Under the pieces are notes generated by a model that worked only from the letters and a program-made list of their open reading frames with translations, had not been told where the DNA came from and searched no databases. Below are positions 1 to 64,000 of a stretch of DNA of 64,000 nucleotides, one piece after another. Made by a program: the position numbers and the translations under genes. Source of the stretch: Pontibacter deserti. Its GTDB lineage: Bacteria; Bacteroidota; Bacteroidia; Cytophagales; Hymenobacteraceae. Location: contig NZ_JALPRS010000001.1 of assembly GCF_023630255.1 (NCBI RefSeq), positions 372,001-436,000 on the forward strand. Reading direction: 5' to 3'. Numbering within the stretch: position 1 is the stretch's first letter; every line of letters begins with the position of its first letter.

Positions 1-62
1 TAAGAATCCGGAACCTGTTCAAATACTTTCAGAAACTCGGTGGGCAGGGTGGCAGTTGACAT
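1..62 (-). CDS. N-terminal fragment of a gene running off the left edge, possibly PAS-domain protein
   Basis: Reading the minus strand from an ATG at 62-60 gives an open frame to the window edge, starting M-S-T-A-T-L-P and continuing EFLKVFEQVPDS. The phrase FxxVFEQVPDS resembles the opening helix of PAS domains in Bacteroidetes sensor kinases, where a short leader precedes 'FE..PD.YLiLsP'. That is family knowledge plus inference; only 20 residues are visible, so the product cannot be settled. The AT-rich DNA to the right of the ATG would hold its promoter. Confidence 0.4.
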   Translation of the reverse strand, partial: MSTATLPTEFLKVFEQVPDS

Positions 63-482
63 AAAGTATTATTGCTTTGGAAAATCTGAAAAGCAGTGTA
101 ATTGGGTAAGGTAAGTATAAATAGTGCTATCTACAACATTGCACCCTATGGAGTAAATTGTACAAGCGGTTTAGCTTTGTTTAAGTATCAAACAGTAAAG
201 TATGGTAGTTATCTGAACGTAATCAAGAAGCACCGGTTACGCTTGCAGGCAGCTACAGAGTTTGTATTGTTTGCAGGGGCTGCTTTATAAATTTTATAAT
301 TGATTGCTGTAACAACTGTTTTTGAGAATCGTTCTTCCATTCTGAAGAAGTCAATCATAACTTTAAATTTGCAACTACGCTAACAGAAGTTATATATAAG
401 ATGATTCTTACCGCTACTTAATTAGTAAAAATGGCTGAAGATTCTTGTTAGAAAGCCATAGATAACCTTTATTTACATTATT
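63..482. other. Intergenic region, divergent promoters expected
   Basis: About 420 bases between the left-edge gene and the cupin gene. A short open frame at 102-290 has no recognisable features and is not called. The word TAAATTTG (364-371) fits the Bacteroidetes -7 consensus TAnnTTTG, but I see no matching TTTG -33 box about 20 bases upstream, so it is not called as a promoter. Nothing else stands out. Confidence 0.5.
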
Positions 483-1007
483 ATGAGTAACACCCTTACC
501 ACAATGAGTTTAGAAGAAGCCAAGCAAACGTTGTTCACCGAAATAGAGAGAGAGCTTGCTGATCAAGGCTTTAACATAGAGAAGAAAGACATGAGCAGGC
601 CCTGGGGCGGCTTTTTTGTAATAGATGAAAAACAGGCACCCCGATTTGCCGAAGTATACTTTAACCAGGTACCAGTTGATGAGCTAAAGATATCCGGTAA
701 GCTTAGTCCGAAGATATTGGTGGTGGCACCGGCCAAAAGATTATCCTGGCAATACCATTTTCGGCGTGCTGAGATATGGAAAGTATTGAAAGGAGAAGTA
801 GGCGTTGTAACAAGTGAAACTGACGAAGAAGGTGAACTTCAGAAATTGGCACCTGAAGCATTGATAACTTTAAAACAAGGCGAACGCCACCGGCTGGTTG
901 GCTTAACTGACTGGGGCGTTCTGGCTGAAATCTGGCGCCATACCGATGCCGAAAAACCCTCAGACGAAGAGGACATTGTCCGGCTGCAGGATGATTTTGG
1001 CAGATAA
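483..1007 (+). CDS. Cupin-domain protein, sugar-phosphate isomerase type
   Basis: 174 residues, soluble, no signal peptide. After a helical leader (1-35) comes RPWGGFFVID (39-48) and then a cupin core with RLSWQYHFRRAEIWKVLKGE (86-105). Q90, H92 and E97 fit the first metal-binding cupin motif, and GERHRL with H136 the second. This is the layout of type II mannose-6-phosphate/phosphoheptose isomerase cupins (W-G, then SxQxHxxRxExW). The expected role is metal-dependent isomerisation of a phosphosugar in the cytoplasm; the substrate cannot be read from the sequence. The ATG at 483 begins the alignable region. A strong terminator follows at once, so it is probably a single-gene unit. Confidence 0.8.
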   Translation: MSNTLTTMSLEEAKQTLFTEIERELADQGFNIEKKDMSRPWGGFFVIDEKQAPRFAEVYFNQVPVDELKISGKLSPKILVVAPAKRLSWQYHFRRAEIWKVLKGEVGVVTSETDEEGELQKLAPEALITLKQGERHRLVGLTDWGVLAEIWRHTDAEKPSDEEDIVRLQDDFGR

Positions 1008-1020
1008 GTATAGCATACCC

Positions 1021-1054
1021 AAAAAAAGCCTCTTACCAAGAGGCTTTTTTTTTG
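1021..1054 (+). terminator. Rho-independent terminator after the cupin gene
   Basis: Perfect 9-bp stem AAGCCTCTT (1026-1034) / AAGAGGCTT (1038-1046) with a 3-base loop. It is flanked by A-run and T-run, starts 13 bases after the stop codon and could work in both directions. Confidence 0.9.
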
Positions 1055-1144
1055 GTAAAAATTAATTTAGGTTGGGAAGTATAAAAGCTAACCCTATACT
1101 AACTATAACACCATTCACTTTAACTAACAGTTGATACATAGCAG

Positions 1145-2173
1145 ATGATCGAACGGCAGGTTTACCGGATGCCCAAAGCAGGCTCTATTAAAGATCTTAA
1201 AGTACAGACAGAGAGGTTAGAGCAACCTGAAGCTGATGAAGTTTGCGTAAAGGTTAAGGCCATTGGATTAAACTTCGCAGATATTTTTGCTATGCAAGGG
1301 TTATATAGTGCCACTCCTGCGGGTTCTTTCATACCTGGGCTGGAATTTTCAGGAGAGATTATCGCTGTTGGTAATGCCGTTGAAGGAGAATGGAAAGTGG
1401 GAGACAGGGTGATGGGAGTTACTAAATTTGGTGGTTATGTGTCGCATATCATTATAAACCATAGGTATGTAATACCACTCCCTGATAGCTGGAGTTATGA
1501 AGAAGGAGCAGGGTTTTTAGTGCAGGGGCTTACAGCCTATTATGCCCTTAAAGAGCTTGGTAATCTGCAGCAAGGCATGGCCGTACTTATCCATAGTGCA
1601 GCAGGCGGGGTGGGCATTCTGGCGAACCGTATTTGTAAAAAGTACGAAGCTTATACTATCGGCACAGTAGGAAATTCTCAAAAGGTAGTGTTTCTGAGAG
1701 AAGAAGAGAATTATGATGAAGTAATTGTGCGGGATAGCGAATTCTTTGGTAAACTAAGAAAGGTACTTGGTGAGCGTCCGTTGCAACTGATTATGGAGTG
1801 CATAGGCGGCAAAATACTGGAACAAGGTTGGAAAGCTATGGCGCCGATGGGACGGATGGTAGTGTATGGCAATGCCAGCTTTACGAGCCATGGTTCCAGG
1901 CCTAACTACCCAAAGTTGATCTGGAAATTTCTGAAGCGACCAAAAATAGATCCCTTGCGTTTGCCTACCGAAAATAAATCCCTCATGGGGTTTAACTTAA
2001 TTTACCTCTATGAGCAGACAGAAATGATGCATAAGTTACTTGGTGAGCTGCAAGCACTGCACCTTAAGCCCCAGCACATAGGCCATATTTATCCTTTTGA
2101 AGACATGCATGCGGCTATCCATATGTTTCAGAGCGGCAAAACAGTGGGGAAAGTAGTGATTAAGGTTAATTAA
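1145..2173 (+). CDS. Zinc-independent MDR oxidoreductase, quinone oxidoreductase/VAT1-like
   Basis: 342 residues of the medium-chain dehydrogenase/reductase fold. The N-terminal GroES-like part has VKAIGLNFADIFAMQGLY (about 37-54), the quinone-reductase signature with Asn-Phe-Ala-Asp and no catalytic zinc ligands. Next come the GxEFSGEI and VGDRVMG motifs. The Rossmann part has SAAGGVG (151-157), the NADPH diphosphate loop. The usual reaction is NADPH-dependent reduction of a quinone or an activated alkene, in the cytoplasm. It stands alone between two intergenic gaps. The family is certain, the substrate unknown. Confidence 0.88.
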   Translation: MIERQVYRMPKAGSIKDLKVQTERLEQPEADEVCVKVKAIGLNFADIFAMQGLYSATPAGSFIPGLEFSGEIIAVGNAVEGEWKVGDRVMGVTKFGGYVSHIIINHRYVIPLPDSWSYEEGAGFLVQGLTAYYALKELGNLQQGMAVLIHSAAGGVGILANRICKKYEAYTIGTVGNSQKVVFLREEENYDEVIVRDSEFFGKLRKVLGERPLQLIMECIGGKILEQGWKAMAPMGRMVVYGNASFTSHGSRPNYPKLIWKFLKRPKIDPLRLPTENKSLMGFNLIYLYEQTEMMHKLLGELQALHLKPQHIGHIYPFEDMHAAIHMFQSGKTVGKVVIKVN

Positions 2174-2325
2174 GTATAGACCATAGCTTTTGATGAGTTA
2201 ATTTTTAAATACATCCGCCCATACTCTAAAAGTATAAATCAGAAAAGCAGCTATATCTATCCTTTATCGTAAGATGCTGAATAAACGGGCAGGCATTGCT
2301 TTCTTAAGATTTACTTCCTGAACTC

Positions 2326-3135
2326 ATGAAAAGTATAAAGGTCTTAGCTGTTCTTAATGCATTGTCCTTTCTGGTGCACCTCATTTTATCGCAACTAACG
2401 CAGTTTAAATTGTTAAATGCTCAAACTATAGGGGAGGTTTCGGCTAAATATCCTGCGTTGTTTACACCTGTCGGTTTAACATTTTCTATCTGGGGAGTCA
2501 TCTACCTGGCGCTGATCTGCTTCTGCATTTATCACTTAGTTAAAGCTTTTAAAGCTGATGCAGAACATGAAGCCAATATGGACCTGCAAAGTATAGGTTA
2601 CCTGTTTATCCTGAACAATCTGGCTACCGGCGCCTGGACTGTTGCATGGGTTTATGAGTGGTTAGTTCTGTCGGTGGTTCTGATATTGATTCAGCTTATA
2701 ACCCTACTGCTAATAAATCTGAGGCTTGGGATTTACAATGCAGAACGTTCTGCGGCAGCGCGTTGGCTTACACAGTTCCCGCTAAGCATTTATTTCTGGT
2801 GGATATGCATTGCTACAATCGCTAACATCAGTGCTACATTGGTTGGGCTTGGCTGGGATGGTTTCGGTCTCGCAGCTGAGTTCTGGACTATAGGCATGAT
2901 CGCTGCAGCAACTATACTTACTGTGTTTGTAGTATTAAACCGCCGGAATCCTTTTGTAGGTTTGGTCACCATCTGGGCATTTTACGGTATTGTTCTGAAA
3001 AACCAGCAGCTTAACGAAGTATCAGGTTCAGAGATAATTTCTTCTGCCTGGATAGGTTTAACAATGGTAGCACTTGCTGTAGGGTTTATACTTTATCAGA
3101 ATGCTAGGAAGCGAACTATGCAGCAAAGGCGTTGA
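2326..3135 (+). CDS. TspO/MBR-like multi-pass membrane protein
   Basis: 269 residues with about seven hydrophobic segments and very few charged residues. PVGLTFSIWGVIYLALI (about 48-64) matches the 'P.g.tFsiWgviY' signature of tryptophan-rich sensory (TspO/MBR) proteins and their longer bacterial relatives. Other features are AWTVAWVYEWL and a short basic C-terminus (ARKRTMQQRR). Family members sit in the membrane and bind hydrophobic ligands such as porphyrins; the ligand here is not known. The ATG at 2326 starts right before the first membrane helix. No operon partner is visible. Confidence 0.72.
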   Translation: MKSIKVLAVLNALSFLVHLILSQLTQFKLLNAQTIGEVSAKYPALFTPVGLTFSIWGVIYLALICFCIYHLVKAFKADAEHEANMDLQSIGYLFILNNLATGAWTVAWVYEWLVLSVVLILIQLITLLLINLRLGIYNAERSAAARWLTQFPLSIYFWWICIATIANISATLVGLGWDGFGLAAEFWTIGMIAAATILTVFVVLNRRNPFVGLVTIWAFYGIVLKNQQLNEVSGSEIISSAWIGLTMVALAVGFILYQNARKRTMQQRR

Positions 3136-3566
3136 ACAACATATAACCTTTATATATTACCAATTCAAGTCGCTTGTTCGTATTAATGTGCAACTAAAAC
3201 TTGACTTATTTTTAGTATTAATGCTTAGGCGACTGCGGTTAATCAGTATTTGCCTGTCAATAACTAGTATTTATTATTCCTGACTCATCAGACCGGGTTA
3301 ACTTGGCGTATACAAACTAAACTCTGTTGTGGTTTCTTTTAGAAATTTTCATGGTTTAGTGACGATTATTTGTTTTGGTAGTAAGGCTGGGGTCTGAATA
3401 TGTTATTGTAAATTATTGAACGCATAATTTCCCCAGCCTTTAACTCAGTAACTTCATCCTTATAGTTAATTGTAGCATCTATACTTCTGCACTACCAGGT
3501 GTTGTTAGTTTTCAGTTATGATTAGCTAAATCAATAAAGCTGTTTTTCGGAAACAGAATAAAAGAA
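3136..3566. other. Intergenic region with a spaced inverted repeat
   Basis: About 430 bases without a convincing gene. AAGGCTGGGG (3383-3392) and CCCCAGCCTT (3431-3440) form a perfect 10-bp inverted repeat 38 bases apart. There is no T-run at its end, so it is more likely an RNA structure or binding site than a simple terminator. A 60-residue open frame at 3101-3283 overlaps the previous gene and is rejected. Confidence 0.5.
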
Positions 3567-3908
3567 ATGGTAACAGGTCAGACGATACTACTGCAGGAAC
3601 TTCATAACCTTTCGATAGGCTTAGCGAAGAGCAATACCCTTATACTTAAGCAGCAAAACAGTACATTAGCATGCCAGTTCCTTTCAGGCGGCCTTACTAC
3701 CCACGAGGTACAGGTTAAGGTTAAGCTTCTGGTAAATGCACTTTGGCAGGCAAGCACACTGGGTATAATTGAAGGAGCAAATTATACTGCATTCCGGAAC
3801 GACTTTGATAACTTCTCATTTCATATAAAAGCTAGGTTTGTGTACCTTGAGCTCATTTTAGCACCTGCAGAACTTGTTGAAAATATTTCAAAGTTGCAGG
3901 TTGCTTAA
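3567..3908 (+). CDS. Hypothetical protein, 113 residues
   Basis: A small soluble protein beginning MVTGQTILLQELHNLS and probably mostly helical. I recognise no domain, signal peptide or membrane segment. Support comes from codon use like that of its neighbours, an ATG in an A-rich context (AAAGAAATGG), and a very strong terminator just after the stop. It faces the gamma-glutamyltransferase gene across that terminator. Function unknown. Confidence 0.6.
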   Translation: MVTGQTILLQELHNLSIGLAKSNTLILKQQNSTLACQFLSGGLTTHEVQVKVKLLVNALWQASTLGIIEGANYTAFRNDFDNFSFHIKARFVYLELILAPAELVENISKLQVA

Positions 3909-3928
3909 GCAAGTATGATACAGGGGAA

Positions 3929-3980
3929 ACCTTATAAAGAAAGCCGCTTCAGTTAGCTGAAGCGGCTTTCTTTATAAGGT
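3929..3980. terminator. Bidirectional terminator between convergent genes
   Basis: A perfect 24-bp inverted repeat (3929-3952 / 3957-3980) with a TTAG loop, containing AAAGAAAGCCGCTTC on one arm. It lies between a plus-strand stop at 3908 and a minus-strand stop at 4024. With A/T-rich outer arms it can terminate both genes. Confidence 0.92.
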
Positions 3981-4023
3981 GGTTAAATCAAAACGAGATG
4001 CTTACTAAAAGCTGATTTTATAC

Positions 4024-5904
4024 TTACCAGCCAATTCCATAGTCCTCTCCATGGTTGCTCGAACCGCCCCAGAAGCTTCCGTATTTCCAGTCAAAATAAA
4101 TCGCATTAATAGGGCCGCTGGTACGATCATCAAAGCTCATAATATATCCCATTTTTTTCAGGTCATTTCTTACAGCTTCCGGTGTGGCATCATGTAATAA
4201 GATCTGCCCCGGTTTTGGCTGGCGATCTTCTGTTTTGGTACCACCCAATGAGAGCCATAGTTGGTTGGTATTAAAGTTGGCGGCTTCTGCAGCTTGTTGC
4301 ACGTTCATGTCAAACTCCACTACATTTAAAAAGAATTGCAGCAGGTTCTGATCCTGCGTATCGCCGCCCTGCACTGCAAAAGACAAGTATGGCTTCCCGT
4401 CTTTCAAAGCCATAGATGGTGTAAGCGTTACTCTTGGTCGTTTGCCTGGTTCTACAACATTAAAAGGATTGATAGCAGGATCCAGTACAAAACTTTGCAT
4501 CCGCTGGCTCATACCTATACCTGTATTTCCGGCAATGGTAGCAGGCAGCCAGCCACCACTTGGCGTAATAGAAACCACCCAGCCTTCTTTATCAGCCGCT
4601 TCTACTGTGGTAGTTCCCCGCCATAACCTGTCCTGGTATTCGTTGAGGGAAGAACCATTTCTCGTATCGTGGGTAGGGGCAAAGTTTCGTTTGGTGGTAT
4701 CCATCTCAAATCCCCGTTTCTTCAATAGCTTCAGATAAGGATTCTTTTTGCCTTCAAACAGGTAAGGGTCTCCGGGCCCTATGTTCGGGTTGTTCTTATC
4801 AGACTGAATAAGACCGGCGCGCTGCTTTGCATAGGCTTCGCTTAATAAGCCTTTCATCGGCTCTTCCGGAGCAAAGTAAGAATCACCGTAGTAAAAGTCC
4901 CGGTCAGCAAAAGACAGGTTCATGGCCTGGTAAAGTGTATGGATATACTTGGCACTGTTATAGCCCATACTTTTCAGGTCGAAATTTTCCAGGATGTTGA
5001 GTGCCTGCAGCATTACAGGCCCCTGCGTCCACTGCTGTAGCTTGTATACTTCCACTCCCTTGTAATTTACTTTTAGCGGTTCCTCCTCAATGGGCTTCCA
5101 GTTGGCAAGGTCCTGCATCGTTATAAGTCCGCCCTGTTCTTTGCTGCCACGCACAAATTCTTCTGCTATATCACCTTTATAAAAGCGATCATAACCCGCC
5201 ATGATGGCATCTTTGCGGCTCTTTCCATTTTTCAGGGCCTGTTTTTCTGCTTCCACCATCTTCGTAAGTGTCTGCAGCAGGTCTTTCTGCACAAAAATCT
5301 CACCGGCTTGTGGAGCTTCCCTCTTCTCACCAGGATGCGTTAAAAATACTTTTTTACTGTATGGCCACTGTTTTATCAGGTCTTTGTTCTTTTCGATGCT
5401 GTTGGCCGTTTGCGCTTCCATAGGGTAACCGGCCGCCATTTCCATGGCAGGCGCCAATACCTGTTCCAGGCTTAGTGTTCCATAGTTTGCCAGCATGTAT
5501 AAAAGGCCGCCCGGTGTACCAGGGGTAGTGGCTGCCAGCGGACCATACTCCGGAGGAAAGTTATACCCTTTGCTTTTAAAGAACTTAGGAGTGGCGCCCG
5601 TTGGTGCTACGCCAAGCGCATTAATAGCAATTACTTTTTTTGTTTTAGGATTATAGATCAGGGCCTGTGTCTCGCCTCCCCAGCTCAATACATCCCACAT
5701 CGTGCAGGTGGCAGCAAGCATGGCACAAGCGGCATCCACGGCATTGCCTCCTTTCTGGAATGTCATGGCCCCGGCAGTGGCCGCTAATGGTTTACCGGTA
5801 ATAGCCATCCAGTTTTTACCATGCAACACAGGCTTTTGTGTCTGTTGCGCAATACCCGAAAAACTAAAAGCGGCAAGAATAGTCAGTGTCAGAAGTTTTT
5901 TCAT
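4024..5904 (-). CDS. ggt: Gamma-glutamyltransferase family protein, exported
   Basis: 626 residues from the ATG at 5904. The frame is open to 6033, but MKKLLTLTILAAFSFSGIAQQ is a clear signal peptide and supports the internal start. The precursor has a large-subunit part with GGNAVDAACAM (52-62) and GTPGGLLYMLANYGTLSLEQVLAPA. The N-terminal-nucleophile small subunit probably starts at the first Thr of TTTVEAADKEG (about residue 431). The canonical motif is TTHxSVVD, so here His is replaced by Thr and Ser by Glu. The family cleaves the gamma-glutamyl bond of glutathione and related compounds in the periplasm after self-processing. Divergent residues near the nucleophile leave the exact donor open. 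Confidence 0.87.
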   Translation of the reverse strand: MKKLLTLTILAAFSFSGIAQQTQKPVLHGKNWMAITGKPLAATAGAMTFQKGGNAVDAACAMLAATCTMWDVLSWGGETQALIYNPKTKKVIAINALGVAPTGATPKFFKSKGYNFPPEYGPLAATTPGTPGGLLYMLANYGTLSLEQVLAPAMEMAAGYPMEAQTANSIEKNKDLIKQWPYSKKVFLTHPGEKREAPQAGEIFVQKDLLQTLTKMVEAEKQALKNGKSRKDAIMAGYDRFYKGDIAEEFVRGSKEQGGLITMQDLANWKPIEEEPLKVNYKGVEVYKLQQWTQGPVMLQALNILENFDLKSMGYNSAKYIHTLYQAMNLSFADRDFYYGDSYFAPEEPMKGLLSEAYAKQRAGLIQSDKNNPNIGPGDPYLFEGKKNPYLKLLKKRGFEMDTTKRNFAPTHDTRNGSSLNEYQDRLWRGTTTVEAADKEGWVVSITPSGGWLPATIAGNTGIGMSQRMQSFVLDPAINPFNVVEPGKRPRVTLTPSMALKDGKPYLSFAVQGGDTQDQNLLQFFLNVVEFDMNVQQAAEAANFNTNQLWLSLGGTKTEDRQPKPGQILLHDATPEAVRNDLKKMGYIMSFDDRTSGPINAIYFDWKYGSFWGGSSNHGEDYGIGW

Positions 5905-6060
5905 GTTCCCAATTTTCATAACTAAATATAATGAAACGCACACAGATCGAAAAAGCATGTATACATTTAAAGTATTGGTTGCTTTACGTAAATTTAGAGT
6001 AATGTACCAGTAAGCAAATTGTACCTGGCACATTTACCTTAATCCGGTTGTTGTAGCATC

Positions 6061-6831
6061 ATGGAAAACTTTGTTGAAGAAGGCTCTGTAGTAAGAGAGA
6101 TATGGGGGAAAGGAGATACCATTCTCTTTATATTTGCCGGTGCATCTGCTGAGTTTGCCCTTAATAAAGCTGTGGATTGGCTATACTTTACAGGTAAACT
6201 GCCTTCAGACCCGCTAGGCAGGTTGTTTTCTACCGTATCGTATGCACGCAGAATTGTGTTCTCAGAGAAACAGGCAGCTATAAAGGCCATTGATGCCATG
6301 GCAACTATTCATGCAGGGGTAGAAGCCAGTAGAGGTACCTCCATTCCGGACTGGGCTTACAGGGATGTGCTGTTCATGCTCATCGATTATTCTATCAGGT
6401 CTTATGAAGTACTGGAGCGGAAACTGACTTTAGCTGAAAAGGAAGAAGTATTCGATGTGTTTTATAGGGTGGGGAGCCGGATGGGAGTGAAAGACTTACC
6501 TGGTACGTTTGATGCGTGGACTATAATGCGGGAAGAACACCTGCAGCATAATCTCGAGAAAAGCCACTTCACAGACGACCTTTTTAAACAGTATCGCAAG
6601 CACCTGGGCATAGCTCGTTACCTGATCTTGCTGGAAGCCCAGACACTTGTTGTGCCGGACAGGGTGCGTGCTTTGTTGGAATTCAGAAACAAATCATTTC
6701 TCGGGCCGGTACTCTGGATGTATAAGTTAGCCAGGTACCTACAGGCCGACTGGCTGCTGAAGACATTGATAATGCCACCTGCCTATAAAGCGCAAATTAA
6801 GGCTTTAGACGCAATGCCAGTCAGGAAATAG
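6061..6831 (+). CDS. DUF2236 / MpaB-type oxygenase-like protein
   Basis: 256 residues, soluble, no signal peptide. The opening VVREIWGKGDTILFIFAGASAEFALNKAVDWL and the following FSTVSYARRIVFSEKQAAIKAIDAMATIHAGV match the DUF2236 family, which includes fungal MpaB and the heme-dependent latex-clearing oxygenases. The middle part (WAYRDVLFMLIDYSIRSYEVL ... EEVFDVFYRVGSRMGV) continues the family pattern. By analogy it is an oxidative enzyme on a hydrophobic substrate; neither heme ligand nor substrate can be assigned. It is divergent from ggt (156 bases between starts), and its last 11 bases overlap the convergent DoxX-like gene. Confidence 0.75.
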   Translation: MENFVEEGSVVREIWGKGDTILFIFAGASAEFALNKAVDWLYFTGKLPSDPLGRLFSTVSYARRIVFSEKQAAIKAIDAMATIHAGVEASRGTSIPDWAYRDVLFMLIDYSIRSYEVLERKLTLAEKEEVFDVFYRVGSRMGVKDLPGTFDAWTIMREEHLQHNLEKSHFTDDLFKQYRKHLGIARYLILLEAQTLVVPDRVRALLEFRNKSFLGPVLWMYKLARYLQADWLLKTLIMPPAYKAQIKALDAMPVRK

Positions 6832-7591
6832 ATGCTGTAGCTGTAACTTCTGAAGGTATTTGGTTGCGGCTGGCCAAGTATACCCGGAAACTTAACAGCA
6901 ATGCTTCAACTGCAACTATAGCTGCTACTGCCATTATCATTTGCTGGTGTAAATTGCCAAATGTTACAGCAACCATAGCCAGGAAAGGCAGCAGGATAAG
7001 TACTGAATCCAGGTTAGTTAATAATGTAGAGCGCACAATGGTTACGGCAAAGCATACAAAGGCTAACAGCGCAAACATATTGGTGAGGGAAATGCTAACA
7101 AAAGCCATTACCATAGTTAGTGCACAGAAACCAATACCAAGCCAGCTATACTTGTCCTGCCCGATCGGGTCTGTTGTAGATGGCGTGATGCTGTACTCCT
7201 GCATTGGCTGAAACAGGAACCTGAATTTTTTATATTCCAGGCCAAGCAATACAAGGTTAAGACCCAGAAAGACTGTATTTACGTAAGGAGTGCCCTGCCA
7301 GTCCATAGATACGGTAACGGCAAGTATGGCTACATTCATGGGTACCAACATAACAGCTCCTAACAGGCTAAACCGTTGCGACAGCAGCAGTGTACCACAT
7401 ACCACCTGGCTAACAGCAACTACCTGCGCAAAAAGGCCCAGCCCATACTTAGCCAAGCTTTCTTCCAGCCACGGAGGGCCGATGATCTGGCCAAAGTTGC
7501 CATTGGTTAATTTACATATGCCTGCAGAAAAGAAGATGTACCCTAAGAACAGGCGAATAAGAAGCGTAAACAGATCTTTATTTTTAAGCAT
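6821..7591 (-). CDS. DoxX-like inner-membrane protein
   Basis: 256 residues with about seven or eight membrane helices. The start FTLLIRLFLGYIFFSAGICKL (8-28) and FAQVVAVSQVVCGTLLL resemble the DoxX/DoxD four-helix family, where 'R..lg..f..aGi.Kl' is typical. A second helical half (about 150-245) is extra. DoxX-type proteins are linked to quinone or thiosulfate redox chemistry in some organisms and are uncharacterised in most. The stop overlaps the 3' end of the convergent DUF2236 gene by 11 bases, so there is no room for a terminator between the two. Confidence 0.68.
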   Translation of the reverse strand: MLKNKDLFTLLIRLFLGYIFFSAGICKLTNGNFGQIIGPPWLEESLAKYGLGLFAQVVAVSQVVCGTLLLSQRFSLLGAVMLVPMNVAILAVTVSMDWQGTPYVNTVFLGLNLVLLGLEYKKFRFLFQPMQEYSITPSTTDPIGQDKYSWLGIGFCALTMVMAFVSISLTNMFALLAFVCFAVTIVRSTLLTNLDSVLILLPFLAMVAVTFGNLHQQMIMAVAAIVAVEALLLSFRVYLASRNQIPSEVTATASIS

Positions 7592-8066
7592 AGTCTTATG
7601 TTGTACTGGTTAGCGGCAGCGTGTATATATTTATACTTGAAGTAAAAAAGACTGTCTTTAATTTTAAAATGAATTATACTAACAGGTTGATTTTCACTAC
7701 GAACATTGCTTTTGTGGCGCGTATTTCCTGCTTGTGGTAAGTATGTAAAAAGTATGGTTTTAACATGCGTTAAGCGGTACTACATATAATAATCAATCTC
7801 TTTTATAGTTAACAATGGGATGGATGAATGGAATTATCAATGCTGTTCTGCAGTTGACTGGCTAGTGTAGGGCACAAAAGGTCAGGTACCCAATTATGAC
7901 TTGTTCCGGTGCTTACACTGCAAGTATAATTTTATTAGATCTATGTCCGCAAATTAATTCTAATGACTTTGTATAAATCCATGAATTAATTATATTTATA
8001 GTGTCTTTTAATATTTACCCGAAGTTTACAGTAATTTAAAGTGGATTTTGTGTGGTAGTCTCAGGT
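7592..8066. other. Intergenic region
   Basis: About 475 bases between divergent genes. It is AT-rich near 7960-8040, as expected for a promoter, but I cannot place a confident -33/-7 pair. I see no repeats, RNA gene or coding frame of note. Confidence 0.5.
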
Positions 8067-9305
8067 ATGACTTTTAATAGTGTGCAGCTTTTATTGCTTC
8101 GATGCTTTCTAGCATCTTTTTTATGTTTATCCGTGGTTTCGTGTCAGGAATCAACGGAAGAAAATCAAGCAGGTAATTTAAAAGGAGAGGAGAAAGAAGA
8201 GAGCAAACAGCGAGTAGCAATTCCTACTTCGTTTACAACGGCAACGGCCCAAAAGCTAGGCCATCAGCTCGATTCCATTTTTACGCATTTACATAAAAGA
8301 AAGGGCTTTAATGGTACAGTGCTGGTCACCAAGTATGATCAGGTGCTGTATAAAGGAGCCTTTGGTTATACCGACTTTCAACGTAAAGATACCCTCACTA
8401 CGCAAACAGCATTTCAACTGGCTTCGGTATCCAAGCAATTTACGGCGATGGCTATTATGATGCTGAAAGAGCAGGGTAAACTCCATTACGATGATAGCGT
8501 ACAGCAGTATTTTCCGTCCTTTCCCTATAAAGGCATTACCATCCGGCAGTTACTTACCCACCGCTCTGGGTTAGCCAACTATACTTACTTTAGCGATGAA
8601 CTATGGCCGGATAGAAACAAGCCGATTACAAATGCAGATGTGCTGAATTTGATGGCGGTGCACAAGCCTAACGTATATCACCTGCCCAATACCCATTTCG
8701 ACTACAGTAATACAGGCTATATGTTGCTGGCCTCTATTGTAGAGAAGGCATCTGGTGAGCCATTTGCTAACTTTATGCAGAAGCATATTTTCGGGCCTTT
8801 ACAGATGAAGAATACTTTTACCTATAGTATAGATGTAGCCACCTTAACCGGGAAAGTAGCAACCGGGCACACGGGCGGCAGACGTAAAAGAACACCGGAT
8901 TATTTAGATACTGTACTCGGCGATAAAGGAGTATATTCTACCGTTGAGGATCTGTATAAATGGGATCAGGCGCTGTACACACAGAAGCTGGTGAAATGGG
9001 AGACTTTGGAAGAAGCTTTTACAGGTTCCCGCCCTGAAAAGAAGAATAAAGAAGACTATGGGTTTGGCTGGCGCATTCGCCCGATGGAGAGCGGAGATAC
9101 AGTTTTATATCATGCCGGTTTATGGCATGGCTACTCCACCTATCTGCTTCGTAATCCTAAGGACCATAGCGCACTTATTGTTTTAAGCAACGTACCGAAC
9201 GGAAGTTTAGGACACCTGAAAGCGATACAACAGTTCTTATACCCGGCACAGCCCGCTGGCATTGCTCAGAACAGAAGAACCATAGTTGGGGCTGTGCACC
9301 AATAA
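8067..9305 (+). CDS. Serine beta-lactamase-fold hydrolase, lipoprotein
   Basis: 412 residues from the ATG at 8067; an upstream GTG at 8052 would only add five residues to the signal. The leader ends in FLCLSVVSCQES, a lipobox, so the mature protein is lipid-anchored. All three class C / DD-peptidase motifs are visible: S120-V-S-K123 (nucleophile and base), Y213-S-N215, and H349-A-G in the KTG position. The fold covers class C beta-lactamases, D-alanyl-D-alanine carboxypeptidases and esterases. His in the third motif is common in the esterase/peptidase members, so antibiotic resistance should not be assumed. It acts in the periplasm or at the outer membrane. Confidence 0.85.
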   Translation: MTFNSVQLLLLRCFLASFLCLSVVSCQESTEENQAGNLKGEEKEESKQRVAIPTSFTTATAQKLGHQLDSIFTHLHKRKGFNGTVLVTKYDQVLYKGAFGYTDFQRKDTLTTQTAFQLASVSKQFTAMAIMMLKEQGKLHYDDSVQQYFPSFPYKGITIRQLLTHRSGLANYTYFSDELWPDRNKPITNADVLNLMAVHKPNVYHLPNTHFDYSNTGYMLLASIVEKASGEPFANFMQKHIFGPLQMKNTFTYSIDVATLTGKVATGHTGGRRKRTPDYLDTVLGDKGVYSTVEDLYKWDQALYTQKLVKWETLEEAFTGSRPEKKNKEDYGFGWRIRPMESGDTVLYHAGLWHGYSTYLLRNPKDHSALIVLSNVPNGSLGHLKAIQQFLYPAQPAGIAQNRRTIVGAVHQ

Positions 9306-9449
9306 ATTCTAAACCTGAATTTTTCCTTTTGATTGCTGCGGTCACCTGCAGATAATGGTCTGAACAGAAGTATACGTATACCAATAGGCACAACTGCTTA
9401 GGTTGCAGATTTCTCCGAGGCATGTAGAAGTGTTTATTTACTATAACAT

Positions 9450-9500
9450 AAAAAAGCAAAAGCCCGCTTATACTTTAAATAAGCCGGCTTTTGCTTTTTT
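9450..9500. terminator. Bidirectional terminator
   Basis: Arms AAAAAAGCAAAAGCC (9450-9464) and GGCTTTTGCTTTTTT (9486-9500) pair perfectly, and an inner GCTTA/TAAGC extension lengthens the stem. It separates the convergent beta-lactamase-like and isoaspartyl peptidase genes. Confidence 0.9.
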
Positions 9501-9556
9501 ACAGTTCGTTTACAGCTGTACCAAAGAGTACACAAGCTGATAGTACGATCAACTGC

Positions 9557-10507
9557 TTACTTCTTTGTAGCATAAATTTCTATACCCTGCTGTCTGTTGC
9601 TAGTTTTCCAGCCACGGTGCATTCGCTCACTGTTAAATACCAGGGCAATATTTCCATCCCCATCCACGCCTATTACACCAACATCTCCTTCATCTTTTTT
9701 TACCCGTTTCAGCACAACCTCTTCGCAGGCCTGCTGAAGCGTAAGTCCTTTATACTCCATCAGCGCAGAAATATCATAGGCAATAATATTCTTGATCAAG
9801 AGCTCTCCGTCTCCGGTACCCGAAATGGCACAGGTATTATTTTTGGCATAACACCCAACACCAATAACACAACTGTCACCAATTCGGCCCATTTTCTTGT
9901 TTTCGGTGCCACCTGTTGAAGTAGCTGCTGCTACATTTCCATCACGGTCTAAGGCAACTGCCCCAACTGTGCCATGCATGCGGGCATTCAGCTGGTCCAT
10001 ACCTATGCGGTCGCTGCTGGTAAATTCTTCCTGTCTTTTTTTAGAGAAAGCATCGAATTGGTGCTCTGTGATAAAATAGGACGATGGTTCCATCCTGATA
10101 TCTATCTTTTTGGCATACTCCAGAGCCCCCATATCTCCCAGGAACCTATACTTGGTGTTCATCATAACTGCTTTTGCCAGCGACACTGGGTTCCGGATGT
10201 TTCTTATCAACGCAACTGCACCTGAAGCCTGGTCATCTCCGCGCATAATGGCGGCATCCATTTCTACTTCGCCATTTGCGTTAAGCGCTGATCCTCTGCC
10301 GGCATTAAAAAGTGGGTTGTTTTCCAGTTTAATTACAGCTGCCTCCACAGCATCAACCGCCGATCCGCCTTCTTCCAATATCTTATATCCTGCCTCTACT
10401 GCCTCTTTTATACCATCTTCATATCCTTTTCTGTTCTCATGAATATGATCTGAGTCTGGACCAGCACCTCCGTGTATAACAATTGCTAGTGGTTTTTTCT
10501 TAGCCAT
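9557..10507 (-). CDS. Isoaspartyl peptidase / plant-type L-asparaginase
   Basis: 316 residues, cytoplasmic, an Ntn-hydrolase. The N-terminus reads LAIVIHGGAGPDSD, and FNAGRGSALNANGEVEMDAAIMRG (68-91) is the family's long signature. The nucleophile is T180 in MHGTVGAVALD, where autocleavage between G179 and T180 makes alpha and beta chains. TSTGGTENKKMGRIGDS follows with the substrate-binding Arg and Asp. The enzyme removes isoaspartyl residues from dipeptides and hydrolyses asparagine. All catalytic elements are present. No operon partner is visible; a hairpin lies just downstream. Confidence 0.92.
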   Translation of the reverse strand: MAKKKPLAIVIHGGAGPDSDHIHENRKGYEDGIKEAVEAGYKILEEGGSAVDAVEAAVIKLENNPLFNAGRGSALNANGEVEMDAAIMRGDDQASGAVALIRNIRNPVSLAKAVMMNTKYRFLGDMGALEYAKKIDIRMEPSSYFITEHQFDAFSKKRQEEFTSSDRIGMDQLNARMHGTVGAVALDRDGNVAAATSTGGTENKKMGRIGDSCVIGVGCYAKNNTCAISGTGDGELLIKNIIAYDISALMEYKGLTLQQACEEVVLKRVKKDEGDVGVIGVDGDGNIALVFNSERMHRGWKTSNRQQGIEIYATKK

Positions 10508-10699
10508 ACTTTATTCCCGTTTTTATCATTATTAACAGATAATTGGTGCTCTCAGGTAGTACGGTAAATTGCCTGATGCGTTTATACAGGAAAGTATAGG
10601 TAATCAATACAGGGGTAGCTAAGCGAAAGCTAAGGGTTGATTTAGATATTAAAACTATAAGTTGTGTGAGAACTTCTATTATACATTGCAGGTGTAATA

Positions 10700-11116
10700 T
10701 CATTCTTCTTTAATAAGCCAGTTTATGGCGGCAGCTTTACTTGGGAAGTTCTGAATCTTAAAAGGTAAAGTGTATTGTACTTCTGAGTTATCCAGGAAAC
10801 GCTCAATACTGTTTTCCCGCATGGTATCTGTTGAGCCAACACGCGCCAGCTTCTGAAGTCGGGAAGGCATCAGCCCACGTATCAATTGGCCGATCAGGTG
10901 GTAATGATCCTCGGCAGGTAAATCTATCTGGCTATTGCTAGAGTCAAACAAAAACCTTTTGATGTCGTAGCTTATCAGTGTTTCCACCACAATAGAGAGA
11001 GCTTTCTGAATATGTAATAATTCAAACTCCTGTATATGCGGGCACGGTACATACAGGATATCATAAGTTGCGTCGTAAGAGAGTTTTAAAAAGCCGTCTT
11101 CGTAAAGTGTCATCAT
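10700..11116 (-). CDS. STAS/SpoIIAA-like hypothetical protein
   Basis: 138 residues starting MMTLYEDGFLKLSYDATYDILYVPCP, with alternating strands and helices (LSIVVETLISYDIKRFLFDSSNSQ; FPSKAAAINWLIKEE). This pattern is common in small Bacteroidetes proteins with a STAS/SpoIIAA-like fold, often without known function. No catalytic motif or membrane segment. The shape is recognised, not the role. Confidence 0.6.
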   Translation of the reverse strand: MMTLYEDGFLKLSYDATYDILYVPCPHIQEFELLHIQKALSIVVETLISYDIKRFLFDSSNSQIDLPAEDHYHLIGQLIRGLMPSRLQKLARVGSTDTMRENSIERFLDNSEVQYTLPFKIQNFPSKAAAINWLIKEE

Positions 11117-13647
<2,531 letters not shown>

Positions 13648-13662
13648 GAAGTATAAAGTATA

Positions 13663-13707
13663 AACAAAACAGGGCGCCGTACATAATGTACGGCGCCCTG
13701 TTTTGTT
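13663..13707 (+). terminator. Strong hairpin terminator after GH97
   Basis: A perfect 22-bp inverted repeat (13663-13684 / 13686-13707) with a one-base centre, including GGGCGCCGTACAT and ending in TTTTGTT. It begins 16 bases after the stop codon. Confidence 0.92.
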
Positions 13708-13933
13708 AGGGGGAGTATCTTTCGGGCTGTTGCTTGTCATCCTGCTTCCTTTATAAGATGCCCTTCCTACGTGTTCTCACCAGCAAGCAGGTGTGCTTCT
13801 TAGTATATTCTACATCCCCGCAGTTACAAACTGACTGCATGTTTATCTACAAGTTGCGCTGGCACTAAACTGTCAGCATAAGGCGTACAGTTTCTATGAA
13901 AGTTGAAAGCCTTCTTTCCTATAAAAGAATTTT

Positions 13934-14728
13934 CTAAAGCGCCTCTTTGTAAAATTTTCTTAGCTCAACAGTCATTTGATGCATATCATTTAATTTTATT
14001 ATGCCTCGTCTTGGCCGGTCAAGAACCAGCGTAATATAGATAACTATCGCCACCAAAAAATGGAAAATCAATATTGCCAGCCAATCTCTCCTTTTTCTGC
14101 CAATGCCGGCATAACCTGCAAAAAAAGCTGTAGCCAGCGACAGGATAAAAAGCATATATACAATGGGGTCAGGCACGCGGTCCCTAACGGCAGTATGCCT
14201 GGCTTCCTGTACTTTCAGTAACTCATGTAACGCAGGTATCATTTGCTCTGAGGCCAGTTGGTTGTCAGGGTTACGGGAGAGACGCACTGCCCTTTTCCAG
14301 ATAGTAAGAATGAGCAGGCGGCTTTTTTCACGGGTGGCAGCCAAAAGCGTGGGTTTAAAATCCATTTCATAATACTTAATTCGGGTATCTAAATAGGCCT
14401 TAATTTCTTTTCGGAATTCTTGCCGCTCTGCCGGCTCGTAGAGATCGGCCATCATAATAACGGTCCGGATGCCAGTGTTCTCATCTGAAATACTTTGTCT
14501 CCGGGCTTCAAAACGACTACCAGCCATGGCAAAAGTGAATGCCAGAAGTAACCCCTGCAGACCAAGCACTGAGGCAATCACTACTGAATGTTCATCGGTG
14601 GCGGTAGCGTATGGTTTTCGTATCAACCCTACATGCATTCCAACATAAGTAGCTACTACCAACATAACGAAGAGCAGGAGCATAATTAGCCAAAGATCTG
14701 TTGCATAGAATATGGAGTTGTCTTTCAT
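13934..14728 (-). CDS. DUF4239 / bestrophin-like membrane protein
   Basis: 264 residues from the ATG at 14728 (M40 of a longer open frame to 14845, whose first 39 residues look non-coding). Hydrophobic helices lie near 12-32 and 50-70 (VIASVLGLQGLLLAFTFAMAG) and two more near the C-terminus (IVYMLFILSLATAFFAGYAGIG; LAILIFHFLVAIVIYITLVLDRPRRG). The long middle segment is soluble and helical with FEARRQSISDENTGIRTVIMMADLY, typical of the DUF4239 bestrophin-like family. A channel role is suggested for relatives but not shown. Confidence 0.7.
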   Translation of the reverse strand: MKDNSIFYATDLWLIMLLLFVMLVVATYVGMHVGLIRKPYATATDEHSVVIASVLGLQGLLLAFTFAMAGSRFEARRQSISDENTGIRTVIMMADLYEPAERQEFRKEIKAYLDTRIKYYEMDFKPTLLAATREKSRLLILTIWKRAVRLSRNPDNQLASEQMIPALHELLKVQEARHTAVRDRVPDPIVYMLFILSLATAFFAGYAGIGRKRRDWLAILIFHFLVAIVIYITLVLDRPRRGIIKLNDMHQMTVELRKFYKEAL

Positions 14729-14845
14729 AATCAGGATATTCGTTTGCACGTTAAGGAAACCATGGTAGGAGTAAGTATTTATCTCTTGATCATCAGGTAG
14801 GTATATTAGGGTAATTGATTGGGAACAATAATTAAGTACAAACAA

Positions 14846-15227
14846 CTTTATACCTGTACTAAAAGAAAACCTGCTGTTCTCTCAAATTCTGCACATTTAT
14901 ATTATAGTAGTATGTGTAACAATGTTTGCCTATAGTATGATTATAATTGATTGGTTCATAATAAACTAGGTCTGGAGTTCTTTTCCCGATTTCGCAATTA
15001 TGCTTCTTTTAACTTTGTTAAAAACAGGAGTAATATTACATTTTAGTGTCGGTCTTTTTTATACGTAATTTTAAAAACTCCACTTCACCCGCACAAAAAT
15101 AACCTTTGGACTGCTTTAAGCTCTTCCTGCTCCGAATCCTGCAACTATAACCTAATGGCATTAATATCCAGGTTGAGGAAAGCAGAGTAGGAGAGGACTG
15201 AGTCGAGAAAGAATGCCTCTATTGCTG
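14846..15227. other. Non-coding, apparently decayed DNA
   Basis: AT-rich at first, then a stretch (15060-15230) with coding-like base composition but no open frame. It leads into the palindrome cluster and truncated genes, so the whole 14.9-15.9 kb segment looks like the scar of rearrangement or deletion. No RNA gene recognised. Confidence 0.5.
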
Positions 15228-15349
15228 TTCCGGACATCCTTGTCCGGAACCTTACCTGCTGCGAATTTCCTTGTCCGCGTAAAGAAAGGTTCATGTACGG
15301 GGACAAGGAAGTCCCCAGCAGAAAGCTTTCGGACTTGGAATTCCGAAAG
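15228..15349. repeat. Cluster of three palindromes
   Basis: Three hairpins follow one another: TTCCGGACA/TGTCCGGAA (15228-15249, loop TCCT); an interrupted stem CTGCTG..TTCCTTGTCC / GGACAAGGAA..CAGCAG (15256-15321); and CTTTCGGA/TCCGAAAG (15326-15349). The word TCCTTGTCC occurs in the first two. No T-run follows, so these are not ordinary terminators. The arrangement suggests a dispersed palindromic element (REP/MITE-like). It stops 8 bases before the truncated dehydrogenase frame. Confidence 0.7.
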
Positions 15350-15357
15350 AGCAGTAG

Positions 15358-15564
15358 TTAAAATTTGGAGATAAGGTATTCAGAACTTCTGAATCCGCAG
15401 TCGGTACGATTTACCGTTGTTGCCTCCACTTTAACAAGAACTTCTTTGTCTTTGGGGATTGGCTTTTCAATCTCTGTTAGCTTAACCACTTCTGGTGGCC
15501 CGTACCTGGTATAGACACTTGCTCTTATAGTTCGTCTGAAGTATAAATGTTGGAGAAGGGACAT
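15358..15564 (-). pseudogene. Truncated N-terminus of an MDR alcohol dehydrogenase/quinone oxidoreductase
   Basis: The frame reads RASVYTRYGPPEVVKLTEIEKP, then DKEVLVKVEATTVNRTDCGFRSSEYLISKF and stops. This is the first 50 or so residues of a dehydrogenase family normally about 320-340 residues long; 'ATTVNRTDCGFR' is typical of its substrate side. Everything after the first beta-domain strands is missing, with a palindromic repeat at the break. The extra leader MSLLQHLYF may not be native. It is a remnant and cannot fold as an enzyme. Confidence 0.8.
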
Positions 15565-15723
15565 CAGTGATAGGGGTTAGTTTTACTTTCCTATTAGTAC
15601 ATGATATTCTTTCGGGATACTAACTCCCCGGAAATGATTTGTAAGTCCATAAAATATATAGACTGTACACATTAGGCTTGCCGTCATGAACGGTCGTTTT
15701 ACCGCCATTGATTAATGCCGTGG

Positions 15724-15840
15724 TAAGTGCTGGTTAACTCGAAGAGCGTACTGAAGCAACCATTAACGCAAGGTGGTGGTGATGCTGTAAGTATAAAAGA
15801 AGGCAGCCCGCAGGAAATAAAAGGCCTTTTCAAGCTGTAA
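15724..15840 (+). pseudogene. Remnant of the 3' end of a second GH97 (susB-like) gene
   Basis: Aligns without gaps to the last 117 bases of the GH97 gene (13531-13647), roughly four-fifths identical by eye, and in the same reading frame. It reads [18 protein letters not shown], then DAVSIKEGSPQEIKGLFKL and a stop, against [18 protein letters not shown]...[16 protein letters not shown] in the intact gene. A TAA replaces the codon before Val. Similarity continues past the stop through AAGAAGTATAAAGTATAAA. Only the C-terminus of the paralogue survives; the rest was deleted, and the differences show the duplication is not recent. Confidence 0.88.
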
Positions 15841-15855
15841 GAAGTATAAAGTATA

Positions 15856-15890
15856 AAAAGCGCCATGCAGGTTTTGCACGGCGCTTTTTT
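15856..15890 (+). terminator. Terminator of the lost GH97 paralogue
   Basis: AAAAAGCGCC (15856-15865) pairs with GGCGCTTTTT, with an inner TGCA/TGCA extension, ending in T6. It sits at the same distance from the remnant's stop as the intact gene's terminator, but its sequence differs. Confidence 0.85.
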
Positions 15891-15936
15891 GTACTATAGC
15901 TAGAGAGTAGAAAGTGTAGTTTGGTTAATTAATAAA

Positions 15937-16326
15937 CTAACTTTCATAGAATTCGATGGGTAATTCATCCGGGTCGCTGATAAATGTGAAACGTTTTCCG
16001 GTAAATTCATCCGTTCGGATCGGTTCTGCAGATACTCCTTTTTCCTGAATTGTTTTTACTGTTTCCTCCAGGTCATCAACTTCAAAAGCCAGGTGCCGGA
16101 GCCCAGTGGCTTCGGGGCGGGATGGCCGTGCAGGTGGATTCGGAAAGGAGAAAAGCTCCAGGATGTACTGGCCGTTTAATGCTAGATCGAGTTTATAAGA
16201 CTGCCTTTGCTGCCTGTATACTTCCCTGATGATGGTAAGCCCTAGAATGCTAGTATAAAATGCTTTTGATCTTTCGTAATCTGAGCAAATAACAGCAATG
16301 TGGTGCACCTTCTTTAGACCAATCAT
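15937..16326 (-). CDS. VOC-family (glyoxalase I-like) metalloprotein, SMU1112c/YaeR type
   Basis: 129 residues with two beta-alpha-beta-beta-beta repeats. The first has VHHIAVICSDYERSKAFYTSILGLTIIRE (7-35), the second GLRHLAFEVDDLEETVKTI, ending DPDELPIEFYES. The metal ligands fit His near residue 8, a central Glu in YILELFSF, His in LRHLAF and Glu in PIEFYE, as in glyoxalase I-like proteins. Relatives are annotated as small glyoxalase/bleomycin-resistance fold proteins without a firm substrate. It starts 11 bases after the stop of the alpha/beta hydrolase, so the two form an operon. Confidence 0.88.
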   Translation of the reverse strand: MIGLKKVHHIAVICSDYERSKAFYTSILGLTIIREVYRQQRQSYKLDLALNGQYILELFSFPNPPARPSRPEATGLRHLAFEVDDLEETVKTIQEKGVSAEPIRTDEFTGKRFTFISDPDELPIEFYES

Positions 16327-16337
16327 AGCTAATTTCT

Positions 16338-17249
16338 TTAATCCAACTTAGCTATAAACTTACGGATATGCTTCCGGAATGTATCCGGTTGTTCCTGGTA
16401 AGGGCAATGGCCTGTTTTCATCACTTTATAGGTCGCTTTCTGGAACTGAAATGATTTGTAGTGGTCAGGGCCGATAGAATAGTCGTAGAGCCCAGTGAAT
16501 ACCAGAACAGGTGATTTTATACTTGCTGACTTCATTGTAAAGTCCTGCTCATATTCCGTGTAGTTCCATACATTGCTCCCGAAGTGCCCGTTCAAGGTGG
16601 TATCCATTACGGCCGCCATTTTATCAAACATCTCCTTGTCCCGGTACATCATTTTATAGGCCAGGTTCTGTTCGTTTAGCTTACCCCACACAGCACCGAA
16701 TGCCTGTGTTTTGCTCACGCCCGGCTTCAGGAATTCAGACTCCGGCACATTTAGTATGCGTGCTGCCTGTGTTATACCATTCGACTTTGCATAATCCAAG
16801 TTAAGAGTAGTGTTTACATAAATGGTAGCTAATACACGGGTGGGATAAGTATAAGCATATTCCGTCGCAATGGTTCCTCCGAAAGAGTGCGGCATCACGA
16901 TCCATTTATCGTAGCCAAGGTGAGCTCTTATTTCTTCAAAATCTTTTACGACCCGCGCCAGCGAGTAATCCGTACTGGCATTACCTCCTGAGCGGCCACT
17001 ACCACGCTGGTCCACGTAGATCATGGTCATATCCTGCTCTGTAATATTACCACCCAAGGCATAGTAATATTTTGTCCAGGAACCTGGACCGCCGTGTATA
17101 AACAGGCAGGGTTTGCCCTGACCTGCAACCCGCACATATAGCTGCACAGAATCGGAAGTAGTAAAGTAAAAGCTTTTGGTTTGTGCCTGAAGGGTGCTAC
17201 AGGTAAGCAGCAATAAGAATAAAAAGTGTGACAGAAGGTGATTTTTCAT
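16338..17249 (-). CDS. Exported alpha/beta hydrolase, proline-iminopeptidase-like
   Basis: 303 residues with a signal peptide (MKNHLLSHFLFLLLLTCSTLQAQ). Peptidase S33-type motifs: HGGPGSWTKYY (52-62, oxyanion region), YVDQRGSGRSGG (79-89), and the nucleophile elbow MPHSFGGTIA with S122. The acid is likely the Asp of TGLYDYSIGPDH and the base the His of MKTGHCPYQEQP. It would release N-terminal residues from small peptides or cleave an ester, in the periplasm. The VOC protein is co-transcribed behind it. Fold and triad are clear, substrate not. Confidence 0.87.
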   Translation of the reverse strand: MKNHLLSHFLFLLLLTCSTLQAQTKSFYFTTSDSVQLYVRVAGQGKPCLFIHGGPGSWTKYYYALGGNITEQDMTMIYVDQRGSGRSGGNASTDYSLARVVKDFEEIRAHLGYDKWIVMPHSFGGTIATEYAYTYPTRVLATIYVNTTLNLDYAKSNGITQAARILNVPESEFLKPGVSKTQAFGAVWGKLNEQNLAYKMMYRDKEMFDKMAAVMDTTLNGHFGSNVWNYTEYEQDFTMKSASIKSPVLVFTGLYDYSIGPDHYKSFQFQKATYKVMKTGHCPYQEQPDTFRKHIRKFIAKLD

Positions 17250-17333
17250 AGTGAAAGGTTAAGTTGTGTATTGCCTGACTAAAGACGGGGCAAAGCTACA
17301 AAAGACGCAACGCAACTGTAAAATATTTAAAGC

Positions 17334-17365
17334 AAAAGCGCCCCGCTTTTTGGCAGGGCGCTTTT
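17334..17365 (-). terminator. Terminator after the MFS transporter gene
   Basis: AAAAGCGCCC (17334-17343) pairs with GGGCGCTTTT (17356-17365), 25 bases past the transporter's stop on the minus strand. The A-run on the plus strand gives the U-tail. Confidence 0.85.
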
Positions 17366-17389
17366 CTTTATACTTCAGATAACATAAGG

Positions 17390-18817
17390 TTATTCTTCAG
17401 CACTTGGGTCTATCTTCTCTACTTTAGATCCACTGAAACCATAGAACACGATGTACAGGTAGCACAGCATCGGCACGATAAACGATATCTGCAGGTTGCC
17501 GGTAACATCGGCTACATAGCCTTGTAAAGGAGGGATGATTGCACCACCAACGATAGCCATTACCAGCAGCGATGAGCCCTGGCTGGTATGTACGCCAAGA
17601 CCTTTAATGGCCAGGGTAAAGATAGTCGGGAACATGATAGAGTTAAACAAACCGATCGCAATAACAGACCACATGGCAACTGCACCAGACGCAAACGTGG
17701 TGATGAGCAGCAGCACAATTACAGCAGAGGCAAAGAAGCCCAGCGTACGGCCCGGAAGGAACCTGCCCAGTAACAATACAAGGAAGTTTACCACAATAAG
17801 ACCCAGCGCAATTAAAGCTTCATTCTGACCGAAAGTGGTATAGATAAGTGTGACAGTAATAGCTGTAATAGCTGCAATGATCAGGTATTTGGTGTTGTTG
17901 TTCTTAAATTCAGCCAACGCTACTGCACCAAAGAAACGTCCGATCATGGCGCCACCCCAGAAGAAAGCCAGGTAATGGCCACCTTCTACTTCAGAAAGCC
18001 CTGCAATGTGAGGCAGTTTAAAGAAGTTGATCAGGGTACTGCCGATGGCTACTTCGCCACCTACATACATAAAAATACAAACTATACCCAGTACCAGGTG
18101 GCGATACTTCAGTGCGCCCGAATCAGGTATAATTCTGCCTTCTCCCTTTACATGCGGAAGCTTGGCCAGTTTTATCATAACAGCAATAGCAATAAGTGTG
18201 GCAGCAAGGCCCAGGTAAGGCATCTTTACTGACTCAGCACCGTTTGTAGAAACCGTGTTAACTGCTTCGAAGATCAGGTAACCACCAATTAATGGGGCAA
18301 CTGTAGTACCAAAAGAGTTAAGAGCCTGCGTCATGTTCAGGCGGCTGGCTGCACTGCTCGATGGGCCAAGTATAGTTACATAGGGGTTGGCTGCAATCTG
18401 AAGTATAGTTATACCTGAAGCCAGCACGAAAAGCGCCATCAGGAAGAAACCATAGCTCTGAAGGTCTGCAGCCGGGTAAAACAAGGCACAACCGGCAGCC
18501 GCAACCACTAAACCTACTATAATACCGTTTTTGTACCCGATCTTCATGATTGGGTCACCTTTTACTACCGAGAAAATAAAGTATAGCAGCGATATAATGA
18601 AGTACGCCCCGAAGAAAGCTGTTTGTATCAGCATGGCTTGCCAATGCTGAAGTACAAATACCTGTTGTAGCTTCGGTATCAGGATATCATTCATACAGGT
18701 GATAAAACCCCACATAAAGAAGAGCAGGGTTACTATGATCAGCGGACCTGTGTAATTTTTAGCCGTAACTTCGTCGTTAACTGGCTTGTTTTGAGTAGAA
18801 GGTGAAACTCCGGCCAT
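17390..18817 (-). CDS. Sugar MFS transporter, FucP/GluP type
   Basis: 475 residues, about 12 membrane helices. The first helix has LLFFMWGFITCMNDILIPKLQ (32-52), the hallmark of the FucP/GluP (FHS) sugar/H+ symporter branch in Bacteroidetes. LNMTQALNSFGTTVAPLIGGYLIF and AFFWGGAMIGRFFGA fit the second and later conserved loops, and NSIMFPTIFTLAIKGLG with HTSQGSSLLVMAIVGGAIIPPLQGY closes the pattern. It moves a monosaccharide (glucose or galactose are typical) across the inner membrane. It is divergent from the amylase gene and is the likely uptake step for glucose released by the sus enzymes. Confidence 0.92.
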   Translation of the reverse strand: MAGVSPSTQNKPVNDEVTAKNYTGPLIIVTLLFFMWGFITCMNDILIPKLQQVFVLQHWQAMLIQTAFFGAYFIISLLYFIFSVVKGDPIMKIGYKNGIIVGLVVAAAGCALFYPAADLQSYGFFLMALFVLASGITILQIAANPYVTILGPSSSAASRLNMTQALNSFGTTVAPLIGGYLIFEAVNTVSTNGAESVKMPYLGLAATLIAIAVMIKLAKLPHVKGEGRIIPDSGALKYRHLVLGIVCIFMYVGGEVAIGSTLINFFKLPHIAGLSEVEGGHYLAFFWGGAMIGRFFGAVALAEFKNNNTKYLIIAAITAITVTLIYTTFGQNEALIALGLIVVNFLVLLLGRFLPGRTLGFFASAVIVLLLITTFASGAVAMWSVIAIGLFNSIMFPTIFTLAIKGLGVHTSQGSSLLVMAIVGGAIIPPLQGYVADVTGNLQISFIVPMLCYLYIVFYGFSGSKVEKIDPSAEE

Positions 18818-19209
18818 GGATAAATTAATTAGTTTATGTTTGTTGATTAGTTGCGTATTAAAGTTGATTTATACTTAGAGCGATGCGAACCAACGCTGGA
18901 AGCATTACGTGTACTCTATATATACGTGCTCAAGATAAATAAAATTTACAATGGAAGGAGATGCTGCAGATAAAAGTTTTTATGTGCCTTCATAAGTATG
19001 GGGAAGTAACTCCTCAGATTAGTGAAGGATAAAGTAGTTTATCCCAAGTCTGGTGGTAGCTGCCAGGTATAAATTGGTAGTCTATGCTTCATGTAGTGTG
19101 GTTTTTAATATCGCTATACTTAAACTGTCAGAATAGTTTGTTTTACATATTTACTAAAATCCTAACCAGAATATTTTTACCTTTAATCTGTTTAATTTCA
19201 CACCCGCTT
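18818..19209. other. Divergent promoter region, transporter / amylase
   Basis: About 390 bases. TACGTG occurs twice 17 bases apart (18906, 18923), which may be chance. A frame open from 19084 would add 42 hydrophobic residues before the amylase signal peptide and is rejected as a start. No regulator gene lies here. Confidence 0.45.
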
Positions 19210-22023
19210 ATGAGACAACTTTACTCCTCATTATTCATTTTACTTAGTTTAGTAACCTGCCTTTCTGCCGCTGCACAGGTAGTTACAACTAAGCCTGTAC
19301 TTCCTACCGCCGATAAACCTGTTACCCTGGTATTTGATATTAACCAGGCAAAAGATTCTCGTGCTGCTAATTTAAAGAATACCCCGAACGATATTTACCT
19401 TTGGTCTGGTGCCGGCACTACCGCAACTGGCGATGCTTTTCAGTATCAGCCTGCGGGCCAAACAGTCTGGACAGCTCCTTTTGCACCGGGTAAAATGACC
19501 TTCGTTGGCAACAACCGCTGGTCTATCACCATTACTCCGCGCAGTTACTTTGGTGTGCCCACCGGTACCCCTATTCGTAAGCTTGGGTTATTGTTAAAAA
19601 ATGCAAACGGCTCTGCCCAAACCGAAGATTTCTTTGTAACGATCTATCCTTCAACAGGAGTGGTTGGTGCTTTCAGTACACCTACGGAGCAGTCTTTTTT
19701 CACCGACGCCAATTCCATTATTCCTGTTAAAGCTTATACTTCTGCCAATGCTGCCATCACCCTAAAAGTAGATAACACCATAGTAGCCACCGCACAGGAC
19801 CAGGACTCTTTAGTTTATAACCTGAACACAGGAACAGAAACGGGTATACGCAGAACGGTTGTGTTTGAAGCAAAAGTAGGTACAGATGCCGTTACCGATA
19901 CCTTCTTCTATACAAACAGGCCGGTTTCGCCAGTAGCTGCTTTGCCTGCCAATGCTAAAGACGGGGTAGTTTATACCGGAGCTGATAAAGCGTTGCTTAC
20001 TCTGTTTGCACCGAACAAGAAGTTCGTTTATGTGATAGGGGAGTTCAGCAACTGGGAACCGCTACCTGAATATCTGATGAACAAAACACCGGATGGCAGC
20101 CGCTACTGGCTGGAAATTGATGGCCTGGAAGCCGGCAAGGAAATAGCCTACCAGTACCTGGTGGATGGTACCATTGCTGTAGCAGACCCTTATACACACA
20201 AAATTCTGGACCCGAACAACGACAAGTATATTTCAGCAGCTTCTTACCCGGGGCTTAAGCCATACCCTGCAGGTGCAAAAGGTATCGTATCTATACTCCA
20301 GACAAACCAGGCAGCTTACAACTGGAAAGTAGAGAACTTTACACGGCCTAAAGCAGATACGCTGGTAGTATACGAATTACTATTACGCGATTTTCTGGAG
20401 ACCCAGAACTATGGCACCCTGACCGATACGCTTTCTTACCTGAAGAGCTTAGGGGTAAATGCCATAGAACTGATGCCAATTATGGAATTCAGCGGTAATA
20501 ACTCCTGGGGCTATAACCCGATTTTTTACTTTGCTCCTGATAAAGCCTATGGTACTGCCAATCAATTAAAAGCTTTTATTGATAAGTGTCACGAAATGGG
20601 TATAGCTGTTATCCTGGATATGGTGCTGAACCAGGCCGACTGGGAATTCCCGTATATGCAGCTGTACAGAAGCGGCGACCGCCCATCTGCTGAAAACCCT
20701 TTCCTGAACCAGCAGGCCACCCACCCTTATAGTGTGTTTTTCGACTTTAACCACGAGAGCGAAGCGACCAAAGCCTTTGTAGAACGCGTGAACCGCTACT
20801 GGCTGCAGGAATTTAAGTTTGATGGCTTTAGATTCGACCTGTCAAAAGGATTTACGCAGAAGGTAACCGGTAACAATGTAGGGGCCTGGAGTGAATACGA
20901 TGCTGGTCGTGTAGCCACCTGGAAGCGTATTTACGATGAAATCAGAAGTTATGATGAGACGGCTCTGGTTATACTGGAACACTTTGCTGATAACGCTGAG
21001 GAAAAAGAGCTGGCAAACTATGGCATGTTGTTCTGGGGCAACATTAACTGGGATTACCGCAACTTTGCCAAAGGCAATCAATCTTCATTCGACTGGATTT
21101 CATATAAAAACCGTGGCTGGCAGAAACCGCATGTAATCGGCTACATGGAGAGCCACGACGAAGAGCGCCAGATTTACGATGTTTTAAAGAATGGCCGTTC
21201 AGCCGGCTCTTACAATACCCGCACTTTGGAAACAGCGCTTAACCGTGCAAAGCTAGCGGCGGCCTTTTTCTTCCCTGTGCCAGGACCTAAAATGATCTGG
21301 CAATTTGGTGAGTTAGGATACGATGTATCAATTGATTCTATCAACAGAACGCATCCAAAACCAATCCGCTGGAAATACCGTGCCAATGAAAGCCGCATGA
21401 AGCTTTACAAAGTATATGCTGAACTCATAAAGCTGAAAAAGAACTACCCTGCATTTAGTACCACAGACTACAATATTACTTCTGAAGGTATGATCAAACG
21501 CCTGACCCTGGCCCACCAGACCATGACCGTTTTTATTATCGGTAACTATGATGTGAATGCTAAAGGTGTACAAGCCAGCTTCCCGCTAGCAGGTACGTGG
21601 TATGATTACTTTACAGGCGAAACAGTTACTGTTACCAACCCAATGGAAACAATAGTTCTGCAGCCAGGCGAGTTCAGGTTGTATACTACCGCGAAACTGA
21701 CGACACCTGAACCCGGCTTATTGCCTTGGCAGGGTGTAGTGCTGGATGTGGAAGATGAAATGCCTTTGGCTGAAAACATAGATGTTTATCCTAACCCGGC
21801 ACAACATACTGTTATGTTAGAATTCTCAGACAGTTATCGCGGTGATGTTTCGGTTCAGGTTACAGATATAACAGGTCATGTATTACGCACAGTCATGTAT
21901 AAAAAAAGCCAGGATGATCTAAAGCAAGTGCTGGATATGCAAAGCGTTGCAGCAGGAGTTTACCTGATCCGGATCGAAGCGGGTAAGCGTAAAGCTGTGA
22001 AAAAGCTGGTAAAGTTAAACTAG
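19210..22023 (+). CDS. Secreted GH13 alpha-amylase with CBM48-like domain and T9SS sorting tail
   Basis: 937 residues from the ATG at 19210 (signal peptide MRQLYSSLFILLSLVTCLSAAAQ). Order: N-terminal beta-sandwich (about 25-230), a CBM48/E-set domain (about 255-355; VYVIGEFSNWEPLPE), the GH13 barrel (about 385-720), and a C-terminal T9SS type A sorting domain starting IDVYPNPAQHTVMLEF. Catalytic D543 (FRFDLSKG), E590 (VILEHF) and D650 (MESHDEE) are present. In region I the usual DxxxNH reads DMVLNQ, so the conserved His is Gln. It is predicted to be exported through the outer membrane by T9SS and to cut starch at the cell surface or outside. A terminator follows. Confidence 0.92.
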   Translation: MRQLYSSLFILLSLVTCLSAAAQVVTTKPVLPTADKPVTLVFDINQAKDSRAANLKNTPNDIYLWSGAGTTATGDAFQYQPAGQTVWTAPFAPGKMTFVGNNRWSITITPRSYFGVPTGTPIRKLGLLLKNANGSAQTEDFFVTIYPSTGVVGAFSTPTEQSFFTDANSIIPVKAYTSANAAITLKVDNTIVATAQDQDSLVYNLNTGTETGIRRTVVFEAKVGTDAVTDTFFYTNRPVSPVAALPANAKDGVVYTGADKALLTLFAPNKKFVYVIGEFSNWEPLPEYLMNKTPDGSRYWLEIDGLEAGKEIAYQYLVDGTIAVADPYTHKILDPNNDKYISAASYPGLKPYPAGAKGIVSILQTNQAAYNWKVENFTRPKADTLVVYELLLRDFLETQNYGTLTDTLSYLKSLGVNAIELMPIMEFSGNNSWGYNPIFYFAPDKAYGTANQLKAFIDKCHEMGIAVILDMVLNQADWEFPYMQLYRSGDRPSAENPFLNQQATHPYSVFFDFNHESEATKAFVERVNRYWLQEFKFDGFRFDLSKGFTQKVTGNNVGAWSEYDAGRVATWKRIYDEIRSYDETALVILEHFADNAEEKELANYGMLFWGNINWDYRNFAKGNQSSFDWISYKNRGWQKPHVIGYMESHDEERQIYDVLKNGRSAGSYNTRTLETALNRAKLAAAFFFPVPGPKMIWQFGELGYDVSIDSINRTHPKPIRWKYRANESRMKLYKVYAELIKLKKNYPAFSTTDYNITSEGMIKRLTLAHQTMTVFIIGNYDVNAKGVQASFPLAGTWYDYFTGETVTVTNPMETIVLQPGEFRLYTTAKLTTPEPGLLPWQGVVLDVEDEMPLAENIDVYPNPAQHTVMLEFSDSYRGDVSVQVTDITGHVLRTVMYKKSQDDLKQVLDMQSVAAGVYLIRIEAGKRKAVKKLVKLN

Positions 22024-22051
22024 CCCGCAACTATAATTCAGCAATAAATAT

Positions 22052-22086
22052 AAATCCCCTTACCTGCCTTGGTAAGGGGATTTTTT
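22052..22086 (+). terminator. Terminator after the secreted amylase
   Basis: AAATCCCCTTACC (22052-22064) pairs perfectly with GGTAAGGGGATTT (22071-22083), followed by T-rich DNA, 29 bases after the stop. Confidence 0.92.
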
Positions 22087-22357
22087 CATAGTTATCAAAA
22101 ATGGGATTTGTATTCGCTGCTTCTGTTAAAGCATAAATATTGAGAATTCGGGTTGTTTTGGAAGTATAATTTAAGATCACTAAAGTCTGTCTAAAAAATT
22201 AATTACCGAATAGCAGCTCTTTCTGATACATTTTACGTAAGTGAAAATTAAGTATTCTTTTATATCTATACTTAATGATTTATAGCTTTAAACATTTACA
22301 CTGCAACTGTACCTTATCAAGGGGCAACAAAACTACACACCCTTCTATAAATTCAGA

Positions 22358-22478
22358 TTTTCCAGAACCTGAATTATTATATGGCTATATACTTGTTTTT
22401 TAATAAATATTTTACGCAATTAGTACTTGAGTAATAGCATTTATATAGTTGGGAATGCACTTTTTCCAGAACCAGAAT
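22358..22478 (+). promoter_or_regulatory. Direct repeat in the long leader of susC
   Basis: TTTTCCAGAACCTGAAT (22358-22374) and TTTTCCAGAACCAGAAT (22462-22478) differ at one base and lie 104 bases apart, about ten helical turns. They stand in the otherwise featureless 596-base region before susC. A dimeric regulator or DNA looping is possible, but I cannot name the protein. No -33/-7 pair could be placed with confidence. Confidence 0.5.
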
Positions 22479-22679
22479 ATCACCCTTTAAATAGCTTACA
22501 ATAGTCATTATAGGTAATCTTATACTATAGGCAAGAGTAGATCTTGTTACATGTAGCTGATTATGATGCAGAAGTAGATTTCAACATAAAGCAAATGCTT
22601 CATGCCGGCAGGATGCAGGAGTGAAGAGTACAATAATAACAAAACAATATTGATTTAACTTTTACTCATTCAAACAACT

Positions 22680-25600
22680 ATGCGAAATAAGTCTAAAAGA
22701 CGTGTGAGCTTTGGCTTAACTATGGCATTATGTTGCCTGTACATGACAGGCAATGCAACTGCCAACAATGGGGGAGGCGCAGCGCTTGTTGCCACCTATA
22801 AAGCAGAGAGCAGTAAAATTGCACCTGGCAGCCAGCAGGGCGTTGCCATAAAAGGTAGAGTAGTTAATGAAAACGGAGAAGGCTTACCTGGCGTAACTGT
22901 AGTTTTAAAAGGAACCGCCATTGGTACCTCTACAGACATAAATGGTAACTTCTCGCTAAATGCCCCACAAGCAGGTGGCACGCTGGTAATGTCTTTTATC
23001 GGTTACACAACCCGAGAGGTGGCAATTGGTAGCAACACAACTATAAATGTAACCCTTCAACCAGACACAAAAGCTCTTCAGGAAGTCGTGGTAGTTGGTT
23101 ATGGTACACAAAAGAAAACTGACGTAACAGGTGCTGTTGCCTCTGTTACGGAAGAAGAATTCCAGACTGGCCAGGTTACTACTCCTGAGCAGCTAATATC
23201 AGGTAAAGTAGCCGGCGTACAAATCATATCAAATAGTGGTGCACCAGGCGCAGGAAGCCGAATCCGTATTCGTGGAGGTTCTTCTTTAAATGCCAGCAAC
23301 GATCCTCTTATTGTGATAGACGGAGTACCAGTTGATAATGATGTAATTGCTGGTTCTTCTAATCCGCTAAACTTTATAAATCCGGATGATATTGCCTCCA
23401 TGAACATTCTTAAAGATGCTTCTGCTACGGCAATTTACGGTTCCCGCGCATCTAATGGTGTGATCATCATTACTACCAAGAGTGGTAAAGCCGGTCAGAA
23501 AATGACTGTTAACTTCAGCACACTACACTCTCTGGCTACAAACCCTAACCAGGTTGATGTACTGAGCGCAGATGAGTTCAGAGCACTTATAAATGAGAGG
23601 GGTACAGATGCTCAGAAAGAACTGTTAGGTAATGCCAACACTAACTGGCAGGACGAGATATACCAGCAAGCATATACTACTGATAATAACCTAAGTTTAA
23701 GTGGTGCTTACAAAACACTGCCTTATCGCGTTTCTATTGGTTACCTTAGCCAGGAAGGTGTGCTTAAAACATCTCAGTTTAATCGAGTAACAAGTACGGT
23801 AAAATTAAACCCAAGCTTCCTGAACGATCATCTGAAGGTAGAGCTTAATTTTAAAGGTTCACTTACCGATAGCCGTTTTGCAGAAACAGGCGCTATCGGG
23901 GCTGCCATTGCGTTTGACCCAACACAATCGCCATATCAGGAAAACGATAAGGCTGACTTAGGAGGTTATTTTGAATGGGTTAACCCAACAGATAAAACCC
24001 CAGTTACAATTGCCACTAAAAACCCTCTGAGTATGCTGATGCAGCGTCGTAATGAAGGTGAAGCAATTCGTAGCATTGGTAACATACAGTTCGACTACAA
24101 ATTCCATTTCCTTCCGGAACTAAGAGCAAACCTGAACATGGGGTATGATGTATCTGACAGCGACGGCGACAATAATGCCCCTGCTACCCTTGCATCTGAG
24201 TTCTATGAAGGTGGTTCATTCTCTCATTACGAAGAAAGCAGAACAAACAAATTGTTTGATTTCTACCTGAATTATGTAAAAGAGCTTACCAATATCAGCA
24301 GCCGCGTAGACGCTACTGCCGGATATTCTTACCAGGATTTTACAATCGAAAAGCCAACTTTTGCAACGTTCAGAGAAAATGGCGAAGAGCGTAAACCAGC
24401 TAATCCTTTTCCTTTCAAAACACAGAACACACTGGTTTCCTTCTTTGGTAGAGTAAATTATTCTCTTAAAGATCGTTACCTGTTAACTGCCACTGTGCGC
24501 CGCGATGGTTCTTCACGTTTCAGAGAAGGTCAGAAATGGGGCACTTTCCCTTCACTGGCATTAGCCTGGAGAATTAACGAAGAAGCTTTCCTTAAAAACT
24601 CTAAAGCAGTTTCTGATCTTAAGCTTCGTGTAGGTTATGGTGTAACAGGACAGCAGGATGTATCTGATAATGATTATCCATACCTGGCACGTTATACCAC
24701 CAGCGACAGTGCTGCCATGTACCAGATCGGTGACCAGTACTTCCTGTTGCTTCGTCCGGAAGGATATGATGCCAACTTAAAGTGGGAAGAAACAAAAGCT
24801 TTTAACGTTGGTCTTGATTTCGGATTCCTGAACAACAGGCTTTATGGTAGTTTAGACTATTATAACAGAAATACAGAAGACCTGCTGAGCGTAGTGCCTG
24901 TAGCTGCGGGTACCAACCTTACTAACCTGTTACTTACAAACGTAGGTACCATCGAGAGTGAAGGTATAGAAGCTATGTTAAACTATGTAGCTATCGACAA
25001 AGCAGACTTTACCTGGACTGTTGGTATCAACGGATCACTTAATAAAAACGAGATTACAAAACTGAATGCCGTGCAGGATGAAAGTGCAGTTGGTATTTTG
25101 GTAGGTGGTATTGGTGGTGCTACAGGAAGAAACATCCAGATCCATTCAGTAGGATATGCTCCTTATAGCTTCTTTGTGTACAAGCAAGTATACGATGATG
25201 CCGGTAAACCTATAGAAGGCCTGTACGAAGATCTGAACGAAGATGGTATCATCAACGAACTTGACAGGTACCGTTACAAAGATCCGGAAGCGAAGTTTAA
25301 CCTTGGTTTCAGCTCACAACTAAACTATAAGAACTGGTCTTTAGGATTGTTAATGCGTGGTAGCTTCAACAACTACATGTATAACAACATCTTCTCAAAT
25401 AACGGAGCTTACGACGTAACAGCTGTTACCGGCTTCTTGTCAAACTTATCTCCAAACGTGTTCGATACAGGTTTCAATACCCGTCAGTACGAATCAGATT
25501 ACTACATCGAGAACGCTTCGTTCCTGCGCATGGAAAACATTAGCCTGGGTTATAACTTCGGGAAAGTGTTAAATGACAAAGCAGGTCTGCGCCTGAGCGC

Positions 25601-25727
25601 CAACGTACAGAACGTGTTTACTATCACAAAATACGCTGGCCTTGATCCTGAGATTGCTGGTGGTATTGATAACAATTTCTATCCAAGACCACGCATCTTC
25701 AGCCTTGGTTTAAATCTGGAACTATAA
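22680..25727 (+). CDS. susC: SusC/RagA TonB-linked outer-membrane transporter
   Basis: 1015 residues. Signal region (1-28), then a carboxypeptidase-regulatory-like domain (about 50-125; GRVVNENGEGLPGVTVVLKG ... GNFSLNAP). The TonB box/plug start is EVVVVGYGTQKKTDVTGAVASV, the plug has RIRGGSSLNASNDPLIVIDG and TAIYGSRASNGVIIITTK, and a 22-strand barrel ends LGLNLEL. It is the energy-dependent channel that takes starch oligosaccharides, captured with SusD and SusE, into the periplasm. It is the first gene of the sus operon, with 14 bases to susD. Starch specificity is inferred from the neighbours. Confidence 0.95.
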   Translation: MRNKSKRRVSFGLTMALCCLYMTGNATANNGGGAALVATYKAESSKIAPGSQQGVAIKGRVVNENGEGLPGVTVVLKGTAIGTSTDINGNFSLNAPQAGGTLVMSFIGYTTREVAIGSNTTINVTLQPDTKALQEVVVVGYGTQKKTDVTGAVASVTEEEFQTGQVTTPEQLISGKVAGVQIISNSGAPGAGSRIRIRGGSSLNASNDPLIVIDGVPVDNDVIAGSSNPLNFINPDDIASMNILKDASATAIYGSRASNGVIIITTKSGKAGQKMTVNFSTLHSLATNPNQVDVLSADEFRALINERGTDAQKELLGNANTNWQDEIYQQAYTTDNNLSLSGAYKTLPYRVSIGYLSQEGVLKTSQFNRVTSTVKLNPSFLNDHLKVELNFKGSLTDSRFAETGAIGAAIAFDPTQSPYQENDKADLGGYFEWVNPTDKTPVTIATKNPLSMLMQRRNEGEAIRSIGNIQFDYKFHFLPELRANLNMGYDVSDSDGDNNAPATLASEFYEGGSFSHYEESRTNKLFDFYLNYVKELTNISSRVDATAGYSYQDFTIEKPTFATFRENGEERKPANPFPFKTQNTLVSFFGRVNYSLKDRYLLTATVRRDGSSRFREGQKWGTFPSLALAWRINEEAFLKNSKAVSDLKLRVGYGVTGQQDVSDNDYPYLARYTTSDSAAMYQIGDQYFLLLRPEGYDANLKWEETKAFNVGLDFGFLNNRLYGSLDYYNRNTEDLLSVVPVAAGTNLTNLLLTNVGTIESEGIEAMLNYVAIDKADFTWTVGINGSLNKNEITKLNAVQDESAVGILVGGIGGATGRNIQIHSVGYAPYSFFVYKQVYDDAGKPIEGLYEDLNEDGIINELDRYRYKDPEAKFNLGFSSQLNYKNWSLGLLMRGSFNNYMYNNIFSNNGAYDVTAVTGFLSNLSPNVFDTGFNTRQYESDYYIENASFLRMENISLGYNFGKVLNDKAGLRLSANVQNVFTITKYAGLDPEIAGGIDNNFYPRPRIFSLGLNLEL

Positions 25728-25741
25728 TTTTTTGAGCAATC

Positions 25742-27340
25742 ATGACATCAAGATATTTAAGAACTATACTTTGTGCAGGACTTGTAACGGTGGCAACCAC
25801 CTCCTGTATTAATGACCTGGACCGTGAACCTTTTTATGAGGCAACATCAGCCAGCGTTTATAAAGACTTTGCAAACTATAAAATGGTATTGGCAAAGCTA
25901 TATGGCGGTTTAGCTGTTACAGGTCAGCAGGGGCCAGATGGGAAGCCGGATGTAAGAGGTATTGATGAAGGTGCCTCAAATTATGTGCGTGCTTACTGGA
26001 TATTGCAGGAAGTACCAACTGATGAAGCTGTGATCGGCTGGAATGACCCAGGTCTGCCGGTAATTAATACCATGTCCTGGTCATCCAATAACGATGTTAC
26101 TACGGCTATGTACTATCGTATTTTCTACCAGATCACGCTGGCCAATGAGTTTATTCGCGAAACCTCAGATAGTAAATTAGCTGAGCGTGGCATAACCGGT
26201 GCTAACCTGGAGCAGGCAAAACTTTTCCGTGCTGAAGCACGCTTCCTGCGCGCAATGAGCTACTGGCATGCTTTGGATATGTATGGCAGTGTTCCGTTTG
26301 TTACCGAAGAAGATGCAATTGGTGCTTTTTTCCCGGAGCAGATTTCTAAAGAAGACCTGTTTGCTTACATTGAAGGCGAATTGATTGGTACCGAAGGTAA
26401 TCCCGGCATAGTGGACCTGCTGGCAGAACCTCGCCAGAACGAGTATGGCCGTGCTGATAAAGCCGCTGCCTGGACGCTGCTTACAAAACTATACCTGAAT
26501 GCCAAGACATACATTAACCAGGAGAAGTATACAGAAGCAATAGAGTATGCCGAGAAAGTAATTAACGCCGGCTATACTTTAGAAGAAGACTATGACCACC
26601 TGTTCATGGCTGATAACCATACTTCGAATGAGATCATCTTCCCGGTTGCTTTCGACGGACAGAGAACCCGCTCTTATGGTGGTACTACCTTCCTGACGCA
26701 CGCGGCTGTAGGTGGTACCATGACAGCTTCAAATTTTGGTATCGATTCTGGTTGGGGTGGTATCCGTTCTACTCCTTCTATGTATAATTTATTCTCAGGA
26801 GATGCTTTACAGAACGACGACCGTGCCAACTTCCACACCGATGGACAGGAGTTAGAGATCAGTACCATCTCTACCTTTACAGAAGGTTATCCTATAACCA
26901 AATGGAGTAACAAGACATCTACGAACGTTAATGGCTCTAATGCTACATTTGTTGATACTGACTTCCCGATGTTCCGCCTTGCTGATGTATACCTGATGTA
27001 TGCTGAAGCCGTGGTACGCAGCGGTGCACCTAAGGATCAAGCAGTTGAGTATATAAACGAACTTCGCACCAGAGCATATACCAATGGCGGAGGCACTATC
27101 ACATCAAGCGAACTAACTTTAGATTTTATACTTGATGAGCGTGCCCGTGAATTAAACTGGGAAGGTCACCGCCGTACGGATCTTATCCGCTTCGGTAAGT
27201 TTACCAGCGATTCTTATGTATGGGCATGGAAAGGTGGAGTTGCGGGTGGTACGGGCGTAGCAGATTATAAAAATCTATACCCGATTCCTGCCAACGACCT
27301 GATAGCTAATCCTAATCTTGAACCAACACCGGGGTATTAA
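25742..27340 (+). CDS. susD: SusD/RagB outer-membrane starch-binding lipoprotein
   Basis: 532 residues. The lipobox is VATTSC with C22 as the lipidated residue. The tetratricopeptide-like helical fold of SusD shows in FYQITLANEFIRETSD, AEARFLRAMSYWHALDMYGSVPFV (a family signature), KAAAWTLLTKLYLNAKTYI and FILDERARELNWEGHRRTDLIRFGKF near the C-terminus. It closes the SusC barrel like a lid and binds the polysaccharide. It follows susC by 14 bases, and susE comes 71 bases later. Confidence 0.95.
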   Translation: MTSRYLRTILCAGLVTVATTSCINDLDREPFYEATSASVYKDFANYKMVLAKLYGGLAVTGQQGPDGKPDVRGIDEGASNYVRAYWILQEVPTDEAVIGWNDPGLPVINTMSWSSNNDVTTAMYYRIFYQITLANEFIRETSDSKLAERGITGANLEQAKLFRAEARFLRAMSYWHALDMYGSVPFVTEEDAIGAFFPEQISKEDLFAYIEGELIGTEGNPGIVDLLAEPRQNEYGRADKAAAWTLLTKLYLNAKTYINQEKYTEAIEYAEKVINAGYTLEEDYDHLFMADNHTSNEIIFPVAFDGQRTRSYGGTTFLTHAAVGGTMTASNFGIDSGWGGIRSTPSMYNLFSGDALQNDDRANFHTDGQELEISTISTFTEGYPITKWSNKTSTNVNGSNATFVDTDFPMFRLADVYLMYAEAVVRSGAPKDQAVEYINELRTRAYTNGGGTITSSELTLDFILDERARELNWEGHRRTDLIRFGKFTSDSYVWAWKGGVAGGTGVADYKNLYPIPANDLIANPNLEPTPGY

Positions 27341-27411
27341 TTTATGCAGCACTTCATGCTATCTAAATAAGATCGTGAAGTGCTGATATATAAACTTATA
27401 AAAATGTCTTT

Positions 27412-28455
27412 ATGAAAAGCTGGTTAAATAAATCATTATTATTTTTTGTAGCAGCGCTTACCTTAATGAGCTGTGAAAAAGACGAAGAAAAGTTGGTTTT
27501 ACGTGAAGGAGAGGCTCCTGTGCTAAATGCCTCAACCAATGAGCTCGTTTTAGTGAAAGAAGAAGCTGCAGATGATGCCATAACGCTTACCTGGGGTAAG
27601 GCTGATTTCGGATATAAAGCTGCAGTTACCTATACCTTACAGGTTGATACGGCTGACAATAACTTCGAAACTCCTTACAACATTGTAATGGGTAATAACC
27701 TGGAGAAAAAGTATACAGTTGAAGAGCTAAACACTTTACTAAATAAGCTGAAATACGAGCCAGAAGTAGCTCATGATATAAACATTCGTGTTAAAGCTTC
27801 TGTCTCTGATCTTGTTAATCCGGTATATTCTGAGCCTTTAACACTGAATGTTACGCCTTATTCTACGTTTGTGGAACCCGGTTATGTGTTTGTGCCAGGC
27901 GATTACCAAGGTTGGAACCCGGGCGCAGCGCCAGCCTTAATCTCTGTTAACAACGATGGTATCTATAAAGGTGTAATTGACTTCTCTGGTACCAACAGCC
28001 GCAAGTTCAAGATTACGCCTGAACGCGACTGGGATACTGCTTATGGTAGCGGAGCCAGTGCAGGTACTTTATCAACTACAGGCCCGGACATAGAGATTGC
28101 TACCAACGATCCTTACCAACTGGAAGTAAACCTAAACACCCTGACCTGGACAAGTAAGAAATACTCCTGGGGGCTGATTGGCGATGCCACGCCAGGTGGA
28201 TGGGCAACTGATACTAATATGAAGTACATCCATGAAGAAGGTGTATGGAAACTTACAGTTCCGCTCACAGCAGGTAAGATCAAGTTCAGACTGAACGATG
28301 ACTGGGGTGTTAACTATGGTGATGATGATACATCAAATAACCTGTTAAACCAAGGTGGTGCTGATATTTCCATTGCAGAGGCCGGTACTTACGATATCGT
28401 ACTGGATCTTGAAAATGCAGATGGAAGTGTGACTTACACACTTACTAAAAAATAA
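27412..28455 (+). CDS. susE: SusE/SusF-type surface starch-binding lipoprotein
   Basis: 347 residues. Lipobox LMSC with C21, followed by EKDEEK, the acidic pattern linked to surface export of lipoproteins in Bacteroidetes. The N-terminal part (about 35-140) is the SusE Ig-like domain (ITLTWGKADFGYKAAVTYTLQVDT). Then come two starch-binding modules, GYVFVPGDYQGWNPG (about 157-171) and WGLIGDATPGGWATDTNM with KIKFRLNDDWGVNYGDD. It binds starch at the cell surface with SusD and has no catalytic residues. It is the last gene before a terminator. Confidence 0.9.
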   Translation: MKSWLNKSLLFFVAALTLMSCEKDEEKLVLREGEAPVLNASTNELVLVKEEAADDAITLTWGKADFGYKAAVTYTLQVDTADNNFETPYNIVMGNNLEKKYTVEELNTLLNKLKYEPEVAHDINIRVKASVSDLVNPVYSEPLTLNVTPYSTFVEPGYVFVPGDYQGWNPGAAPALISVNNDGIYKGVIDFSGTNSRKFKITPERDWDTAYGSGASAGTLSTTGPDIEIATNDPYQLEVNLNTLTWTSKKYSWGLIGDATPGGWATDTNMKYIHEEGVWKLTVPLTAGKIKFRLNDDWGVNYGDDDTSNNLLNQGGADISIAEAGTYDIVLDLENADGSVTYTLTKK

Positions 28456-28522
28456 ATAAAGATGGTTTGGTTTGCCACAGCTATACTTTGTAATTGGCTG
28501 CAGACCATTAACTGATACCTTA

Positions 28523-28560
28523 CAAAACCCGGCAATTCCAAATTGCCGGGTTTTGTTTTA
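28523..28560 (+). terminator. Terminator after susE
   Basis: CAAAACCCGGCAATT (28523-28537) pairs perfectly with AATTGCCGGGTTTTG (28541-28555), loop CCA, followed by TTTTA. It splits susCDE from the downstream amylase and epimerase, which then need read-through or their own promoter. Confidence 0.92.
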
Positions 28561-28611
28561 TATTAGAGTTCTAAAATATACCTGACGTATAAACCTGTAA
28601 ACCGCTTACGC

Positions 28612-30186
28612 ATGAAGAAACTGAACTTACATCGCCTGTTACCAATAACGGCTTTATGTGTGGCAGCTGCCTGTAGTGCTCCAGTAAAAACAACCACCCA
28701 ACCTGAAGCAAAAGCAAGTGAGTGGCCACGCGGAGTATCTTACGAAATTTTTGTACAGTCTTTCTGTGACTCTGATAACGACGGCATCGGCGATATAAAA
28801 GGCATGACTTCGAAGCTGGATTACCTGGATGAGCTGGGTGTGGAAGCAGTATGGCTGATGCCTATAAGCCCGTCGCCGTCTTACCACAAGTATGATGTAA
28901 CAGACTACTATGCCATTCATCCAAATTACGGCACAATGGATGACTTTAAGGCCTTTCTGGCTGAAGCACATAAGCGAGGTATAAAAGTAGTAGTAGACCT
29001 TGTGCTTAACCACTCCGGAAACGGGCATCCCTGGTTTAAGGAAGCAGCTGCCAACCCTAACAGCCCTTACCGCGACTATTATGTATGGGCGCATAAGGAT
29101 GATCCAAAGACAAAAGGCGAAGGCAAAACCACCGGGGCAGATTCTTTTAACGTTAACCACTGGCATAGTGTACCTGGCAGCGACTATAAATACTTTGGCT
29201 ACTTCTGGGGCGGTATGCCCGACCTGAACTTCGACAACCCGAAACTGCGCGAAGAAACCTATAAAATCGGGAGATACTGGCTACAGGAGATAGGCGTGGA
29301 TGGCTTCAGGCTGGACGCAGCCCGCCATATTTTCCCGGATGACAGAGAAGAAGACAACCATAAGTTCTGGGAGGAGTTTATTACCGAAATGCGCAAAGTA
29401 AAACCAGATGTATACCTGGTAGGCGAAGTATGGGCTGAAGCCAAAACAGTAGCGCCCTATACAAAAGGGTTACCGGCACTTTTCAACTTCGAGATGAGTT
29501 GGGCTATACTTAAAGCTTTGCAGCAAGGGCAGGGCGATTCCCTGGCCATCAAGCATGCTAATATCCTGGATATTTATGATGATGTGAATCCTGATTTTGT
29601 AGACGCCACCATCCTGAGCAACCACGACCAGAACAGGATAATGAGCGAAGTAAATGGCGACATGAATAAAGCCAAACTGGCAGCTGCACTCCTGTTTACG
29701 TTGCCAGGCTCACCGTATATTTATTATGGCGAGGAGATAGGAATGAAGGGCAAGAAACCAGATGAGCAGATCAGGGAACCGTTCCTGTGGGATGTACAGG
29801 AAAAAGATGAATGTCGCACTTCCTGGATGGTGCCGGTAAACAGTACAGAGCAAACGGTAACGCCAGTTGCTGTACAGGCCTCAGATAAAGCCTCGATCCT
29901 GAACCACTACAAAACCCTGATCAGTTTACGAAATAATAGTAGAGCACTTACCTACGGAAAAATTGAACCTGTAAGGCTGGACAATAAAGCGATAAGTGCG
30001 TTTACCCGATCCCATGCAGGAGAAACAGTTCTGGTATTGCACAACGTGTCTGGTACTGCGGCAAGTATAAGTCTGCCGGCTAACCTGGCAAACTATAAAA
30101 AAACCCTATTCACAAATAACAACGCAGTGCTTGACAAGAATACAATTCAGCTACCGGCTTACAGCACCATTATACTTAAACCATAA
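28612..30186 (+). CDS. GH13 alpha-amylase, lipoprotein (SusG/periplasmic type)
   Basis: 524 residues. Signal with lipobox AAAC, C21. The catalytic barrel starts at YEIFVQSFCDSDNDGIGDIKGM (about 44-65; the DxDGxGD calcium/turn motif). Region I DLVLNHSG, region II GFRLDAARH with nucleophile D235, region III VGEVW with acid E272, region IV LSNHDQNR with D339. A C-terminal beta-domain ends AYSTIILKP. All GH13 residues are intact. It hydrolyses alpha-1,4-glucans to maltooligosaccharides, with a lipid anchor at the periplasmic or outer face. It is followed after 30 bases by the epimerase. Confidence 0.93.
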   Translation: MKKLNLHRLLPITALCVAAACSAPVKTTTQPEAKASEWPRGVSYEIFVQSFCDSDNDGIGDIKGMTSKLDYLDELGVEAVWLMPISPSPSYHKYDVTDYYAIHPNYGTMDDFKAFLAEAHKRGIKVVVDLVLNHSGNGHPWFKEAAANPNSPYRDYYVWAHKDDPKTKGEGKTTGADSFNVNHWHSVPGSDYKYFGYFWGGMPDLNFDNPKLREETYKIGRYWLQEIGVDGFRLDAARHIFPDDREEDNHKFWEEFITEMRKVKPDVYLVGEVWAEAKTVAPYTKGLPALFNFEMSWAILKALQQGQGDSLAIKHANILDIYDDVNPDFVDATILSNHDQNRIMSEVNGDMNKAKLAAALLFTLPGSPYIYYGEEIGMKGKKPDEQIREPFLWDVQEKDECRTSWMVPVNSTEQTVTPVAVQASDKASILNHYKTLISLRNNSRALTYGKIEPVRLDNKAISAFTRSHAGETVLVLHNVSGTAASISLPANLANYKKTLFTNNNAVLDKNTIQLPAYSTIILKP

Positions 30187-30216
30187 AAACAGATACACAA
30201 CTATAGTTTAGCGCAT

Positions 30217-31383
30217 ATGAAAAAACCTAGCCTTAAATGTAAGGTAATGATGCTGGCCTTATGGGGAAGTATAGCAGGCTTCAGCAGCTGTACCAGCAAT
30301 GATAAAAGTGCAGATCAGACCGAAACAATAACTTCGGAACTAACAGAAATTACAGAAGAATCCTTTGGGGTAGCCCCTAACGGGGAAGAGGTTAACCTTT
30401 ATACATTAACGAACCAGAATGGCGTGCAGGTAAAGATCACCAACTATGGTGCTATAGTTACTTCCATTTTAACGCCGGACAAAGATGGAAAGATGGGAGA
30501 TGTAGTGCTGGGCTTTGACAGTATTGATCAGTACGTGCCTAACGATCCGCATATAGGTGGCATTATAGGGCGTTATGCGAACCGCATTGCCAAAGGCAAA
30601 TTCACTATTGATGGGCAGGAGTATACGCTGGCAACTAACAACGAGCCCAATCACCTGCACGGCGGAAACATCGGGTTTGACAGGGTAGTATGGCAGGCAG
30701 AAAAGATGCCGGAGCAGAACGCAGTAAAACTAACCTATGTAAGCAAGGATATGGAAGAAGGCTACCCGGGTAACCTGACCGCAGTGGTAACTTATACTTT
30801 AACCGATGACAACGGGCTAAAAATTGACTACGAAGCTACAACAGATAAGGCAACCCCTGTAAACCTGACCAACCATAGTTATTTTAACCTGAGTGCCGGC
30901 AAAAAAGCAGATATACTAAACCATGTAGTAACTGTAAATGCTGATAAATTTACTGCTTCCGATAAAACACTGATACCGACAGGGGAACTGACACAGGTTA
31001 AAGGCACCCCCTATGATTTTACCACGCCGCAGCCGGTGGGTACACGCATAAATAACCTACAGGGGTTTGGCTACGATCTTAATTATGTGATCAATAACGG
31101 CGGAGACAAGTTAACGCATGCTGCTACTGTATATGAGCCTGTAACGGGGAGAGTAATGGAAGTGCATACCACACAGCCGGGTATACAATTCTATACAGCC
31201 TACCACCTCGATGGCAGCCTTACAGGCAAGAACAACACCAGGTATAATCGCTATGCCGGCCTGTGCCTGGAGGCACAGCATTACCCTGATTCACCTAACC
31301 AGCCAACGTTCCCGACAACGATCATCAAACCTGGGGAGAAGTATAAAGAGACTACTATCTACAAATTCTCGACCAGGAAATAA
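30217..31383 (+). CDS. galM: Aldose 1-epimerase, lipoprotein
   Basis: 388 residues. Lipobox GFSSC, C25, so it is exported, unlike the cytoplasmic GalM of enterics. Motifs: VKITNYGAIVTSILTPDK, GGIIGRYANRIAKGKF, the catalytic His in VNLTNHSYFNLSAG and the catalytic Glu in AGLCLEAQHYPDSPNQP. It interconverts the alpha and beta anomers of glucose or maltose released by the amylases before uptake. It is 30 bases behind the amylase, so the two are co-transcribed; a terminator follows. Confidence 0.92.
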   Translation: MKKPSLKCKVMMLALWGSIAGFSSCTSNDKSADQTETITSELTEITEESFGVAPNGEEVNLYTLTNQNGVQVKITNYGAIVTSILTPDKDGKMGDVVLGFDSIDQYVPNDPHIGGIIGRYANRIAKGKFTIDGQEYTLATNNEPNHLHGGNIGFDRVVWQAEKMPEQNAVKLTYVSKDMEEGYPGNLTAVVTYTLTDDNGLKIDYEATTDKATPVNLTNHSYFNLSAGKKADILNHVVTVNADKFTASDKTLIPTGELTQVKGTPYDFTTPQPVGTRINNLQGFGYDLNYVINNGGDKLTHAATVYEPVTGRVMEVHTTQPGIQFYTAYHLDGSLTGKNNTRYNRYAGLCLEAQHYPDSPNQPTFPTTIIKPGEKYKETTIYKFSTRK

Positions 31384-31397
31384 GTATACTTAATCAA

Positions 31398-31437
31398 AAA
31401 GAGCCTGTTCTCAGTAGAGAGGACAGGCTCTTTCATT
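31398..31437. terminator. Bidirectional terminator
   Basis: AAAGAGCCTGTTCT (31398-31411) pairs with AGGACAGGCTCTTT (31420-31433) with one G-U pair, followed by CATTTT. It separates the convergent epimerase and esterase genes. Confidence 0.88.
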
Positions 31438-31457
31438 TTCTCAATTTTGTATGTGAG

Positions 31458-32618
31458 TTATTTCCGGAGGGGTAACGCAAGTATAAGTGCTTTAGGCATA
31501 CGCTTCGCCCAAGCAGCTTCAAAGTGTTTGTCTTCGGGTGCTTTTATCCAGGTAAAGTCGTTACCTTCTTTGTATCCTTTTTGCTTCAGAGCAGCCAACA
31601 TCTCGTCAATTCCGGGTTGCAGCTTTTCTTCCAGGTCTATGCCACCGTTATCAATGTAAAAGTATAGCTTCTTCTTTTTGCCTCTGTAAGCGAGTACATC
31701 ATCTACGTAATCTATGTGCTGGATTTTAAAGGCCGGAGACATACAGATAGCTTTAGAGAAAATTTTGGGATACTTCCAGGCAAGCATAAACGAGATGATG
31801 CCACCAGCAGAAGAACCACCTACCAGCGTATGCTTACGAGATGGTTTGGTACGATAGGTTTTATCGATGAGAGGCTTTACCTGGTTTACGATGAACTGCA
31901 TGTAAGCATTTCCTTTCTCTCCTGGAATGTACTCTTCCATCCGGTTTGACGTGTTGTAGATACCTACTACAATAACAGGTTCTATCACCTTTGCCCTGAT
32001 CAGGCTATCACAAGTTTCATCTAGCTGCCAGTCTACGCCAAACGAGCTGGTTGCAGGGTCGAATATATTCTGGCCATCGTGCATGTATAATACCGGGTAA
32101 CGCTTGTTCTTATTTTCTTCGTAGCCTGGTGGCAGCCACACTACCAGGTCTCGCTTCGGTAGGTTGTTCCATGTTAAATCTTTATGATATTTAAGAACGC
32201 CGGTAACTCCGCCTGCAAAAGTCTTTTTATCTGTACTCGCTTTCCACCGCCTCACTTCATTTTTAATAAGGGTATCGCTACTCACTTTAATATTAAAGTT
32301 CGGGAGAGGCAGACCTTTGGTATCGGTAGCTTCCCTGTCCCAGGAGCCTAGGGTGTACTTATACTCAATTAGCTGATCTGCAGGTAAGATCAGTTGTATT
32401 TGCCAGGTATGTCTGCCCTGATTTTTAAGGATTACTTTGCCCGGATTCCAGCTGCCTAATTGCTCCTGGTTTCCAGTGATATATACCTTGCTGCTATCCG
32501 GCAATTCCGGTGCATAAAGTATAAATGTGATGTTATGTGCAGGAGTATTTCTTGTCTGAGCAAAAACAAAAGTAGTTGATAAGAGCAGGAAGAGTGTTAT
32601 AAGTATTGGGTGTCTCAT
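31458..32618 (-). CDS. CBM20-esterase (Fes/esterase-D-like alpha/beta hydrolase), exported
   Basis: 386 residues with a signal peptide (LITLFLLLSTTFVFAQ). Residues about 28-125 form a starch-binding CBM20 domain (VYITGNQEQLGSWNPGKVIL). The rest is an esterase-D-type hydrolase: RYPVLYMHDGQNIFDP, nucleophile in VGGSSAGGIIS, and the catalytic His probably in EDKHFEAAW. The coupling of a starch-binding module with an esterase suggests it removes acyl groups from glucans or acts near starch granules; the bond cut is unknown. It is oriented against the sus genes but inside the locus. Confidence 0.85.
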   Translation of the reverse strand: MRHPILITLFLLLSTTFVFAQTRNTPAHNITFILYAPELPDSSKVYITGNQEQLGSWNPGKVILKNQGRHTWQIQLILPADQLIEYKYTLGSWDREATDTKGLPLPNFNIKVSSDTLIKNEVRRWKASTDKKTFAGGVTGVLKYHKDLTWNNLPKRDLVVWLPPGYEENKNKRYPVLYMHDGQNIFDPATSSFGVDWQLDETCDSLIRAKVIEPVIVVGIYNTSNRMEEYIPGEKGNAYMQFIVNQVKPLIDKTYRTKPSRKHTLVGGSSAGGIISFMLAWKYPKIFSKAICMSPAFKIQHIDYVDDVLAYRGKKKKLYFYIDNGGIDLEEKLQPGIDEMLAALKQKGYKEGNDFTWIKAPEDKHFEAAWAKRMPKALILALPLRK

Positions 32619-32826
32619 AGTAAAAGCTATGGCATGAAAAGGTGTGTTAAGGCAGAAAGGTACGAAAGGATTTATACTTCTCGGGCATCTTTAAAGTTAG
32701 TCTTGTTCGTTGTGCTCTTATCTGAAATTATACTTAGCATTGCGTTAAATTAAAGTATAAATTTAGGCACCTGTACCTGGTCTCACCAGAAGTATAGGCT
32801 AACAGATCTTACCTACTCAAATTCAC

Positions 32827-35553
32827 ATGAAGCACATAACCCTTAGGTCAGGTATACTTTTTTCTTTGCTCGTTTTGGGTGCCTGCCAGTCGCAGAAGCC
32901 AGCAGCAGATACAACTATAAGTACAGGCGTAAATAATGACTGGTCGATAAACCCCTCTAATGCTTACAGCCTTTACCCGAACAGAGTAGTGCAAGGTGAG
33001 TTTGAAGCAAAAGCAATTTCACCGACTGAGCTAACATCAAACTATAAAAGCCCGGCCAACCTGACCATGACGCCAACCGTGGTATTTAAATTTGCTATTA
33101 ATGGCCGCGATAATGAGATGGCACCGGGAACCGACCATATTTTTAACTGTATTCCGAGCGATGGCAAATGCGTTACTCCGGTTATTACATTCGGTAAACA
33201 AGTAAAGGCTGATGCAGATGTGCCAAAGGATGTATACCTGACGCCAAACACGAAAATGACCGTGCGCCTGGACATGCGACCAGTGCTGGAAGCCTTTAAA
33301 AAGCAGGGAGCTTATACTTCGCCAACCGGAGACAAGATCTATAAAGAAGATTTTAAAGGCGTATTTATTGCAGGCGGCACCGACCCTTTGAGCTGGGATT
33401 TTGACAACCTGGGCAGCAGAAAAGAGTTGCAGCTACAGGACCCTGACGGCGATGGTATTTATGAGATAACGCTGCTGATGAATGAGAACCGCGAGGAGAA
33501 AATGACGGCCCAGCAATGGAAAATGACCCGCGATGCCAGCGCCTTTCCGCAGTACCAGTCCGAATACATGATAGCCGATGCCTTGCATAACCTGGCCCTG
33601 GAAGAAATGATAAATGCCGTGGAGCCGGATAGTACGTTTAGGACAGGAAAGGAGTGGGCCGGTGTCTGGACACGCGATATCAGCTATAGTATTATACTTT
33701 CGATGGCACAAGTACAACCTAAGGTATCGATGTATAGTTTGATGCGCAAAGTAAAAGATGGCCGTATTGTGCAGGATACCGGAACTGGAGGCGCTTACCC
33801 GATCTCTACAGACCGCGTGATCTGGGCAGTGGCTGCCTGGGAAGTATACAAAGCTACCGGTGATGAAAAGTGGCTACGCGATACCTATGCGATCATCAAA
33901 AAATCGTTGCAGGAAGACCAGAAAAATGCCTTTAACCCTGAAACCGGTATGATGCGCGGCGAGTCTTCGTTCCTGGACTGGCGCGAGCAGACTTATCCGC
34001 GCTGGATGCAGCCTGCCGATATTTACGAATCTGAAAACCTGGGCACAAATGCGGCACATTACCAGGCTAACATAGTGGCTGCGCAGATGGCCGATATCCT
34101 GAAAGACATCCAGGCTGCTGCCGAATTCAGAAAGAGCGCTGAAAGTATAAAGCAGGGTATAAACAAGTACTTATGGGTTGACAAAACAGTGCATTACGGG
34201 CAGTACCTGTACGGGCGCAACTATAAGATCTTATCACCGAGAGCAGAAGCGCTAGGGGCGGCCTTGTCTGTTATTTATGGGGTTGCAGATGCAGACAGAA
34301 GCAGGCAAGTTGTGATGAATACACCATTAACTGACTTCGGGATAACAAGTATATTCCCGCAAATTCCGGGAATACCACCATACCATAACAATGCAGTCTG
34401 GCCTTTTGTACAATCTTACTGGGCGCTCGCAGCAGCAAAAGTTGGGAACGAAGAATCATTAACTGCAAGTATAGCTGCCATTTACCGCCCGGCTGCCCTG
34501 TTCCTGACCAATAAGGAAAACTTTGTAGCAACAAACGGGGATTATGCAGGCACACAGGTAAACTCCAGTAACATGTTGTGGAGCCTGGCCGGCAGCCTGA
34601 GCTTGGTGTACAAAGTATACTTCGGGATGGATTTGAAGGCAGATGGAATAGAGCTGAAACCGTTCGTACCCAAAGCCTTTGCTGGAAACAGAAAGCTAAC
34701 TAACTACAAGTATAGAAACGCGATCCTGAATTTTGAAATGAGCGGCCATGGTAACCAGATTAAAAGTATAACCATGGATGGGAAGCCGATGGAAAAACCA
34801 TTTATACCGGCTACACTTACAGGCACGCATACTATAAAAATAGAGCTGGCCAATAACGAGGTTGTAAGTGAGTTCGGATATCTGAAGGTAAGATACTCAC
34901 CTGATATGCCGAAGGTAAAGTATGTAAACGGACAGCTAACTTGGCCTGCTGTGGAAGGTGCCGAAGAGTATCACGTTTACAAAAACGGAAAGTGGGTGGA
35001 GCAAACTAAAAAAACAACATATACTGTAGATACAGACAACTATGGCGAATACATGGTAATGGCTGTTGACTCAGATAGATCAACCTCGTTTGGCAGCGAG
35101 CCAGTTATGGTTGTGCCCGGCAAGTATAAACTGGTATATGAAGTGGAGAAAGCTGCACCGAAATCCAGCCAGCCTTACCGCGACTTTTCAGGAACCGGGT
35201 TTATAGAAATCAGCAAGCAGAAGAACAAGTATGTAAAGCTAACTATAACAGTGCCAGAAGATGGCGTGTATGCCATTGACTTCCGCTATGCAAACGGCAA
35301 CGGCCCGATAAATACCAGCAACAAAGCTGCAATCCGTACATTGAATTACAATGGAAGATTTGCAGGCACTATAGTGCTGCCTCAACGCGGCGATGGGGAG
35401 TGGAGCAACTGGGGCTTCACTAACGCTGTAGATGTACAATTACCAAAAGGTAGCCATACAATATCCTTAACTTTTGAGCCGCACAACGAGAACATGCACG
35501 GTGAAGTGAACCAGGCCATGCTTGATTACATGCGTGTTATTAAAATCAGGTAA
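32827..35553 (+). CDS. Large lipoprotein glycosidase, glycogen-debranching / MGH1-like (alpha/alpha)6 barrel
   Basis: 908 residues. Lipobox LGAC, C20. Residues about 30-220 are beta-rich (DPDGDGIYEITLLMNEN). The helical barrel (about 240-610) has VWTRDISYSIILSMA, TGGAYPISTDRVIWAVAAWEVYKATGDEKWL, GESSFLDWREQTYPRWMQP and NNAVWPFVQSYWALAAAK, as in debranching enzymes and MGH1/GH63-like glycosidases. The tail (about 680-908) has a fibronectin-like part and a CBM6/35-like jelly-roll (YAIDFRYANGNGP). It probably trims branch points or specific alpha-glucosidic bonds. The Asp of WTRD and a Glu or Asp in the FLDW region are likely catalytic (inference). The GH family number is not certain. Confidence 0.8.
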   Translation: MKHITLRSGILFSLLVLGACQSQKPAADTTISTGVNNDWSINPSNAYSLYPNRVVQGEFEAKAISPTELTSNYKSPANLTMTPTVVFKFAINGRDNEMAPGTDHIFNCIPSDGKCVTPVITFGKQVKADADVPKDVYLTPNTKMTVRLDMRPVLEAFKKQGAYTSPTGDKIYKEDFKGVFIAGGTDPLSWDFDNLGSRKELQLQDPDGDGIYEITLLMNENREEKMTAQQWKMTRDASAFPQYQSEYMIADALHNLALEEMINAVEPDSTFRTGKEWAGVWTRDISYSIILSMAQVQPKVSMYSLMRKVKDGRIVQDTGTGGAYPISTDRVIWAVAAWEVYKATGDEKWLRDTYAIIKKSLQEDQKNAFNPETGMMRGESSFLDWREQTYPRWMQPADIYESENLGTNAAHYQANIVAAQMADILKDIQAAAEFRKSAESIKQGINKYLWVDKTVHYGQYLYGRNYKILSPRAEALGAALSVIYGVADADRSRQVVMNTPLTDFGITSIFPQIPGIPPYHNNAVWPFVQSYWALAAAKVGNEESLTASIAAIYRPAALFLTNKENFVATNGDYAGTQVNSSNMLWSLAGSLSLVYKVYFGMDLKADGIELKPFVPKAFAGNRKLTNYKYRNAILNFEMSGHGNQIKSITMDGKPMEKPFIPATLTGTHTIKIELANNEVVSEFGYLKVRYSPDMPKVKYVNGQLTWPAVEGAEEYHVYKNGKWVEQTKKTTYTVDTDNYGEYMVMAVDSDRSTSFGSEPVMVVPGKYKLVYEVEKAAPKSSQPYRDFSGTGFIEISKQKNKYVKLTITVPEDGVYAIDFRYANGNGPINTSNKAAIRTLNYNGRFAGTIVLPQRGDGEWSNWGFTNAVDVQLPKGSHTISLTFEPHNENMHGEVNQAMLDYMRVIKIR

Positions 35554-35574
35554 AGTATAAAATATTTAAAGTAT

Positions 35575-35620
35575 AAAAGTCCTCCTGATTATTTAAATAA
35601 GCAGGAGGACTTTTCTTTTT
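35575..35620 (+). terminator. Terminator after the debranching enzyme gene
   Basis: AAAAGTCCTCCTG (35575-35587) pairs with CAGGAGGACTTTT (35602-35614), then CTTTTT. The loop itself is A/T-rich and partly self-complementary. Confidence 0.9.
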
Positions 35621-35925
35621 ACAACATGTGTAGAGTAATGCTTTAACTTAAATTAATTGTGAAGAATAGCAGTTAAAATGAAAGGTTATCGAACCCGGAG
35701 AGTAAATAGCTTTTTCGCCCTTTCCAGCCAGATACAGCAGTTTTTGGAGCAAAAAGAAAAAGGGAAAAGCGATCAAAATTATCACTTTCCCTTTCAGTAG
35801 TCCGTAGGGGAATATACCCTATAAATGTATAGAAAAGTATATATATCAAAAGTGCTTATACGTTATTTAAACGCGCTTTTCGTGCTATGCTTTACTACCC
35901 AATTATCGCTATATAAAAATATTTT
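35621..35925. other. Left border region of the mobile element
   Basis: No gene. A hairpin AAGGGAAAAGCGAT / ATCACTTTCCCTT (about 35759-35793) sits midway. This interval should hold the left attachment site, but the other end is not in the window, so no direct repeat can be matched. Confidence 0.45.
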
Positions 35926-35965
35926 GTTACTTTTTTGTTACTCTCATTTGCTTTTGCTACGTTTG
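35926..35965 (+). promoter_or_regulatory. Predicted integrase promoter with overlapping GTTAC pair
   Basis: TTTG (35934-35937), 20 bases, then TACGTTTG (35958-35965), matching the Bacteroidetes sigma consensus TTTG-N19-21-TAnnTTTG, 40 bases before the integrase ATG. Two GTTAC words (35926-35930, 35937-35941) flank and overlap the -33 box. They are the reverse complement of the GTAAC half-site repeated at 40.9-42.5 kb, which suggests a repressor site. Confidence 0.62.
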
Positions 35966-36005
35966 ATGGTCTGCAAAAAAGACTGAAAATAATCCAACGA
36001 AAACG

Positions 36006-37178
36006 ATGGCAACAGCACCTACAGAACCTGCTCCTGAGAAGGTTCCCCAAACCCGCGTAGTAATCAAAGGCAAGATAGTAAAACTACGTGCCCGTCGTCT
36101 GCCTGCAGGGGGAGAATCTTTCTACTTAGACTACAACCACAACGGCAAGCGCAAGTATGATTTCCTAGGCATCCACCTGATGGACAATCCTAAGACCAGC
36201 AAGGAGCGCCAGCAAAACAAAGATAACCAACTCTTAGCTGAACAGATGCGTTCCGCAAGGGAGCTGGAGCTTTCTAAAAATTCGGTCATCGTCAAAGCAT
36301 CTGTCCAGCGCAGGGCTGACTTCCTGAGCTTCCTTGATGAGTACACCGAAGCGTATCCTAAAAAAGATGCCCGTGTGATCAAGGCTATGGCCAGCCGCTT
36401 CAAGCAATTTATAGGAGAGCCACCAGCGTTTTTGTTTACTGAAGTTACCGTACGCTTGTGCTCCCGCTTTCGAATGTACCTGGACCAGCAATGCTCAGGC
36501 TCTACACCCTACAACTACTTTAAGAAATTCAGGAAAGTACTTCGCCAGGCTGTTAAAGATGGGCTTATCAGCAAGAACCCCGCAGAAGATGTAGAGAACC
36601 GTTATGTGGAAGGTATCGAAAAAGAAGTGCTCACCATGGATGAGATACAAGAGTTGGCCCGCACGGAGTGTTACCTACCAGAAGTAAAACGCGCCTTTCT
36701 TTTTAGCTGCGTAACAGGTTTGCGCTTTTGTGATGTAAAGGAGTTGGACTGGCGCTCCATTGTAGGTAGCGTGATGCGCCTAAAGCAGCAGAAGACCGGC
36801 AAGGATGTCGTGGTAAACTTAAACTCTACTGCCCTAAAGCTTTTAGGTGAACGTCCAAAACCAAAGTCTAAATTACCGGGAGAAAAAGTAAGCAAGGAAG
36901 AACTGAAAGAAGCGAACCGCGTCTTTACCCTTCCTTCCAGTAATACCTGTGGCAAGCACCTGCAGAACTGGGCTAACAAGGCTGAGATCGGAAAGAAAGT
37001 TACCTGGCATTGTGCCCGTCACTCATTCGGAACCAACCTGCTGATCTCCGGAGCGGATGTGCGCTCTGTATCCGGGTTGCTGGGTCACTCCAGCTTAATT
37101 GAAACACAGAAGTATGTACGACTGGTAGAGTCCCTGAAAGAAAAAGCCGTGGATAATTTACCTGAGATAGTTTTCTAA
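36006..37178 (+). CDS. int: Tyrosine recombinase (integrase)
   Basis: 390 residues. The N-terminal arm-binding-like part (15-95; KLRARRLPAGGESFYLDYNHNGKR) is followed by a SAM-like core-binding domain (about 100-200) and the catalytic domain (205-385). Catalytic set: R240 in VTGLRFCDV, K263, H335-x-x-R338 in WHCARHSFGTNL, H361 in LLGHSS and the nucleophile Y370 in ETQKYVRL. All are present, so the enzyme looks active. It integrates and excises the element to its right. It is the first gene after the starch locus and has its own promoter. Confidence 0.95.
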   Translation: MATAPTEPAPEKVPQTRVVIKGKIVKLRARRLPAGGESFYLDYNHNGKRKYDFLGIHLMDNPKTSKERQQNKDNQLLAEQMRSARELELSKNSVIVKASVQRRADFLSFLDEYTEAYPKKDARVIKAMASRFKQFIGEPPAFLFTEVTVRLCSRFRMYLDQQCSGSTPYNYFKKFRKVLRQAVKDGLISKNPAEDVENRYVEGIEKEVLTMDEIQELARTECYLPEVKRAFLFSCVTGLRFCDVKELDWRSIVGSVMRLKQQKTGKDVVVNLNSTALKLLGERPKPKSKLPGEKVSKEELKEANRVFTLPSSNTCGKHLQNWANKAEIGKKVTWHCARHSFGTNLLISGADVRSVSGLLGHSSLIETQKYVRLVESLKEKAVDNLPEIVF

Positions 37179-37239
37179 CATTATATACTTAAATAGCAGC
37201 TCTTTTCTTACTTATTAATTGGCCTTTTACATCATATTT

Positions 37240-38220
37240 ATGCCTAAAAAAATAACAGACAGCACTTTAGAAGAAGAGGTGCTGCTACCCGATGCACTGA
37301 CCATTAGTGACCGTGTGCAGGCTATTTGCCTGTGGGCGTACCGTGACGGTATGCAGAAAGCAGATGAGCTCTACGACGCGGCTGAAGCTCGCATCTTAAA
37401 ACAAGGAATAGACCCGGTGAATTACCAGGTTGCCGTGGGACGAGAGCTACAGGAGGTGTTTACTGCTTACAATAACAAGTCTACAACCAACCGTTTCCTG
37501 GTTCCGCAGGTAGGGCTTACCCTGGAAAAGATAGCAGCCGCTTTTGAAGCTTATTACCTGCCAGGACTGGAAGATACAGAAAAGGATAAGGTACTTCGCG
37601 AGGAAGTGCTGATTAAACGTATCATGGCGGATGTGACGGAAGCTGTATGTATTCGTATCCTGTTAAACGACTTTGTACATGCTCATGAACTAGGATTCAG
37701 AGCCTGGAAAACATTAGCTGTAGGTAACAAGATTGGGTTTCGGGAAGCATACACATTTCCCTGGCGAAGCGAAGGAGATACGTTCAGAGAAGTTTACCAG
37801 CTATATGAGTTACTTTTAAAGGACAAGTTGATTTCAGCGGACACCGGATTTGTAGACTTTTACGGTGTGTTTACTCCAAATTCCCGGTTTAAACCTGTTA
37901 AGTGGACCGGAGAAGGAATCGGCAGGCTTATCTTTTTACTTGAATTGCTGCTCATGGAAAACTTTATACATGTGGATACTGCCGTACTAAAGGCATTAAA
38001 GTTCCATGAACCATTGTCCTATGATCCTTCTGCTAAAATCTACCCGTGGCTGTTTAAGCGGGTTGAACGTTGCTTCACCGACAGTACAGGCAGTAAGCTT
38101 ACAAAGTTAAAACTTACAAAAGCGCGGAGCATTGTCGTCGAAAAGAGTTGGGAAGGGACAGAGTGGCGTATAGAATTGGAACATTTAGTAAAGCAGTTAA
38201 AAAAAAGCCCGGGCCGTTAG
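37240..38220 (+). CDS. Hypothetical element protein, 326 residues
   Basis: Start taken at ATG 37240 (MPKKITDS); a TTG at 37219 would add seven hydrophobic residues with no support. Soluble, mixed helix and strand, no motif I recognise. It lies 61 bases after the integrase in the same direction. The C-terminus is basic (KLTKARSIVVEKSW ... LKKSPGR). The stop codon lies inside the loop of its own terminator. A role tied to the element is only suggested by position. Confidence 0.72.
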   Translation: MPKKITDSTLEEEVLLPDALTISDRVQAICLWAYRDGMQKADELYDAAEARILKQGIDPVNYQVAVGRELQEVFTAYNNKSTTNRFLVPQVGLTLEKIAAAFEAYYLPGLEDTEKDKVLREEVLIKRIMADVTEAVCIRILLNDFVHAHELGFRAWKTLAVGNKIGFREAYTFPWRSEGDTFREVYQLYELLLKDKLISADTGFVDFYGVFTPNSRFKPVKWTGEGIGRLIFLLELLLMENFIHVDTAVLKALKFHEPLSYDPSAKIYPWLFKRVERCFTDSTGSKLTKLKLTKARSIVVEKSWEGTEWRIELEHLVKQLKKSPGR

Positions 38221-38237
38221 CCCGGGCTTTTTTGTTT
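38201..38237 (+). terminator. Terminator overlapping the stop codon
   Basis: AAAAAAGCCCGGGC (38201-38214) pairs with GCCCGGGCTTTTTT (38220-38233). The five-base loop CGTTA contains the first two bases of the TAG stop (38218-38220), so the last codons form the left arm. Confidence 0.92.
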
Positions 38238-38395
38238 TAAACAAGCCCCACCTGGAAAGCGAGTTATCCACAATCAGTAGCAAAAAGTGCCTTCCTGTAT
38301 GCTGGAGGAGGGTCCTGTGTGAGTCCTATGACATCCATGTCCTCGCCCTTCTGCATCTTGCAGCCATTATTCACACTTAAAACTTTTCAAACACA

Positions 38396-38689
38396 ATGAA
38401 AACAATCTTTGATTTGCTGGAAAGAATTCTGGCAGCACTCATCCTAATGGGAGTGCAACACAAAAAGGTGCTGAGCCTAAAGGAAGCAGCCTGTTACCTG
38501 GACATCTCCAAACAGAAGCTGTACCAGATGACAAGCGAGCGTGCCATTGCTTATTCAAAACCATGCGAGCGGATTTTCTTCAGTCGCGATGTGCTGGAAG
38601 CTTGGGCCCTGAGCAATCCCGTTCTTTCAAAAGAAGAAATTGCGCTTGAAGCTATTTCAAGAAGCAAGAAAGGAAAGGGAAAATGGTAA
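38396..38689 (+). CDS. Excisionase-like HTH protein
   Basis: 97 residues. A hydrophobic start is followed by KVLSLKEAACYLDISKQKLYQMTSE (about 23-47), a MerR/HTH_17-type helix-turn-helix as in excisionase family DNA-binding proteins, then the wing RIFFSRDVLEAWAL. The C-terminus is basic (SRSKKGKGKW). In such elements this type of protein directs excision or regulates the element. Its end overlaps the next gene by 7 bases, so the two are translated together. Confidence 0.82.
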   Translation: MKTIFDLLERILAALILMGVQHKKVLSLKEAACYLDISKQKLYQMTSERAIAYSKPCERIFFSRDVLEAWALSNPVLSKEEIALEAISRSKKGKGKW

Positions 38690-39453
38690 AGCGACCTAAT
38701 AACAAATCGGTGCTGCCTGCTATTATCCGGTTTCACCTTCTCTTGCTGGCAGCAGAAAAACTACTCTATGGAGAGCTGGTCGCCCTTTGCGGGAGAATCG
38801 ATCATTGCTGGCCTAGTAACCGGTACTTAGCTGCTTTGTATGGTGTTAGTACCAAATCAATTTACCGGTGGCTAAAAAAACTTGAAAAGCTGGGCCTGAT
38901 CCGGATCGTTCTCAACAAGGAGCAATTTAACAGGCGAGACATCTATTTGATGCCTTTACCCGAGACATCTGAAGACCAACATACAGACAGCCATGTCCCG
39001 GGGGCAGGACATCTGCGTCCTGCTAAAAAAGAGTCACTCTTTATATATAATAAGAATGACAGTAATAATGACAAAAGGAATGGCGAGAGGGAATGGAAAG
39101 CAAAAACGCTCACGCCCACCACTACACTTGAATCATTTACTTTTTTAAGGGGACATTTTCCAACCCTGGAGCAGGTGCATCACAGCATGATGAGCCAGTC
39201 AGGAGAAGACACCCCTAAACAAGAGCTTGCAGACGAAGCAAAGCGTTTTTTTAACCATTATACTTCCAATGGCTGGATGGTCGGTAAAGCGCCCATGCGA
39301 GACCTGCAAGCCTCCGTGGCCAAGTGGCTGGATAATGCACCTTATTTCAATAAACAACGAAACCCAAACTATGAACAACATAGCCGATATAATCCGAAAC
39401 AATCCCCATACGCGCATCTTCATACCAAACGATACGACAGTGACACGTTCTAA
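38683..39453 (+). CDS. Winged-helix replication-initiation-like protein
   Basis: 256 residues. The N-terminus has SNRYLAALYGVSTKSIYRWLKKLEKLGLIRIVLNKEQFNRRDIYL (about 45-90), a winged HTH of the HTH_36/DnaD-like kind found in plasmid and phage replication proteins. A poorly ordered linker (about 95-140) contains the DNA palindrome ATGTCC-N8-GGACAT (38993-39012). A C-terminal domain (about 150-240) includes EAKRFFNHYTSNGWMVGKAPM, as in replication proteins that work with a helicase loader. The last 83 bases overlap the ATPase gene in another frame. Confidence 0.75.
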   Translation: MVKRPNNKSVLPAIIRFHLLLLAAEKLLYGELVALCGRIDHCWPSNRYLAALYGVSTKSIYRWLKKLEKLGLIRIVLNKEQFNRRDIYLMPLPETSEDQHTDSHVPGAGHLRPAKKESLFIYNKNDSNNDKRNGEREWKAKTLTPTTTLESFTFLRGHFPTLEQVHHSMMSQSGEDTPKQELADEAKRFFNHYTSNGWMVGKAPMRDLQASVAKWLDNAPYFNKQRNPNYEQHSRYNPKQSPYAHLHTKRYDSDTF

Positions 39454-40144
39454 TCCATTTCAAGGGAAGACAGCTGAACAAGGTTTGGCTGAACTGGCGA
39501 GAACACATCAATATTTAGCAGAAACCAGATACCCAGCCTGGCACCCAGAGTTGAATATTACCGAAAAGAACCGGAAGGCAGTACTTAAGTTTTGTGCTGC
39601 CATCACGCAAGACCTGGATGCACTTCGTGCATTTGGGATGCGACCGGGTAGAGGAGTACTGCTAAGCGGACCTACCAGTGTAGGGAAGACGCATTTACTG
39701 GAACTGGTAAAGTATTACCTGAGCTTCACTGATAAAGATCAACCATTGGTTATTACCAAGGCCCAGGAGGTTCAGTATGCTTATGCTAAAAAAGACAAAG
39801 ACCAGGGTGGTAACCAAGCCTTCAAACGCATCGCTTACAAGAAACATCACAATGGGCTCATTGTCAACCAGAGTTTTGATGACATCCTATCAGAAAGACC
39901 TACTTCACAGTGGGGAGAGCCGCCTGTTTTTGCTTTTGCTGAACTGATCCCCATGCGGGAAGAGCTATTCACAACACAAGGAGTATTGTCCCACTTTACA
40001 ACAAACTACCGCAGCCAAGAGATAAGTGAGCGCTACGGAGAACGGGTACTGGAACGCCTGAAATGGATGTGCGAAATCATCTTGTTCCCTGAAGATGCCA
40101 CGAACTGGCGTGCTTACAATCCTTATAACCTAACCCTTAATTAA
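39371..40144 (+). CDS. P-loop ATPase, DnaC/helicase-loader-like
   Basis: 257 residues from ATG 39371 (MNNIADIIRNNPHTRIF). The frame is open to 39227, but the upstream part only mirrors the previous gene. Walker A is GPTSVGKTH in RGVLLSGPTSVGKTHLLEL, and a Walker B-like acidic stretch follows near FDDILSERP. EISERYGERVLERLKWMCEIILFP resembles the sensor region of DnaC/IstB-type AAA+ ATPases. It probably loads a replicative helicase for the neighbouring initiator-like protein. It overlaps the upstream gene by 83 bases; the next gene starts 2 bases later. Confidence 0.8.
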   Translation: MNNIADIIRNNPHTRIFIPNDTTVTRSNPFQGKTAEQGLAELARTHQYLAETRYPAWHPELNITEKNRKAVLKFCAAITQDLDALRAFGMRPGRGVLLSGPTSVGKTHLLELVKYYLSFTDKDQPLVITKAQEVQYAYAKKDKDQGGNQAFKRIAYKKHHNGLIVNQSFDDILSERPTSQWGEPPVFAFAELIPMREELFTTQGVLSHFTTNYRSQEISERYGERVLERLKWMCEIILFPEDATNWRAYNPYNLTLN

Positions 40145-40146
40145 GT

Positions 40147-40632
40147 ATGAAAACGAAAGCAGATCCTACGACCCCTGTAGCTACCCGCATCAATACCTGC
40201 ATTGAAGAGCAGTTACGTAAAGGGGCAGCTAGTTTGAATATGAGTATGTCTCAATACATCGGCTACCTGCTCACTATTACTCTTTATGGTTCCGATGTAC
40301 ACGAGCTACAGGAAAAATTAATAGAGTTGACCCAGCAACTGGAAGTGATGCAAGCCCAACTTGAACAGGAGAAAGCAGCAATCTGGAAACAGGAACCCTA
40401 TGCATCTTTTCTTCAAAAGGTGCTCCACAACGACAGTATACTAGCGACATTATATACAACTTACATTACAAGACCAGTACCAGTTAGAATGTTGATAGAT
40501 CAAAGTTTCTACCCGGGTGTATTTTTGAATGGTGTCAAAGAAGAAGATAAAGTATTTCACTTCACTGGGACATATGGGTGGAGTTATGCTGATGCCAAGA
40601 AATCTCATGTCACCATTACTAATAGGAAATAA
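40147..40632 (+). CDS. Ribbon-helix-helix protein with coiled coil
   Basis: 161 residues. TPVATRINTCIEEQLRKGAASLNMSMSQYIGYLLTITLYG (about 9-48) has the beta-strand plus two helices of ribbon-helix-helix DNA-binding domains. A coiled coil follows (HELQEKLIELTQQLEVMQAQLEQEKAA, about 51-78) and then a variable C-terminus. RHH proteins of mobile elements act as mobilisation factors, partition proteins or repressors, and bind short repeated half-sites. The array of GTAAC half-sites starting 290 bases downstream is a natural candidate target (inference). Confidence 0.7.
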   Translation: MKTKADPTTPVATRINTCIEEQLRKGAASLNMSMSQYIGYLLTITLYGSDVHELQEKLIELTQQLEVMQAQLEQEKAAIWKQEPYASFLQKVLHNDSILATLYTTYITRPVPVRMLIDQSFYPGVFLNGVKEEDKVFHFTGTYGWSYADAKKSHVTITNRK

Positions 40633-40634
40633 TC

Positions 40635-40814
40635 ATGGAAGATTTTGATATAGTACTCACGCCCGCAGACCTGGAATTTGGGCCTATGGCAGAAACAGGA
40701 GAGAAGAGTTTTTCCGGTGTGATCTGTATAGCAGTTTTAGTCATCGGTATTGTCCTAGGCGCAGTACTTTACCAGGCTCTGAAAGAAGAATTGCCTAAAC
40801 GTGAAAAGCTTTAA
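40635..40814 (+). CDS. Small single-pass membrane protein, 59 residues
   Basis: ATG at 40635, two bases after the previous stop, same strand. The N-terminal 25 residues are acidic (MEDFDIVLTPADLEFG). One membrane helix follows (FSGVICIAVLVIGIVLGAVLY) and a short basic tail (KRE-KL). Support comes from tight spacing, a clean frame and a terminator just behind. No family recognised. Confidence 0.62.
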   Translation: MEDFDIVLTPADLEFGPMAETGEKSFSGVICIAVLVIGIVLGAVLYQALKEELPKREKL

Positions 40815-40837
40815 CCTTATCACCTTCAATACAGCCT

Positions 40838-40878
40838 AAACAAAAACAGGATGCCACACCAGCATCCTGTTTTTGTTT
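40838..40878 (+). terminator. Terminator closing the replication-like operon
   Basis: AAACAAAAACAGGATGC (40838-40854) pairs perfectly with GCATCCTGTTTTTGTTT (40862-40878), loop of 7. Confidence 0.92.
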
Positions 40879-41102
40879 TATCTAAGCTTAATTAAAATGC
40901 TAGTTTGAAAGGTAGGGTGATAGCGTAACAAAATGTAACATTATATACATACACGCAACATAAATACTTAACTTTTTCTATATTTAGGAACACGCACCGC
41001 AAGGATTGTAGCTGTAACCATTTGTAACAGTGCTTTCCGGAAATTAAACTGTGCATTTTTAACTCATTTAAAAACTAGAAAACAAACTGAATTTTTGTTT
41101 CT

Positions 41103-41753
41103 ATGAAGCTACTGGATAAATGGTGGGTATCGCTCTTTATTTACCTATGGGCCATCCTGTTTGTGATAGGTTTTGAGATAAGCAGGATCTATAACCAGTA
41201 TGTGCTATACATAGCATTAGCAGCAGGCGTATTGGTCTTTGTCTCTATTGTGTATCAACTTTCCAAAAAGCGATGGCTTAAGGCAGTAGCCGGAATTATG
41301 CTTTCCTTTGGTATTACAGTAACAGGTATTGTCGTGATCTTTTTAGCCGGAGCCTTTAACAGTGTAACAAAAGGTAACACCAACGCTTTAGATACAACTT
41401 ATTATAAAGCGGAATTTGAAGACCATACTCGGTTACCTTTTCCTACCTCTGCCAAGATCCTTGTTAAAGATGAAACAGCACAAGGATTCGGTTTTGAAAA
41501 TGAATTTGATGCGCACTGCCTGATCCGGTTGTCGAAAGCTGAATATCAGCAGTTGCTGTCTTCTATTAATGCTGATCCGGAATTTTCGAGAGATAATACT
41601 GCACCAGATTTTAGCGGAACAGTACTGGCCGGAAAGGTAAAAGCAGCGGACTTTTCCGCTTCGTATTCCCATGATGATCCGGGCTATAGCTGGTACGCGG
41701 TTAGCTTTCATGAAGACGGAGAAAGGGTAGCTTTAAAGGTTTCTACTTACTAA
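41103..41753 (+). CDS. Hypothetical membrane protein, 216 residues
   Basis: Three membrane helices in the first 85 residues (about 9-27, 34-53, 60-86), then an extracytoplasmic domain of about 125 residues. That part (FEDHTRLPFPTSAKILVKDETAQGFGFENEFDAHCLIRLSKAEY) looks like the small lipoprotein-type beta-domains with unknown role in Bacteroidetes. Codons for NSVTKGNTN overlap a GTAAC pair (41364-41379). No operon partner; SRAP follows after 71 bases. Function unknown. Confidence 0.72.
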   Translation: MKLLDKWWVSLFIYLWAILFVIGFEISRIYNQYVLYIALAAGVLVFVSIVYQLSKKRWLKAVAGIMLSFGITVTGIVVIFLAGAFNSVTKGNTNALDTTYYKAEFEDHTRLPFPTSAKILVKDETAQGFGFENEFDAHCLIRLSKAEYQQLLSSINADPEFSRDNTAPDFSGTVLAGKVKAADFSASYSHDDPGYSWYAVSFHEDGERVALKVSTY

Positions 41754-41824
41754 GTGCGGAATGAAAATAATAGTGTTACAAATTGTAACAAAACGTAACA
41801 AGCAATATCAAGTAATCAAAAGAG

Positions 41825-42517
41825 ATGTGCGGCAGGTATTCCATTGCTATTACGGTAAAAGATAAAAACAACAAAGCTTCGCGCGTAGCCCGGCTGCTAG
41901 AGAAGTATAAGTTAGAAGCGCATTACAATGCCGCGCCTTCGCAGTTGTTACCTGTTGTAACAGCAGATGAACCGGACAAGATACAGCTCTTTTCCTGGGG
42001 CTTAGTACCGCATTGGTCTAAGGATCAACACCACGGAAATAAACCAATCAATGCCCGTGCGGAAACACTGCTGGAGAAGCCAAGTTTCCGGGAACTGGTC
42101 AGCCGCAGGCACTGCCTGGTTCCGGCAGATGGCTTTTATGAATGGCGGAAAACAGCATCCGGAAAAGTGCCTTACCGCTTTCTGTTAAAAAGTGAAGAAC
42201 TCTTTTCTTTTGCAGGACTCTGGGATGAGTGGGCGGATACGGAAACAGGTGAAATGCAGCGGACTTTTACCATTATTACGATGGAAGCAAATGAGCTGGT
42301 AAAGCCAACACACGACCGAATGCCGGTCATTCTTTCACCGGAAAAAGAAGAGGCTTGGCTCGATGTAACAAAAGGTAACAACTTGTTACAGCAATTCCTA
42401 CGGCCTTTTCCGGCAGAGGAAATGAAGAGTTATGCTGTGTCTGCATTGGTGAATTCTGTTTCTAACAATTCCGCTAATTTGTTACAGCAGGTACCGGAGC
42501 AAGGAAGTTTGTTTTAG
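41825..42517 (+). CDS. yedK: SRAP protein (HMCES/YedK), abasic-site DNA-protein crosslinker
   Basis: 230 residues. It begins MCGRYS with the catalytic Cys2 exposed after Met removal. NARAETLLEKPSFRELVSRRHCLVPADGFYEW (about 78-110) is the SRAP signature, and the conserved His is in PTHDRMPVIL. The protein forms a thiazolidine crosslink with abasic sites in single-stranded DNA, shielding them during replication. SRAP genes are frequent cargo of phages and mobile elements. GTAAC pairs lie 25 bases before the start, inside the gene (41947, 42365) and just after the stop. Confidence 0.95.
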   Translation: MCGRYSIAITVKDKNNKASRVARLLEKYKLEAHYNAAPSQLLPVVTADEPDKIQLFSWGLVPHWSKDQHHGNKPINARAETLLEKPSFRELVSRRHCLVPADGFYEWRKTASGKVPYRFLLKSEELFSFAGLWDEWADTETGEMQRTFTIITMEANELVKPTHDRMPVILSPEKEEAWLDVTKGNNLLQQFLRPFPAEEMKSYAVSALVNSVSNNSANLLQQVPEQGSLF

Positions 42518-42569
42518 GCTTGTAACAATTTGTTACTCACATTTTATGGACATGCTATATATAACTTAC

Positions 42570-42596
42570 AACTTTAGTTTAAAAAAAACTAAAGTT
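42570..42596. terminator. AT-rich hairpin after the SRAP gene
   Basis: AACTTTAGTTT (42570-42580) pairs perfectly with AAACTAAAGTT (42586-42596), loop A5. No GC core, so a weak terminator at best. Confidence 0.5.
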
Positions 42597-42696
42597 TACT
42601 TCAGCTGCGCGATAGCTAGTGTATCATATAAGGCAGCCAGTTTTATACAGAAAATAAGAATTCCTTGTATGCTCACCTAAATTTTTAAAAGCAATA

Positions 42697-43356
42697 ATGA
42701 AGAAGAAAATTCTTTTATTAGTCATCCTTGTTGCCGTGCTAGCAGGACTACTGGCTTTCCCATTTCGTCACAAGATAAAAAGGAAAATAAGGTATGTAAC
42801 AGACAGGAGCATGAACCTTATTTTTGGCCGATCAAACAGCTGTGATAATTGCGCAACGCTGTTTGATGATAAGGTAACAATCCATGAGCAAGCTTATTTA
42901 AATGAAGGCATACTACCACAAGATAGCGATGACGGGTTAAAGCTACTTTTAGCTAATGAAACATTAGTAGAACTCCGATCAAGTCAATATTACATTGTCC
43001 GGAATTTTAAGTATTCCAAGCCCTATTTGTTGCCAACGGCACAGGCGTTTATTGATACTCTAGCGAATACTTATACTTTCGAATGCAAGGCAAGGAAATT
43101 AACATACTTACCTTTTACCATATCAAGTGGTACCCGCTCGGTTGCTTCAGTTGAAAAGTTGATGAAAAGCAATAGCAATTCAATCAAGAACAGCAGTCAC
43201 TTAAAAGGGAAAACCTTTGATGTGAGTTATACAGCTTTTGGTGACAACAAGCAGCAACTAAAAGCTTTTATTTCTGCTCTTGATCAGTTGCGCAGAGAAG
43301 AAAAGTGTTACGTGAAGTATGAGCGGAATGGCACGCTGCATATCACGGTCATCTAA
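42697..43356 (+). CDS. DUF5715-like membrane-anchored protein
   Basis: 219 residues. One N-terminal membrane helix (LLLVILVAVLAGLLAFPF), then an extracytoplasmic domain. SGTRSVASVEKLMKSNSNSIKNSSHLKGKTFDVSY (about 148-182) resembles the DUF5715 core (R..e....L...N.NA...SaHlyG.tFDisY), related in shape to D-Ala-D-Ala-type peptidases (M15/VanY), in which a His and an Asp (SSH, FDVS) bind zinc. It could act on peptidoglycan, but the enzyme activity of the family is unproven. A GH25 lysozyme follows, which fits a cell-wall theme. Confidence 0.7.
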   Translation: MKKKILLLVILVAVLAGLLAFPFRHKIKRKIRYVTDRSMNLIFGRSNSCDNCATLFDDKVTIHEQAYLNEGILPQDSDDGLKLLLANETLVELRSSQYYIVRNFKYSKPYLLPTAQAFIDTLANTYTFECKARKLTYLPFTISSGTRSVASVEKLMKSNSNSIKNSSHLKGKTFDVSYTAFGDNKQQLKAFISALDQLRREEKCYVKYERNGTLHITVI

Positions 43357-43424
43357 AGATTTTTTGGGATGGGTGGTAATCTAAGCACATCTTGGTACCT
43401 CACAACAAAAATTGTTATTTAAAA

Positions 43425-44144
43425 ATGAAGAAGGTTTATAAATGGATACTGCTGTGCTTACTATTATTTGTGTGCGCCGCTATAGTTATTGCTTACTTGT
43501 TATTTACTAAAACTGCAGAAGTGGTAATAGATAAGACGAAGTATCCTGTGACAGGAATAGATGTCTCTAACCATACTGGTAAAATTGATTTTAACCAGAT
43601 TAAAGAGCAAGGAGTGGATTTTGTTTATGTTAAGGCTACTGAAGGTTCTAATTTCACAGACCAAAGTTTTGAGCGTAACTATAGTAATGCCAAGCTTGCA
43701 GGGATTCCTGTAGGTGCTTATCACTTCTTCAGGTTTAACAAGAGTGGCAAAGATCAGGCAAAGCATTTCCTAAAGCACATCAAAGGTAAACAGCTTGAGC
43801 TCCCCTTGGTACTGGACGTAGAAGATTGGGGAAATCCTAGTGGGATGAAAAGAGAGACAGTAACGGCAGAACTTCAGCATTTCATTGAAGATGTAGAAAA
43901 AGAAGTGAAAGAAGATGTAATGATCTATACCAATGAAAGTGGGTATAGATCATATATAAGTGGAAACTTTGATAATAAGAGTATTTGGATCTGTTCTTTT
44001 AGTAATAGTCCGAAGATTAATACAAAATGGACACTCTGGCAACACTCTCATATTGGTGAGTTAAATGGTGCAGAGGGCCGGATTGATTTAAATACTTTTA
44101 ACGGAAGCAGGGTGGAGTGGAACACCTATTTGCTATCTAGATAG
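43425..44144 (+). CDS. GH25 lysozyme-like muramidase, membrane-anchored
   Basis: 239 residues from ATG 43425 (a TTG at 43392 would add an unlikely leader). One membrane helix (WILLCLLLFVCAAIVIAYLLF), then the GH25 domain: VTGIDVSNHTGKIDFNQIKEQGVDFVYVKATEG (about 42-74), GAYHFFRF, the catalytic pair in LVLDVEDWG and LWQHSHIGELNGAEGRIDLNTF at the end. It cleaves the beta-1,4 bond between MurNAc and GlcNAc. Anchoring to the inner membrane suggests remodelling of the cell's own wall or opening it for a machine, rather than free secretion. Confidence 0.92.
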   Translation: MKKVYKWILLCLLLFVCAAIVIAYLLFTKTAEVVIDKTKYPVTGIDVSNHTGKIDFNQIKEQGVDFVYVKATEGSNFTDQSFERNYSNAKLAGIPVGAYHFFRFNKSGKDQAKHFLKHIKGKQLELPLVLDVEDWGNPSGMKRETVTAELQHFIEDVEKEVKEDVMIYTNESGYRSYISGNFDNKSIWICSFSNSPKINTKWTLWQHSHIGELNGAEGRIDLNTFNGSRVEWNTYLLSR

Positions 44145-44435
44145 GATCAGAGGAGACTTTATGAAGAATTAAGGCTGTAAAATTAACTATATGAGAGGAT
44201 TAGTAGTATTAAACTTAACACAATCAAAGTAGAAGAGAAAGCAGTAAGACTATAAGTTAGTTGCACTACAAAAGGTTGGTCCTGTTGCAGTAAGGATACA
44301 CACTAATACATCAACAGGGCTAGGAAATGAAAATATGAAAATGTCACAATTTAAGTTACACATACAATAACTGAAATTGCTCCCTTTTCAGAATAGGTAT
44401 AGTATACTTAAATGCTTCAATTTCATTTGTTTTAC
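44145..44435. other. Intergenic region between convergent genes
   Basis: About 290 bases, AT-rich. I see no clear hairpin terminator, repeat or coding frame, although both flanking genes end here. Base composition and gene style change at this point. Confidence 0.45.
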
Positions 44436-45080
44436 TTAATTGTATCGGATTGCAAATGAGCTTGGTCTGTTATTAAGATCCTCAACATTATCTTTTGATT
44501 TTCTTAAGTAACATATAAAGACATAGGATTTTCTAGTAAGCAATATTACAAATTCACCATAGCCAAAAAAGTTATTCTTTGGCATAAATTCTTGATGCAT
44601 TGTTTCTGATGCTCCAAGTAAATCATATAATGTGCCTCCAAACAGAAAGGGGCCAACATTACCTTTTGCTATAATAGCCTCTGAAGATTTAAAATGCTTA
44701 AATTCAGAAAGATCATTATAGTCACTACCATAAACTGGATGATTATACTTTTCACTACTTAGAATCTCATATCTTACAGAATCATTCATTTCAAAAGCTT
44801 TGGAAAGTATCAAACTACTATCAGCTTCATTCATGAAAATAAGGGCTTCTCTATCATCTTCATCTACAATAGACTTGTAACCATTTGGAATATATACATT
44901 AAGATTGTTCCTGTCAATCATTTCCAATTGCTCCTTAGTTAAAGAGTCAACCATTGAGGATTGGTTAAAAGGAAATTGATCTGCAACACTCAAGAAGTAA
45001 GTTGTTTTATTTATTGCCTTGTTTTCAGAGCAAGAAAAATGGATGAGGATTACGAATAGGTAGATGCAATACTTCTTCAT
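44436..45080 (-). CDS. Hypothetical lipoprotein, 214 residues
   Basis: Signal MKKYCIYLFVILIHFSC with C17 as probable lipid-modified residue. The rest has no domain I recognise (NNLNVYIPNGYKSIVDEDDREALIFMNEADSS ... FGYGEFVILLTRKSYVFICYL). It is the last gene of the minus-strand operon, 74 bases behind the previous gene, so membership is likely but not certain. Function unknown. Confidence 0.68.
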   Translation of the reverse strand: MKKYCIYLFVILIHFSCSENKAINKTTYFLSVADQFPFNQSSMVDSLTKEQLEMIDRNNLNVYIPNGYKSIVDEDDREALIFMNEADSSLILSKAFEMNDSVRYEILSSEKYNHPVYGSDYNDLSEFKHFKSSEAIIAKGNVGPFLFGGTLYDLLGASETMHQEFMPKNNFFGYGEFVILLTRKSYVFICYLRKSKDNVEDLNNRPSSFAIRYN

Positions 45081-45154
45081 TGTTTTCTAAGATTTTTAAT
45101 GCCATACCATTATAATTATGGAATGATCTGATAAGTAATTTGGAGACTAAAAAA

Positions 45155-45715
45155 TTACATAGGGCCTAATGAATAATCCGTAACTGTTCTATTCTGAACG
45201 TCATAAATCATTACATCACCTGCATAACAACAGTCAAAGGAAATTTCAAGGAAATCTAGAGTGTCTTGTTTGAAAGGTTCTACTGATTTTACTTCCATTT
45301 CGCAAAAGTTTCCGGTACTTGTTATTTTGTTTTCCTTTACATAGAGACATGCCTTATAAATGTATTCGTAGTTCTTCTTATTTGAATCAATTGAACTACA
45401 ATCGCAATTTTCTTTTTGTAATGCATCGTACTTATTTCTTATAATAATTAAAAGTACGACAGCAGTTATGATTAGAAAAGCTGAAATCAAAATTACAAAT
45501 GCCGTTTTAAACCAGGCCTTTTTTATCCTTTTTCGCTCTAAAAGTACTAGAAGTATAATAAAAGCTAGAAGTATAATGAAGTGTGAATTGAGAGTTAAGT
45601 TAACTGGAGAGCCTTCAATACATATGATTAATAGTAGATAGACTACAACATACATCTTCCAATTTAAAAATCTCTTTTTTAAAACTTTGATGTTTAATTC
45701 TTCTTTAGGTTCCAC
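45155..45715 (-). CDS. Hypothetical membrane protein, 186 residues
   Basis: Three membrane helices (about 20-36, 43-60, 70-92) followed by a soluble, presumably extracytoplasmic domain with six cysteines (NCDCSS, ACLYV, FCEME, DCCYAG). That density suggests disulfides. No family recognised. It lies 140 bases downstream of the kinase gene, same strand. Confidence 0.66.
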   Translation of the reverse strand: MEPKEELNIKVLKKRFLNWKMYVVVYLLLIICIEGSPVNLTLNSHFIILLAFIILLVLLERKRIKKAWFKTAFVILISAFLIITAVVLLIIIRNKYDALQKENCDCSSIDSNKKNYEYIYKACLYVKENKITSTGNFCEMEVKSVEPFKQDTLDFLEISFDCCYAGDVMIYDVQNRTVTDYSLGPM

Positions 45716-45855
45716 AAGTTTGTTGTTAAACTTTATTCCTTCGTGTTAATAATGTAATAGTGAGTTTGCATCTCAAAATTTAATTGAACTTTGTAAGACT
45801 CTTTTGATTAAAGAAAATGTAGTATTCGGATTTATACTTTTTTATAGTAGCAGGC

Positions 45856-47808
45856 TTAGTCTACATATTCACAAGAATAGGGTGTTACAATATTCTTCAT
45901 TTCTGTTATCATCCAAGTAGTTGTACCATCAGTAAAGTTTATTTTCTCAAGCTTAATATCTTGTTGATAGCATTTCATCCCACTGTATGGGTGGATTGTT
46001 GAATAATTGACTCTGAAAACTCCTTGAGACTCAGTTTGTTGTATGGAATTAGCCTTTTCTATATAAGCATCGTTAATTCCCCCAAAATTATAGTAATCAC
46101 AAAAGTCATCTTTGCCTTTGTCCTCCCATTCTTGAATAAAAGTTTTGAGCCAGACTGCGTCACAATCATTGTTACTTAAAGCCCAAAAGAATTGTAGCAT
46201 AGCTTGAGTAGCAGAATGTCCATTATCATCAAGATATGAACTTGAACTTGGAGACTGATAAATTTCACCAAGTGTTTTGGTGTAATCTAAGAATGAAATC
46301 GCATTTGTATCTGTAGTATCAACTTCTACAGCAGTAGTATCTACAACTGTTTCTTCAACAGTTGTTTCTTCCGTTTCATAAGCAATTTCTTCATTAGTAT
46401 CCGATTTAAAATCAGCTACTGCTATTGTTCCAAATATTATGACAGCTAATAAAGACCAAATTATGGTTGATGTATAATCTTTCTTTCTTACTGTTGGGGT
46501 TATATTTGTTTTTGGGGACGATGATATGTGAACATAAGTAGGGGAATTAATATGAGAAGCTGGCTGAGTTTCTGATTTATACTTATTTCTAACAGGTGAT
46601 ATAGGTTGTTCTTTAGAGAAGTTAATATCAATTCTTCTTAAGCTATCAGTTATCGTGCGTTGTTTAACTTGAGAGCCATAGGAAATAATAAGTGTCTTAC
46701 CCAGATATTGTTCTTTGTCAATTTTTAAGGGGGTTTCACCGATCTTTTGCAAAGTAGATTTTAGAACAGTAGCTCCCGCAGGACTGGATAAGATTTCAAT
46801 AAACCGAGAGGATAGCCTATCACCTTGTGAAGCTTCAGGATTGGCCTCTGCTAATGTTTCTGTCTTATTTACATTTTTCGGTGCAATAGACTGCTCAATA
46901 CTATAGAGTATTGGCTTATCAACTGAAGAAACAGGAGACTTACAGAAGTACTCTAAGCTGTTTAAATAAAAGGACAACGCTGGTTTATTGAGGTTATAGA
47001 GCCGCTGGACCAGCTTAGAGTTCCTGAAATTCTTGAAATCTTCACCAGTGAAAAGTAGGTTGTCGAGCGTATTATAACCTCCTTGCATCACTTCCAACCA
47101 AAGACTTTTGTCGTACTTCAGTGCTTCAAGTGCGCAGAGAATTACCCAAAATGAAAAGCGATCTATTTTCTCATTATAATAAGCCTGAGTTCTTTTAGGA
47201 TGCTGAAACTCGGAACGACCGTGCTCTAAATTCGTCTTGTTAGCAAATTCAGGTATATACAAGCCATCATAATCAATCAGCTTAATTACAGGATTACCTG
47301 AAGAATCTTTGGTTACAAGAACGTTACCACACTGTATGTCTCCATGGCCAATGGAGTGCTTCTCTAAGCTATCACTAACCTTAACAATTTGTTCCTGGAG
47401 CTTCGTTAAAATAGTATCGTTGTGCAGGTTATCTGAAATATACTTATTCAGAAGCTGTCCATTTACCCACTCCATTTTAACGACCGGGTAATAACGTCCA
47501 TGTACATCTATTTCATCTTCCAGAATCTCAATCTCGGTGCACCAGCTTTCATTAATGCCTTCCAGGTAGTTGCTAATGCTCCTATACCTATCTAGCGTTT
47601 CATTGTCAGCACTTATAAAACAACGAATGGCATACTCTTTAGACTGGGCTTTCGCTTTAAACACGACAGCATATGCACCTGAGCCATAGGAGTAAATTTT
47701 AACAGGAAGTGTGCGTGATGGTACAAAACTTAAACCATGCAAAGATCTGAAAGCATCTGTCCCATGAGTTTTGATAACCTGGTTATACTCAGCTATAGTT
47801 GGGAACAT
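45856..47808 (-). CDS. Atypical Ser/Thr protein kinase with PEGA domain and membrane helix
   Basis: 650 residues. The kinase domain (about 30-290) has a Gly-loop YGSGAYAVVF (41-50), YAIRCF with R62 where Lys is usual, the catalytic loop HGDIQCGNVLV (D157, N162) and LIDYDGLYIPEF with DYD for DFG. This matches the kinase of TerY/PP2C triads, where HGD and DYD are common. A PEGA domain (about 335-400; SSPAGATVLKST ... GETPLKI), one membrane helix (about 440-460) and a C-terminal extracytoplasmic domain of 150 residues follow. The PP2C stop and this start share one base (TAATG). It probably phosphorylates the motor, cytoskeletal or vWA proteins of the operon (inference). Arg at the Lys position may be normal for the family. 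Confidence 0.85.
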   Translation of the reverse strand: MFPTIAEYNQVIKTHGTDAFRSLHGLSFVPSRTLPVKIYSYGSGAYAVVFKAKAQSKEYAIRCFISADNETLDRYRSISNYLEGINESWCTEIEILEDEIDVHGRYYPVVKMEWVNGQLLNKYISDNLHNDTILTKLQEQIVKVSDSLEKHSIGHGDIQCGNVLVTKDSSGNPVIKLIDYDGLYIPEFANKTNLEHGRSEFQHPKRTQAYYNEKIDRFSFWVILCALEALKYDKSLWLEVMQGGYNTLDNLLFTGEDFKNFRNSKLVQRLYNLNKPALSFYLNSLEYFCKSPVSSVDKPILYSIEQSIAPKNVNKTETLAEANPEASQGDRLSSRFIEILSSPAGATVLKSTLQKIGETPLKIDKEQYLGKTLIISYGSQVKQRTITDSLRRIDINFSKEQPISPVRNKYKSETQPASHINSPTYVHISSSPKTNITPTVRKKDYTSTIIWSLLAVIIFGTIAVADFKSDTNEEIAYETEETTVEETVVDTTAVEVDTTDTNAISFLDYTKTLGEIYQSPSSSSYLDDNGHSATQAMLQFFWALSNNDCDAVWLKTFIQEWEDKGKDDFCDYYNFGGINDAYIEKANSIQQTESQGVFRVNYSTIHPYSGMKCYQQDIKLEKINFTDGTTTWMITEMKNIVTPYSCEYVD

Positions 47809-49208
47809 TATTCTTTAATTTCAGTAGGATCAGTCTGCTTTACTGAATCGGTTTTCTTAACTGTATTAACCTTTTGAGTTGATACTTTCTCTTCGCTTAG
47901 TTTGGCTTCCTGAGACTTTTGTTCTATAGTAGGTTTATCTGTTTTTTTATCTTCTGTTGGAGCTAGAGTTTCTTTTGACTTCGCTGTTGAAGTATTACGA
48001 ACTACAGGTTTTTCTATCTTAGGCTCAGGTGTAACAATTGCTTCTTTTTTAATGCTATTAGAATCAAGAATTACGGATGTCTCATTTGATAAAGGTTGAC
48101 TATTAGCAACCAATTTTAGTCTGTCAATTTCAGCTTGTAAATTGTTAATTGTTGCATCCCGCTCTGCAATAATGGCTGATTGGTTACTAGAGTCTTGTTT
48201 GGAAGCTCCGGGTTTTACAATAATGAAATAAGCGAATAGTAAAGTATTTAGTAGTACCAGTCCCACAAGTAATAATAGTATTGTTTGTTGAGACTTAGAA
48301 CTTTGTTTTACCTGGTGTAATTCATTACCAATTTGGTTAACAGAGTTTGTTATGTGTTGCATTTCGATTTCTGATAAATCGCTTGATTGGCTCAAGCTTG
48401 ATGGGTTTGAAACAAATGATGGTATAAATTCTGATTTTTTCTCTCTCGGAAAACTGAAGTCAATAGGGGGTGTTATTTCCGAAACTTTGTTGGAAGAAAA
48501 GTTATAGATAACTAAAGCTGTAATATCATCTTCTTCCAATTCTTTGCCATCCCACCGAGCTAAACAGAAGTCTTTAAAGCTATCAAAGTCTTCTATCTGA
48601 ATTAAGTCATGTATATAATTTGGGTGCTTCAGGAATAACCTGCTCAAAGCATCAGTAGCTAGCACAATTATAGACTCGTCTTGTAATGGTAGCTCTTTTT
48701 GCCAAAATATATTAGTCTCTGTTTCGTTGCTCAATAAACTCTCCGTGTTCAGGAAAAACTGATTTCTATCTAGAGCCTCCGCTGAGTCAAATGGGAAAGC
48801 ATTTGTTCCATCAGGGTTGATGATAAACAAATTTGAATCACCAACACTTGTAACATGGATTGCCTTATTACCTATAAGTTGTAAACCTAAAAATGTAGCA
48901 GTAGCGCCTTTTTTGAGTTTTTCTCGCTCAAGGGATGCCTTAGCAGGATTTGCGCTGAATTTGTAGTCCTGACACTTAAACTCACTTGCTTCTTGAGTAA
49001 AAGAAGCAAGCAATTTTGCACTGTCAAATTCGGGATTAGATATGAACTTCTGAGTAAGCAGCGAAGCCCAGACTTCGGAATTAAAACTTTGAGTTGTCCC
49101 GTCAGCAATGGCATAGACATGATCATTTGGTGAGATACCAAATTTGTCCTGAATAAACTTATACTCATAAGATGCCCGCTTATGAAGTTGGAAAACTTTG
49201 ATAGCCAT
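47808..49208 (-). CDS. PP2C-type phosphatase with membrane helix and charged tail
   Basis: 466 residues. PP2C core (1-240): ADGTTQSF with D36, GATATFLGLQL (101-111), VGDSNLF with D124, ATDALSR with D186 and EEDDITALV with D227/D228. The Mg/Mn-binding aspartates are all present, though the DGxGG motif is DGTTQ. A linker leads to one membrane helix (about 309-331) and a Lys/Glu/Thr-rich tail (about 345-466) that may span the periplasm. It reverses the kinase's action. Starts and stops of vWA, PP2C and kinase overlap by one base each, so they are translated in step. Confidence 0.87.
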   Translation of the reverse strand: MAIKVFQLHKRASYEYKFIQDKFGISPNDHVYAIADGTTQSFNSEVWASLLTQKFISNPEFDSAKLLASFTQEASEFKCQDYKFSANPAKASLEREKLKKGATATFLGLQLIGNKAIHVTSVGDSNLFIINPDGTNAFPFDSAEALDRNQFFLNTESLLSNETETNIFWQKELPLQDESIIVLATDALSRLFLKHPNYIHDLIQIEDFDSFKDFCLARWDGKELEEDDITALVIYNFSSNKVSEITPPIDFSFPREKKSEFIPSFVSNPSSLSQSSDLSEIEMQHITNSVNQIGNELHQVKQSSKSQQTILLLLVGLVLLNTLLFAYFIIVKPGASKQDSSNQSAIIAERDATINNLQAEIDRLKLVANSQPLSNETSVILDSNSIKKEAIVTPEPKIEKPVVRNTSTAKSKETLAPTEDKKTDKPTIEQKSQEAKLSEEKVSTQKVNTVKKTDSVKQTDPTEIKE

Positions 49209-50017
49209 TATTGCGGGGTACCAATATTTAAGAAGTTGATCAGGTCCGTTGCATTTCCGTTGAAAACATAGCCTTTCGCCCTATCATGTATATTATAGCC
49301 CTTTTGCTGCGCGATCCGAATCATGTTCTCATTTAATGGTGTAGAAATATCAAACAACAGCTGCGCAAATTTATCCTGTACCTCTGGTGTGTCATTAGGG
49401 AAAAGCACTCTATCACCAGTAGCGGAAGAAATATGAATATTTAAAATGCTCACCGGGCCATAGTTCGTACTAAGCATTTGTAATTGCTCAGCCTCTTTCT
49501 TAAGCAGATTAAAATCACGACCTGCATCTGTTGCTTCACCATCTGTTATATTAATGACAATAGGAGGGTGGCAGTCCCTATGATTTCCCCAATTTATCCA
49601 GTCCTGGCATAGTCTTCTAGCATTTTCAAAGGCTTTCGTCATCGGTGTAGCACTTTGTGCGTAAGGTTTAATCCAGATAGGTTTATCGTTTTCCTGACCA
49701 AGCGGGTATTCAAATATGTCGTTAATTGATACGACCCATTTATTGGTTAATTGACCTTCCCAACCTGATTGTACTTTATCACCATCTTTACCATAGCCGA
49801 GTATAGCTAGCTCAAAACGATTCTTAAGTTCTCCACCACTACCAATACATCTGAGACCTACTTCATAAATGACATCATTGATGGCATTTGCTAACTCCAC
49901 TGATTTACTATGAGAAGCATTACCAAATCTACCATCCATAGATCCACTCTGATCTATAAGATAAACTATAAGGCATGGATTTGTACTGCTTATAGTTAAG
50001 TTTCTAATATCAAACAT
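49208..50017 (-). CDS. TerY-type von Willebrand A protein, cytoplasmic
   Basis: 269 residues, no signal peptide. Complete MIDAS: D22-x-S24-x-S26 in VYLIDQSGSMDGRF, the Thr of SATPMTKAF, and the Asp of VINITDGEATDAG. The overall layout is that of TerY, the vWA partner in TerY-P triads with a kinase and PP2C (Anantharaman, Iyer and Aravind's description of Ter-linked systems). It probably forms a metal-dependent scaffold or is itself a phosphorylation target. The other Ter genes (TerB, C, D, Z) are absent nearby. Confidence 0.9.
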   Translation of the reverse strand: MFDIRNLTISSTNPCLIVYLIDQSGSMDGRFGNASHSKSVELANAINDVIYEVGLRCIGSGGELKNRFELAILGYGKDGDKVQSGWEGQLTNKWVVSINDIFEYPLGQENDKPIWIKPYAQSATPMTKAFENARRLCQDWINWGNHRDCHPPIVINITDGEATDAGRDFNLLKKEAEQLQMLSTNYGPVSILNIHISSATGDRVLFPNDTPEVQDKFAQLLFDISTPLNENMIRIAQQKGYNIHDRAKGYVFNGNATDLINFLNIGTPQ

Positions 50018-50031
50018 TGTGTTGTAAAATT

Positions 50032-50517
50032 TTATCTATAAAGTTCTCCGCTTTGATATTCACTTGTTGTGGTGCTTTGCGTAGTGTATTCCTGCGTTGG
50101 GGTAGCATGGTTGTTATGCCCACCACTGTAGCCACCCTGGTAGCCCTTTGTTGTATTTGGTGTTATGATTTGAGACTGATAGTTACTCCCAGGTGTAGCA
50201 CTTGAAGTGCCCTTTGGATTAGCTCCGTACTTATTCCAACCATTTTCTCCTTCAGAAAAGATGAGCCAAAGTACATAGAAGGGTATAATTTGCCACCAGC
50301 CATTATTTCCTAAATCATGGCAACGTTTTGCGCCTTGTGCCCATAAAAACCAAAGCATTGGTATATAAGCTAAACCAAGCAATGCTGTGTCGTCTGAGTA
50401 GTTGTCCGCTTCAAGAATTGTTGAAATAAAAGCTTGGGCAATAACATATAGAATAAAGCTTATGCCGAATTCAGTTCTTCTAATTCGGCCTTCAAATGAG
50501 AAAGGATTTTTAAACAT
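50032..50517 (-). CDS. DUF805 membrane protein
   Basis: 161 residues. MFKNPFSFEGRIRRTEF and GWWQIIPFYVLWLIFSEGENGWNKYGANPKG are the DUF805 signatures (FxGRxxRxeFw ... G.nkyG.dP). Three or four membrane helices, then a Gly/Ser/Thr/Gln-rich tail (about 115-161) that is probably disordered. Small inner-membrane family without known role. 14 bases before the vWA gene. Confidence 0.85.
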   Translation of the reverse strand: MFKNPFSFEGRIRRTEFGISFILYVIAQAFISTILEADNYSDDTALLGLAYIPMLWFLWAQGAKRCHDLGNNGWWQIIPFYVLWLIFSEGENGWNKYGANPKGTSSATPGSNYQSQIITPNTTKGYQGGYSGGHNNHATPTQEYTTQSTTTSEYQSGELYR

Positions 50518-50563
50518 GTTTGTTTGGATAAAAGTTGAACGTATGTATTGTTTAAAGCATATT

Positions 50564-51430
50564 TCAATAGTATTCTATGGTTCTTTTAACTAAAGTTTCT
50601 TGGTCATCAACTACAATTAACAATTCGGTCCAATTACCATTAATATCATAGTTATCATAGACAAGTCTAATTGGGCATTTAATACCTTCAGAAGTTTTAC
50701 TTATTCTATGATCTCTACTCCAATATTTGGTATCGATAACATTACCTCGAGAGTTATAAATGAACTCTAAACTATCTATAAATAGCCCTTGGTAATGCTC
50801 TACTTTATGTGTCAAAAGTGAATCATTGTAATAATATTTAAAGTGAGGATATTGTATGTTATGCTCCAAATATTCTACAGTATTTCCCATCTTATCTTTT
50901 ACTTCAAATGGCCCCCATAACTTACCTTCACGAGTAAGTACATCTGTATTCATTCTTTTATTTATTGTATCAACTGTATAGTAGACATTATTTGTTAATG
51001 TCCAATAACTATTTGGATAGGTATGGTAATTTGCCGTATGTATAATTTCACCTTCAGAATCTATATTATTAACTTTTACAAGCTGGTTTTGGCCGTTATA
51101 GTAATATAAAGATTCTCCACCTATATGGAGCCCATCCAGATCATTAGAATATCTGGTTTTAACTTTATTACCAGTTGAGTCAAAAAATGCTATAACATAT
51201 TTTGAAATCTTATTCTCTGAGTCAACATTGCCACTGCATTGGGATATGAATTGTGTAGGATTAAGATATTCAGTTTCTGTTGTTACAGACTTTACCTTTC
51301 CTCTCAAGTCATAGCTCCGAAGAACATTTCCATTATAAGGTTCAAGTTCTATGGATTCCTCACATGATAATAAAATTATTGAGGCACCTAAGAATGATAG
51401 TACTAGAGATAATTTATATATTATTTTCAA
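50564..51430 (-). CDS. Hypothetical lipoprotein with YD/RHS-like repeats
   Basis: 288 residues. Lipobox IILLSC, C23. Repeated beta-hairpin phrases (YDLRGKVKSVTTETEY; YYYNGQNQLVKVNNIDSEGEII; EFIYNSRGNVIDTKYW; YDINGNWTELLI) resemble the YD-type repeats found in Bacteroidetes lipoproteins and RHS shells. Likely on the periplasmic side of the outer membrane. 22 bases downstream of the protease gene. No enzyme motif. Confidence 0.72.
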   Translation of the reverse strand: MKIIYKLSLVLSFLGASIILLSCEESIELEPYNGNVLRSYDLRGKVKSVTTETEYLNPTQFISQCSGNVDSENKISKYVIAFFDSTGNKVKTRYSNDLDGLHIGGESLYYYNGQNQLVKVNNIDSEGEIIHTANYHTYPNSYWTLTNNVYYTVDTINKRMNTDVLTREGKLWGPFEVKDKMGNTVEYLEHNIQYPHFKYYYNDSLLTHKVEHYQGLFIDSLEFIYNSRGNVIDTKYWSRDHRISKTSEGIKCPIRLVYDNYDINGNWTELLIVVDDQETLVKRTIEYY

Positions 51431-51452
51431 AGGGTTATAGTTTAGATATAAA

Positions 51453-52211
51453 TTATAAACTCTTGCTAGTCAGATTCAGACGTTGAATATTGACTGCAAA
51501 ATTCAAGTTTGCTTCTCCTACACCTGATGTTGTGATGCCTATAACTTCACCACGCATGTTGAAGAGTGGACCACCACTACTGCCATTTGTTATTTCAGCA
51601 GTAGTTTGAATCAGCTTGTTGTCATCCCGATAACTGGAAACGATACCTGTTGAAAGTGTATGTTCAAGGCCTTTAGGATTCCCAATCGCAAAGACATCTT
51701 CACCAATTGCTGATAAGGACCTCGCAATAGGTACAAAGGGAACTTTATCACCTTGTGTGTTTACTTTGAAAAGTACGTAGTCAAGGTCGTTTGCATCGCT
51801 TGATCTTAATATTTTTGATACTTCGTAAGTAGTACCATCATACATTTTGATGTAATGGGTATGAAATCCACTAAAAACGTGCTGGTTGCTGATGCCAATA
51901 CCATCTGCTGATATGAAGAATCCGCTACCTTGCGCACCACTTTGGCCATCATTCGTAGATAAAACCAGGAATACTCCTTTTTTGCTCTTTTCGTAAAGTG
52001 AGCTCAAGCCAGAAGTGTTATTAACCTCGGTTACCGGTGTATTTCTAGCACCTCTTTCCGGTTTAATTCTATCAGGCCTTGCAGCTGGAATTAACCCTTC
52101 AGATTGTGCAGTCAACTGTCGTCGTTTCGATTCTTTTCCAGACCTTGAACAACCTGAACAACCGCTGAGCGAAATTAGTAAGCAAGCTAAAAGTATGGTT
52201 TGTAATTTCAT
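51453..52211 (-). CDS. Trypsin-like serine protease (S1C/DegP-type), lipoprotein, no PDZ
   Basis: 252 residues. Lipobox LISLSGC (C18). Protease domain from about 75: GSGFFISADGIGISNQHVF with H111, NDLDYVLF with D142, and ITNGSSGGPLF with S212, a complete triad with the GxSGGP motif. Unlike DegP or DegS there is no PDZ domain, and the protein ends soon after the fold. It is lipid-anchored and periplasmic. Being embedded in the operon, it may cut a partner of the complex or an incoming protein (inference). Confidence 0.9.
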   Translation of the reverse strand: MKLQTILLACLLISLSGCSGCSRSGKESKRRQLTAQSEGLIPAARPDRIKPERGARNTPVTEVNNTSGLSSLYEKSKKGVFLVLSTNDGQSGAQGSGFFISADGIGISNQHVFSGFHTHYIKMYDGTTYEVSKILRSSDANDLDYVLFKVNTQGDKVPFVPIARSLSAIGEDVFAIGNPKGLEHTLSTGIVSSYRDDNKLIQTTAEITNGSSGGPLFNMRGEVIGITTSGVGEANLNFAVNIQRLNLTSKSL

Positions 52212-52226
52212 GTTATTAACTACAAG

Positions 52227-52952
52227 CTATCTCTTTTGTAAAAACTTACCCACTTTAGATGTTACTTGAATAGAGAATCTTCTATTATAGCCCTCATCTC
52301 TGGTATTTCTTGATTGGCCAAAGTACCCGCTACCTGCTATGATTACTTCACACTGACCTTTGAGTTTATTAAAGTCAATACCGTTATCCTTCCAAAAATT
52401 AAATAAAGCAAGAGCCCTTTCATAACTTAATTCGTAACCTCGATTAGGATCGGTAACCCAATTGTTTTTATATCTTTCTGTATTACCTTCAATAATAAGT
52501 AAGTATTCTATTTCTTTATTTGCTTGAACAAGAGTATTAACTTTATTATAAAGTTCTTCACCAGCTTGCATTAACTGATCAAGTTCATGCAAACTCAAAT
52601 TTGATATATCTGACTCATTGGGTTTGAAAACTACATCTAATTTAAGTTTATAGCGTTTATTCTGATGATCAAAAGTGTAATAGTCTGGATCTAAAGTAGA
52701 AAGAGCTTTTTCTACATTTTGTATTTCATCAAACTTCTTCCTTTCAATAGTGAGTTGATTGTTAGCTTGATTTAAACTATCAATTTTTGCCCTTAAATCT
52801 TTAATTATAGTCGTTGAATCTTCGCAAGATTTAATGATTACTTGGTCTTGTTGTCTACCAAGTAAGGTTATAGAAAACAGAATCAGTATAATAAAAAATA
52901 GGCTCGTCATTAAGTCAGAAAAACCTACCCAGAAATAAGATGTTTTCTTCAT
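52227..52952 (-). CDS. MotB/OmpA-like motor partner (ZorB-like)
   Basis: 241 residues. One membrane helix near the start, FSDLMTSLFFIILILFSITLL, with Asp13 just inside, the place of the proton-binding Asp of MotB, TolR and ZorB. A coiled linker (about 35-80) follows, then an OmpA-like peptidoglycan-binding domain (about 120-235): IIEGNTERYKN, LSYERALALFNFWKDNGI, VIIAGSGYFGQS and EGYNRRFSIQV (the NRR motif). It probably anchors the motor to the cell wall. Two bases downstream of the MotA-like gene. Confidence 0.9.
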   Translation of the reverse strand: MKKTSYFWVGFSDLMTSLFFIILILFSITLLGRQQDQVIIKSCEDSTTIIKDLRAKIDSLNQANNQLTIERKKFDEIQNVEKALSTLDPDYYTFDHQNKRYKLKLDVVFKPNESDISNLSLHELDQLMQAGEELYNKVNTLVQANKEIEYLLIIEGNTERYKNNWVTDPNRGYELSYERALALFNFWKDNGIDFNKLKGQCEVIIAGSGYFGQSRNTRDEGYNRRFSIQVTSKVGKFLQKR

Positions 52953-52954
52953 AG

Positions 52955-54625
52955 CTAAAACTGAATCATGCCTTTGATGATAGCATATATGAGGAAACCT
53001 GCCAAACCTAAAAATCCTGTAGTATTTAGTGCTAGTAATGCAGTTACAGCCTTATAATTTTTCTGTTTGGTTTGTGCGCCGTTGCTTGTGAGGTGTTTGT
53101 TTAAAACCCGGAACTCATTAAGGAAGTCGTCGTTGATATTTGTTTCTTGCGTAGCCTTTTTTGAATTTTCTTTTAGTGCTGTAGCAAGGTCTTTCAAAGC
53201 TTGCAGCATTAGCTCTTGCTTTTCAGAACTTTCCTTACCTTGCTCTGCTAATAGTTGAAGGCCATCATCTATACCTTCTAATTTATCAAGTTGTTCAAAT
53301 TTAGGTCGGGCTTCTGTAAATGCCTGGTCAAGCTGCATTACCTGTTCCTTTGTCATTGTCTCAACAGATTCAATGGCATATTCAAAGGCATCTTTGAGTT
53401 GCGGCTCCATTTCAATAGTAATCTCCTGTACTTCACGAATCTTTTGCTCAACAGCTTCTTTCATCACATTGATGCTCTCAGTTACATTGCGTTGAGCAGA
53501 ATCAACAACCACATTTAAGGCATTGCCATGGTTTGTAAACTCAATCAGATGACTTGCCAAAAACTGATTAAGGTCTTTGTTCTGTGAGAAAGTAGCATCT
53601 ATACCAGCTGCAATTCTTTCAACTTCTACAGTACGGCTAACTAGCGCTTTTAAGTTATTAGTTAGCTCTACAGTTTGTACCATAGAGTGGTTCAGCGTCT
53701 GATAATAATTGGCAAATTCATGGAATGATTCCATCATTTTACTTAGTTCCTTAAACACTGTTACGTTGGCTTTAGCCATCTTAGCGGTGTCAAGTTGTTC
53801 TACCATAGCCATCGTTCTTTCCTGCACTTTAATGGCTTCAAAAGATTTGTCCATTACAGCAGAAAGTTCTTTTATAGCAGGGTTGAGTGTATTGGCAAAT
53901 CCTTTTAAGCGGTCGTTAAGTGCAGAGATACCAGAGGTTTCTGTTCGGATCAGTTCAGGTAACAGATTTACCTGTAAGAAAGAAAGGAATTTATTTTTGT
54001 TTTTCTCTGCCTCAGATTTCGCAGGACGATAGAAGAAAATGGATAGAGCTGTTGTCAGGCCGAGACCTATAGCGCTGGCAATCATGGCTATTTTCACACT
54101 TCCAAGAATGCTAGTTAGCATGTTGTCAATACTGGCAGCACCAGCTGAAGCGTCCATTTGGTATAACCCCAGTATTATACCCAACATGGTAGCAGCAAGA
54201 CCCAGATAAAGAGGAGCAGGCATAGAGTTATTTATTTCCTCATCCAGCGAATCAATATTGCGATCTACAATATCTTTCAGGAGATGGTAGTCTGCTACTG
54301 AGCCTTTATTATTTACTAGATAGTTATTAATATCATCAAATATCTGTTGTTCAGCTTCCGTGATCGCAGGGTAATCCACTAATGCTACCTCAACAATTTT
54401 TTCATCCAATGATGTATAGGTATTTGTCTTAAGATGTTCTTTTATATCATCTAACCCTCCATCCTCAATCATACTAACAGGCACATCGCCTATGCGTATG
54501 ATGGCATCATCAGTTTTTAAAAAAACTGATTTAAGATTGATGATTTTAAGATAGATATAATTATAAGCGATGTACACCTGGAGTGAAATTATTACTCCTA
54601 TGATGAGGTATTCAATGAATTCCAT
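52955..54625 (-). CDS. MotA/ExbB-like channel protein with long coiled-coil tail (ZorA-like)
   Basis: 556 residues. Helix 1 at 3-25, then a cytoplasmic loop. The MotA/TolQ/ExbB pair of helices lies at 136-156 (PAPLYLGLAATMLGIILGLYQM) and 178-199 (KIAMIASAIGLGLTTALSIFFY), with the family's small-residue-rich signature. Residues about 240-510 are long amphipathic helices with heptads (EVERIAAGIDATFSQNKDLNQF), like the cytoplasmic tail of ZorA. Unusually, a further membrane helix closes the protein (about 527-550), so the tail returns to the membrane. With the MotB-like partner it forms an ion-driven rotary unit. Confidence 0.88.
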   Translation of the reverse strand: MEFIEYLIIGVIISLQVYIAYNYIYLKIINLKSVFLKTDDAIIRIGDVPVSMIEDGGLDDIKEHLKTNTYTSLDEKIVEVALVDYPAITEAEQQIFDDINNYLVNNKGSVADYHLLKDIVDRNIDSLDEEINNSMPAPLYLGLAATMLGIILGLYQMDASAGAASIDNMLTSILGSVKIAMIASAIGLGLTTALSIFFYRPAKSEAEKNKNKFLSFLQVNLLPELIRTETSGISALNDRLKGFANTLNPAIKELSAVMDKSFEAIKVQERTMAMVEQLDTAKMAKANVTVFKELSKMMESFHEFANYYQTLNHSMVQTVELTNNLKALVSRTVEVERIAAGIDATFSQNKDLNQFLASHLIEFTNHGNALNVVVDSAQRNVTESINVMKEAVEQKIREVQEITIEMEPQLKDAFEYAIESVETMTKEQVMQLDQAFTEARPKFEQLDKLEGIDDGLQLLAEQGKESSEKQELMLQALKDLATALKENSKKATQETNINDDFLNEFRVLNKHLTSNGAQTKQKNYKAVTALLALNTTGFLGLAGFLIYAIIKGMIQF

Positions 54626-54629
54626 AAAA

Positions 54630-55475
54630 TTAATTAAATCTGATTTTCACTTTTTCTTTCACATACCAGTCGTTACCCTGCTTGTGTACCACACCAGGGG
54701 TAAGTTGGCTTATGTTATTAAAACTGGTATAAAATGCGTTATCAAAGGCGCAGGCAGGTTTCAGAACTGTATCAGAGTAACTCCTTAATATATCATATTC
54801 CTCCGTAGTTGGCTCTAAGTAGAGCTTACCTACCGATGGTTCAGCAACAGCATATTCTATGCGATACACATAGCGGAATCTTTTTTCCTGAATTGCGTTA
54901 GTTTCCGAAAACACACGATCATCATAAGGTCCATCAAAAAACAGTGAGCTATTCTTGGGTAAGGCAGGTTTCGGCGTTATAGGCTCCTGCGCTTTAGGTT
55001 CAGGTGTCTTTGATTGGGGGTGTATCACTTCAGTTTGTATTGTTAGCTTTTCCTTTTCTCGTAATTGAGAAAGTTCAAGCTCTAGGTGAATAACTCTCTG
55101 TTTATAGGACTCCTTTATCTGTTCTAGCTTATCATAGCGTGCTTCAAGCTTTTCATACTTGTACTTGAAAGTACTTAAACTATATGACTCATTATTTGAA
55201 GTACTTTCTATCTTTCTTATACTCAAAGGTATTTCGTCTTCATTTTTAGACATATTAATTCTCTCATAATCATTAAATAGTCTATAAGCTAAAATAGAGT
55301 TGACTACAATAGCAACAAGTAAAATGACAGCGAAAATCAAATTCAGTAACCAACTAACAAGTCCTATTTTTATCCCTAAAACCAGCAGCAAAAAGATAAC
55401 TAAGCTACCTATAATTACTGTAATAGTCTGACTCTGTAGAGAGCCAGACTTACTTTTGCTTTTACGCTTTGCCAT
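54630..55475 (-). CDS. Coiled-coil inner-membrane protein, unknown family
   Basis: 281 residues. Basic start (MAKRKSKSKSGS), two membrane helices (about 15-36, 38-66), a coiled coil (about 100-145; KYEKLEARYDKLEQIKESYK), a Pro/Lys linker and a C-terminal beta-rich domain (about 180-281; FDGPYDDRVF ... GNDWYVKEKVKIRFN). The first 14 bases overlap the upstream actin-like gene, so it is translationally coupled. It may tether the ATPase to the membrane (inference). Confidence 0.75.
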   Translation of the reverse strand: MAKRKSKSKSGSLQSQTITVIIGSLVIFLLLVLGIKIGLVSWLLNLIFAVILLVAIVVNSILAYRLFNDYERINMSKNEDEIPLSIRKIESTSNNESYSLSTFKYKYEKLEARYDKLEQIKESYKQRVIHLELELSQLREKEKLTIQTEVIHPQSKTPEPKAQEPITPKPALPKNSSLFFDGPYDDRVFSETNAIQEKRFRYVYRIEYAVAEPSVGKLYLEPTTEEYDILRSYSDTVLKPACAFDNAFYTSFNNISQLTPGVVHKQGNDWYVKEKVKIRFN

Positions 55476-58400
55476 CTATAGAATCTTTTGCAAGTTTATT
55501 CAATAAGCCAACCAAGGGATAAAAGAAGAGCGTTTCTTCAACAGCTGTCACATCATCGCTGTCAAGTTCTTTCTGTTTCTCGCCTAATCCGCGCATTAAG
55601 TAATTCATCAAATCATGATCACCATTCTCAATTACTTCATCGATAACATTAAGGGATGTTTGACTTACATCGAACTTGTTTTTAAAATTGATTTCCTTAT
55701 GTAACTCCAAGAAGAGCTCTAAGAAGTGCAGTACTTCATCTACTACGCCTTGAACGTGTTCGTCCGATTTGCTTAAATCCCGGTAAGAGTACTTAAGTGC
55801 ATTACTTGATGTATCATAGGGTCTTAGCAGACCAATTTCAAGAGTACTTCCAAGTGACACAACAGTCAAATCTTCTAGGCTAATGCCATCGTAAGCACTA
55901 GTGTATAATCCACCCTTAGCTGTAATTTCTTTAGGGTTGGGTTCAATCTTTATTTCAGTTTTTACCTTACTCTGCTCACCAGATACCTTCTCAAATATTT
56001 TGTTGAATAGCAACGATAGATTTGTTTGATTACTAGTATTATCGGCTATAAAAGCTGTTTTAGAGCCAGACCCGCTAAGTAATAATATTGATGGCTTATC
56101 AAAACCAGCAGCGTGCATCACCTTAGACATGTGATAGAATACTGCACTGTAGTAAAGTAAGAAAACTAGTTTTAAGTCCTGGTCATTAGCTAACTCTGTA
56201 GCAAAATCTATTTTAACATTATTTTGTGTTAATGTTTTGTTATTAGTTAAGCTAAACAAAAAGTTAATAATGTCTTCGGAGTTTCTGCTAACAGATAGTT
56301 GCTCAAGCACATTGTACAAGTTGTCGGAATTTGATTTTACAAGTTCACGATACTTATCCAAATGCTTCTTAAGGAAACCATTTGTAGCCATGCTGCCGCC
56401 ATAACCATCTCCAAAGATTGCATTTCCAGCAAACTTAAAAGAAGTTAGGAGTTGAGGCCTATCTTCCTTATAAACAACCAAATCAGCAGTACCACCGCCA
56501 ATATCCAATGATGCTACAGGCAATGAATGAGCTGTAACACCTGCTTCGTTATTGTAGAAATAGAAAGGAGCGAGGCTTTCAGGTAGACTGTTCATAGCTT
56601 CTACAACTCTAAATCCAAATATCTCCTGTACTTTACCGCGCCATACCTGTCCTAAAGCATTGATCTTATTTTCGCCCATACTGGATGGGTAGAACCAGGT
56701 AATCTTAGTTTCTTCTAAATTACCATCGTTTAACAATACTTTGTTTCGAAGCAGTATAAGGATGTGCTCAATATAGTGTTCTAGCTGCTTTCTGTTTTCG
56801 TTGTCGTTATAGTTACTCCACTTTATGTTAGTTTTATGATTTAAGTGTGGCTGAATCTGGGATTTCTCGAAATCAAAGGCAATGTTATAGTGGTTGTAAG
56901 TATATGTACCATGATTAACATTGACATTCTTATTGTAAAGAACAACTGTACGCATCGGCAATTTATAGTCATTCGAACCATCATTTATTGTCTCTGGCAA
57001 TAACTCATGACTGAATTGGAAATAAAACTGCCTAACCAGTGCAGATTTTTCATTCGGATCAAAAGAATAGGCTATCTGTGATTCCTCTTTTTCTACCTTA
57101 AATGGTCTGCTGTCTCTTTCGTTTTGCTTTTTATATTCTATATGAGTGTTTGAAGTACCAAAATCGATTGCAAAACTAAATTGGTTGTTTCCAGATTCGT
57201 ACTTCTTAAATTCAGGAATAAGGAAACCATGCATGCTGGCATCTACTTGTAGCTGTACATAGTCAAAGTTATCTTGCACTACATAGTATTGAGACGATGC
57301 CCCCTTATTTAAGCGCGTGTTATTAAATTTGGCATCGACTCTAAATCCATTAGAATCATAAAGTTGTAAATCAACATTTCGAGAAGGCATACCATTCACA
57401 ATACCAATTCTATAATCTTTGTGTGAAAAGTCACCCTTAACAAGTGGTGTAATTGCTAATGCCAAATCAGCATCAACCAAAATACCATCATGCTCGCCTA
57501 AACCTGACATACCGCCAATGTTCGTAACTGTAGATGGTCTTTTATAAATCTTGCTATACGTGATTTTATTAACACCTCTGCTCCCCGTAATTGGAATATG
57601 AAGTCTTACTTCAACCGACTGTTTCTGCTCTATAATTTCTATAAGCTTTTGGCTAGTCAGCTCTTCTTTAGTAAAATATTCAAAGAAAGTAGGTTTAATG
57701 GGCAATAGATAGTTTTTGCCAAGCGTGTAGAATTTGTTGCTATTTAATTGGTAAGGCACTTTTATGAGGTGATCTTCCAAAAAGTCAGCCTGCGTCAGGT
57801 AAGGATACTGATCCCTTACGTGCGGTAGACGGCGTAACTCTATTGGCGTATCATCGCGGCGCGGAGCAGGTGTAGCAGGGTTCCATTTTTCAACAGTATA
57901 GGTAAGTTCGAAATTGAAACGCTCTACCGGCAGAACTAATGGCGATAAGAGCTTTCCGTTTACCTCAATCTGCTTAGGACTTGCAATGGCGAAGTCGCTC
58001 TGTATACTCTCTGGATTGGCACTATACTTATAAAGTGGCAGATCAGATAAAGCATGCACTGTATCGCCAGCGTTGCCTCTAATATGTAGGTACTGTAATC
58101 CTGAAAAATAATCGTTGACATCTAATGTGTTAAGCACATTAAACAAGTCTTTATTTTCCTTTGAAAGTTTTTTTACTGTAAGGTCAATATACTGGTATAG
58201 CTCCTTAAAGGTCCTGGCAAAATTGTCCTTTTTGGATAGAGCATACATATATTTGATGTATTTCGGCTCACGCTGGTACAATGGCAAGTAATGATCATCT
58301 AACATGATGTCATTTCCAAACCGGATGTCTACATGTAATTTGTCGTTGTCAGGTTTACTATCGTTGTATGGTGCTGCAAAAAACAACGTAGTAGGAGATA

Positions 58401-58872
58401 CTCCACCAATTACATGGTGATTATATTTTAGGATATAGAAATTATCAACTTTGTCAAAGTTAAACTGTATATCCTGACTGATAAACAATTCTAGCGTTTC
58501 GGCTAACGCTTTATGCTCTGGATGAGTTGAAGCTTTAAGGGTGTTAAGTTGATCCCATTTGTTCCAGGCAATTAACTCTAAGTCATCACTGTTGATGTCA
58601 TAATTAAATAGTATTTGCCCAATATCTAAAGCATCAGACACTAGTTTATGGTGATAGGTGTTGCCATCTATACCATTAACATTAACGAAGTGAAAAGCTG
58701 ACCTCACCAGATCCATTCTTGCAAAAGGAGATGGAATAGAAGTTGGAAGGATATTAACTTGGTTATCGTTATCTTTTATTGTCTGTACAATGTTGCCACC
58801 TGGCTCTAATGATGGAAACCAATCTGACTCAGTTGGACCGGCATTATGGATGCGGAATACTTTCTTGCTCAT
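55462..58872 (-). CDS. Giant protein with actin/Hsp70-type ATPase domain
   Basis: 1136 residues, no signal peptide. Residues 1-560 form a unique region, beta-rich in places (VRLHIPITGSRG). The ATPase domain begins at FAIDFGTSNTHIEYK (phosphate-1 loop, D570), has the connect region around 690, ASLDIGGGTADLVVYK (phosphate-2, D790) and SILLLSGSGSKTAF (adenosine motif, about 930). These are the diagnostic motifs of the actin/Hsp70/StbA superfamily, and all key residues are present. The large N-terminal addition is not one I know. It stands between the tubulin-like protein and the membrane components, and is probably an ATP-driven filament or switch. Confidence 0.85.
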   Translation of the reverse strand: MSKKVFRIHNAGPTESDWFPSLEPGGNIVQTIKDNDNQVNILPTSIPSPFARMDLVRSAFHFVNVNGIDGNTYHHKLVSDALDIGQILFNYDINSDDLELIAWNKWDQLNTLKASTHPEHKALAETLELFISQDIQFNFDKVDNFYILKYNHHVIGGVSPTTLFFAAPYNDSKPDNDKLHVDIRFGNDIMLDDHYLPLYQREPKYIKYMYALSKKDNFARTFKELYQYIDLTVKKLSKENKDLFNVLNTLDVNDYFSGLQYLHIRGNAGDTVHALSDLPLYKYSANPESIQSDFAIASPKQIEVNGKLLSPLVLPVERFNFELTYTVEKWNPATPAPRRDDTPIELRRLPHVRDQYPYLTQADFLEDHLIKVPYQLNSNKFYTLGKNYLLPIKPTFFEYFTKEELTSQKLIEIIEQKQSVEVRLHIPITGSRGVNKITYSKIYKRPSTVTNIGGMSGLGEHDGILVDADLALAITPLVKGDFSHKDYRIGIVNGMPSRNVDLQLYDSNGFRVDAKFNNTRLNKGASSQYYVVQDNFDYVQLQVDASMHGFLIPEFKKYESGNNQFSFAIDFGTSNTHIEYKKQNERDSRPFKVEKEESQIAYSFDPNEKSALVRQFYFQFSHELLPETINDGSNDYKLPMRTVVLYNKNVNVNHGTYTYNHYNIAFDFEKSQIQPHLNHKTNIKWSNYNDNENRKQLEHYIEHILILLRNKVLLNDGNLEETKITWFYPSSMGENKINALGQVWRGKVQEIFGFRVVEAMNSLPESLAPFYFYNNEAGVTAHSLPVASLDIGGGTADLVVYKEDRPQLLTSFKFAGNAIFGDGYGGSMATNGFLKKHLDKYRELVKSNSDNLYNVLEQLSVSRNSEDIINFLFSLTNNKTLTQNNVKIDFATELANDQDLKLVFLLYYSAVFYHMSKVMHAAGFDKPSILLLSGSGSKTAFIADNTSNQTNLSLLFNKIFEKVSGEQSKVKTEIKIEPNPKEITAKGGLYTSAYDGISLEDLTVVSLGSTLEIGLLRPYDTSSNALKYSYRDLSKSDEHVQGVVDEVLHFLELFLELHKEINFKNKFDVSQTSLNVIDEVIENGDHDLMNYLMRGLGEKQKELDSDDVTAVEETLFFYPLVGLLNKLAKDSIDGKA

Positions 58873-58888
58873 AGCTGGATATACTATT

Positions 58889-60373
58889 TTAGATACCTAT
58901 TTTTTCTATCAATACCTCTGCTGTCGCATCGTAGAAGCTTTTGACGAATTTCGTTTCATTTGGCAAAGCAGTGTAGCGGGTATAAGTTTTTGAAACTCTA
59001 TCTTCCACTAATGTTAGCTTTGCATCTTTTTTAAACATAAGTTTCTTTTTCGGCTCATACCCTTCGATAAGTTCCAAAGCATTATCAAAGTCAACACTGT
59101 GGTTAAATGGCTTAAATGAAGGGGTGTTATCTTCTAACTCGTTTAGCCATTCATCATAATTTTGTATGAACTTGTTGAAAGAGTTCGTGTAGTAGTAAGA
59201 TTTAAAAAAAGATTTTGGTACACCTCTGTGTTTCTCTTCTAACCATATAGTGGAAGCACTCATTGCCTTAGGCAAACCTAATTTTAGGTACTTAGAGAAA
59301 AGCGAAAGTTGAGCTAATGGTTTAGTCAAATAAGTAAATGATTCATAACCTAAAGATTTAAAAGTTAGGCTTACATCTTTACTCTCAATTCCAAACTCTT
59401 TATAGGTAGGGTTATCTGCTTGGCCGTTTGTTGTAGATAAGTTGTTAGCTTCTGCTGCAAAGTTTAGTATAGCTAAAGCACCTGCTAATTCAACAAAGTG
59501 GGCGTTGTTTTTCTGTTTATCTTTCCCATCAAAGTTGTCATACATACCGCCATCTTCGTCTCCTATATAATAAAAACTGTTAAGGCGTTTATCAGCTACA
59601 ATAGTTCGTTCATAATACGCTAAGGCTGCTTTTGACTTACCAAGAAATGAAGATGAGTCTATCTCACTTCCTGTTGCTTCTCCGGATTTTAATTTAAAAT
59701 AGGGTAGAACAGTCAGTGCACCAATAACCGCATTTCTAACTTGGAAGGTCTTACCATCTGCTGCATTCATTTCTCTTAAGTTTTTAAGAAGTAGGGGGAA
59801 GCCTGATGCTCCGGTTCCTCCGAAAATTGAGCTGATGATGAAGATGCGGTCGTTGTTACCGAAACTATCTAAAAACTGTGTAAACTCTTCACTTTGTGTG
59901 AACTGATTTAGTACTACACTGCCAATATTCGGATTGCCTTTGAAGCCAACATCCATGTCTGCAGCCAGGTTATGGGCTGAGAATAATAGGTCTATAAAAG
60001 CTTTACTATTGTTATCTAAGCTATTATAGCCTATATAGTCCCGGAATTTCTGACTGTGTGTACCATTTATTTCAAATTTAAAATTATCAGAAATATCTGT
60101 CTGGCTTGCTCCTGTTAATTGAGAGAGTGTTTTGATCTTAACATTAAAGAACCCGCTTTCCTCATTTTCAAAAGGTTTTTTTATCTCCTGATATTTGGTT
60201 AGCATATCTGCTGTACGGTTCATGTCTCCATTTGCAGAGTCCGGATCAATGATGATTGGAACAACAGTATCAATACTGTCATCTAATTTAACACCAGCTG
60301 CCAGCATCATTGTAAATGCACGTAAGACCCTTGAACCGGTGCCACCAATACCGAATATGTAAAGTTTTGCCAT
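58889..60373 (-). CDS. Tubulin/FtsZ-superfamily GTPase-like protein
   Basis: 494 residues, cytoplasmic. The N-terminus MAKLYIFGIGGTGSRVLRAF carries the first nucleotide loop (G10-G11-T12-G13-S14). RIFIISSIFGGTGASGFPLLLKNLR carries the tubulin signature-like loop (G185-G-T-G-A-S-G191) corresponding to GGGTGSG of FtsZ/tubulin. This fits the 'tubulin-like' families near FtsZ described by Makarova and Koonin next to vWA and OmpA proteins. The C-terminal part (about 300-494) is family-specific. Polymerisation is possible but unproven. 16 bases upstream of the actin-like gene. Confidence 0.85.
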   Translation of the reverse strand: MAKLYIFGIGGTGSRVLRAFTMMLAAGVKLDDSIDTVVPIIIDPDSANGDMNRTADMLTKYQEIKKPFENEESGFFNVKIKTLSQLTGASQTDISDNFKFEINGTHSQKFRDYIGYNSLDNNSKAFIDLLFSAHNLAADMDVGFKGNPNIGSVVLNQFTQSEEFTQFLDSFGNNDRIFIISSIFGGTGASGFPLLLKNLREMNAADGKTFQVRNAVIGALTVLPYFKLKSGEATGSEIDSSSFLGKSKAALAYYERTIVADKRLNSFYYIGDEDGGMYDNFDGKDKQKNNAHFVELAGALAILNFAAEANNLSTTNGQADNPTYKEFGIESKDVSLTFKSLGYESFTYLTKPLAQLSLFSKYLKLGLPKAMSASTIWLEEKHRGVPKSFFKSYYYTNSFNKFIQNYDEWLNELEDNTPSFKPFNHSVDFDNALELIEGYEPKKKLMFKKDAKLTLVEDRVSKTYTRYTALPNETKFVKSFYDATAEVLIEKIGI

Positions 60374-60380
60374 AGCTTAA

Positions 60381-60803
60381 TTAGAATTTTAAAGGGAAAG
60401 GGTTAGCCTTATTTTTAGTACTACCAATGCGTATAATAAAGCTTGAAAGGACTGAGAAAATAAATGCGTAAAATGCAGTAATGAGTGACATGTTCAGAAT
60501 GAATGATTCTGTATCAGGGTACGCGCTGTTATCAACAAATTGAATTAGTGTATTAGTTAAATAAGAATACCCTATAACAGCTGCTATAATAGCGGAAATG
60601 ATGACTATAAATATCCATTGGTACCATCTACCATAAGTGGGGTTCCAGGCATAGTAGAAAAGTGACATGAAAATAAGTGAGCTGAGAATAATTATAGCCC
60701 CTAAATATGTGTATCCACTATAGTTGTGTGAATCAAATAGAAAGATTGAAAATTCATCATGGTATTCAAACCAATCATAAAGCATGGCAAAAAAGCTGTT
60801 CAT
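60381..60803 (-). CDS. Small inner-membrane protein, 140 residues
   Basis: Three membrane helices (about 32-53, 62-85, 105-128) with a polar N-terminus (MNSFFAMLYDWFEYHDEF). No domain recognised. It sits one base after the vWA lipoprotein gene and 7 bases before the tubulin-like gene, so it is firmly part of the operon. Confidence 0.75.
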   Translation of the reverse strand: MNSFFAMLYDWFEYHDEFSIFLFDSHNYSGYTYLGAIIILSSLIFMSLFYYAWNPTYGRWYQWIFIVIISAIIAAVIGYSYLTNTLIQFVDNSAYPDTESFILNMSLITAFYAFIFSVLSSFIIRIGSTKNKANPFPLKF

Positions 60804-60804
60804 A

Positions 60805-62163
60805 TTATTGTTGGATGTTTAATGGTATATTTATGTAATGCTGTGTGTTGGAAACTTTATTATAAGCTCTGTCTATAGCTCCGACCAAGTAATTAAATCC
60901 AAGCGTTGTTTTCTCATCTCCTTTAATTTTTGTGTCATCTAAAGTGTGCGTTTGACCTATCCAAGTAGGAAGCTGTTTTTTCAAAGCTAATTTTAAGCTA
61001 CCGTAGGGATTCTTGGTGGTTTGAAGCGTAATGAGATGAGAATATTGGTTATTAGCCAATTTGTTTTTCTGTGTAGGAGTAAGTTTACTAACTTCTTGGA
61101 CATTAGATATGACGTAATCTGAATTATCCAGAATCTCATAATTTGCTTTATTCAGCAAGTAGCTTTTTTGTACAGGTAGATTAGATAGATTAACCCCTAT
61201 TGTAAACTGAAAGTCTTTTGACCTTCTGTCTTTTTCTGCATTTGTAATATGGCTAGGTCTCAGATTAGGGTTTTGGTGTGACCTAAAAGTACCCTTATTC
61301 ATTAACCCAGGAATAATTTGATACCTGACATTTTTATTCGCTGTAGTATTAAAAACAAAATGATTTTGGTATCCTGGTAAATTGCTAAAATTCAATGCAT
61401 TTTGTATAGTTGCTATGCTGCCAGCAGAGCCAAAAAGCCAAATGTAATAAGGACGTTTCTGGTCAATATTTATACCCTTGCCTTGTACAGGATAATAGTT
61501 TCCTTTAAACTGAGAATTTAATTTAATTAATACTGTTTGAAGATTTTTATCTTTCTTCAATCGGTTCTCAAAATGCTTTGCTGTAAAATTTGACTCTGAT
61601 TCAAGTTGTCCCAGTACACTAGTTGGGCTCCCTTTTACAGAGTATATGCCATCTGTAACTAAAATTCCAACATCCTGACGGTTTGTACTATCAAGAACCG
61701 TTTTTAAGATAAGGTTAAGGTCGCTAGTATTTATATTTCCTTTATTTATACCAGCTTCTGTTAAGGATGAAGTAACCTTCTCAGGTTTTGATACAAACTT
61801 ATGAAGAGCCGTATTAATTAGATAGGCATTAAAGCTTTTGTAATTAGTTTCGCTTAAAAGTCTAGAAATTGCAGTTTTTATCTCATAATGTTCAGAGATA
61901 TAACCATTCATGCTGCCGGAATTTTCGAAGAAAAACCGAAGCTTGTTTATCGCTGATGCTTGTACAGCTGGCTCAGCTATAGATGTTTCGTCAGGAGTAG
62001 GAGTAATGTTAGTATCTGTTACCTTGACTTCTGATTCAATACCTTCATCTATTTGCTTTTGTCCAGCATTTGTTTCTGCTTCTTGTCTGGCTTTATCACG
62101 AGGGCTTTCACAAGCCATCCACGATAAGCTAGCTACAAGTATGTAGTGAGGTATTCTTGTCAT
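60805..62163 (-). CDS. vWA-like lipoprotein
   Basis: 452 residues from the ATG at 62163. The frame is open to 62280, but MTRIPHYILVASLSWMACESP is a clear lipoprotein signal (C18). An acidic, Pro/Thr-rich linker (about 20-70) leads to a vWA fold: KLRFFFENSGSMNGY, in which the MIDAS D-x-S-x-S reads E80-x-S82-x-S84, and VGILVTDGIYS with the third-site Asp. The C-terminal part (about 250-452) is unknown. It lies on the periplasmic side, in contrast to the cytoplasmic TerY-type protein. First gene of the tight operon. Confidence 0.78.
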   Translation of the reverse strand: MTRIPHYILVASLSWMACESPRDKARQEAETNAGQKQIDEGIESEVKVTDTNITPTPDETSIAEPAVQASAINKLRFFFENSGSMNGYISEHYEIKTAISRLLSETNYKSFNAYLINTALHKFVSKPEKVTSSLTEAGINKGNINTSDLNLILKTVLDSTNRQDVGILVTDGIYSVKGSPTSVLGQLESESNFTAKHFENRLKKDKNLQTVLIKLNSQFKGNYYPVQGKGINIDQKRPYYIWLFGSAGSIATIQNALNFSNLPGYQNHFVFNTTANKNVRYQIIPGLMNKGTFRSHQNPNLRPSHITNAEKDRRSKDFQFTIGVNLSNLPVQKSYLLNKANYEILDNSDYVISNVQEVSKLTPTQKNKLANNQYSHLITLQTTKNPYGSLKLALKKQLPTWIGQTHTLDDTKIKGDEKTTLGFNYLVGAIDRAYNKVSNTQHYINIPLNIQQ

Positions 62164-62583
62164 ACAATTTGTTTTCTTTGAGATATTTTTAAAATCATTT
62201 TCTATTGGCGCTGTAAATAGGTACCAATAAATAAGTTCTTTATTAGTTTTGGCAGGTGCTTTGATATGCTGCAAAACCATGTTTTGCCCACTTTATAAGT
62301 AAGTGTGGGTTTCTGATTTTGCACAGGCAAATCATAATGTGATAGGCTTGTGTATTCAGGTAATCAGGAGTAGAATAAGTTAATACCGGAATTGTATAGA
62401 TTACATACCAGTTTGAAACAAATATAGAGATAATATATAAGAACCGGAATATTCAAATATTAAATATTGGGTAGTTTAATGCTGCAGAAATATGAACTAA
62501 GTAGAACCTCCTTGCCATAAACAATAGTGGGAGATCTCATGATTTTCTAATTACAAGATGACTATTGTTTACCTTGATTACTT
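62164..62583. other. Leader region of the minus-strand operon
   Basis: About 420 bases, AT-rich, with no coding frame I trust. It should hold the operon promoter, yet I cannot place a TTTG/TAnnTTTG pair on the minus strand with confidence. No strong hairpin after the upstream gene, so read-through from it is possible. Confidence 0.45.
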
Positions 62584-63918
62584 TTATTTCATTTCAGCGC
62601 GACCACCATGCTTCTCAAGCAGGTATAACATCCTGGAAATCTCAAATCGAACCCAGTCTTGCAATTCTGCTTTCTTTCTAGCTTCATCTTCGCTTAAACC
62701 GTCATGCCTATGGTTTAAGTAGAAGTAGTAGTGTTGGCTTATATGGTGAAAAGTCCCATTAAGTCCGCTTCTCATGAACATTACTTGCTGTTGATCATAG
62801 CGTCTTTTATCAATAACTTCATCAACAATGTAGAATGCTTCCTTCATTATTTCAGGCTTACCATTTGCCCCTAACGTAAGCGGCTTGTATACTTTAAAGT
62901 AATGCTGACGCAATTCCAAGGTGCTACCGGTTTTGTCTTTCAGAGAAATCACAACTGGGACATCGATCAAATTTTGCTGCCGGCTTTTGTTAAAATAATT
63001 TAGTACCGACTTCCCTTGGCTACCATACTCACGGATAAGAGCTGCCAGTGTATCGAAGTCAAACCCCAAAGTAATGGGGGAAGGCTTGCAGCACTCATAT
63101 AATTGGCCTGTTACTGTGACTGCTGAATCTTCACTAAAAATGATTTCTTCAATTTCGATCAGGTCAGATAGAATAATATAGTCTGGCTCAAAATCAACAG
63201 GCTCTGGCCTGGCTATTGAAAAGAGATCAGCATCTTGCCTGCTTAAGTTATGCTCATCTAAATCTTTAAAGCTAACAACTCTTGCCATTTCCAAAGGATG
63301 AGGCATTGACTCATCGTCTTCATTGTTCAAACTGATTAGTAAATCAAAATTTGATGGATCTAAGTAGTTGTCAAAGAACTTCAGATAGGGACTTAGCTGC
63401 TTATATACCTTAGTTTTGCGAAAGGTGCGCGGAAATTGATTCTTTAGAGATGCCGCTTCTCCATAACAGTCTAATCTTTTAAGGGCACTTAACTCTGCTA
63501 ATACATCTTCAGGGCTTGCGAAATCAAGAATAACATCATACAAGAAGATGGTATACTCGTGAGTAGGCTGACCCAGTTCTGGTAAAATATCAAATGCGCT
63601 ACGATTCTGTTTCTTGGCAGCCATTAACTGCTCGAGATCAGATTGCACCGGAGAATGCAGGAATCGTTCTGCTGCTGCCTGCAGGTGCTCCAGAGTCTGC
63701 TGTAAATTCTTTTCAGAAAGTTTGGTTTTATTTACAAGCTTCCAAAGTATGGTCTTGTTCTTATTGGATAATGGAAGACCAAATTTTTTAAGGATCACTT
63801 CTTCAATACCAATTAATTCTTCAAACAGATCTCCATCTACTTCTAGGCCGCCTATATGATCAAGCTTCTTGTATAAGTGATAATAGGCAGTTAGCCTACT
63901 TATAATGTCAGTTTTCAT
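62584..63918 (-). CDS. Hypothetical protein, 444 residues, upstream of the operon
   Basis: Soluble, no signal peptide or membrane helix. The N-terminal half is helical (MKTDIISRLTAYYHLYKKLDHIGG ... LSEKNLQQTLEHLQAAAERF), the middle is acidic (NNEDDESMPHPLE; DLIEIEEIIFSEDS) and the C-terminal half mixed, ending in a helix (EDEARKKAELQDWVRFEISRMLYLLEKHG). I recognise no family. Same strand as the operon and similar base composition, but separated by a long leader. Function unknown. Confidence 0.7.
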   Translation of the reverse strand: MKTDIISRLTAYYHLYKKLDHIGGLEVDGDLFEELIGIEEVILKKFGLPLSNKNKTILWKLVNKTKLSEKNLQQTLEHLQAAAERFLHSPVQSDLEQLMAAKKQNRSAFDILPELGQPTHEYTIFLYDVILDFASPEDVLAELSALKRLDCYGEAASLKNQFPRTFRKTKVYKQLSPYLKFFDNYLDPSNFDLLISLNNEDDESMPHPLEMARVVSFKDLDEHNLSRQDADLFSIARPEPVDFEPDYIILSDLIEIEEIIFSEDSAVTVTGQLYECCKPSPITLGFDFDTLAALIREYGSQGKSVLNYFNKSRQQNLIDVPVVISLKDKTGSTLELRQHYFKVYKPLTLGANGKPEIMKEAFYIVDEVIDKRRYDQQQVMFMRSGLNGTFHHISQHYYFYLNHRHDGLSEDEARKKAELQDWVRFEISRMLYLLEKHGGRAEMK

Positions 63919-64000
63919 AATATACTTTCCCTACCTACGCATATTCTACTTCCACAATTTTAAGTACATCCTGTGTTAGAATTGCTTTCCAATGTAATTA

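What the first reader, a model, noticed from the sequence alone, without database searches (positions are those of the whole stretch)
44436..62163. Candidate new envelope-spanning system: motor + tubulin-like + actin-like + kinase/phosphatase/vWA operon
Seen: some 15 minus-strand genes in 17.7 kb, mostly 1-46 bases apart or overlapping, combining a tubulin-like GTPase, an actin/Hsp70-type ATPase, a MotA/MotB-like pair, two vWA proteins, a PP2C, a kinase, a lipid-anchored protease and further lipoproteins. Known: TerY-vWA, kinase and PP2C form the TerY-P triad; ZorA/ZorB form an ion-driven anti-phage motor; an FtsZ-like family has been described beside vWA and OmpA-type proteins as a putative membrane-remodelling system (Makarova and Koonin). 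I know of no described system that joins all these. Inference: a sensor at the wall or outer membrane drives an ion motor, whose tail controls cytoplasmic filaments under phospho-control, for phage defence, contact killing or envelope repair. Presence beside an integrase-bearing element supports an accessory role.
Basis: partly seen in the sequence, partly recalled or inferred. Interest (0 to 1): 0.93.

Follow-up and report, generated by a model that had tools for sequence, protein, structure and literature searches.

The report
Motor-driven tubulin–actin envelope defence system
Seven genes found in the same order across many Bacteroidota encode a Zorya-like pair predicted to be an ion motor together with tubulin-like and actin-like proteins, and the proteases and nucleases encoded beside them in about half of the loci, predicted to sit outside the inner membrane, suggest that the whole likely defends the cell by attacking phage DNA or protein as it crosses the envelope.

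Summary
The 15 minus-strand genes are real and most domain calls hold, but they are not one 15-gene system. A seven-gene core (vWA-fold lipoprotein, 3-TM protein, tubulin-like, actin-like, coiled-coil membrane protein, MotA-like, MotB-like) keeps strand and order in 66 of 66 loci holding all seven. The motor pair's nearest solved relatives are Zorya ZorA/ZorB. TerY-P with DUF805 is a separable module: none of 48 other core genomes has TerY on the core's contig. The new clue is a swapping slot after the core: within 4 kb, 41 of 80 loci encode a protease of three classes (37) and/or a nuclease of three folds (19), against 0 of 94 upstream flanks. The window's locus lies between an integrase and McrBC-like, type I restriction and Shedu-like genes. 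Best reading: an envelope-anchored, motor-driven defence machine whose hydrolases act outside the cytoplasm. No bench evidence exists. The window's copy has a protease but no recognised nuclease; a second copy in the same genome, of the host family's own lineage, has no slot hydrolase (the main counter-evidence).

The parts
60805..62163 (-). V: lipoprotein with predicted vWA fold (MIDAS-like ENSGSM), core gene 1
   Evidence: in 96 of 96 loci with room upstream
60381..60803 (-). t: small membrane protein, three TM helices by hydropathy, core gene 2
   Evidence: 3 TM in 92 of 101 members; 94 of 96 loci
58889..60373 (-). [not shown]
55462..58872 (-). A: actin/FtsA/MreB-like ATPase (motifs between residues 570 and 940) with a roughly 560-residue N-terminal region of unknown fold, core gene 4
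   Evidence: 82 of 84 loci
54630..55475 (-). c: membrane protein with a coiled coil (read by eye) and a C-terminal domain, core gene 5
   Evidence: 79 of 84 loci
52955..54625 (-). MA: MotA/ExbB/ZorA-like subunit with a cytoplasmic tail of about 340 residues and an extra C-terminal TM helix, core gene 6
   Evidence: 68 of 84 loci
52227..52952 (-). MB: MotB/ZorB-like subunit, one TM helix with invariant Asp13 and an OmpA-like domain, core gene 7
   Evidence: 64 of 84 loci
51453..52211 (-). P: predicted lipoprotein with CSGCSRSG motif and trypsin-like serine protease domain; occupant of the swapping hydrolase slot
50564..51430 (-). Lipoprotein without Pfam family, at the place where some relatives have a nuclease; no relative found in the loci compared
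50032..50517 (-). DUF805 membrane protein; found beside TerY-P in L132 too
49208..50017 (-). TerY vWA protein of the TerY-P triad
47808..49208 (-). PP2C phosphatase of the TerY-P triad
45856..47808 (-). Ser/Thr kinase (STK_OB-like) of the TerY-P triad
45155..45715 (-). Small membrane protein, no family above cut-off; probably not part of the core
44436..45080 (-). Lipoprotein, no family; probably not part of the core
36006..37178 (+). Tyrosine integrase (PF00589) on the left of the island

Best explanation
A conserved seven-gene core (a lipoprotein of predicted vWA fold, a three-TM protein, a tubulin-like protein, an actin-like protein, a coiled-coil membrane protein and a ZorA/ZorB-like pair predicted to form an ion motor), here joined by a protease predicted to be lipid-anchored and by a TerY-P triad, likely works as an envelope-spanning defence machine whose hydrolases would attack phage DNA or protein during entry. 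Predicted course, each step inferred: MotB-like anchors to peptidoglycan through its OmpA-like domain; damage or contact at the wall or outer membrane, read by V and MotB, opens the ion path at Asp13; the MotA-like ring turns and its cytoplasmic tail acts on Z and A, nucleotide-driven polymerising or switch proteins under the membrane; the state is passed through c and t to the lipoprotein hydrolases. Where relatives have a nuclease, the protease would activate or cooperate with it, so that DNA in the periplasm is treated as foreign while the chromosome stays out of reach. In the window's copy only the protease is recognised, and the TerY-P triad adds a separately known antiviral module. Shown: gene order, families, slot swapping, island context. 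Not shown: motor activity, polymers, location and activity of the hydrolases, any phage phenotype.
For: Core: 66 of 66 loci with all seven genes keep strand and order, median gaps 4-21 bases. Reciprocal linkage: 85 of 92 MotA-like hits in 390 genomes of the order lie 5.9-9.8 kb from a Z gene. Motor: MotB profile to ZorB (8vvn_B) E 6.4e-16, MotA profile to ZorA (8vvn_C) E 8.8e-9 (8VVN named in PMC11890865). Slot: of 80 loci with at least 1.5 kb past the core, 41 encode within 4 kb a protease (37) and/or a nuclease (19; both in 15); 0 of 94 upstream flanks do. Pfam confirmed the classes on representatives; L034 fuses a trypsin and an Endonuclease_NS domain. In 36 of these 41 the first slot gene starts within 80 bases of the core's end, in 11 with a 4-base overlap. 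On the Z tree at least 7 changes of protease class and 7 of nuclease class. Of 41 slot-family proteins 34 have a lipobox-like stretch; these have almost no acidic residue after the Cys (mean 0.09 in +2..+7), unlike surface-export signals as I recall them. Context: McrC-like, McrB-like, HsdR, Shedu-like, HsdS and HsdM genes to the right, integrase to the left. In other genomes an N6-methyltransferase lies within 15 kb of Z in 6 of 48 against 0.87 expected. Patchy spread: 7 of 296 genomes of the phylum, own included; 17 of 36 others of the genus. TerY-P is reported to act against T7-like phages (PMC7699616, one passage).
Against: 39 of 80 loci have none of the six hydrolase classes, among them the Hymenobacter loci (7 of which have a prolyl-oligopeptidase gene after MotB, one confirmed by Pfam, not counted) and the window genome's own second copy L022, whose neighbours look like housekeeping genes. 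42 of 127 Z genes in the order have no MotA-like gene within 15 kb, so the motor is optional. The window's own copy has no recognised nuclease. PADLOC, a library of defence proteins, gives no hit for Z, t or V nor for A, c or MA. The methyltransferase test used a distance chosen after seeing the data and a uniform null. Motor and nuclease could not be shown to go together beyond kinship (5 independent pairs). The upstream control used HMMs seeded from the downstream genes. The McrB and McrC matches are below NCBIfam cut-offs.
Confidence: 0.47

Rival explanations
1. An envelope-maintenance or membrane-remodelling machine (the Makarova-Koonin view): motor and cytoskeletal-type proteins reshape or repair the inner membrane and wall, and the proteases and nucleases are quality-control or accessory enzymes.
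For: Z occurs in 125 of 390 genomes of the order, 74 of the 125 in the host's family; the L022 copy sits beside housekeeping-type genes and has no slot hydrolase. Published neighbourhoods of FtsZ-like 1 genes hold vWA and OmpA-type proteins and were read as membrane remodelling (PMC2875224).
Against: Patchy spread over the phylum (7 of 296), restriction neighbours and swapping nucleases of three folds fit repair poorly.
Confidence: 0.25
2. A nutrient-scavenging system: lipoprotein proteases and nucleases digest polymers at the cell surface or in the periplasm, and the ExbB-like motor powers uptake.
For: Bacteroidota use lipoprotein hydrolases for feeding (recalled); the MotA-like protein weakly matches exbB2 (7.3e-5).
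Against: I recognised no TonB-dependent transporter or SusD-like gene by eye among the 25 largest clusters of neighbours, but did not search for them by family; tubulin-like and actin-like proteins have no evident place in uptake; slot lipoproteins lack acidic residues after the Cys; restriction neighbours.
Confidence: 0.1
3. A contact-dependent weapon: the machine pushes lipoprotein nucleases and proteases into neighbours.
For: Swapping enzymes of toxin-like kinds and envelope-spanning parts.
Against: No immunity gene was apparent beside the slot (not searched for systematically); most slot enzymes keep lipoprotein signals; no delivery protein is recognised in the window's genes.
Confidence: 0.07
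4. The window's 15 genes work as one phospho-controlled system: kinase, PP2C and TerY regulate Z, A or the motor.
For: Gaps across the junction are short (22 and 46 bases), and the minus-strand terminator-like sites listed fall inside genes.
Against: TerY is on the core's contig in 0 of 48 other core genomes searched and stands alone with DUF805, PP2C and kinase in L132; none of the 120 TerY relatives listed shares the contig lengths of the six nearest Z relatives.
Confidence: 0.11

Closest known systems
Zorya (ZorA/ZorB motor; PMC11890865, abstract and passages seen)
   Same: Nearest solved relatives of both motor subunits; one-TM MotB-like with conserved Asp and OmpA-like peptidoglycan-binding-type domain; MotA-like with a long cytoplasmic tail; nucleases encoded beside the motor in 19 of 56 loci.
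   Different: No ZorC, ZorD or ZorE found in the window's 15 genes; tubulin-like, actin-like and vWA-fold lipoprotein instead; the nucleases carry lipoprotein or membrane-anchor-type N termini, are predicted outside the cytoplasm and are mostly paired with proteases; the window's MotA-like has an extra C-terminal TM helix.
FtsZ-like 1 (FtsZl1) putative membrane-remodelling neighbourhoods, Makarova and Koonin 2010 (PMC2875224, parts 1 and 2 of 5 read)
   Same: Tubulin_2 protein with vWA and OmpA-type proteins, in some genomes kinases; a Bacteroides caccae sequence is in their alignment.
   Different: Their text names a P-loop GTPase; none is found here. In the parts read it does not name a motor pair, an actin-like ATPase or a protease-nuclease slot; some neighbours there are unnamed families that could include these.
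GAP1-N2 GTPase-centric conflict systems, Kaur et al. 2020 (PMC7159879, section 29 and passages seen)
   Same: Tubulin, HSP70, vWA and kinase/PP2C/vWA parts occur as themes of membrane-linked conflict systems.
   Different: Built on TRAFAC GTPases and GAP1, mainly in actinobacteria, firmicutes, planctomycetes, verrucomicrobia and chloroflexi; the three themes are said not to overlap; MotA, ExbB and TolR do not occur in that paper's text.
TerY-P triad (PADLOC models; PMC7699616, one passage seen)
   Same: All three proteins match PADLOC models here.
   Different: Only a neighbour of the core; DUF805 added, as in Polaribacter L132.

Membership tests
Zorya | ZorA/ZorB-type motor pair | tested here: met
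   Family profiles: 8vvn_B 6.4e-16, 8vvn_C 8.8e-9; PADLOC ZorB1 1.6e-11 for MotB; no PADLOC hit for the MotA-like protein.
Zorya | NCBIfam ZorB1 equivalog cut-off | tested here: not met
   17.2 bits against 400.
Zorya | ZorC+ZorD or ZorE effectors | tested here: not met
   No PADLOC ZorC/D/E hit in the 15 genes (10, 5).
Zorya | 5:2 rotary complex with ion flow | not testable with these tools
   Needs structure or physiology.
FtsZl1 putative system | Tubulin_2 (PF13809) FtsZ-like protein | tested here: met
   28.6 bits against 27; PF13809 equated with this group in PMC9871819 (passages).
FtsZl1 putative system | vWA protein in the operon | tested here: met
   [not shown]
FtsZl1 putative system | diverged P-loop GTPase (frequent, not universal) | tested here: not met
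   No P-loop GTPase family in the 15 genes (Pfam).
FtsZl1 putative system | extended coiled coil and helical C-terminal domain in the FtsZ-like protein | tested here: inconclusive
   Helices at 343-372, 393-415, 454-467 and 472-492 in the model; no extended coiled coil seen, not measured further.
FtsZ/tubulin superfamily | GTPase-domain fold with T1 and T4 glycine loops | tested here: met
   [not shown]
FtsZ/tubulin superfamily | T7 catalytic loop and polymer-forming C-terminal domain | tested here: inconclusive
   Listed matches end by residue 370 of the model, most by 358; no canonical T7 motif recognised by eye in A1.
Actin/Hsp70/FtsA ATPases | phosphate-1 and phosphate-2 motifs | tested here: met
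   DFGTSNT at 570, DIGGGTAD at 790; D570, G572, T573, D790, G792, G793, D797 invariant in 35 sequences; FtsA at E <= 0.1 in 31 of 35.
GAP1-N2 GTPase-centric systems | TRAFAC GTPase plus GAP1 component | tested here: not met
   No GTPase family of the P-loop kind in the operon; for GAP1 no model was searched.
TerY-P triad | TerY, PP2C and STK genes together | tested here: met
   1.3e-51, 6.4e-23, 3e-62, adjacent with 1-base overlaps.
TerY-P triad | antiphage activity | not testable with these tools
   Bench test needed.

The most novel reading that the evidence does not exclude
This is a new class of bacterial immunity that works outside the cytoplasm: a Zorya-type motor, tethered to the wall and coupled to dedicated tubulin-like and actin-like NTPases, senses envelope breach and unleashes periplasmic protease-nuclease pairs, so that foreign DNA is recognised by the compartment it is in and not by its sequence or marks. 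The slot after the motor is its interchangeable warhead.
Probability: 0.33. Interest if true: 0.95.

Novelty: categorically new. Interest (0 to 1): 0.85.

Why it matters
It would join two fields. Bacterial tubulin-like and actin-like proteins of unknown function would gain a job, and ion-driven motors in immunity would gain a second, outward-facing kind beside Zorya. It also offers an answer to how a nuclease can attack phage DNA without endangering the chromosome: keep it on the other side of the membrane. The open question of what Tubulin_2 proteins do becomes testable in named Bacteroidota strains.

Tried and rejected
Rejected: one 15-gene system (TerY-P is separable). Rejected: the motor as an obligatory part (42 of 127 Z genes have no MotA-like gene within 15 kb). 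The extra C-terminal TM helix of the window's MotA-like protein was first taken for a family hallmark, but 17 of 72 members have four predicted TM helices and 49 have three. A link between motor and nuclease could not be separated from kinship. No hit for Z in phage records; 3 plasmid records, one covering at least 80% of Z, a 1.77-Mb record; 3 viral contigs with relatives, not examined for being real viruses. Promoter- and terminator-like sites are near chance (77 against 68.3; 11 against 10.3). Pfam did not find vWA in V. A GTPase component was looked for in the Pfam results of the window's genes and not seen. A's N-terminal region, c and t were not folded, since both jobs went to Z and V. 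Some MAG titles outside Bacteroidota (Williamsia, Sulfuricurvum, Leptospiraceae and others) branch among Bacteroidota on the Z tree and are probably mis-binned; not tested. An earlier count said 20 of 36 same-genus genomes; the count is 17 of 36.

L078/L142 and L108/L109 are identical or nearly so in Z, and Hymenobacter and Spirosoma are over-represented. Family HMMs were built on these same loci. Counts over genomes include the window's own: 7 of 296, 125 of 390, and TerY 3 of 59 and 13 of 296. Two of 50 loci offered (L072, L081) were not held and not searched. Drafts on separate contigs do not exclude linkage outright; the TerY regions of the three genomes were read over up to 9.5 kb each side and show no core gene.
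Full report
What is in the window. Fifteen minus-strand genes run from 62163 down to 44436. From the first lipoprotein to the kinase the neighbours are -14 to +46 bases apart, followed by gaps of 140 and 74. G+C is 0.358 against 0.434 left of base 36000. Two rounds of Pfam and one of PADLOC give: Tubulin_2 (PF13809, above its cut-off), weak SrfB/FtsA matches in the 1136-residue protein, MotA_ExbB and OmpA/MotB_plug below cut-off, Trypsin_2, DUF805, kinase, PP2C, and PADLOC TerY, STK_OB and PP2C.

Distribution. Z at E <= 1e-20 occurs in 7 of 296 genomes drawn over the phylum and 125 of 390 of the order, the window's own included, and (at E <= 0.001) in 17 of 36 other genomes of the genus. On the Z tree (quick search, SH-aLRT) the window groups with a Nafulsella protein and five others of the protein database (7 rows, support 99), far from the genus's own copy L022, which sits with the Hymenobacter clade. 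So the window's copy is a second, probably acquired, lineage.

The swapping slot. The gene after MB (or after c where MB is missing) is in many loci a predicted lipoprotein with a C-x-x-C-S-[RK]-S-G motif. In the window it is the trypsin-like protein. Read across loci and checked by Pfam on representatives, the same place holds gag-type aspartyl proteases (PF13975), transglutaminase-like proteins (PF01841) or trypsins, and in the same or a following gene Endonuclease_NS (PF01223), SNase (PF00565) or an Exo_endo_phos protein (PF03372); L034 fuses trypsin and Endonuclease_NS. By NCBIfam, all below cut-off, L043's SNase is nearest thermonuclease NucI, and L037's DNase I-like protein matches a general endonuclease/exonuclease/phosphatase family first and the extracellular ExeM/NucH family second. 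Of 80 loci with 1.5 kb past the core, 37 hold such a protease, 19 a nuclease, 15 both, 39 none of the six classes; of 94 upstream flanks none holds any. The HMM seeds came from the downstream genes, so this control tests background, not blindness. In 36 of the 41 the first slot gene starts within 80 bases of the core's end, in 11 with a 4-base overlap. Nucleases occur in 19 of 56 loci whose last core gene is MB and in none of the other 24, but kinship makes this untestable. The Z tree needs at least 7 changes of protease class and 7 of nuclease class. The slot lipoproteins with a lipobox-like stretch (34 of 41) have 0.09 acidic and 1.47 basic residues on average after the Cys. Surface export in Bacteroidota uses acidic signals, as I recall, so a periplasmic place is likelier. 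Seven Hymenobacter loci carry instead a prolyl-oligopeptidase gene after MB (L091 confirmed by Pfam); such enzymes are common, and I did not count them.

TerY-P. TerY occurs in 3 of 59 relatives and 13 of 296 genomes of the phylum, own included, and in 3 of 48 other core-holding genomes, in none on the contig of the core. Of ten TerY regions read, L132 (Polaribacter IC066) has DUF805-TerY-PP2C-kinase highly like the window's, standing alone. None of the 120 TerY proteins listed shares the contig lengths 12004, 37789, 12311 or 11983 on which both Z and MA relatives lie (linkage by equal contig length is an inference). TerY-P is reported to act against T7-like phages (PMC7699616, one passage).

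Island. Left of the operon is a tyrosine integrase. Right of it, on the same strand, are McrC- and McrB-like genes (74 and 110.7 bits, below NCBIfam cut-offs), HsdR, a Shedu (SduA)-like gene, HsdS and HsdM, then a helicase and, further on, housekeeping GAPDH (my reading). In 48 other core genomes an N6-methyltransferase lies within 15 kb of Z in 6, against 0.87 expected from uniform placement, P about 0.0002. The 15 kb was set after seeing the distances (largest 12.2 kb), and defence genes cluster, so the P is generous.

Reading. The simplest account of a wall-anchored Zorya-like motor, nucleotide-binding cytoskeletal-type proteins, a vWA-fold lipoprotein and interchangeable protease-nuclease lipoproteins near restriction genes is defence at the envelope. 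The main facts against it are the copies without such a slot in Hymenobacter and in the host, and the lack of any phenotype. The novelty grade rests on the joined composition: membership in Zorya and in the GTPase-centric systems failed on tested features, while the tubulin, vWA and OmpA-type parts overlap with the published FtsZl1 neighbourhoods. Searches of the paper library listed no paper that I recognised as joining these parts; only openly licensed papers are held, so a description elsewhere is possible.

Noticed in passing
L022 (own genome, C1:1562000-1581999): A second core copy without recognised slot hydrolase or TerY-P, beside housekeeping-type genes; it belongs to the family's own lineage.
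   Followed up: partly
L155 (right of the window): Restriction island: McrBC-like genes and type I R-M with a Shedu-like gene inside; G+C swings between about 0.34 and 0.55 along it.
   Followed up: partly
L070:17860-19707, L067, L080, L084: A 579-616 residue membrane protein with a DRTGS stretch, vWA-like by eye, no Pfam family, stands between MotA-like and MotB-like in four loci.
   Followed up: partly
L151:14937-16478: A very divergent core (long Z branch) is followed by an Hsp70 protein (PF00012, 3.4e-76) in the place of motor genes.
   Followed up: partly
L086, L087, L089, L091, L102, L105, L106 (Hymenobacter): A prolyl-oligopeptidase gene follows MotB on the same strand; whether it belongs to the slot is open.
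   Followed up: partly
L140:15775-17355 and relatives: Some loci without motor carry a WG-repeat protein after c or the aspartyl protease.
   Followed up: no
L072, L076, L150: Zinc-ribbon or SH3_3 proteins follow c or MotA in place of the usual slot gene.
   Followed up: partly
L107-L109: Three IMG/VR contigs carry core genes; whether they are viral or host DNA was not examined.
   Followed up: no
window:62584-63918: A 444-residue protein without Pfam family above cut-off lies between the operon and the restriction genes; no relative in the loci compared.
   Followed up: no
window:27412-32618: A starch-use locus (SusE, SusG-type amylase, esterase with CBM20) precedes the integrase.
   Followed up: no
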